Source: a virus
DNA: 24,830 nucleotides
Reading direction: 5' to 3' (one strand)
Virus record (IMG/VR): IMGVR_UViG_3300046499_000532
Coordinates: 1-24,830 of that record
In this document: positions 1 through 24,830 of the stretch, piece after piece
How positions within the stretch are numbered: position 1 is the stretch's first letter
How the letters are laid out: the number at the start of each line of letters is the position of its first letter
The notes under the pieces: generated by a model
What the model saw: only the letters and a program-made list of their open reading frames with translations
Database searches by the model: none
Told to the model about the DNA's origin: nothing
Position numbers and translations under genes: made by a program

Positions 1-34
1 TCGGAGAGGTTGGTGGGTATCGGGGCCCGTCGCT

Positions 35-376
35 TTACGGCTCGGGGAGCCTTTCGCTTGGGGGCTGCCATGGCCACGTCTCCGGTTTCTCCTGGTTGCG
101 GTATTTCTTGCGGAGCTTGGCTCGGTCGTTGGGAAGCATTCCGCCCCATACGCCGTAGCGTTCGCAGTTCTTCATGGCCCAGTCCAGGCAGCGTTGCCGC
201 ATCGGGCAGACGTTCCCGTCGGTGTCGCCATTACAGATCGAGGCGGCTTCCCGGAGGTCGTCGAACCACGGGTCGTAATCACGGGAGGGGGTCTGGTACT
301 TGCGGCACTTGGCCTCGAATTCGGGGTCATCACCGCCGGTCCAGTCGGGAGCCGAGCATCGGGAGAAGAGGGCCAC
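35..376 (-). CDS. WhiB-like iron-sulfur transcription factor
   Basis: The 113-aa protein has a WhiB-like core: Cys48, Cys57, Cys63 and Cys71, a CPMRQRCLDWA segment, then the GVWGG turn at 75-79 and a basic tail (RAKLRKKYR) that in this family contacts DNA. WhiB proteins bind a 4Fe-4S cluster through four cysteines and work with the primary sigma factor. The Cys spacing is looser than the chromosomal C-x2-C-x5-C form; I recall similar spacing in actinophage versions. The start is GTG at 376, immediately after the upstream gene's stop, with GGAG about 6 nt before it. It is the last gene I see in the recA unit. Phage WhiB proteins such as that of mycobacteriophage TM4 can interfere with host WhiB; a similar role here is inference. 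Confidence 0.88.
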   Translation of the reverse strand: MALFSRCSAPDWTGGDDPEFEAKCRKYQTPSRDYDPWFDDLREAASICNGDTDGNVCPMRQRCLDWAMKNCERYGVWGGMLPNDRAKLRKKYRNQEKPETWPWQPPSERLPEP

Positions 377-682
377 TCAGTTCTCCAGGATGGTGTCGAA
401 GGTTTCCTGGGAGAGCACCATCCAGTTCCTCCCTCCCATCTCGATGACGAAGACCATTTCTCTCCCGGAGAGCAGTGCGTTGCGTTCGGCGAGTACGAGT
501 TCGTCGACCTTGAGGGGGTACTGGCGTTTCTCTGTGGTCTTGGCCTCGAAGGAGAACTCGTCGTTTCGGACGTCGTTCTTGTGAATCCAGCCGTTGCCTG
601 ATCCGGGGCTGACCTTGCCGTCGTACTTCTTGGCTAGGCCCTTTTCCTGCCGCTGGGACCTTTTAAGGCCGCGGTTCGTCAC
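377..682 (-). CDS. Putative PDDEXK-type nuclease / Holliday junction resolvase-like protein
   Basis: This 101-aa protein contains PGSGNGWIHKNDV at about residues 26-38, followed by FSFEAKTT at 44-51. That matches the pattern of small phage resolvase-like nucleases of the PDDEXK fold: a PGSGN loop, an Asp in the NDV segment and an E-x-K pair. The predicted strand FVIEMGG and the helices around it also fit. Such enzymes cut branched DNA made during recombination and replication. The start is GTG at 682, overlapping the small membrane-protein gene by 20 bp, with GAGG about 7 nt upstream inside that gene. Its position behind recA fits a recombination role. The fold call is by motif only; a general nuclease is the main alternative. 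Confidence 0.6.
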   Translation of the reverse strand: MTNRGLKRSQRQEKGLAKKYDGKVSPGSGNGWIHKNDVRNDEFSFEAKTTEKRQYPLKVDELVLAERNALLSGREMVFVIEMGGRNWMVLSQETFDTILEN

Positions 683-821
683 CTGCGAGCCTCTTTCGAA
701 TCATGTCCAGGAGCTGGTCGATTTCGTCGGACTTCCTTTTGAGGAATCGACTGGCCCGCCAGGAGACGAACATGATGTAGACCGCTTCAACGAGGGCGAG
801 AGCGGCCAGGGCCGCGATCAC
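663..821 (-). CDS. Small single-span membrane protein, function unknown
   Basis: A 52-aa protein starting at GTG 819-821, which overlaps the recA stop by 4 bp (GTGA). GGAG lies about 8 nt upstream inside recA, which is why I chose this start over longer in-frame possibilities that would run inside recA. Residues 1-20 are hydrophobic (VIAALAALALVEAVYIMFVS) and form one transmembrane helix. The rest is a charged, probably helical or coiled segment (KRKSDEIDQLLDMIRKRL). The layout resembles small phage membrane proteins, but I do not recognise the family. Confidence 0.6.
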   Translation of the reverse strand: MIAALAALALVEAVYIMFVSWRASRFLKRKSDEIDQLLDMIRKRLAGDEPRP

Positions 822-1879
822 GCGGCGATCTCCGGTGCGTCGGGGTGGAATGCCCGCTGGAGGACGGCTGCGGCGATCTCGTCCTGTAGGTCGAGTTCGG
901 CGCGGAGGGAGTCGATGATCCCGTCCTTGAGGTCCCAGGTGCGGTCGCCGAAGTCGAAGTAGCGGCCACGGCGCTTGATGACGTCGTGGTAGACGCCCCA
1001 GGTCATGAGGTCCCGGACCACGTCCCAGTTGCCGGCGGTGATGCCGCGCGAGGGCGAGTCGTCCCAGTAGAAGTGCGTCTCGGCGGTCTTCTGCGGGCCG
1101 GCCGACTTGTGCTTGACCGTCTTGAACTTCATGGCCTGGCCGACGCGGGCCTTGCCCTTGCCGGGGGTCGCCTCGTCGAGGAACTCGGCTCGGGAGACTT
1201 CGAGCCTGGTCCAGTAGGCGAAATTTTTGCCGAGGCCGCCGGGAGTGGTCTTGGGGGTGCCCTGGGGGCTGAAGCCTCCGACCTTCTCGCGCCACTGGTT
1301 GATGACGATGCCCATGACCGCGCGTTCGTCGGTGATGTGGCTGCGCTTGGTCGCCTTGCCGGCCTTCCGGAAGAACTTGTTGGTGACGCGGGCACCGAGG
1401 CTGATCGACAGCTCGTCCATCGCCTTCGCGGCTTCCTCGTCAGGGACGAGCGCCGGGTAGCTGTCGAGCACGATGGCGTCGACCGAGCGGGAGCCGGCGA
1501 AGTCGAGCATGACCTCGTACGCCTCTTCCATGGCGTTGGTCTCCGCCACGATCACCTGGTCGGTGTTGACGCCGAGCTTTTGCGCCCAGTCGAAGTCGTA
1601 GTCCTCTGCCGCGACCCACAGGGTGCTGTGGTCGGGGTTCTTGGCTTGCTGGTTCGCGATCGTCTTGTGTACGACGGTCGTCTTGCCGCTGCTTTCGAAC
1701 CCGATGATCTCGGTCCACTTGTTCGCCGCGAAACCTCCGCCGAGGATGATGTCGAGCGGCAGGTTGCCCGTGGCGAATGGTGGAGCGATCCGCATGTCGG
1801 AGGCCATGATCATCGTCTCGGGCCCGTACTTCTTGTTCAGTTGGGCCACGAGCGCGAGCGCCTCTGCCGACACTGCCAC
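818..1879 (-). CDS. recA: RecA-like recombinase
   Basis: About 353 aa. The Walker A motif GFESSGKT lies at residues 60-67, preceded by the typical RecA segment PLDIILGGGF and followed by LWVAAEDYDFDWAQKLGV, which corresponds to bacterial FIDAEHALD. Walker B is DAIVLDSYPALVP, and the later segment TPGGLGKNFAYWTRLEVSR matches the RecA core beyond the L2 loop (GG-x-ALKF-x-A in bacteria). RecA forms ATP-dependent filaments on single-stranded DNA for strand exchange and repair. The sequence is clearly diverged from host RecA. I chose GTG 1877-1879 because AAGGGG ends about 6 nt upstream; GTG at 1873 is an alternative. The open frame continues upstream to 1960 but would translate the 12-bp repeat array at 1892-1928, so that extension is probably not coding. 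Confidence 0.88.
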   Translation of the reverse strand: MAVSAEALALVAQLNKKYGPETMIMASDMRIAPPFATGNLPLDIILGGGFAANKWTEIIGFESSGKTTVVHKTIANQQAKNPDHSTLWVAAEDYDFDWAQKLGVNTDQVIVAETNAMEEAYEVMLDFAGSRSVDAIVLDSYPALVPDEEAAKAMDELSISLGARVTNKFFRKAGKATKRSHITDERAVMGIVINQWREKVGGFSPQGTPKTTPGGLGKNFAYWTRLEVSRAEFLDEATPGKGKARVGQAMKFKTVKHKSAGPQKTAETHFYWDDSPSRGITAGNWDVVRDLMTWGVYHDVIKRRGRYFDFGDRTWDLKDGIIDSLRAELDLQDEIAAAVLQRAFHPDAPEIAA

Positions 1880-1891
1880 GACGCCCCCCTT

Positions 1892-1928
1892 CTTGTTCCA
1901 CAAGTTGTTCGTCAACTTGTTGTTCAAG
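1892..1928 (-). repeat. 12-bp repeat array A (upstream of recA)
   Basis: On the minus strand three 12-bp units follow one another: TTGAACAACAAG, TTGACGAACAAC and TTGTGGAACAAG. The consensus is TTGTGGAACAAG. The gene-proximal unit is also a dyad, CTTGT-N3-ACAAG at 1892-1904. The array ends about 13 bp before the recA start. The same repeat occurs at 11834-11870, 18729-18764 and 21098-21146. Confidence 0.85.
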
Positions 1929-1932
1929 TAGG

Positions 1933-1940
1933 ACACTAGG
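1933..1940 (-). promoter_or_regulatory. Possible -10 element for the recA unit
   Basis: The minus strand has TAGTGT (fits TANNNT) directly upstream of repeat array A, so a transcript would start at or just inside the array. No good -35 hexamer is visible 16-18 bp further up. If real, a protein bound to the array would block initiation. Confidence 0.3.
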
Positions 1941-2010
1941 CGCCCGAGCGTTCCAGGCACATGGAGTCGAGTTGCTCGTGAGGATCACGGATCGATCACA
2001 GAATCCGGGC

Positions 2011-2050
2011 AAAACAAAACCCCCGGCTGCCAGGGGGTGGCGGCCGGGGG
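2011..2050 (-). terminator. Intrinsic terminator of the 60-aa gene
   Basis: On the minus strand an 8-bp GC stem (CCCCCGGC / GCCGGGGG; arms at 2043-2050 and 2020-2027) is followed by TTTTGTTTT at 2011-2019. This is a textbook Rho-independent terminator. It separates the small gene ending at 2072 from the recA unit. Confidence 0.85.
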
Positions 2051-2071
2051 CGGCGTCTGCGGGGGCTGGAC

Positions 2072-2254
2072 TCAGACGGGAAGGATCGTTCTCGCGAGCT
2101 GGTAGGTGACAGCGCCGGTACCGAGATGCACCATGCACTTGACGAGGCCCGTTTCGACAGCGTTCGCGAGCGCCTCACTCGTCAGGACTTCATCCATGAC
2201 TTCAGCCACCGAAGCGGGCACTCGCAGGCCCAGCCCACCCTCAATCTCCACCAT
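2072..2254 (-). CDS. Small protein, function unknown
   Basis: A 60-aa protein starting at ATG 2252-2254, with GGAG 5 nt upstream; longer in-frame starts lack a comparable site. It begins MVEIEGGLGLRVPASVAEVM and is mildly acidic and helical, with no motif I recognise and no membrane span. It forms a single-gene unit ending in the terminator at 2011-2050. It is divergent from the XRE cassette at 2494, so both may share the control region between them. Confidence 0.6.
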   Translation of the reverse strand: MVEIEGGLGLRVPASVAEVMDEVLTSEALANAVETGLVKCMVHLGTGAVTYQLARTILPV

Positions 2255-2493
2255 GACCGCTCCATGCCGACCGGACGCCGCAGGCCGCCCCCTGAGAAAC
2301 AGAAGGACCAGCCGGCGCGTGCCGGCGGTCAACGTCCACTTCCTGAGGATGCGGCGCGTGAGGCGTGGTTGTCAACTAAACTTTCCAATAGTCGGATCCT
2401 GTGTAGAGACGGGTAGGTTGCGGTGATCCAATCCTTGGCCACGGTTTACGACGGCGGACATGACCGGCCGCCCACCAGCAGGGAGACCACCTC
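2255..2493. promoter_or_regulatory. Divergent control region between the 60-aa gene and the XRE gene
   Basis: No gene is convincing here. A locally AT-rich patch at about 2365-2400 contains the 9-bp palindrome GTTGTCAAC (2368-2376). Within it the minus strand carries TTGACA (2370-2375), a perfect -35 hexamer. A weak -10-like CATCCT lies 18 bp downstream, which would drive the 60-aa gene. The palindrome is a natural candidate operator for the XRE protein encoded next door. No strong plus-strand promoter is visible. All functions are inferred from position. Confidence 0.35.
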
Positions 2494-2979
2494 TTGAGCG
2501 ACAGATCTTTGGCGTCCAAGGTGTCCTGGCTCATGGACCACACACAGGGCCCGGACGGCAAGCCGTGGACCACCCGCTCGCTCGCGGCGGAGACACAGGC
2601 ACACGGGGAGGGGATGTCGCACGCGACCGTGGGGAAGATCGCGGACGGCACCAACGACAACCCCCGCATGAAGACCGTCGAGGACCTGGCGGCAGCGCTG
2701 GCAGTCTCGCCCGGATTCTTCTTTTCGCTGTACGATGTGTCCGATTTGCCTTCGGTTCAAATGTTCGGTAACCCTCGGATACGTGAATTGCTTACCGCGA
2801 TGCAGCGCCTGAGCCCTGCTGACCTAGCCGACGTCGAGGCTCTGGTCGCAGCGCGTGTGAGTGAAGCAGGCGACCCCCCAACGCATCCCCTCCCCCCACC
2901 TCCCGAGCCGCCGAGGCGGCCCGGACGTCGCCGTATGTCCGAGGCTGCACGACGCGCTGCAAAGTCACTGGAGCCCTAG
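2494..2979 (+). CDS. XRE-family helix-turn-helix regulator
   Basis: This 161-aa protein starts at TTG 2494, with GGGAG about 8 nt upstream. Residues about 26-75 form an XRE/Cro-type DNA-binding domain: TTRSLAAET, then SHATVGKIADGTNDNPRMKTVEDLAAALAVSP, the usual ending of the five-helix fold. A second helical region follows (IRELLTAMQRLSPADLADVEALVAARV), then a proline-rich linker and a basic tail (RRPGRRRMSEAARRAAK). It is one of three plus-strand genes I support and is followed after 1 bp by a membrane-protein gene. Similar XRE plus membrane-protein pairs occur in Streptomyces chromosomes. It could be a lysogeny repressor or the regulator of an accessory cassette; the sequence does not decide between these. 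Confidence 0.82.
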   Translation: MSDRSLASKVSWLMDHTQGPDGKPWTTRSLAAETQAHGEGMSHATVGKIADGTNDNPRMKTVEDLAAALAVSPGFFFSLYDVSDLPSVQMFGNPRIRELLTAMQRLSPADLADVEALVAARVSEAGDPPTHPLPPPPEPPRRPGRRRMSEAARRAAKSLEP

Positions 2980-2980
2980 C

Positions 2981-3769
2981 TTGAAAAGCGCGTTCTACTC
3001 GGCGTCGCTCGTCCTTGGACTCATAGCTACCGCCGAGCTTTTCCGCCGCTCCCGCAACAAGGCTGGCCACCGCAGCACCGTGATCGGGGCCAGCCTCGCC
3101 TGCACCGCCACTGCGTTCGCGACCGTCGCCATCGCCTTCGCCGACCCCCTCATCGTGCGGCCGTTCGCTGAGGCCACGGGCATCACGGGCCTCGCCATGT
3201 TCATATCGGGCACGGCGGTACTCGGCCTGCTCGTCATGATCCTGGCGCTGCTGTCCTGGTGGATCTTCCGGGGTGTCGCCTTCACCGTGTCGCTTCTGAC
3301 CATAGGCGTCATCACCGCGGCTGTGGCCGGCTCCATGGTCCTCTTGTTCGCCCAGTCGCCGCAGGCCAGCAAGTACACAGGGACCAGCCTGCGGTTCCTT
3401 GTCGCCGACCTCGCTCGGCACGGACCGCTGTGCAACAGGCCCGTCGCGTACGCGTGCATCTACTTCAGCTACGTGATCTTGGCGTGCATCGGCGTCACCC
3501 TGGGCTTCTCATTTCTCGGACTCGGCGCCAAGGATCTGGGACTCCGCGTGTCAGCCGGCTTCTGGTCAGCCGCCTGCGCTGGAACCATGGGCATCGTCTA
3601 CGCGGGGCTCAGCCTTTACGCAGTCATATCGGGGGCAGTCCTGCACCACCTCGTCCTCCCGTTCGGGGGGACCGAGACGGCGACGGCATTCGGCGTGTGC
3701 GGAGCGCTGGCCTTCGCGTGCGCAGTGCTCATCCCCTACGTCCCCATGAAGCCCCAGCGAGCCCGCTGA
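2981..3769 (+). CDS. Multi-pass membrane protein, partner of the XRE regulator
   Basis: This 262-aa protein starts at TTG 2981, one base after the XRE stop, with GGAG (2970-2973) 7 nt upstream. An earlier in-frame ATG at 2861 would overlap the XRE gene heavily and is less likely. Seven or so hydrophobic spans are visible. The first begins in SAFYSASLVLGLIATAELF; others are GLAMFISGTAVLGLLVMILALLS, FTVSLLTIGVITAAVAGSMVLLF, YFSYVILACIGVTLGFSFLGLG, SAACAGTMGIVYAGLSLYAV and FGVCGALAFACAVLIPYV. The layout recalls Streptomyces membrane proteins annotated MAB_1171c-type putative transporter that pair with XRE regulators, but that is a resemblance only. No catalytic motif is visible. The gene is co-transcribed with the XRE gene and ended by the hairpin at 3783-3819. 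Confidence 0.75.
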   Translation: MKSAFYSASLVLGLIATAELFRRSRNKAGHRSTVIGASLACTATAFATVAIAFADPLIVRPFAEATGITGLAMFISGTAVLGLLVMILALLSWWIFRGVAFTVSLLTIGVITAAVAGSMVLLFAQSPQASKYTGTSLRFLVADLARHGPLCNRPVAYACIYFSYVILACIGVTLGFSFLGLGAKDLGLRVSAGFWSAACAGTMGIVYAGLSLYAVISGAVLHHLVLPFGGTETATAFGVCGALAFACAVLIPYVPMKPQRAR

Positions 3770-3782
3770 CGCCGCAGGAACG

Positions 3783-3819
3783 CAGCAGGGGCCACACCTG
3801 TGCGATGTGGCCCCTGCTG
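3783..3819. terminator. Convergent (bidirectional) hairpin terminator
   Basis: A perfect 14-bp stem, CAGCAGGGGCCACA at 3783-3796 paired with 3806-3819, has a 9-nt loop. It lies between the plus-strand membrane-protein gene (stop at 3769) and the minus-strand RNR gene (stop at 3832). No long T-run follows on either strand. Its strength and position indicate a shared terminator. Confidence 0.8.
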
Positions 3820-3831
3820 TGTGTCTGCGGG

Positions 3832-5781
3832 TCAGGCGACGAGGTCGACGACCTCACACGCGCCGGCCGTGCACGCCAGTTCCTGGCTGCCGACCGTGGA
3901 GTCCTCGACCTCCCAGAACGGCAGGTCCTCCCAGTGGATCTCTGCCGGCATACGGCTCAGCAGCTCCTCGTACGCCTCGCGCGAGCACTCCTCATACGGC
4001 GCCTGCTGGTAGGTGTGGTCCGAGTGGGGCAGGAAGCTGACGCCGCTGATCTCGGACAGGTGGCTCCACACCCACTCCCCGACCTCGTCCCACTCCTCGT
4101 TGCGTACCGAGATGGTCACCGACGGCTTGTGATCGCACCAGTGCCGCTGGACATCGAGCCACAGCTTCAGGTGGTCGACCGCGGTGACCTGGTCGCGAGT
4201 GATCGCGCCGGCCGGCGCCGCGATGGGGAACGAGAAGACGTTGTTGCTCGGGCTCATGACGTCGTCCTCGCACGGTACGCCGTAGGTCTGCATGAGCTGG
4301 GACAGCGGGTCCTTCTTGTCGGCCCGGACGCGGCGGATGTAGTACTCGCTGTGCCAGGTGTGCAGGCCCGAGGAGACCCCCGTGAGCTGCGAGACGGTCC
4401 CGGACGGCTTCACGCAGGTGATCGCGTGGGATCGGTTGATGCCCAGCTCGTCGGCGTATTCGGCGTTGACCGAGGACGACAGTTCCCGCAGCTCGTCGAG
4501 CAGCTCGTTGCGCTTCACGGCCGACTGGGTGACCAGTAGATCGGAGCCGAAGACCCCGGTGAGGGAAGCGCCCAGGAGGCGCTCCTCCTCGGCGTTCTGG
4601 CGCCACTCGTCACGCAGGAAGGGGTAGTCGGTCAGCGTGCTCTGCCACGTGCCCAGAATCGTCGCCAGCTCGACCTTGCGGGCCAGCGTTTCCTTGGTGT
4701 CGTCCTCGCGGACCACGACCTCCGAGAGGTTGCAGAAACTGAACGGACGCAGAATGATCTCGCTGCACGGGTTTGTCCCGTACATGACGTCCTCATCCCG
4801 CTTGCCGTACTTGCCCGCCTGCCGCTGGGCGGCGCCGCGGTGGAAAATACCGCGCTCGCCCGAGCCCGAGGCGACGAGGCTGGCCCACTCGACGTCGAAA
4901 TCCTCGCGGCTCATGTCGTCCGAGTACACAGCGCTGTTGTTGGCCAGTTGGCGGTAGGGGTGGTCCTTCCACCACTCCCCCGACTTGGCCTCGGCCATCT
5001 CCCGGTCGGCGAGGTCGGACAGCGAGATCATCGCCGAGCGTCGTACGCCACCCACCACGATCACCGATGCGATCTTGCAGGCGAGGTCGTGGGCCTCGAT
5101 CGGACGCAGGCGACGGCCGGCCGCGCCGTGCAGGAGCTTGATCGTGAAGTCGAAGAGGTCCTGGAGGGGTTCGGGGCCGGACGCACGGCCGCCGAAGGTG
5201 CGCAGGCGCGCGCCTGCCGGCCGTACCTCGCTCGTGTCGATGCTGGGGATGATGCCGTCCAGCCACACCAGGCGCAGTAGCTCGTCAAACGCCTCCGCCC
5301 ATCCCAGCTTGCTGTCTCCGACGGTGATGACGATCTCCGGTACCCGCCGCAGGAGGTCGGGGACGACCGGGAGCTGGGAGACGTAGTGGTTCTCGACGCT
5401 GTAACCGACGCCGGTCCCGTTCATCAGGATGAAGAGCAGTTCGGAGAAGGCGCGCAGGTCCTGCAAGGGGAGGTACGAGCAGTTGAAGCCGGCGATGTTG
5501 GACAGTTCGAGTGCTTCGCCGGCTGTCATCACCGCGCGCATGCTCGGCATGACGTCGTGCTGGAGGACCGCGTGGCGCATCGCGTACAGCAGGTCCTTGT
5601 CCGGACGGTAGTCGAACTCGTCGGCCAGGTGCTTGGTCATGAACGCGAAGTACCGGTCCACGGTCTCCGCCCACGTCTCCCGGCGTGATTCGGCTTCTAC
5701 GTACCGCGCGTATCGGGACAGCGCTATGTAGTTCCGGTACGGGTCCTGGAGGGTTCCGTCCGGGTTGAGGATGGTACTCAA
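3832..5781 (-). CDS. nrdJ: Class II (adenosylcobalamin-dependent) ribonucleotide reductase
   Basis: The 649-aa enzyme reduces ribonucleotides to deoxyribonucleotides for phage DNA synthesis. The catalytic cysteines of the monomeric class II enzyme are all recognisable. Cys101 (FNCSYL) and Cys350 (FSFCNLSE) are the redox pair, and Cys339 in NPCSE (337-341) is the thiyl-radical cysteine together with Asn337 and Glu341. Cys637 and Cys642 near the C-terminus (ACTAGACE) are the re-reducing pair. The 11-residue gap between the second and third catalytic cysteines and the 5-residue gap of the tail pair match the Lactobacillus leichmannii enzyme, as I recall its numbering. The protein is somewhat shorter than that enzyme (about 739 aa). 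The start is TTG at 5781, with GGAGAG just upstream. It is the last gene of its leftward unit. It would depend on host vitamin B12 cofactor. Confidence 0.94.
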   Translation of the reverse strand: MSTILNPDGTLQDPYRNYIALSRYARYVEAESRRETWAETVDRYFAFMTKHLADEFDYRPDKDLLYAMRHAVLQHDVMPSMRAVMTAGEALELSNIAGFNCSYLPLQDLRAFSELLFILMNGTGVGYSVENHYVSQLPVVPDLLRRVPEIVITVGDSKLGWAEAFDELLRLVWLDGIIPSIDTSEVRPAGARLRTFGGRASGPEPLQDLFDFTIKLLHGAAGRRLRPIEAHDLACKIASVIVVGGVRRSAMISLSDLADREMAEAKSGEWWKDHPYRQLANNSAVYSDDMSREDFDVEWASLVASGSGERGIFHRGAAQRQAGKYGKRDEDVMYGTNPCSEIILRPFSFCNLSEVVVREDDTKETLARKVELATILGTWQSTLTDYPFLRDEWRQNAEEERLLGASLTGVFGSDLLVTQSAVKRNELLDELRELSSSVNAEYADELGINRSHAITCVKPSGTVSQLTGVSSGLHTWHSEYYIRRVRADKKDPLSQLMQTYGVPCEDDVMSPSNNVFSFPIAAPAGAITRDQVTAVDHLKLWLDVQRHWCDHKPSVTISVRNEEWDEVGEWVWSHLSEISGVSFLPHSDHTYQQAPYEECSREAYEELLSRMPAEIHWEDLPFWEVEDSTVGSQELACTAGACEVVDLVA

Positions 5782-5792
5782 TTGCTCTCCGG

Positions 5793-6164
5793 TTATCCGA
5801 GACGGCCGACTACGGTCATCGAGAAGCCGCCTTGTTTATTGGCCGCCGTCTGTCGCGCGGGGGTTGCCTTGCCCTCGGACTTGATGGTGAGTCCGGAGGT
5901 CGAGTGGAGTTTGGGATAGCCGCATTCGTAGCAGCGCTTGCCGGCCCGCGGTTCCGTGGGGATGGCGAAGTAGTTGCTGCCGCCGCATTCCGGGCACATC
6001 TCGGAGTTCCGGGCGTGTGCGGCCTGGCGGGGTGGTGGAGCCTGCTGCTCGAACTGGGCCGGGTACGGAGCCGGCGGCTGCTGGTACGGCTGTTGGTACG
6101 GCTGCGCAGGCGGCTGGTAGGCAGGCGCAGGGGCGCCGAGGTGCTTGTTCCAGAAGTTACTCAC
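5793..6164 (-). CDS. Zinc-ribbon protein with a Pro/Gln-rich N-terminus
   Basis: This 123-aa protein starts at GTG 6164, overlapping the preceding stop by one base (TAGTG). Residues about 10-48 are a Pro/Gln/Tyr-rich low-complexity stretch with YQQP-type repeats. A two-knuckle zinc ribbon follows: CPECGGSNYF, then 12 or so residues, then CYECGYPK. The rest is basic and glycine-rich. It sits between the 122-aa gene and RNR. Function is unknown; the ribbon suggests nucleic-acid or protein binding. Confidence 0.75.
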   Translation of the reverse strand: MSNFWNKHLGAPAPAYQPPAQPYQQPYQQPPAPYPAQFEQQAPPPRQAAHARNSEMCPECGGSNYFAIPTEPRAGKRCYECGYPKLHSTSGLTIKSEGKATPARQTAANKQGGFSMTVVGRLG

Positions 6165-6532
6165 TACACCACTCCGCTTTGGATGAGGCCCTTGTCGTTG
6201 AGGTTGGAAAGCACCGCGATGACAGAGGAGGTCAGAATGGCCTGGTAGTCCGTGCGGAACGCCGAGTACTCAGCCGGGTCGTCTTCCAAATCAGAGGTGT
6301 CCAGGATACCTCCGAAAAGAATGTCGGTGATGAGCGCTCCGTACACCGCGATAAGCGGGAAGAGCGGCTCAACTTCCGCCAGGCGCTCTGTCGATTCGCG
6401 CTGCTCCATTTCGAGCACCTCACTGCTGCGCCCGACCTGACCGCTCTTGACGAGCAGATCGTTTTCCGCTCGGCCGGCATTGAGGTCCTGAGCCAGTTCG
6501 GCCTTGAGGACCTCGAAGGGAATTGTTCTCAT
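6164..6532 (-). CDS. Conserved-looking phage protein, function unknown
   Basis: This 122-aa protein starts at ATG 6530-6532, 2 bp after the DNA polymerase stop. The N-terminal half is charged and helical (VLKAELAQDLNAGRAENDLLV; EVLEMEQRESTERLAEVE). A moderately hydrophobic segment follows (LFPLIAVYGALITDILFGGIL), then an acidic stretch and another mildly hydrophobic helix (AILTSSVIAVLSNLNDKGLI). The hydrophobic parts look more like a buried protein core than clear membrane spans. I do not recognise it. Confidence 0.65.
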   Translation of the reverse strand: MRTIPFEVLKAELAQDLNAGRAENDLLVKSGQVGRSSEVLEMEQRESTERLAEVEPLFPLIAVYGALITDILFGGILDTSDLEDDPAEYSAFRTDYQAILTSSVIAVLSNLNDKGLIQSGVV

Positions 6533-6534
6533 TG

Positions 6535-8481
6535 TCAATCCTTGGCTTCGGACCAGCGCTCGCACACGGCGACGTCGGCGGTGAGGGGGACGTTGATGAG
6601 GTGCTGGATTCCCTCGCCGATCATTGCCTCCTGGAGGAGCTTGGAGCCGACGTCGACCAGGTCCTCCGGGCAGATGACGACGAGTTCGTCGTGGACGGTG
6701 AGGCTGAGCTTGATGCCGTCGTGGCCGCTCTCCTTGATGGCCTTGTGGAGCCGGACCATGGCGAGCTTGATGAGGTCGGCCGAGGAGCCCTGGATCAGTG
6801 AGTTGACGGCGCGGCGTTCGCCCTTGGACCGCAGCCACTTCAGGCCGGAGGCGATCTCCGGAAGCCGGCGCTTGCGTCCGAGGAGCGTGGTGAGGTCGTG
6901 GGTCTCGCGCTTGCGGACGGTGTTGACGACCGACCGCTTGAACTCGTAGATCTCGGGGAACTGCTCCTCGTGGATCTGCATGATGCGCTCGGCCTCGCGC
7001 ACCTTGATGCCGGCCATCGCCGCGACGGTCTCAGGGCCTGCGCCGTAGACGATCGCAAAGTTGAGACCCTTGGCGACCTGGCGCATCTCCTTGGTGACTT
7101 CGTCCCAGGAGACGCCGAACACGAGGGCTGCGGTGGCCGTGTGGGCGTCCACGCCGGCCAGGAAGCCTTCGTACAGGGCGCCGCGGCCGAGGTAGTGCGC
7201 GAGCACCCGCAGTTCGATCTGTCCCCAGTCTGCGATGAGGAGCTTGTGGCCCTTGGGCGCGACGAACAACGACCGGACCTTGGTGCCCAGTTCGGTTCCC
7301 GGCCGCGGGACGTTCTGAAGGTTCGGGGCCGAGCAGGAGAAGCGTCCGGTGCGGGCGCCGTACTGCTTGAAGATCGGGTGGATGCGCCCCTTGAAGACCC
7401 GTCGCGGCTGGTCGGCCTTGCCGAGGTAGCCGTAGACGTACGTCGAGAGGAGCTTGTCGACCTCGGCGTACTCCAGGAGGATCCGGCAGACCTCGTTCTC
7501 CGGGTACGCCTCCAGCGTCTCCGCGTCGGTGCTCCAGTCCCGGAAGCCGACCTTCTCGCCGTTGCGCTTCTTGGCCCTGCCGCCGTCGGTGAGCTTGATG
7601 GGCTTGAGGCCCTGGCCGCCCTCGGCCTTGGACAGGTAGAGGACGTCCTGACGCTGAGGCGGGGAGCCGACGTTGAAGACCTTGCCGGCCGCCCGGAACA
7701 GGCGGGTCTTGATCTCCTCCAGCTTGATGACGAGTTCGTGCTCCAGCTCCAGGAGCCGGTCCTCGTCGATGCAGGCGCCCGTGGGGTGCATGTCGAGGAG
7801 CACTTCGGTGACGCTGAGTTCGAGCGCCATGATGCGGGAGAGGTCCTGCTCGACCAGGTCGCCGCACATCGCACGCCACAGCAGCCAGGTGTACTTGGCG
7901 TCGAGGTAGGCGTACCGGGCGACCTTGGTGAACCCGTGCTTCTCGACTTCCTTGCCGACGTTCTCCGTGTCGTACTTGTGCTTGTACCGCTTCTCTACGA
8001 GCGTCTTGAGGCCGTTGAGGCGGTTCTCGTCGAGCAGCCAGGAGCCGACCAGGGTGCAGCCGTAGGGCTTGGGCGGGATCCGCCCGCCGTAGTACTTCGC
8101 GAGGCTGCCGAGGTCGAAGGTGGCGCTGTGGGCGACCTTTCGCCGGCTGGAGAAGAGCAGGGGCTCCAGCGCCTTGAAGACCTGGCTCGGGCGGAGCTGC
8201 TTGGGCGGGGCGCTCCACACCGCGGGGACGGTCTCCCGTTCCCCGGTCTGCTTGTTCTTGCGCCAGGTCGCCTTGCTGATGAGGCGGTCCCCGTTGGGGT
8301 GTCCCAGCGGGATGACGACGGCGCGACCGTAGGTGGCCAGGGCCACCCACAGGATTTCGTTGGCGACGGGGACGCCTCGGTGTGACCCGACCGTCTCGAT
8401 GTCGATGACGAACTCGTCGTACCGCGAGAAGTACGCGACAGCCTCTTCGAGGTCTGCCATCGTCAGGATGACGTCGCGCAC
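6535..8481 (-). CDS. polA: Family-A DNA polymerase (Pol I-like) with 3'-5' exonuclease domain
   Basis: This 648-aa replicative polymerase has an N-terminal proofreading domain: Asp27 and Glu29 in VIDIETVG, then AHSATFDLGSL and YAYLDAKYTWLLW. The C-terminal polymerase domain follows. Motif A is LLIADWGQIELRVLAH with catalytic Asp about 418. Motif B is RQVAKGLNFAIVYG with Arg467, Lys471, Phe475 and Tyr479. Motif C is TVHDELV with His597, Asp598 and Glu599. There is no 5'-3' exonuclease domain, as is usual for phage enzymes. I chose GTG 8479-8481 because AAGGA lies about 10 nt upstream. The frame runs back to 8541, but that would overlap the methyltransferase by 41 bases. An ATG at 8460 is an alternative without a clear ribosome site. 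Confidence 0.93.
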   Translation of the reverse strand: MRDVILTMADLEEAVAYFSRYDEFVIDIETVGSHRGVPVANEILWVALATYGRAVVIPLGHPNGDRLISKATWRKNKQTGERETVPAVWSAPPKQLRPSQVFKALEPLLFSSRRKVAHSATFDLGSLAKYYGGRIPPKPYGCTLVGSWLLDENRLNGLKTLVEKRYKHKYDTENVGKEVEKHGFTKVARYAYLDAKYTWLLWRAMCGDLVEQDLSRIMALELSVTEVLLDMHPTGACIDEDRLLELEHELVIKLEEIKTRLFRAAGKVFNVGSPPQRQDVLYLSKAEGGQGLKPIKLTDGGRAKKRNGEKVGFRDWSTDAETLEAYPENEVCRILLEYAEVDKLLSTYVYGYLGKADQPRRVFKGRIHPIFKQYGARTGRFSCSAPNLQNVPRPGTELGTKVRSLFVAPKGHKLLIADWGQIELRVLAHYLGRGALYEGFLAGVDAHTATAALVFGVSWDEVTKEMRQVAKGLNFAIVYGAGPETVAAMAGIKVREAERIMQIHEEQFPEIYEFKRSVVNTVRKRETHDLTTLLGRKRRLPEIASGLKWLRSKGERRAVNSLIQGSSADLIKLAMVRLHKAIKESGHDGIKLSLTVHDELVVICPEDLVDVGSKLLQEAMIGEGIQHLINVPLTADVAVCERWSEAKD

Positions 8482-8500
8482 GTCTCGTGGTCCTTCCGTA

Positions 8501-9586
8501 TCAAGCTGCGAGTTGGAGTCGTTCGGCGAGCAACAGTTCAAGGAGGATCAGGCGGTAGGCCGCGTATGCCTGGTGGGGGACGACCCCGTTGCCGATCTTG
8601 TGGAGCTGCTGCGAGCGGCTGAGGCCGGGGATGCTGGTGACGCGTCCGGGGATGCCCATCAGCCACTCGGCGAAGACCGCGGTCAGGCGGCGTCCGCCTC
8701 TGGGCCCAATTTCGGTCGGGTACGGCGCCGGAACTCCGGTGATGGCTTCCCATCGGTGGATTGCCGGCGCGTACTCGCCCCACCACTCGGTAGGTGAGTG
8801 ACGAGGGTCCGCAGGTTCATCGACCCAGTCGAGCCGGGGGCGTGTCCCGCGCCGCCCTTGCCGTCGGACGCCGTGGGCGTCGGCAAGAGATGCACTACGG
8901 CCGCCGGCAAGTGCGTGTAGTTGCCGCTGCTGTCCCGCTGGTTCGGTGCACCCTTCGGACCGTCGCTGGCCCTCGGTGTCGGCAGGACCCGCATCGGAAG
9001 AGGTTCCGCCGGAAGGAGAAGAGCTACCTCGCTCAGAGGTCGGCTCATCTTCCCGTGCCGGTTGCCCGTGCCGGCTTTCCAGTCCCGTGCCAGGGGCGTC
9101 GGCAGAAGGGAAGGCGACGCAGAACCATCGGTCCCGGTGGTGTGCAGTTCCAACTTCGGAAGCTCGAAAGCACATCCATCGCGCGTCGTACCCGATCGCG
9201 GCCAGGTCCCCGAGTACTCGGTCGAGTCCACGTCGGGCGATGGCGGACACGTTCTCCAGGAAGAGGAGTCGCGGTCGAAGCACGCGAACGGCTTCGGCGA
9301 CGTTTCGCCAGACGCCCGACTTCTCGCCATCGATGCCCTTCCTGTGTCCTGCGTTGGAGATGTCCTGGCACGGGAAGCCCGCGCAGATGATGTCGACCTG
9401 GCCGATGAGTTCGGCCCAGTCGATGGAGGTGATGTCCCCGAGGTTGGGGATGTCGGGGTGGTGGTGCGCAAGGATCTGGGCGGCGTAGCGGTCGATCTCT
9501 GCCAGGTAGGCGACGCGCTCGCCAGTGAGTTCCTCAACCGCGATTTCTAGGCCGCCGAATCCCGCGCACAGGCCGAGGATCGGCAT
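8501..9586 (-). CDS. DNA cytosine-C5 methyltransferase
   Basis: The 361-aa enzyme transfers methyl from SAM to cytosine in DNA. It shows motif I (LCAGFGGLEIAVEEL, 6-20), motif IV with catalytic Cys73 (GFPCQDISNAG), motif VI (ENV, 111-113), motif VIII (HHRDRWF, 149-155), and motifs IX-X at the end (GGRRLTAVFAEWLMGIP; LHKIGNGVVP, 329-337). The start is ATG 9586, with AAGGA about 6 nt upstream. No restriction partner is nearby, so it is probably an orphan enzyme that protects phage DNA from host restriction; this is inference. The middle part (about residues 161-266, where target recognition normally lies) is low in complexity in this frame. The overlapping minus-strand frame, one base downstream, carries repeated LLPTP-x-ASD signatures at 8782-9120 (see findings). 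Confidence 0.9.
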   Translation of the reverse strand: MPILGLCAGFGGLEIAVEELTGERVAYLAEIDRYAAQILAHHHPDIPNLGDITSIDWAELIGQVDIICAGFPCQDISNAGHRKGIDGEKSGVWRNVAEAVRVLRPRLLFLENVSAIARRGLDRVLGDLAAIGYDARWMCFRASEVGTAHHRDRWFCVAFPSADAPGTGLESRHGQPAREDEPTSERGSSSPSGGTSSDAGPADTEGQRRSEGCTEPAGQQRQLHALAGGRSASLADAHGVRRQGRRGTRPRLDWVDEPADPRHSPTEWWGEYAPAIHRWEAITGVPAPYPTEIGPRGGRRLTAVFAEWLMGIPGRVTSIPGLSRSQQLHKIGNGVVPHQAYAAYRLILLELLLAERLQLAA

Positions 9587-9608
9587 GCGTGTTCCTTCGC
9601 TGCGGGGT

Positions 9609-9651
9609 GGCCGCTCCCCACCCGGAGGAGGGAGACAGGTGGGGAGCGGCC
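9609..9651 (-). terminator. Strong hairpin between SSB and methyltransferase genes
   Basis: A perfect 14-bp stem, GGCCGCTCCCCACC at 9609-9622 with its complement at 9638-9651, encloses a 15-nt purine-rich loop. It lies 11 bp after the SSB stop and about 22 bp before the methyltransferase start. No T-tract follows on the minus strand, so it may be a partial terminator or a transcript-stabilising hairpin that lowers expression of the downstream genes. Confidence 0.65.
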
Positions 9652-9662
9652 GGTCAGGTGGT

Positions 9663-10514
9663 CTAGTCGTCGTCCTCGTCGTCGTCCACGCCGTTGAGGA
9701 CCTTCTGCACGGCCGCCTCCAGCTCGGCGCGGGTGCAGTGGCGCTCCCAGGCTTCCGAGTAGCAGGACTTGGACAGACGCTCGTGGTCGGCGTCGCTCAG
9801 CTCGTCGGCGTCCCAGTCGGAGTCGACGTCGCGGGCCTTGACGGCTTCGACGTGGTACTCGGTCTTGGTGCCCTTGCCCGTCTTGTGGACGGCGATGTAG
9901 AGCTGCGGCGCGGTGAGGTCGCCGACGTGGTCCCGCCCGACCTTCTTGGGGTCCTTGGCGATGGCCTGGAGGGTGCGGGCGGCACGGATGCCGACCTCCC
10001 AGACCTTGTGGATCCACTTCTTGTCGTCCTCGTCCCAGACGCCGACGTTGAAGGTGGCGACCTTGCGGCCGTAGTGGTCGAGGTCGTCGCAGAGCGGGCA
10101 GTCGTCCTTCGGCGCGAGCCCTCGGAAGGAGCGCTTGCCGGAGGTGATCTCCCGGACGTAGTGGTACTCGTAGGAGTCGAACGGCTCGGGCTCCAGCAGG
10201 CGGATGAGCTGGGGATCCTTGGTGATCTCCAGGCGCATCTCGTTCTTGGCCTCGAAGTCCTGGCCGCTGCCTGCGATCTCGTCGAAGGCGCCCCAGCCGG
10301 CTGCGGCTCCCTGCTTGCGGGCGGAGTTGCCGCGCTCCCTGCCCTTGCTCGGGGTGGCGTCGTCCTCGTCGAACACGTCGCGGCCCTGAGCCTTTCGACC
10401 GCGTCGTGTCTGGGGGGCGTCGTCCTCGTCGAGCGAGCTTCGCCGGCTGCGGCCGGCTCGGCGGGTGGTGGGTGCGTCTTCCTCGAAGATGTCGTCGAGT
10501 TCGGCTCGGGCCAT
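9663..10514 (-). CDS. ssb: Probable single-stranded DNA-binding protein
   Basis: This 283-aa protein has an acidic/basic low-complexity N-terminus (about 1-70, with repeated DEDDA-type blocks). A globular core follows (about 75-260), including the YEYHYVREI segment and a Cys pair, CPLC (139-142). It ends in a very acidic tail, DDDEDDD. The acidic C-terminus and position in the replication block match phage SSB proteins, which use the tail to recruit partners. I do not see an unmistakable OB-fold signature, so the call rests on overall pattern and context. The start is ATG 10512-10514, with GAGG about 7 nt upstream and 1 bp after the previous stop. Confidence 0.6.
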   Translation of the reverse strand: MARAELDDIFEEDAPTTRRAGRSRRSSLDEDDAPQTRRGRKAQGRDVFDEDDATPSKGRERGNSARKQGAAAGWGAFDEIAGSGQDFEAKNEMRLEITKDPQLIRLLEPEPFDSYEYHYVREITSGKRSFRGLAPKDDCPLCDDLDHYGRKVATFNVGVWDEDDKKWIHKVWEVGIRAARTLQAIAKDPKKVGRDHVGDLTAPQLYIAVHKTGKGTKTEYHVEAVKARDVDSDWDADELSDADHERLSKSCYSEAWERHCTRAELEAAVQKVLNGVDDDEDDD

Positions 10515-10515
10515 A

Positions 10516-10740
10516 TCAGTCCTCGTCGTCGGTGATGGCGGGGTGGACGTGCGCGAAGGAGTTGTCCTCGGTGGTGAGTTCGGCCGCCATCCGCCGCTCG
10601 CGCTCCAGCAGTTCGTCGATGGCGTCGTCCAGGACGCGCGGGTCCGTCGACTTGACCCGAGCGGTCACCTCGATGTGCTCGTAGGAGCCGAGGTTGAAGC
10701 GCTCGGTGACGGTCTTCTCGTACTCCACGACCGGCTTCAC
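10516..10740 (-). CDS. Small acidic protein, function unknown
   Basis: This 74-aa protein starts at GTG 10738-10740, overlapping the MerR-like gene stop by 4 bp (GTGA). The N-terminal half looks like beta strands (VVEYEKTVTERFNLGSYEHIEVTARV) and the C-terminal half is a charged helix (VLDDAIDELLERERRMAAEL) with an acidic end. Translational coupling to the MerR-like gene and the SSB gene suggests a replication-linked role. No family is recognised. Confidence 0.7.
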   Translation of the reverse strand: MKPVVEYEKTVTERFNLGSYEHIEVTARVKSTDPRVLDDAIDELLERERRMAAELTTEDNSFAHVHPAITDDED

Positions 10741-11225
10741 GCCGCCGCCTCCTTCTGCCTGAGCTGCTCGAACGCTTCCGTGACACGCGCGGTGAACCGG
10801 GTGTCCGTGATGCGGATGCCTCGGGGATCGCCGTCGAACAGCCCTTCCTCTTCCGCGATGCGGACCATGACGTTGATCTGGTCGCGGGTGTAGAGGCGGC
10901 GGTTGCCGTTGGCGGTCTTGCCGCTGATGACGTAGGTGGCCTTCGGGATGACCCCGCCGGCCTCCCACTTGCGGATCGTCACGGCGTCACGCCGCAGCGC
11001 CTTGGCGAGGTCGCCGATGCCGAAGAACTCGCGGTAGCCGCCGGCGAAAGGCTTGACCTGCGGCTTGGCGTCCCAGCGGTCCGGGTCGAGTTGCGCGACC
11101 GTGTCCGAGCGGAGGTCGGCTTGTGTGCGCACGGGCAGGCGCGAGATGCGTCGGGTGGAGCCGGGGTAGAACTGTGTCGGCGGCTGGTCGGCGATGCTGG
11201 CGAACTCGCTGTCCCAGTCCCTCAT
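10737..11225 (-). CDS. MerR-like helix-turn-helix DNA-binding protein
   Basis: This 162-aa protein has a MerR-type winged-helix domain in its middle (about residues 66-125): FFGIGDLAKALRRDAVTIRKWEAGGVIPK, then a wing loop and GNRRLYTRDQINVMVRIAEEEGL. The RRLYTRDQ segment is the typical MerR wing-2 signature. The N-terminal 60 residues and the C-terminus are unlike classical MerR sensors, and no metal-binding cysteines are seen. It could be a transcription regulator or an excisionase-like DNA-bending protein. The start is ATG 11223-11225, overlapping the previous stop (ATGA). It is the second gene of the unit headed by repeat array B, so it is one candidate binder of the 12-bp repeats. Confidence 0.75.
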   Translation of the reverse strand: MRDWDSEFASIADQPPTQFYPGSTRRISRLPVRTQADLRSDTVAQLDPDRWDAKPQVKPFAGGYREFFGIGDLAKALRRDAVTIRKWEAGGVIPKATYVISGKTANGNRRLYTRDQINVMVRIAEEEGLFDGDPRGIRITDTRFTARVTEAFEQLRQKEAAA

Positions 11226-11719
11226 GCGTCCACCCGCTTGAACCGAAAGCCTTCCTTCTCCGGGAAGATCCGCTCCATGTGCTCGTCCGTCAGGAGGCCC
11301 TCCTGGTACAGGACGTACGCCTCCTGGGGGTCGAACTGGCGGACCATCGGGAAGAGTCGCTCGTAGACGACGGGGTCGGTGCCGCTGTTGACGGCCGCGG
11401 TGTCGACGTCACGGGCGATGCCTTCGGCTTCGTCCTCGTCCAGCCCCTGGGTGGTGTACCGCTCCAGCTTCATGCCCTTGAAGGGCTTGTCCCCGACGCG
11501 CAGCGGGCGGGGCAGCTCGATGATGTAGCTGCCCTTCTCGTCCTGGATGCCGACCTCTCGCAGGTCGGCGGTCATGTCGTCGCGGAGCTTGTTCAGCAGC
11601 GACGTCTGGGTGTCGACGCGGTGCTTGATCACGGCCCACTGGGCAGCCTTGCGTTCGAATCCGGATTCCGGCGTGTTCGCGTTCAGAGCCGACTCTGCCG
11701 GGGCGTCAGAGAAATCCAC
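11222..11719 (-). CDS. Phage protein of unknown function
   Basis: This 165-aa protein starts at GTG 11717-11719, with GAGGAG about 6 nt upstream. Visible parts are a Lys/Arg-rich helix (AAQWAVIKHRVDTQTSLLNKL), a strand-rich middle (GSYIIELPRPLRVGDKPFKGMKLERY), and a C-terminal helical region (FDPQEAYVLYQEGLLTDEHM). No catalytic motif is recognised. It is the first gene of the unit that also encodes the MerR-like protein, SSB, methyltransferase, polymerase and RNR. Confidence 0.7.
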   Translation of the reverse strand: MDFSDAPAESALNANTPESGFERKAAQWAVIKHRVDTQTSLLNKLRDDMTADLREVGIQDEKGSYIIELPRPLRVGDKPFKGMKLERYTTQGLDEDEAEGIARDVDTAAVNSGTDPVVYERLFPMVRQFDPQEAYVLYQEGLLTDEHMERIFPEKEGFRFKRVDA

Positions 11720-11749
11720 GCCGTCTCCTCAAGTACGTGTAGGGACAAC

Positions 11750-11815
11750 GTCGCCAGGGCGGCTGACTGCGCGGTAACAACAGACCACCGCAGATCGAGG
11801 GCGCGCCCTGGCGAC
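11750..11815 (-). promoter_or_regulatory. Long-loop inverted repeat in the leader of the SSB/polymerase unit
   Basis: A perfect 12-bp inverted repeat has GTCGCCAGGGCG at 11750-11761 and its complement at 11804-11815, separated by 42 nt. It lies between repeat array B and the first gene of the unit. It could form a leader-RNA hairpin or be a paired protein-binding site. No known riboswitch is recognised. Confidence 0.55.
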
Positions 11816-11833
11816 TGATCACAGACTAACACT

Positions 11834-11870
11834 CTTGAGGAACAAGTTGAAGAACAAGTTGTGCATCAAG
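11834..11870 (+). repeat. 12-bp repeat array B
   Basis: On the plus strand three units run in tandem: TTGAGGAACAAG, TTGAAGAACAAG and TTGTGCATCAAG, with a degenerate fourth starting TTA. The array lies between the terminator at 11888-11916 and the start of the leftward unit beginning at 11719, about 115 bp from that start codon. The length (37 bp) equals array A. Confidence 0.85.
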
Positions 11871-11887
11871 TTACTGGACAGCAGGAA

Positions 11888-11916
11888 GCCCCGGTGGCTC
11901 GTGCGTCCACCGGGGC
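11888..11916 (-). terminator. Hairpin terminator of the DUF2637-like gene
   Basis: A perfect 10-bp stem (GCCCCGGTGG at 11888-11897 paired with 11907-11916) with a 9-nt loop lies 10 bp downstream of the stop at 11927. Only a short T-poor tail (TTCCTG) follows on the minus strand. It closes the long helicase/primase unit just before array B. Confidence 0.75.
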
Positions 11917-11926
11917 CCCTGGGATG

Positions 11927-12793
11927 TCAGGCGGTCAGCGCCTCCTCCATCTCGCCGATCCGCTCATCCACGCTGTCCTTGTCGGTCTTGGCGGCCTTCC
12001 ATTCACCCTCGATCACCGGGAACTCGTCCCGCATGATCTGCCGGCACCGGACCACCGTCGGAGCCTCGTCCTCGCCCATCTCGGCGATCAGCGCCTTGTG
12101 CCACGCCGCGGCAGGGTGGTCGTCGTACGTCTTGCCGGCAGCCAGCCACTGCTTGATGAACTCGCGCGCCGTGGGCCGCAGCTTGGACTCCCGTCGGCCG
12201 CCCCTCTTGCGCACCCCCGCCTCGAAGTCCTTGGCCATGAACTCCGCGAGCAGCTCCTCCACGGTGCGCTCCAGGTCGTCCACGCGGCCGTCGTCCTCAG
12301 CCGGCTGCGGAGCGGTCTGGTTCTCGACGTACTCGGTTCGGGCGAAGTGGACCTGCCGCATGAGCCAGGGCCCGATCTCGCCCCAGATCAGCAGGAGCGT
12401 GGGCATCACGGCGTCGAAGAGGCCCTCGCCGTAGGCGCGGCGCATGAAGGCGTCGGCGCAGTTGAGGCCATAGGTCATGACACCCATGAGGCCGAGCCAG
12501 ATCCGCGGCCGGCGGAGTTCGGCGTCGCTCCAGCCGCGCAGTCCGAGGTACTGCTGGCCGACCATGAGGCCGAGGTAGGAGAGGCTGACGGCCGGGGCGA
12601 CGAGGGCCTGGACGTGCTCGGGGACACCGAGCCGGGCCGCGAGCGCCCACACGTTGCCGAAGTCGAAGAGGAACGCCAGGAGGATGGCCGACACGGTCAT
12701 CGTCATGACGAAGTAGACCGTGAAGCGCTCGCCAGGGACTCTGGCCTGCTTCTTGGCCTCGGGCTTCGGCCTGCGGCGGATAGGGTTCTTCAT
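11927..12793 (-). CDS. DUF2637-like membrane protein
   Basis: This 288-aa protein has a basic N-terminus (KNPIRRRPKPEAKKQARV) followed by four probable membrane spans within residues 24-145 (FTVYFVMTMTVSAILLAFLF; VQALVAPAVSLSYLGLMVG; IWLGLMGVMTYGLNCADAF; VMPTLLLIWGEIGPWLM). A cytoplasmic region with a charged coiled segment follows (VDDLERTVEELLAEFMAKDF), then a C-terminal globular domain. The spans resemble DUF2637, found on Streptomyces plasmids next to transfer/spread genes. The C-terminal part (TAREFIKQWLAAGKTYDDHP...) looks like a small DNA-binding domain, but I cannot name it. The start is ATG 12791-12793, with AGGAG 11 nt upstream. Its role in a phage is unknown. Confidence 0.65.
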   Translation of the reverse strand: MKNPIRRRPKPEAKKQARVPGERFTVYFVMTMTVSAILLAFLFDFGNVWALAARLGVPEHVQALVAPAVSLSYLGLMVGQQYLGLRGWSDAELRRPRIWLGLMGVMTYGLNCADAFMRRAYGEGLFDAVMPTLLLIWGEIGPWLMRQVHFARTEYVENQTAPQPAEDDGRVDDLERTVEELLAEFMAKDFEAGVRKRGGRRESKLRPTAREFIKQWLAAGKTYDDHPAAAWHKALIAEMGEDEAPTVVRCRQIMRDEFPVIEGEWKAAKTDKDSVDERIGEMEEALTA

Positions 12794-12887
12794 GGGAGTT
12801 ACGGCTCCTGTCTCCGACGGCTCTGGGTGCGCGCCCAGGGCCGTCTTTTCGTGTGCGAGTACGTGTCGTCTGGAGCTGAGTGACTAT

Positions 12888-12928
12888 CAGACCTTCCAGA
12901 CCTTACAGAACTGCCAGGCCGGTACGCT
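12888..12928 (+). promoter_or_regulatory. 9-bp repeats and leaderless-type promoter of the antitoxin-like gene
   Basis: Four 9-bp units follow each other at 12888-12923: CAGACCTTC, CAGACCTTA, CAGAACTGC and CAGGCCGGT, the last two degenerate. The final unit runs into TACGCT (12923-12928), a TANNNT -10 element ending 6 nt before the ATG at 12935, the spacing typical of leaderless actinobacterial transcripts. No Shine-Dalgarno sequence precedes that ATG. The repeats could be the operator for self-repression, as is common for Phd/YefM antitoxins; this is inferred. Confidence 0.5.
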
Positions 12929-12934
12929 ACCGAC

Positions 12935-13126
12935 ATGGGGAAGATCGAGACCGTTGGCGTGCAGCAGGCGCGCGACAACCTGCGGGACCACATCGACGCT
13001 GCGGTGAAGGACGACCAGATCACGGTCATCACCCGGCACGGCAAAGAGGTGGCCGCCCTGGTCCCGTCCGACTGGTACCAACGGGCTCGGGCTGCTCTGG
13101 AAGCTCAGGCCGCCGGCGAGAACTGA
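12935..13126 (+). CDS. Orphan Phd/YefM-type antitoxin-like protein
   Basis: This 63-aa protein matches the Phd/YefM antitoxin fold: VGVQQARDNLRDHIDAAVKDDQ, then ITVITRHGKEVAALVPSDWYQRARAAL. The N-terminal half is the DNA-binding dimer, with the TRHGK-x-VAALVP strand pair typical of the family. No RelE/Doc/PIN-like toxin gene lies beside it on either strand. It is the only plus-strand gene within the leftward replication region, and its 3' end overlaps the SNF2 helicase gene tail-to-tail by 22 bp. Possible roles are a phage-borne neutraliser of a host toxin-based defence, a small repressor, or a remnant of a toxin-antitoxin pair. Confidence 0.8.
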   Translation: MGKIETVGVQQARDNLRDHIDAAVKDDQITVITRHGKEVAALVPSDWYQRARAALEAQAAGEN

Positions 13127-14742
13127 CGCAGGGAGCGCTCCAGGTTCTCCCGGAGTGTCTCCACGTCGTTGACGACGCGGCCGTCGGCGTCGGCACCGCG
13201 GCCGTCGAGGATGGCGGATGCCGTGCGGGACTTGAACTCGCGGCGCTGGCTGCGTCGCTCCTCCACCGTGCCGGCCACCATGAAGTCGATCACCTGGACC
13301 GTCTCGTGCAGGCTTGAGGCGCGGACGTGTCGGGTGTCCTGCTGGTCCTGTGCGCCGGCTGAGTCGCGCTGGTCGTAGTTGATGAGGATGCGGGCCTCCG
13401 GAAGGTCGAGTCCGTAGCCGCCGGCACCGGAAGCCAGGAAGAGTCGCACGTCCTTCTCGTAGGAGAAGAGCGCCTTGGCTTCTGCCTTCTTGAGCGCGTT
13501 GTGGTCTCCGGTGAAGGAGACCGAGCGGTACTGCGGCATGGCCTCGCCGATGAGCTTGAGCATGCCCTTGAAGAAACTGAAGACCACGATCTTCAGGTCC
13601 GGGTCCCGCATCAGTTCCTTGCGCAGGAGACGGGTCAGCTCCTCCAGCTTGGGCGAGTGGTCGAGGCCGTCGAGGGCCCCGGATTCCGCGAGGGTGAGGC
13701 AGTACTTGCTGCCGCCCTTGCCGGCCAGGTAGCGCTCCGCCGAGTCCCGGATGAGTCCGGGGTGGTTGACCAGCATGTGAAGGGCCAGGAGCCGGCCCAT
13801 CACACGGCCTTGTGCCGTGTCCTCGGTGGGCTTGGCCTTGCCCGAGTAGAGCGCGGCCAGGTCGATGCTGCCGGAGCCGTGGCCGGCCGCCTTGAACACC
13901 TCGAACAGGATGTCCTTGGCGATGCGGCGGTAGACCTTCGCGGTGGCCGTGTCGAGGTCGACGAGGACGCTGCTGCGCTCGACGGTCGGCATGTACTTCG
14001 CCACCTCGGGATCCTCGCGGGTCTTGCGGACCATCGCGACGGAGACCTTCTGGTGGAGAAGGGGAAGGTTCTTGTAGGCAACGGGGAAGCCTGCCCTGCC
14101 CTTCCCCTTGCTGCGGACGATGAAGGCGGGGTCGAAGTACTCCCAGGGCCCGAGGACTTCCGGGTCGACCCACTGGAACACGCTGAACAACTCTTCCGGG
14201 TTGCCGTTGTCCATGACCGTTCCGGTCAGGCCGATGCGGTGGTCGGACTTGATGCGCTTGATCTTCCGGGTGCGCTCGGCGTTGAACGTCTTGATCAGGG
14301 ACGCCTCGTCGGCGACGACGATGCCCGGCTTGATCTTCCGTACGTCGGTCCAGTCGTGGACGAGGTTCTCGTAGGCGGTGACGACGTAGTCCGGCTGGTG
14401 CTGCTGGATGTAGTCGAACTGCTTCCTCTTCTGCTGCGGGGTTCCGTCGATGACGGTGCAGTGGTGGTCGGCCGGCACGACGATGTGGGCCTTGCCCACC
14501 TTGCGGTGCTTGGTGTCGACGTCGGTGAACTGGGCGATGCGCTCGGCCCACTGCCACTTCAGGGCGGCTGGCACGACGACCATGCAGGTGATGTGCCTGT
14601 CGGTGTCCATGAGCATCTCCGCGGCGGCGATGGCCATCACGGTCTTGCCGGTGCCCATGCCGTAGGCGGCGAGCATCGATCCGCGGTCGACGATGCGGTC
14701 GACGTCGTCGGCCTGGTAGGGGTGCAGGAGTCCCACGAACAT
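13105..14742 (-). CDS. SNF2-type (superfamily 2) DNA helicase
   Basis: The 545-aa protein has motif I GMGTGKT (28-34) preceded by the Q-motif-like LLHPYQADDV, motif II DEAS (145-148, in VVADEASLIK), and motif III LTGT (172-175). In the C-terminal half it has IVVFSFFKGMLKLIGEA, an FLASGAGGYGLDLPEA block (motif V) and YDQRDSAGAQDQQDTR (motif VI-like). This is the pattern of phage SNF2/DEAD-box helicases that remodel or unwind DNA at forks and recombination intermediates. The start ATG 14740-14742 overlaps the primase stop by one base (TGATG), with GGAGG 5 nt upstream. Confidence 0.9.
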   Translation of the reverse strand: MFVGLLHPYQADDVDRIVDRGSMLAAYGMGTGKTVMAIAAAEMLMDTDRHITCMVVVPAALKWQWAERIAQFTDVDTKHRKVGKAHIVVPADHHCTVIDGTPQQKRKQFDYIQQHQPDYVVTAYENLVHDWTDVRKIKPGIVVADEASLIKTFNAERTRKIKRIKSDHRIGLTGTVMDNGNPEELFSVFQWVDPEVLGPWEYFDPAFIVRSKGKGRAGFPVAYKNLPLLHQKVSVAMVRKTREDPEVAKYMPTVERSSVLVDLDTATAKVYRRIAKDILFEVFKAAGHGSGSIDLAALYSGKAKPTEDTAQGRVMGRLLALHMLVNHPGLIRDSAERYLAGKGGSKYCLTLAESGALDGLDHSPKLEELTRLLRKELMRDPDLKIVVFSFFKGMLKLIGEAMPQYRSVSFTGDHNALKKAEAKALFSYEKDVRLFLASGAGGYGLDLPEARILINYDQRDSAGAQDQQDTRHVRASSLHETVQVIDFMVAGTVEERRSQRREFKSRTASAILDGRGADADGRVVNDVETLRENLERSLRQFSPAA

Positions 14743-15722
14743 CAGCGCCTCCCGAAGGCGGACAGGCGGCGCATCATCGGGTGGTAGGCGCCCTCGTAGG
14801 CGGCGCGGTTCTGCTCGGGCGTCATCTCGCCGGGGTCCTTCACGGCCAGGTCGCCGTAGTCGAAGTAGCGGACGAGCAGGCCGGTGCCGTGGAAGTGGTC
14901 GAAGACCTTGCGCCGCTCGCGCTTGCCGTCGTGGTCGTTGTCCTGGGCGGCGACCAGCCGGCTGAGGCGCCCGCCGAGGATGTGGAACTGCTTGGGCGTG
15001 AGGATGGCGCCGTAGCTCGCGAGCCCGCCGGCTATGCCGGCCGTCCACAGGACCGCGGTGTCGATGGGCGACTCGACGAGGACGCCTTCCTCACCGTCGA
15101 GAGCCTGGAGGCCGAAGAGCGATTCGCCCTTCTGCATGCCCTCGGGGTAGTTCAGGAAGTGGCCCTTCCCCTTCTCCTGCCACCCCAGAAGTTTTCCGCG
15201 CGCGTCTCGTACGGGGAAGATCCAGTACTGCCGCTTGGGGTCCCACAGGATCTCGAAGCGCCGTGCCGCTTCCGCGGTGATGCCCTTGGACGCGAGGGCG
15301 TTGGCCGGCGGCTCGGTGAAGAGCGCCATGTGAGATTCGGTGACCTCTTCCGCCTCACGCTTCTTGGCGTAGCTCTCTCCGGCCAGGAGGCGTACGGCGC
15401 GGTCGATGACGCCCTGCTCGCTCACCCACTGGGCGGCGTCGTCGGCGCCTTCCCCGCGGATCTCCTCGGCCAGGCGGACGAAGGGTCCCCGGAAGTCGCA
15501 GGAGAAACAGATGAAGACGCCGGTGTCCTTGTGCACGTAGCAGGAAGGGTTCCGGTCTTCCTTCCCCTTCCGGCGCAGGTGTGCCGGGCAGGGGATACGC
15601 CAGTTCTCCGAGTCTTCTCCCACGATCTCGATCCCCAGCTTGCCGAGCGCCGAGATGACGTCGCCGGGGATGGGAGCGTCGAAGATGTCGTCGCTACCAG
15701 CCTGCGTACGCCGGGACTTCAT
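14742..15722 (-). CDS. dnaG: DnaG-like primase (CHC2 zinc finger plus Toprim)
   Basis: The 326-aa protein makes RNA primers for replication. The zinc-binding domain has CPAH (Cys45, His48), then NPSCYVHKDTGVFICFSCDFRG with Cys72 and Cys75. The Toprim catalytic domain follows: VLVESPIDT with Glu217, and the acidic DNDHDG cluster (Asp261, 263, 265). It is compact, without the C-terminal DnaB-binding domain of bacterial DnaG. I chose ATG 15720-15722 because a perfect AGGAGG lies 6 nt upstream; GTG at 15737 is the alternative. The start lies 29 bp inside the DnaB-like gene, implying translational coupling to the helicase. Confidence 0.9.
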   Translation of the reverse strand: MKSRRTQAGSDDIFDAPIPGDVISALGKLGIEIVGEDSENWRIPCPAHLRRKGKEDRNPSCYVHKDTGVFICFSCDFRGPFVRLAEEIRGEGADDAAQWVSEQGVIDRAVRLLAGESYAKKREAEEVTESHMALFTEPPANALASKGITAEAARRFEILWDPKRQYWIFPVRDARGKLLGWQEKGKGHFLNYPEGMQKGESLFGLQALDGEEGVLVESPIDTAVLWTAGIAGGLASYGAILTPKQFHILGGRLSRLVAAQDNDHDGKRERRKVFDHFHGTGLLVRYFDYGDLAVKDPGEMTPEQNRAAYEGAYHPMMRRLSAFGRR

Positions 15723-16971
15723 CGTCCACCTCCTCACCGAAGGGGTCGCCCTGCTGCTCGATCAGGGAGCCGGACTCCCAGTCCAAGCGCACGAACCACT
15801 CGTCCTTGGGGACGTTGCGGCCGGCCAGCACCTTGAGCTTGTAGAACATGGGGTCGTCGGTCTGCTCGACACCGAGCGCGAGGGTGGCGTCCTGGGCGAA
15901 CGCGGAGGTGTAGCCCATGGAGCCGGAGTTGAGGCCGTTGGCGCCGAGCTTGGAGCGCAGGGCCTGCGTGGTGACCACGAACGGCAGGCCGTTGCGGGCC
16001 GCCATCCGCTTGATGCCTCGGGAAATGTTGGTCATGGCCAGCGGCGTCTGCTGCTCGCCGCTGACGGCGTCCACGAAGAAGTAGGCGCCGTCGATGATGA
16101 CCGCGTCCGGCTTGTACTCGTCGATCTTCGCCTGCACGTTGTCGAGGGTCATCCGGGCGGAAGGGTCCTCGGCGATGATGTAGTCGCCCATTCCCTCCAG
16201 CTTTCGCATGGCCTTCTCCAGCCGCTTCCACTCCAGCTCGTTGAGTTCGCCGGCTCGGAGCTTGCGCTGGCTGATGCCAGCGAGGAAGGAGTCCAGGCGC
16301 TCGGAGATCTCCATGGCGCTCATCTCGAAGGAGAAGAGCAGCGGGCGGGCGCCGACGGCGTGCATGGCGCGGGTGACTGCCAGAAGGGTCGTCGTCTTGT
16401 TGGACTTCTCCAGACCGGTGAGAGTGACCATCTGGCCAGCCTGGAGGCCGAGGGTGAGCCTGTCGAGCGACGGGAAGCCGGTGGGAAGACCTATCAGCTC
16501 CCCTTCCTCCCGCTCGGCGTATGCGCGGTAGGTGGCGAGTCGGTCGTCAACGGTCTTGGCCCAGTTGAAGTCGTTGCCGACCGGGGTGTCTTCCGCCACC
16601 TTGCTGATCAGGGCGCGCACGATGTCGAGCGCGTGGTCGGTGTCGCCCTGGCCAACCAGCGCCTCGACGGCCGCGTTGAGACCGCGCTCGGTCAGAGCGG
16701 TGCGGCGCCGGTCGCGAATCCGGTCGATGAGGTAGTCGAGCGGCTCGTCGACCTGGGCGACCTCGAAGGTGGGGTGGTCGGCGCGGACCGCGTCGAGGGT
16801 GGGCGCCATGCCGTACTCGGCGTTGTAGGCGATCATGTCCTCGAACACGCGCCGGATCTCGCCGTTGGTGATGTGCCTGGGCTTGATCTTGGCGTTGAGG
16901 ACGGTCGTGATGTCCCCGGTCGCGATGACCTTGCACAGGAGCTTGTGCTCGTGCGAAAGGACCGTCGTCAC
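15694..16971 (-). CDS. dnaB: DnaB-like replicative helicase
   Basis: The 425-aa protein has a short N-terminal domain (1-140), then the RecA-like ATPase core. LIGLPTGFPSLDRLTLGLQAGQMVTL precedes a Walker-A-like GLEKSNKTT at 186-194, followed by LLFSFEMS (motif H1a, Glu216), DAVIIDG (Walker B) and FVVTTQALRSK (motif H3 region). DnaB unwinds DNA ahead of the fork as a hexamer. The P-loop is unusual: Asn replaces the last Gly of G-x4-GK-T/S, while Lys and Thr remain. The start GTG 16969-16971 overlaps the preceding stop by 4 bp. The neighbours are its loader upstream and primase downstream, as expected for a replisome unit. Confidence 0.87.
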   Translation of the reverse strand: MTTVLSHEHKLLCKVIATGDITTVLNAKIKPRHITNGEIRRVFEDMIAYNAEYGMAPTLDAVRADHPTFEVAQVDEPLDYLIDRIRDRRRTALTERGLNAAVEALVGQGDTDHALDIVRALISKVAEDTPVGNDFNWAKTVDDRLATYRAYAEREEGELIGLPTGFPSLDRLTLGLQAGQMVTLTGLEKSNKTTTLLAVTRAMHAVGARPLLFSFEMSAMEISERLDSFLAGISQRKLRAGELNELEWKRLEKAMRKLEGMGDYIIAEDPSARMTLDNVQAKIDEYKPDAVIIDGAYFFVDAVSGEQQTPLAMTNISRGIKRMAARNGLPFVVTTQALRSKLGANGLNSGSMGYTSAFAQDATLALGVEQTDDPMFYKLKVLAGRNVPKDEWFVRLDWESGSLIEQQGDPFGEEVDDEVPAYAGW

Positions 16972-17201
16972 TGGCTTCCCCCCTTCAGGGCCGTGAGGAT
17001 GGTGTTGATCAGGACCGTCTTGCCGGTGCGCCGCGGCCACTCGATGTGGAGCTTGAAGGTGGACCAGTCCGGCTCGACGCCGTCCAGGCGCATCTGCGCG
17101 AGGATCGCGGTGAGTCCGGACCGCTCGATGCGGCGCACCTGGTGCCGCGGCATCCATGCCGGCAGCTCGAAGCTGTGCTCGTAGGTGCAGGCGTGCGTCA
17201 C
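16968..17201 (-). CDS. Small phage protein, function unknown
   Basis: This 77-aa protein starts at GTG 17199-17201, overlapping the PP-loop gene stop by 4 bp, and overlaps the dnaB start by 4 bp at its own end. It is basic, with HSFELPAWMPRHQVRRIERS and WPRRTGKTVLINTILTALKG. The RRTGKT string resembles part of a P-loop, but the protein is far too small for a P-loop ATPase, so I read it as coincidence. No family is recognised. Coupling on both sides supports it as a real gene. Confidence 0.7.
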   Translation of the reverse strand: MTHACTYEHSFELPAWMPRHQVRRIERSGLTAILAQMRLDGVEPDWSTFKLHIEWPRRTGKTVLINTILTALKGGSQ

Positions 17202-18016
17202 GCGGCGGTGCTCTCTTCCTCGACGAAGCAGCCGCAGCCGCCTATGTCGTAGGGGTCGACGTTGATCTGCTCGGTCTCGACGCGCTCGCGGAACTCCCGC
17301 AGAGTCATGGGCTTAGTGGTTCCGCCTCGCCGGTCCCGGAGGATGGCGACGTCCTTGCCGAGGTGGGTGCGGAGGTTCTGCTCCTGCTGCTCGTGGTAGG
17401 CGTAGCGCTCGGGCATGACCTTCAGGAGGTTCTTGAACTGGGCCTGGCCGGAGCGGACGCAGAACCCTCCGCAGTTCGCGTGGGCGAAGCCCATGCCGTA
17501 GAGCCGGGGCGGCTTGATGCCGCGATCCTTGAGCTGGTCGAGGATCTCGTCCTTGTCGAGGTAGGGCGGCTCACACAGAGGCGCGACAGCCTTGTAGGGC
17601 TTGTAGGAGCGCTCGATGGCCGGCAGGCGGTGTGCCTCGCTCCAGTCGATCCCGACGTAGACCGTGGTCTCTTCCGGGTCGCAGTTGGCGTTGAGCCACT
17701 CGCGCGCCGGCCGCTGCTTGAGGAACTTCGAGCAGTTGGCAAGGCGGGTATTGCCGAGGAAGCGGTCGTCCTTGAAGACCTGCCAGACGTCGCGTCCCTC
17801 GTTCAGCCATATGAGCTGTCCTCCGAGGTCCCACGCGGCCTGCCGCAGGAAGCGGTAGTTGTCCTTGTCCTCGCCGGCGTGCGGGCTGGGGTTCTGGCCC
17901 TTGACGTCGGAGAAGACGAGGTACAGGTCTTCGTTCCCGTGCTCCTCGACGACGCGCCGTCCGGCGGCCCAGGATCCTGCGCCGCTGCTGAACATGACCA
18001 CGCGCTTATGCGGCAC
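17198..18016 (-). CDS. PAPS-reductase-like / adenine nucleotide alpha-hydrolase protein
   Basis: The 272-aa protein begins VVMFSSGAGSWAAGRRV. SSGAGS (10-15) is at the place of the PP-loop (SGGxDS type) that binds ATP or PAPS pyrophosphate. It continues as a Rossmann-like alpha/beta fold (LYLVFSDVKGQ; QLIWLNEGRDVWQVF). A cysteine motif NCGGFC (Cys182, Cys186) and a C-terminal GGCGCF follow, suggesting metal or Fe-S binding. This is a form common in actinophages and annotated as PAPS reductase. The true reaction is unknown; sulfate reduction is unlikely, and nucleotide or DNA/RNA modification is a guess. The start is GTG 18014-18016, with AAGGGA about 10 nt upstream, overlapping the loader gene by 11 bp. 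Confidence 0.75.
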   Translation of the reverse strand: MPHKRVVMFSSGAGSWAAGRRVVEEHGNEDLYLVFSDVKGQNPSPHAGEDKDNYRFLRQAAWDLGGQLIWLNEGRDVWQVFKDDRFLGNTRLANCSKFLKQRPAREWLNANCDPEETTVYVGIDWSEAHRLPAIERSYKPYKAVAPLCEPPYLDKDEILDQLKDRGIKPPRLYGMGFAHANCGGFCVRSGQAQFKNLLKVMPERYAYHEQQEQNLRTHLGKDVAILRDRRGGTTKPMTLREFRERVETEQINVDPYDIGGCGCFVEEESTAA

Positions 18017-18695
18017 GACGGTGGTCCCTTCCGGTCATCGGGACGACCTCGCACGCCTCCGTGAGGAAGCTCTGCATGGAGAGGTTGTAGGTCTTGTCCC
18101 AGTCGCCGGGCTTGTTGTTGCTGGTCAGGATCGTGGGACGGGCGTTGCGGTGCCTGCCGCGGATGAGTGCGTCGAAGACGTCGGCCGCGAAGTTGGAGGC
18201 GGTGTGGTGCTCCTTGCCGAGGTCGTCGAGGACCACCAGGGGGCAGGAGAGAACCTTGTCGAGCATCTTCTGGAGCTGCTGGAAGCGTTCGCGGGCCATC
18301 TCGTCCCCGGTGGCCTGGTAGAGGTCCCGCCAGTGGCGGTGGTCGATCAGGGCCTGGACGTAGTCGGCGAAGGGGACGAAGAACACGACGCCGCCGTGGG
18401 CCCGCCGGATGGTGGTGATGACGGCCGACGCGGTTGTGGTCTTGCCGGTGCCGGCGTTCCCGAAGAGCAGCAGCCCCTTGCCGACGAGGCTTCGGTCCTC
18501 GGGTAGTTGGGCCATCGTCGAGTCCTGCGGGATGTAGCGCTGGGTCCAGGTGGCGACGAAGCGCTCGATGGTCTGCCGGACGTCGGGGTGCATCTCGGTT
18601 ATGTCCTCGACGCCCCGGCCCCAGTGCTTCACCGGGATGCGGGCGGTGCGCCAGACCAGGCTCTCGTCCCTGGTCTGTGCCTCGGCGGTCTGCAC
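18006..18695 (-). CDS. DnaC/IstB-like helicase loader ATPase
   Basis: The 229-aa protein is an AAA+ ATPase with Walker A GNAGTGKT (79-86), Walker B LVVLDDLGKE, and the sensor-like segment PTILTSNNKP. Its size and order match DnaC/IstB-type loaders that place DnaB on DNA; dnaB lies two genes downstream. I chose GTG 18693-18695 because AGGAGGAGG lies immediately upstream. The frame runs open to 18737, but that would enter repeat array C. The first part of a unit reaching at least to 11927 is headed by this gene, just downstream of array C. Confidence 0.85.
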   Translation of the reverse strand: MQTAEAQTRDESLVWRTARIPVKHWGRGVEDITEMHPDVRQTIERFVATWTQRYIPQDSTMAQLPEDRSLVGKGLLLFGNAGTGKTTTASAVITTIRRAHGGVVFFVPFADYVQALIDHRHWRDLYQATGDEMARERFQQLQKMLDKVLSCPLVVLDDLGKEHHTASNFAADVFDALIRGRHRNARPTILTSNNKPGDWDKTYNLSMQSFLTEACEVVPMTGRDHRRAA

Positions 18696-18728
18696 GGTCC
18701 TCCTCCTTGCGCTGGCGTGAGGACCACA

Positions 18729-18764
18729 TTGAATCACAACTTGTGGAACAACTTAAAGAACAAG
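18729..18764 (+). repeat. 12-bp repeat array C
   Basis: Plus-strand units are TTGAATCACAAC, TTGTGGAACAAC and TTAAAGAACAAG, and TTG begins another. The array lies between the initiator-like gene (stop at 18772) and the helicase-loader start at 18695, about 34 bp from that start codon. Its gene-proximal part resembles array D on the minus strand: TTAAGTTGTTCCACAAG here and TTAAGATGTTCCACAAG there. Confidence 0.82.
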
Positions 18765-18771
18765 TTGCCCG

Positions 18772-19719
18772 TCACCAGGACCAGTCCTTCGCCGGCTGCT
18801 CCCCCGCGTCCTCGCTCCAGCCGTCGTAGACCTCGTCCGGACGCTCCTTGGCAGCCTTCGCCTCGCGCCCCTTGCGGACCGCGTCGATGAGCAGGGCGCG
18901 CTTGCCGATGAAGTCCTGCCAGGCGAGCGCACGCGGGTTCCGCAGGCCCTCCGTGGTGGCGTACAGCTCGCTCATCTCCCGCAGCTCGTCCGGCGTCAGG
19001 CCGGCCTGCTTGAGCTTCACGAAGTGGCTGGCGAGCGCCTTGAGGTTGGACTCCAGGCCGAACGCCCACCGCTGCGCCTCGACGGTCTCGCGCCAGTGCC
19101 GGGCAAGACCTGGACCGGTGTCAGGACCGGGCTGGCGGCTCCCAGACGCCCTCTCTCGCCGGCCGGCACCCCAGCCGCTGCGCGGGATCTCCGGAGCCTC
19201 CTGGGAGGCGTCCTCGTCGTCCCACAGGCCCATGGCCTTGGCCGGGTCGTAGGCGTCCTCCTCAGCCGCCCGGCGCTGTTCCTCGGCTCGCCGGGAGGCC
19301 CTGCGCGGCGCCGTTCGCGGAGCGTGCGGCCCTTCCGAAGGAAGGATGTTCACTGGTTCTATTTCTTGTTGCGCCAGATTTGGCGTAACCCCTACGACAG
19401 ATTTGGCGTAACCCATCTCCTCGGGGGTGGCCAGGTAGTAGTTGCACGGGCCGCCCGGCCGGCGCCGCTCGGTGCGCAGCCAGCCGCTCTCACGCAGCTC
19501 GGTGATGCGGCGCGAGACGGTGCGCAGGGACCAGTTGAGGTCCTTGGCCAGCGTCTCCTGCTTGGGGAAGGCGCAGCCGTTCTTGCCGGCGTACTTGGCC
19601 AGGAGGCAGCCGAGGCGGAAGGCAGCGTCGCTGATCTTGCTGTCGAGGATGAAGACGTGCGGAGTCTGGACCCACAGTTCGTGGGCCTGGAGCCGGTCCT
19701 GCTGCTGGGCGTCGGTCAC
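18772..19719 (-). CDS. Replication-initiator-like protein with N-terminal winged helix
   Basis: This 315-aa protein has an N-terminal winged-helix domain (about 20-95): FILDSKISDAAFRLGCLLAKYAGKNG, then FPKQETLAKDLNWSLRTVSRRITELRESGWLRTERR. This is the arrangement of phage replisome organisers. A charged disordered linker follows (about 125-205, Arg/Ala/Glu-rich). A C-terminal helical region (HWRETVEAQRWAFGLESNLKALASHFVKL; LTPDELREMSELYATTEGLRNPRALAWQDFIGKRALL) could contact the helicase or its loader. The start GTG 19717-19719 overlaps the preceding stop by 4 bp. The gene holds a 17-bp direct repeat at 19375-19414 in its linker, a likely origin element, as in lambda O. Confidence 0.75.
   Translation of the reverse strand: MTDAQQQDRLQAHELWVQTPHVFILDSKISDAAFRLGCLLAKYAGKNGCAFPKQETLAKDLNWSLRTVSRRITELRESGWLRTERRRPGGPCNYYLATPEEMGYAKSVVGVTPNLAQQEIEPVNILPSEGPHAPRTAPRRASRRAEEQRRAAEEDAYDPAKAMGLWDDEDASQEAPEIPRSGWGAGRRERASGSRQPGPDTGPGLARHWRETVEAQRWAFGLESNLKALASHFVKLKQAGLTPDELREMSELYATTEGLRNPRALAWQDFIGKRALLIDAVRKGREAKAAKERPDEVYDGWSEDAGEQPAKDWSW
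19375..19414 (+). repeat. 17-bp direct repeat inside the initiator gene (candidate iterons / ori)
   Basis: CAGATTTGGCGTAACCC occurs at 19375-19391 and identically at 19398-19414, a 23-bp period. Because 23 is not a multiple of three, the two copies are read in different codon frames (GYAKSV and TPNLA). The identity is therefore at the DNA level. The repeats lie beside a locally AT-rich stretch (about 19345-19385) in an otherwise very GC-rich gene. No further full copies were seen. Confidence 0.75.
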
Positions 19720-19976
19720 CGGCCACCCTCAGAGGTGATCAGTCCGGCGGAGCGCAGCTCGACCCACCAGCCGTTGACTTTCGGCAGCGACTCGTTCCTC
19801 TCCTCGGCGAGCGCCGCGGGAGTCATCTCGGCGCCCTCCTCGCGGGTCAGCAGGTAGACGTACAGGCCGAGGGCACCGCAGGAGATGCGGTTGGTGGTGG
19901 CGATCTCGCGCGGGACGCTCACGGGGGCGTTGGCCCAGCCCTGAAGAGTCCCCTTCGGGTAGTCGTCGTGGCTCAT
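19716..19976 (-). CDS. Small winged-helix DNA-binding protein
   Basis: This 86-aa protein starts at ATG 19974-19976, with GAGG about 7 nt upstream. It resembles the N-terminal domain of the initiator-like protein downstream: VPREIATTNRISCGALGLYVYLLTREEGAEMTPAALAEERNESLPKVNGWWVELRSAGLI is a helix-turn-helix core with a Ser-rich turn and a C-terminal wing. It could be a partner or a duplicated domain of the initiator. It overlaps the initiator start by 4 bp, so the two are translationally coupled. Confidence 0.7.
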   Translation of the reverse strand: MSHDDYPKGTLQGWANAPVSVPREIATTNRISCGALGLYVYLLTREEGAEMTPAALAEERNESLPKVNGWWVELRSAGLITSEGGR

Positions 19977-20010
19977 CTGGTCACCTCGGAAAGCTGTGGG
20001 AGCGTGGGTA

Positions 20011-20036
20011 AGCGGGGCGGCCGGGACCGCCCCGCT
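20011..20036 (-). terminator. GC hairpin after the 330-aa gene
   Basis: A perfect 10-bp stem, AGCGGGGCGG at 20011-20020 with its complement at 20027-20036, and a 6-nt loop lie 12 bp downstream of the stop at 20048. No T-tract follows on the minus strand, so termination may be partial. It lies ahead of the initiator genes. Confidence 0.6.
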
Positions 20037-20047
20037 GATGGCCCTTG

Positions 20048-21040
20048 TCAGGCCGCGACCTCGCGGATCTCGACGTCCTTGCGCGGTCGTCCGCGCAGGG
20101 GCTCCCACTCGCGGGTCTTCGGGTTGAGCCACTCCTTGCGGACCTTGCCGGTGGAGCGCTTGGCCGGCGGCTCCACGGCTTCGGCCAGGTCGACCGGCGC
20201 GGCGTCCTGTGCGGTGTCGTTCTTGACCGCCTCCAGGCCCTTCATGGCCAGCGCCGTGATCGGGCGGTAGCGGACCTCGGCAAGGTTGGCCGCGGCGTTG
20301 GACTCGTCGACCAGGCGCAGGTGCCGGACCACGGCCGACAGGACCTCGACCACCTCGGCGTTCGGGGGCCGGTAGCGCTCGATGCTGACGGTCTCCCGGT
20401 GAGCCGCGGCGACTTCGGTCTCCAGCGTCTCTTCGGGCTCGTCGGCCGCCGGCTGTTCGGGGAGCGGGACGAGGGTCTGGGTGCCGCCCTCGCAGGGCTC
20501 CTCGTCGACCTCCTCCGGCTCCGCGTCGGCGTCCTCCTGCTCGGCCTCCGCCTCGACCTCTTCGGGCTCGGGCGGGGTGATCTGCTTGAGGGCGTCACGC
20601 AGGTCCAGGACGGTGATGTCCTCGTCGAGCGCGTAGGCGACCAGGTCGCGGATGTCGTCGTCACCCTCGTCGGCGGCCACCAGCAGGTAGCGGTCGCCGT
20701 CACGCTCGGCGAGGGTGCGGCCGAGAACGGTGTAGACCTCTTCGTCCCGTGCCGGGACCGCGTCCTCTGCGTTGTCGCGGACGACCTTGGACGCCTTGTC
20801 GAGCGTCTGGGCGAGAACCGCCGTGTAGGCGACTTCCGGGTCCACGTCTCCGGACCAGTTGTAGACGGCCTTGACCGCGGGGGTGATGTATTCGGCGCCG
20901 GTCGGGAGGACGAGGAGGACCTCTTCGTCGGTGGTGGGCTTGCCGTTTGCGTCGATGCCGAGCCAGTCGTCGAGCAGTTCGGTGACGGTGCCCTTGTCGA
21001 CAGGGCCGGCCCCGGCGACAGCGATGTGGATGGTGGCCAA
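20048..21040 (-). CDS. Phage protein of unknown function with acidic middle and AT-hook-like tail
   Basis: This 330-aa protein starts at TTG 21038-21040, with AAGGAG 5 nt upstream. Residues 1-155 form an alpha/beta region (ATIHIAVAGAGPVDKGTVTELL; EEVLLVLPTGAEYITPAVKAVYN; RYLLVAADEGDDDIRDLVAYALDEDITVLDL). A strongly acidic stretch follows (EPEEVEAEAEQEDADAEPEEV), then a helical segment, and a basic C-terminus containing RGRPRKD, an AT-hook-like motif. This suggests DNA binding, perhaps nucleoid-like or regulatory, but no family is recognised. It is the first gene after array D and therefore probably expressed early. Confidence 0.7.
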   Translation of the reverse strand: MATIHIAVAGAGPVDKGTVTELLDDWLGIDANGKPTTDEEVLLVLPTGAEYITPAVKAVYNWSGDVDPEVAYTAVLAQTLDKASKVVRDNAEDAVPARDEEVYTVLGRTLAERDGDRYLLVAADEGDDDIRDLVAYALDEDITVLDLRDALKQITPPEPEEVEAEAEQEDADAEPEEVDEEPCEGGTQTLVPLPEQPAADEPEETLETEVAAAHRETVSIERYRPPNAEVVEVLSAVVRHLRLVDESNAAANLAEVRYRPITALAMKGLEAVKNDTAQDAAPVDLAEAVEPPAKRSTGKVRKEWLNPKTREWEPLRGRPRKDVEIREVAA

Positions 21041-21097
21041 TTGTGCTCCTTGTACGGGCACGTCGCGCCGTCCGAGCGGACGCGCCGGAGATCATGA

Positions 21098-21146
21098 CTT
21101 GTGGAACATCTTAACGTACAAGTTGTGGAACAAGTTGGCCAACAAG
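21098..21146 (+). repeat. 12-bp repeat array D
   Basis: Four plus-strand units lie end to end: TTGTGGAACATC, TTAACGTACAAG, TTGTGGAACAAG and TTGGCCAACAAG. Two are consensus or nearly so. The array sits between the holin-unit terminator (21150-21180) and the start of the 330-aa gene at 21040. It is the longest of the four arrays. Confidence 0.87.
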
Positions 21147-21149
21147 CAT

Positions 21150-21180
21150 CGAGCCCGCCCCGAATTTCGGGACGGGCTCG
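21150..21180. terminator. Hairpin terminator of the tail/holin unit
   Basis: The arms are CGAGCCCGCCCCGAA (21150-21164) and TTCGGGACGGGCTCG (21166-21180), 15 bp with a single mismatch (G-T wobble in RNA). It lies 17 bp after the stop at 21198. No T-tract follows, but the stem is very stable. It abuts array D, so late and early units are separated by about 50 bp. Confidence 0.75.
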
Positions 21181-21197
21181 CGATGTGCGGTGCTCGA

Positions 21198-21512
21198 TCA
21201 GCCGGTGGTGTCCGCCGCGACCGGCGCCCTGTAGAGCGCCTTGGCGAGCAGCTCCTGAAGCGTGGTGTCCTTGTAGACGCCGTAGTGCGCGGCGACGCCG
21301 AAGACGAAGGCCGACGCGGCGGACCAGCCGGCGACGGTCAGGTTGAACGCGTCGGGACCCGCTACGTACTCGGTACCCAGACCGCCCGCGGCCGAGAGCG
21401 CGGCGAGGATCGTGCCCTTGACCCAGCCGGCCCAGGTCTCCTTGGAGACGAACGCGACCAGAAGAGGGAGGACAGCACCCACCAGAAGATTGACGCCACT
21501 TACCTTGTCCAT
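21198..21512 (-). CDS. Holin-like small membrane protein
   Basis: This 104-aa protein has spans within residues 7-22 (VNLLVGAVLPLLVAFV), 32-50 (KGTILAALSAAGGLGTEYV) and 58-78 (LTVAGWSAASAFVFGVAAHYG), then a short polar tail. The size, the spacing of the spans and the place directly behind the tail genes match actinophage holins, which make the inner-membrane lesion at lysis. No endolysin is in the window. The start ATG 21510-21512 has AGGAG 5 nt upstream. An unrelated membrane protein cannot be excluded. Confidence 0.7.
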   Translation of the reverse strand: MDKVSGVNLLVGAVLPLLVAFVSKETWAGWVKGTILAALSAAGGLGTEYVAGPDAFNLTVAGWSAASAFVFGVAAHYGVYKDTTLQELLAKALYRAPVAADTTG

Positions 21513-21528
21513 TGACACTCCTGAATTT

Positions 21529-23208
21529 CTACGAGAAGTCGAGATTGAAAGTCGTTCCCCACGGGACATTGTCCTGGAGAATTTCCGTAAGTCGTTGTGC
21601 GTGCCGTGCCCTGCCGGGGAAATAGAGACTCTTCGAGGAGTCGTTCGATCCCTGCCACAGATAGTCAGCGGAAGGATCGGATCCGTCGAAGAAATCTCCC
21701 AGTCCCGAACCCTCTTCCACGAGCACGTCGTCCATCCAGAAGGAGACGCCGTTACTGCTGGCCAGGTAGTCGGCCTTGGGCACCATGACGCCGCCGTAGA
21801 ACTGGCGGGTGCTGGTGGCCGGCGGGGTCCAGGTGTAGTAGACGCGCACCCAGTTGCCGTCAACGAGGTCGGGACGGTTCGCCTTGATCCAGTCCGAGTT
21901 GGGACCGAACTTGTAGGCGGCGGCCAGGGGATCCCAGGCAGCAGCACTCACAGGCGGGTAACCGGAGGGCACGTTCACCCACGCCGAGAACGTGTGCGGG
22001 ACGCCCGTGCGCAGAAGGTCACCGCCCTTGCTGGAGGGGTTGATGCCGCCGACGGCAGCGATGCCCACCTGCGCCGACGGCGTGCCGCCCTGGGGACTCT
22101 GGAACTTCAGCGAGCCGGCCTTGGTCCTTCCGGTCACGCTGTCCCAGGCGAATGTGTTCGTGACTCCTGAAGGCCCGAAAAATCCCCAGCGCGAGCTTCC
22201 AGAATTCATTCCTGGGTTGTTGACAAGATTGACTCGATCAGGCTTGACGCGAATGTTCAGACGCCTCGGGGCGAGCCAGTCGGGAACTCGATATGCCGGG
22301 TCACTGGATTCGTACGAGATGAAGTGCGCATCGGCGTAGAAATACCAGCCGATCTGCGGTGAGGCGGCCCCGTAGTAGACGAACGGCGTCACGCATGCGT
22401 AGCGGGCGGTACTCGGTGCGGTGACGCTGATCTGTGCCGTGGACCATCTGCCGTTGGTCTGGCTGGTGTTGTCCGGCGCCGAGGACAGTCCGTCGTAGAC
22501 CAGGTTGTAGTTGGCGTCGTAGCAGCGGACCCAGACACGCCACTTGCGGGAGACGTCCGTCGAGACCGAGACACGTGCTGTGACTCGTCCGCTGCCGGCC
22601 TTCAGGGGGGCGAGGGCATCGGTGTGTGGGTCGAGCCCCCAGCCTGTCGAACCGCTCGGGATGTAGAGGATCGTCGACTTGGCGGAGTAGCTGCCGATCA
22701 GGGCCCGTTCCTGGGTCCGAGTGGCCACAGTGCCGCTGTAGGACTCGTAGCACATGTGGTCGTCGTGGACTGCGGCTGAACGGTCCAGGAGGTTGCCGGA
22801 GGGGGCCTGGGCGAACTGCACGCGGTCGAAGGCCACAGTGCTGGCCGCTGGCAGGCCGTCCCAGCGCAGACCGACGCTGGCGTATGCAGCCCCGCGCCAC
22901 AGGGTGCCCTTCTCGCCGCGGTTGTAGTCGATGGGAGCAGTTGAGGTGATGCTGGTCCGCTGCCAGGTCGAGGTCACCGATGCGAGCTGCTCCGAGCCGC
23001 TGACCCAGGACATCGCCGGGTCGACGGAGGACGGGTTGGCTATGCCGAGGTCTGCGAAGCCTCCGGCCGGCTTGAGCGTGGTGACGGCTCCGGTGCCGCT
23101 GGAGGTGCTCGTGGCCGATCCGCTGATGATGAGGGAGTACTGGGTGACGGGGTCGCTGCCCGATGTCGAGACGGTCGTCTCGATCGGCTGGGTGCTGAGT
23201 ACCGGCAT
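21529..23208 (-). CDS. Minor tail protein with carbohydrate-binding-like modules
   Basis: This 559-aa protein starts at ATG 23206-23208, overlapping the preceding stop by one base (TGATG). The N-terminal part is Ser/Thr-rich beta structure (TQYSLIISGSATSTSSGTG...). Two or three jelly-roll-like modules follow, with patterns such as NLVNNPGMNSGSSRWGFFG, TFSAWVNVPSGY and VSFWMDDVLVEEG. The region ends GDFFDGSDPSADYLWQG, a motif familiar from actinophage tail fibre or tip proteins with CBM-like folds. It probably helps adsorption to cell-wall sugars. No peptidase or lytic motif is visible. Receptor specificity cannot be read from the sequence. Confidence 0.8.
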   Translation of the reverse strand: MPVLSTQPIETTVSTSGSDPVTQYSLIISGSATSTSSGTGAVTTLKPAGGFADLGIANPSSVDPAMSWVSGSEQLASVTSTWQRTSITSTAPIDYNRGEKGTLWRGAAYASVGLRWDGLPAASTVAFDRVQFAQAPSGNLLDRSAAVHDDHMCYESYSGTVATRTQERALIGSYSAKSTILYIPSGSTGWGLDPHTDALAPLKAGSGRVTARVSVSTDVSRKWRVWVRCYDANYNLVYDGLSSAPDNTSQTNGRWSTAQISVTAPSTARYACVTPFVYYGAASPQIGWYFYADAHFISYESSDPAYRVPDWLAPRRLNIRVKPDRVNLVNNPGMNSGSSRWGFFGPSGVTNTFAWDSVTGRTKAGSLKFQSPQGGTPSAQVGIAAVGGINPSSKGGDLLRTGVPHTFSAWVNVPSGYPPVSAAAWDPLAAAYKFGPNSDWIKANRPDLVDGNWVRVYYTWTPPATSTRQFYGGVMVPKADYLASSNGVSFWMDDVLVEEGSGLGDFFDGSDPSADYLWQGSNDSSKSLYFPGRARHAQRLTEILQDNVPWGTTFNLDFS

Positions 23209-24830
23209 CACAGGCTCCTTTCGAGCAGGCCGAAGAACGCGCCGTCCGGGGTTGCCTGGGTGACGGACGCCAGCTTCGTGGGGGCGACGCCGGGGCCGAC
23301 GTACTGGTAGACCTCGATCAGGTTCGAGGCGTGGCTGACGTAGATGCGACCGCCGTCGGGAATCTCCGGCCAGGCGGCCATGACCGTGATGGTGCCGCTG
23401 ACGGTCTTGGTGAGCCGGGTGCGCGAGGCCATCCAGAAACTGCTGGCGTCGGAGTTCGAGCGGAAGACGATTCCGTGCTCGGCAGCCGCACCGAGGCGCG
23501 GCCGGCTCATGAAGGTGATGTAGAAGCGCTGGTCGCCGATCGGCGTGCCCCAGGGGATCGTGTTGAGTGCCCACACCTTGTACGGCGTGGTGCTCGGGGT
23601 GATTGGCGAGAGCATGCCGTCCGAGACGACCCAGGTACCGCTGGTGGTCCACGCGCCGGAACCGGTCCAGGTCCACGGGCTGGCGTAGCTCTTGTCGCCG
23701 CTGAGCGTGGGCGTCGGCTCGTTGAAGCGCTGGAAGAACCCCTGGGAGTACACACCGCCGTCGTTGATGGTGGTGATCAGGTTGCCCTGCTCGTCGTACC
23801 ACTCGACGAAGGAGCGCGCGAGGGTGCTGGTGGTGCCGGCGAGCAGTTTCGTGTACGTGGATGCGGTGAAGCTCTGCTGTGCTGCGCCGGCAAAGGACCA
23901 GTAGGTGCTGTCGGCCGCGTCACCGTCGGGCTGCTTGTTCCGGGAGTCGACGCGGGCCACGTAGGCGAAGTTGTTGAACGCGACGCGGTCGCCGGCTACG
24001 TATCCGACCTGGGGGCTCCATTGAGGGATCCGGTTCAGGGGAACGCCCCACTGCCGGACCATGGTCTGCATTGGCAGCGGCGCGGTTCCCTGCGTGTCGG
24101 ACACTTCCCAGACGTTGCGGTCGGTGCCGGGTTGAACGCCCTGGTTCTTGACGAGCGCTCGCCACACGGTGCCGCTGGTGTCCCGAACCAGGTTGTCGAG
24201 GACGTATGCCGTGCTCGATGACCAGGTGGGTGCGGTGGGAGTACCGACCGATCGGACGCCGAGGTTAGCTGCGGACGCTCCTGGGTTGTTGACCGTGCCC
24301 GCGTTGTTGTCGGTGTTGGTTCCGGTGACCGCGGTCAGGCCGGCAGCCACACTCAGGCCGGCGGGGTATGCGCCCGTGGAGAGGTTGCACAGGCTCCATG
24401 TCGACGGTGACAGGGTGACCGGATTGGTCAGCATGCTGCCGACATCGAGCCGCGTGGCGTCGGTGACCTTGCTCCACCAGCCGCTTCCGTTGACCGGCTC
24501 CTGCCCGTAAGAGGGGTCGACGGTCCCGGTGACGACGAAGGTGTTGAGGCCGGCGTTGTATCCGGTCGCAGCAGCGTTCTTTCCGACGACCTTCATCATG
24601 AACGTGTGCGTGCCGGCAGTCAGGGTGTAACGGCCGAGGTAGCGGGTCGAGTACCAGATGCGCGGCTTGCCCGCGAGGGTTCCCAGGTAGTGGTCAACGG
24701 TGCCGATGCTGCTCTGGACGCCGTCGATGTAGTAGTTCGTCTTGCCGTAAGCCGTGCCGTCGATGGCGGCGACGGACAGATCGTAGACACCGTCCGCGCC
24801 GATGGTGAAGTTGAGGGTGACGTAAGAGTT
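23208..24830 (-). CDS. Minor tail protein, 5' end outside the window
   Basis: At least 540 aa are encoded without stop up to the right edge, where the frame is still open, so the N-terminus is missing. The visible part is beta-rich, with NYYIDGVQSSIGTVDHYLG, TRYLGRYTLTAGTHTFMMKV and WSSSTAYVLDNLVRDTSGTVWRALVKNQG (a chitin-binding/CBM5-like stretch). A second copy of that style reads WSPQVGYVAGDRVAFNNFAYVARV. A lectin-like module follows near the C-terminus (FYITFMSRPRLGAAAEHGIVFRSNSDASSFWMAS). Such tail-tip proteins bind surface glycans. An ATG at 24599 would give a shorter form, but conserved-looking sequence continues upstream of it. Confidence 0.82.
   Translation of the reverse strand, partial: NSYVTLNFTIGADGVYDLSVAAIDGTAYGKTNYYIDGVQSSIGTVDHYLGTLAGKPRIWYSTRYLGRYTLTAGTHTFMMKVVGKNAAATGYNAGLNTFVVTGTVDPSYGQEPVNGSGWWSKVTDATRLDVGSMLTNPVTLSPSTWSLCNLSTGAYPAGLSVAAGLTAVTGTNTDNNAGTVNNPGASAANLGVRSVGTPTAPTWSSSTAYVLDNLVRDTSGTVWRALVKNQGVQPGTDRNVWEVSDTQGTAPLPMQTMVRQWGVPLNRIPQWSPQVGYVAGDRVAFNNFAYVARVDSRNKQPDGDAADSTYWSFAGAAQQSFTASTYTKLLAGTTSTLARSFVEWYDEQGNLITTINDGGVYSQGFFQRFNEPTPTLSGDKSYASPWTWTGSGAWTTSGTWVVSDGMLSPITPSTTPYKVWALNTIPWGTPIGDQRFYITFMSRPRLGAAAEHGIVFRSNSDASSFWMASRTRLTKTVSGTITVMAAWPEIPDGGRIYVSHASNLIEVYQYVGPGVAPTKLASVTQATPDGAFFGLLERSL

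Follow-up and report, generated by a model that had tools for sequence, protein, structure and literature searches.

Tandem-palindrome arrays at the heads of transcription units as probable dispersed operators of a lysogeny regulator in temperate Streptomyces phages

Our analysis suggests that four intergenic arrays of a 12-bp repeat in a phage genome fragment probably serve as dispersed operators for a lysogeny (immunity) regulator that the phage itself encodes and that is most likely a repressor. The fragment, which we call the window, is a piece of viral DNA of 24.8 kb (24,830 nt) with 66% G+C. In an integrated Streptomyces prophage, this regulator would silence the units for replication, recombination and integration. 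A shared operator switching the whole replication programme had been proposed in an earlier reading of the window made from the sequence alone (hereafter the sequence-only reading). On comparative grounds this proposal now appears well supported, since the arrays keep their positions among relatives, occur at the heads of further units, are replaced by lineage-specific dyads at the same loci in distant lineages, and were not found in the part of a virulent relative that was scanned.

All four arrays, with 13 units in exact 12-bp register, were confirmed at the places where they had been described, far above chance expectation. Each unit consists of a 9-bp palindrome, ACAASTTGT, followed by NNN, and the period is strictly 12 bp. 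When three units of ACAASTTGT+NNN were required in register, exactly four arrays exceeded the threshold in the window and none did in four shuffles; shuffles served as the control, the reversed sequence being unsuitable because reversal preserves the 12-bp period. The 12-mer initially given as the consensus, TTGTGGAACAAG, is enriched at up to two mismatches (10 matches against 0.8 expected, a number that 0/100 shuffles reached). As a search string, however, it recovers only 7 of the 13 array units and misses the other six, so that the palindrome describes the unit better. Three lone matches to this 12-mer lie off the arrays, at or inside coding regions (6144-6155, 15839-15850 and 24468-24479), and look like chance occurrences. 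The unsymmetrised base counts of 88 units from 31 arrays, read on the strand of the downstream gene, give A-C-A-A-[C/G]-T-T-G-T, the central base being C in 45 cases and G in 41. This points to a dyad-symmetric site in double-stranded DNA, the orientation of which carries no meaning, and the assignment of the consensus to the minus strand in array A and to the plus strand in arrays B to D is thus meaningless.

The placement of the arrays, all intergenic and ahead of recA, the polymerase unit, the helicase loader and the 330-aa unit, was also confirmed. Array A (1888..1932) has three clear ACAASTTGT+NNN units and degenerate flanking units; it ends 12 bp from the start of the gene for a recA/UvsX-like recombinase (818..1879, minus strand, GTG at 1879), abutting a conserved Shine-Dalgarno run. 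Array B (11830..11874, three units) lies 114 bp ahead of a unit that begins with the gene for a 165-aa protein (11222..11719, minus strand), continues with one for a MerR-like protein (10737..11225, minus strand, with a weak Pfam match below the cut-off) and includes the polymerase. Array C (18729..18768, three units) is found between the stop of the gene for a 315-aa initiator-like protein and the start of the helicase-loader unit, the first gene of which encodes a DnaC-like helicase loader (18006..18695, minus strand). Array D (21094..21149, four units and a half unit) separates a terminator hairpin from the 330-aa/initiator unit, where a gene for a 330-aa protein of unassigned function comes first (20048..21040, minus strand). 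As to the terminators said to precede three of the arrays, terminator-like hairpins on the minus strand lie upstream of array A (2020..2036) and directly upstream of array D (21150..21180), whereas the conserved hairpin directly upstream of array B (11888..11916, minus strand) was left unscored by the terminator scan, and array C has none. Arrays C and D do share the element TTAAG-W-TGTTCCACAAG, but the TGAT said to follow it as a -10-like box varies across relatives.

Several other features of these regions deserve mention. In six relatives, the leader that runs from array B to the 165-aa gene (11720-11823, minus strand) is almost invariant. It contains a perfect inverted repeat of 12 bp (GTCGCCAGGGCG/CGCCCTGGCGAC), inside which there is a further hairpin. 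It showed no both-sided covariation and no Rfam match, and may be an origin element or act as a structured RNA. On the opposite strand, a 63-aa ORF (12935-13126, plus strand) resembles antitoxins of the Phd/YefM type by eye, with no partner toxin seen. A gene similar to phosphoadenosine phosphosulfate reductases (17198-18016, minus strand) lies within the replication block. Divergent from recA is a gene for an XRE-type regulator (2494..2979, plus strand), which forms with a membrane protein gene a pair (2494-3769, plus strand) that occurs as different alleles in relatives.

The window is part of a temperate Streptomyces phage of roughly 90 kb. A megablast search of the window against 50,697 phage records gave no near match, and the 315-aa initiator-like protein had no match among phages. 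IMG/VR and the chromosome of Streptomyces diastatochromogenes ATCC 21481 (G006) contain relatives whose genes stand in the same order. The complete members are temperate and measure ~87-90 kb, two of them with a large serine integrase of 683 aa at the right end; the prophage with its serine integrase at the right end is located in a 7.7-Mb Streptomyces contig. In searches with the array pattern, the well-matching G+C-rich records of IMG/VR belonged to this group, most of the others being low-complexity or A+T-rich, and among 393 Streptomyces genomes intact phage arrays were present in G006 only. The other matches in Streptomyces genomes that we inspected had the even spacing typical of repeats in coding DNA. 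Searching IMG/VR with the phage tyrosine recombinase and with p213, a 213-aa protein encoded outside the window, recovered the same handful of genomes. Among annotated relatives, only the BRock group has a terminase with more than 50% identity (57%). Phage Samy was considered as a relative and rejected, as it is phiC31-like (PMC11302927).

In every genome of the main group, each of the four loci that the genome covers has its array, at recA, the 165-aa/polymerase unit, the helicase loader and the 330-aa unit. Additional arrays of the relatives precede p213, a small ORF to its left, the tyrosine recombinase and the serine integrase. The regulated set thus appears wider than the replication programme, adding the integrase, the tyrosine recombinase and p213. 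The scan of relatives recommended with the sequence-only reading thus found the arrays positionally kept, and 30 of the 31 tallied arrays lie outside called genes, in phages of which 83-92% of the DNA is called coding (four genomes measured). The lone array within a gene, an array A in the recA frame, results from the choice of an upstream start by the gene caller; in 6/6 aligned recA genes, the Shine-Dalgarno run AAGRGGGGG directly follows the array.

More distant lineages have other motifs at these loci. A search with p213 revealed a complete syntenic prophage in the genome G643 and another in G054, with 40-75% identity in most shared proteins. In the latter, the pair of XRE regulator and membrane protein adjoins p213. 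Neither prophage has 12-bp ACAASTTGT arrays, and both have other dyads at the same loci. The motifs were first picked by looking at these very promoters, and the following counts are therefore descriptive: in G054, the 12-mer GTGCAGGTGCAC with at most one mismatch has three copies in 82 kb, before the counterparts of p213, of the tyrosine recombinase and of the 165-aa gene, and in G643, 10 of the 14 copies of AACANNTGTT (up to one mismatch allowed) are intergenic, a number reached in 0/200 intergenic shuffles. The G054 12-mer has no further copy in the prophage, which is the strongest single fact of the analysis. It counts against the operator reading that the 12-mer marks only three of the loci and that no obvious dyad precedes recA in G054. 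The G643 sites include those before int, recA, the 165-aa gene, the tyrosine recombinase and p213, and the two regions richest in TGTT/AACA are those before the 165-aa gene and the tyrosine recombinase. Phage BRock (Borockvirus) resembles the group in that its terminase is related and its replication genes are similarly ordered. It differs in being virulent and in lacking arrays in the scanned bases 1-100000 of its 112.5 kb. The authors of its description predicted no lysogeny genes (PMC7453282).

How could the arrays act on transcription? Promoter boxes were placed by eye in alignments and most promoters were predicted in this way; scans of three array regions found no sigma-70 consensus promoter, so that the promoters discussed here are putative. 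The array of the tyrosine recombinase contains a TTGTGN, 18 bp behind which lies an invariant TAGGCT box. The array of p213 is followed closely, on its downstream side, by an invariant TATAGT. At recA, the array is found between a conserved TANNNT box and the Shine-Dalgarno run, where it would cover the transcription start. The position of the array relative to the predicted -10 box thus differs by locus, from upstream to downstream of it. We propose that each 9-bp palindrome binds one symmetric protein unit, and that the 12-bp spacing would permit neighbours to bind side by side, probably cooperatively, over or next to the promoter or, as at recA, over the transcription start. Repression rather than activation is inferred here, as are cooperativity and promoter overlap.

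Which protein binds the arrays? We tentatively regard p213 as the most likely candidate, at somewhat under an even chance. It is conserved in all complete genomes, and operator-like sites are present in its own promoter in all three lineages, where they could serve for autoregulation. It is also the most divergent of the proteins compared between lineages (22-24% identity, against 38-40% for the tyrosine recombinase, 55-57% for the polymerase and 75% for the terminase), and fastest divergence is expected of an immunity repressor. Such a fast-diverging repressor could have replaced its specificity while its targets were kept. The N terminus of p213 has four conserved Cys/His residues, by appearance a zinc ribbon, and the protein includes a duplicated three-helix repeat (profile-profile probability 96.8%, E 2.7e-10). 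Searches against Pfam, NCBIfam, PHROG and PDB gave no significant match to a DNA-binding family or fold. The structure model has modest confidence (pLDDT 68), and fold comparisons of p213 and of its 91-aa neighbour gave no informative match; in the distant G643, no 91-aa protein was seen in the interval from p213 to the recombinase. A conserved hairpin (CAAGAGGGGC ... GCCCCTCTTG; L041, ~4320-4420, and relatives) separates p213 from the 91-aa gene and resembles a terminator or attenuator. The choice of spacer between palindromes (GGA or GCA) partly tracks the allele class of p213 (Fisher p 0.007, or 0.02 without G004), in a post hoc test with non-independent counts that assumes G004 and contig 3300046473_000436 to be one phage and that became weaker when a further genome was added; it gives p213 weak support. 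With slightly more reserve, we suggest that p213 may be the founder of an undescribed family of phage immunity repressors, which would rule the phage via dispersed tandem-palindrome operators and whose lineages would have swapped these operators (ACAASTTGT, AACANNTGTT and GTGCAGGTGCAC) while keeping the target loci.

The tyrosine recombinase of the phage could instead bind the same operators, as a master repressor like MrpR, and leave integration to the serine integrase. The pairing would be that of SPbeta, which has a serine integrase, a protein with a tyrosine-recombinase fold and a dispersed repeated element (PMC10516654). The gene is present in all complete relatives, an array lies in its promoter in all three lineages, and the protein is dispensable as an integrase, since each of the three lineages has a serine recombinase. 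Yet the catalytic residues R, K, H, R, H and Y, lost in MrpR, are all present in the three lineages, and the tree of the recombinase does not track the p213 and spacer classes. Moreover, the first part of the recombinase is out of frame in G006 (S. diastatochromogenes; L063, ~5386-5480), possibly through a sequencing error, and the arrays there are intact. We consider this reading rather doubtful.

An activator, or an early sigma-like factor, is also unlikely as the binder; the arrays would in that case be early-promoter elements switching the units on after infection. The arrays do head early units, and the unit behind array B encodes the MerR-like protein. However, the varying position of the array, downstream of the predicted -10 box at recA, suits a repressor better than an activator, the scanned part of BRock has no arrays despite a similar replication gene order, and arrays also precede the integrase and p213. 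The XRE regulator beside recA is a classic repressor-type protein, the one of its kind, divergent from the early genes and present in all complete genomes of the main group, sometimes as a diverged allele. But it has three alleles with different recognition-helix regions, the core motif of the arrays is the same across genomes, and the allele pattern cuts across the spacer classes, which makes it a very unlikely binder. The MerR-like protein, which the sequence-only reading had put forward along with it, has no allele classes across relatives and, being encoded inside a controlled unit, is also unlikely.

Two further functions are less probable still. A role as replication iterons, or as sites where the tyrosine recombinase recombines DNA, is suggested by the proximity of several arrays to replication genes and by the initiator-like gene between arrays D and C, and is made highly improbable by the spread of the arrays over 80 kb, by their presence before non-replication genes and by a dyad spacing of 3 bp that is ill-suited to the core site of a recombinase. 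Partition (centromere) sites dispersed as in N15, the alternative offered by the sequence-only reading, would also be repeated and dispersed intergenic dyads, but can hardly be the explanation for phages that integrate with serine integrases, have their sites at unit heads, and carry no ParA-family gene in the three prophages examined, such genes lying elsewhere in the host genomes; unlike an N15-type element, the prophage is chromosomal and not extrachromosomal.

Mycobacteriophages and SPbeta offer well-known examples of dispersed repressor sites. The stoperators of Cluster A mycobacteriophages (L5, Bxb1) are dispersed copies of a site that varies in sequence with the repressor, with an operator at the repressor gene (PMC6550527); each is a single asymmetric site of 13 bp to which a monomer binds (PMC9283540), and most share one orientation. 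Our arrays resemble them as many dispersed copies of one site in a temperate actinophage, but they are tandem palindromes of 12-bp period, without orientation (C 45 : G 41), and present only at unit heads. The lineage-specific dyads at the same loci may be a counterpart to the variation of stoperators with their repressor, should the candidate repressor prove right. In SPbeta, the dispersed intergenic element SPBRE is the binding site of MrpR, which has the recombinase fold but has lost the catalytic residues (PMC10516654). The arrays share with SPBRE a dispersed and intergenic distribution (30/31 outside called genes), and the phages share with SPbeta the combination of a serine integrase and a tyrosine-recombinase-fold protein. 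In contrast, SPBRE is a 15-bp motif and not a 12-bp tandem array, the recombinase of these phages keeps the R-K-H-R-H-Y residues that MrpR lacks, and the best candidate binder is p213. The arrays would work like stoperators and SPBRE but lack the defining features of each that we tested, and the literature searches made brought up no description of a comparable 12-bp element. If confirmed, they would be a tandem-palindrome version of such control, found in undescribed temperate Streptomyces phages related to the virulent Borockvirus and exerted by a repressor of no known family. The target loci are shared by the three lineages and the operator motifs are not, which would then make the system a natural experiment on how the specificity of immunity is replaced at many sites at once.
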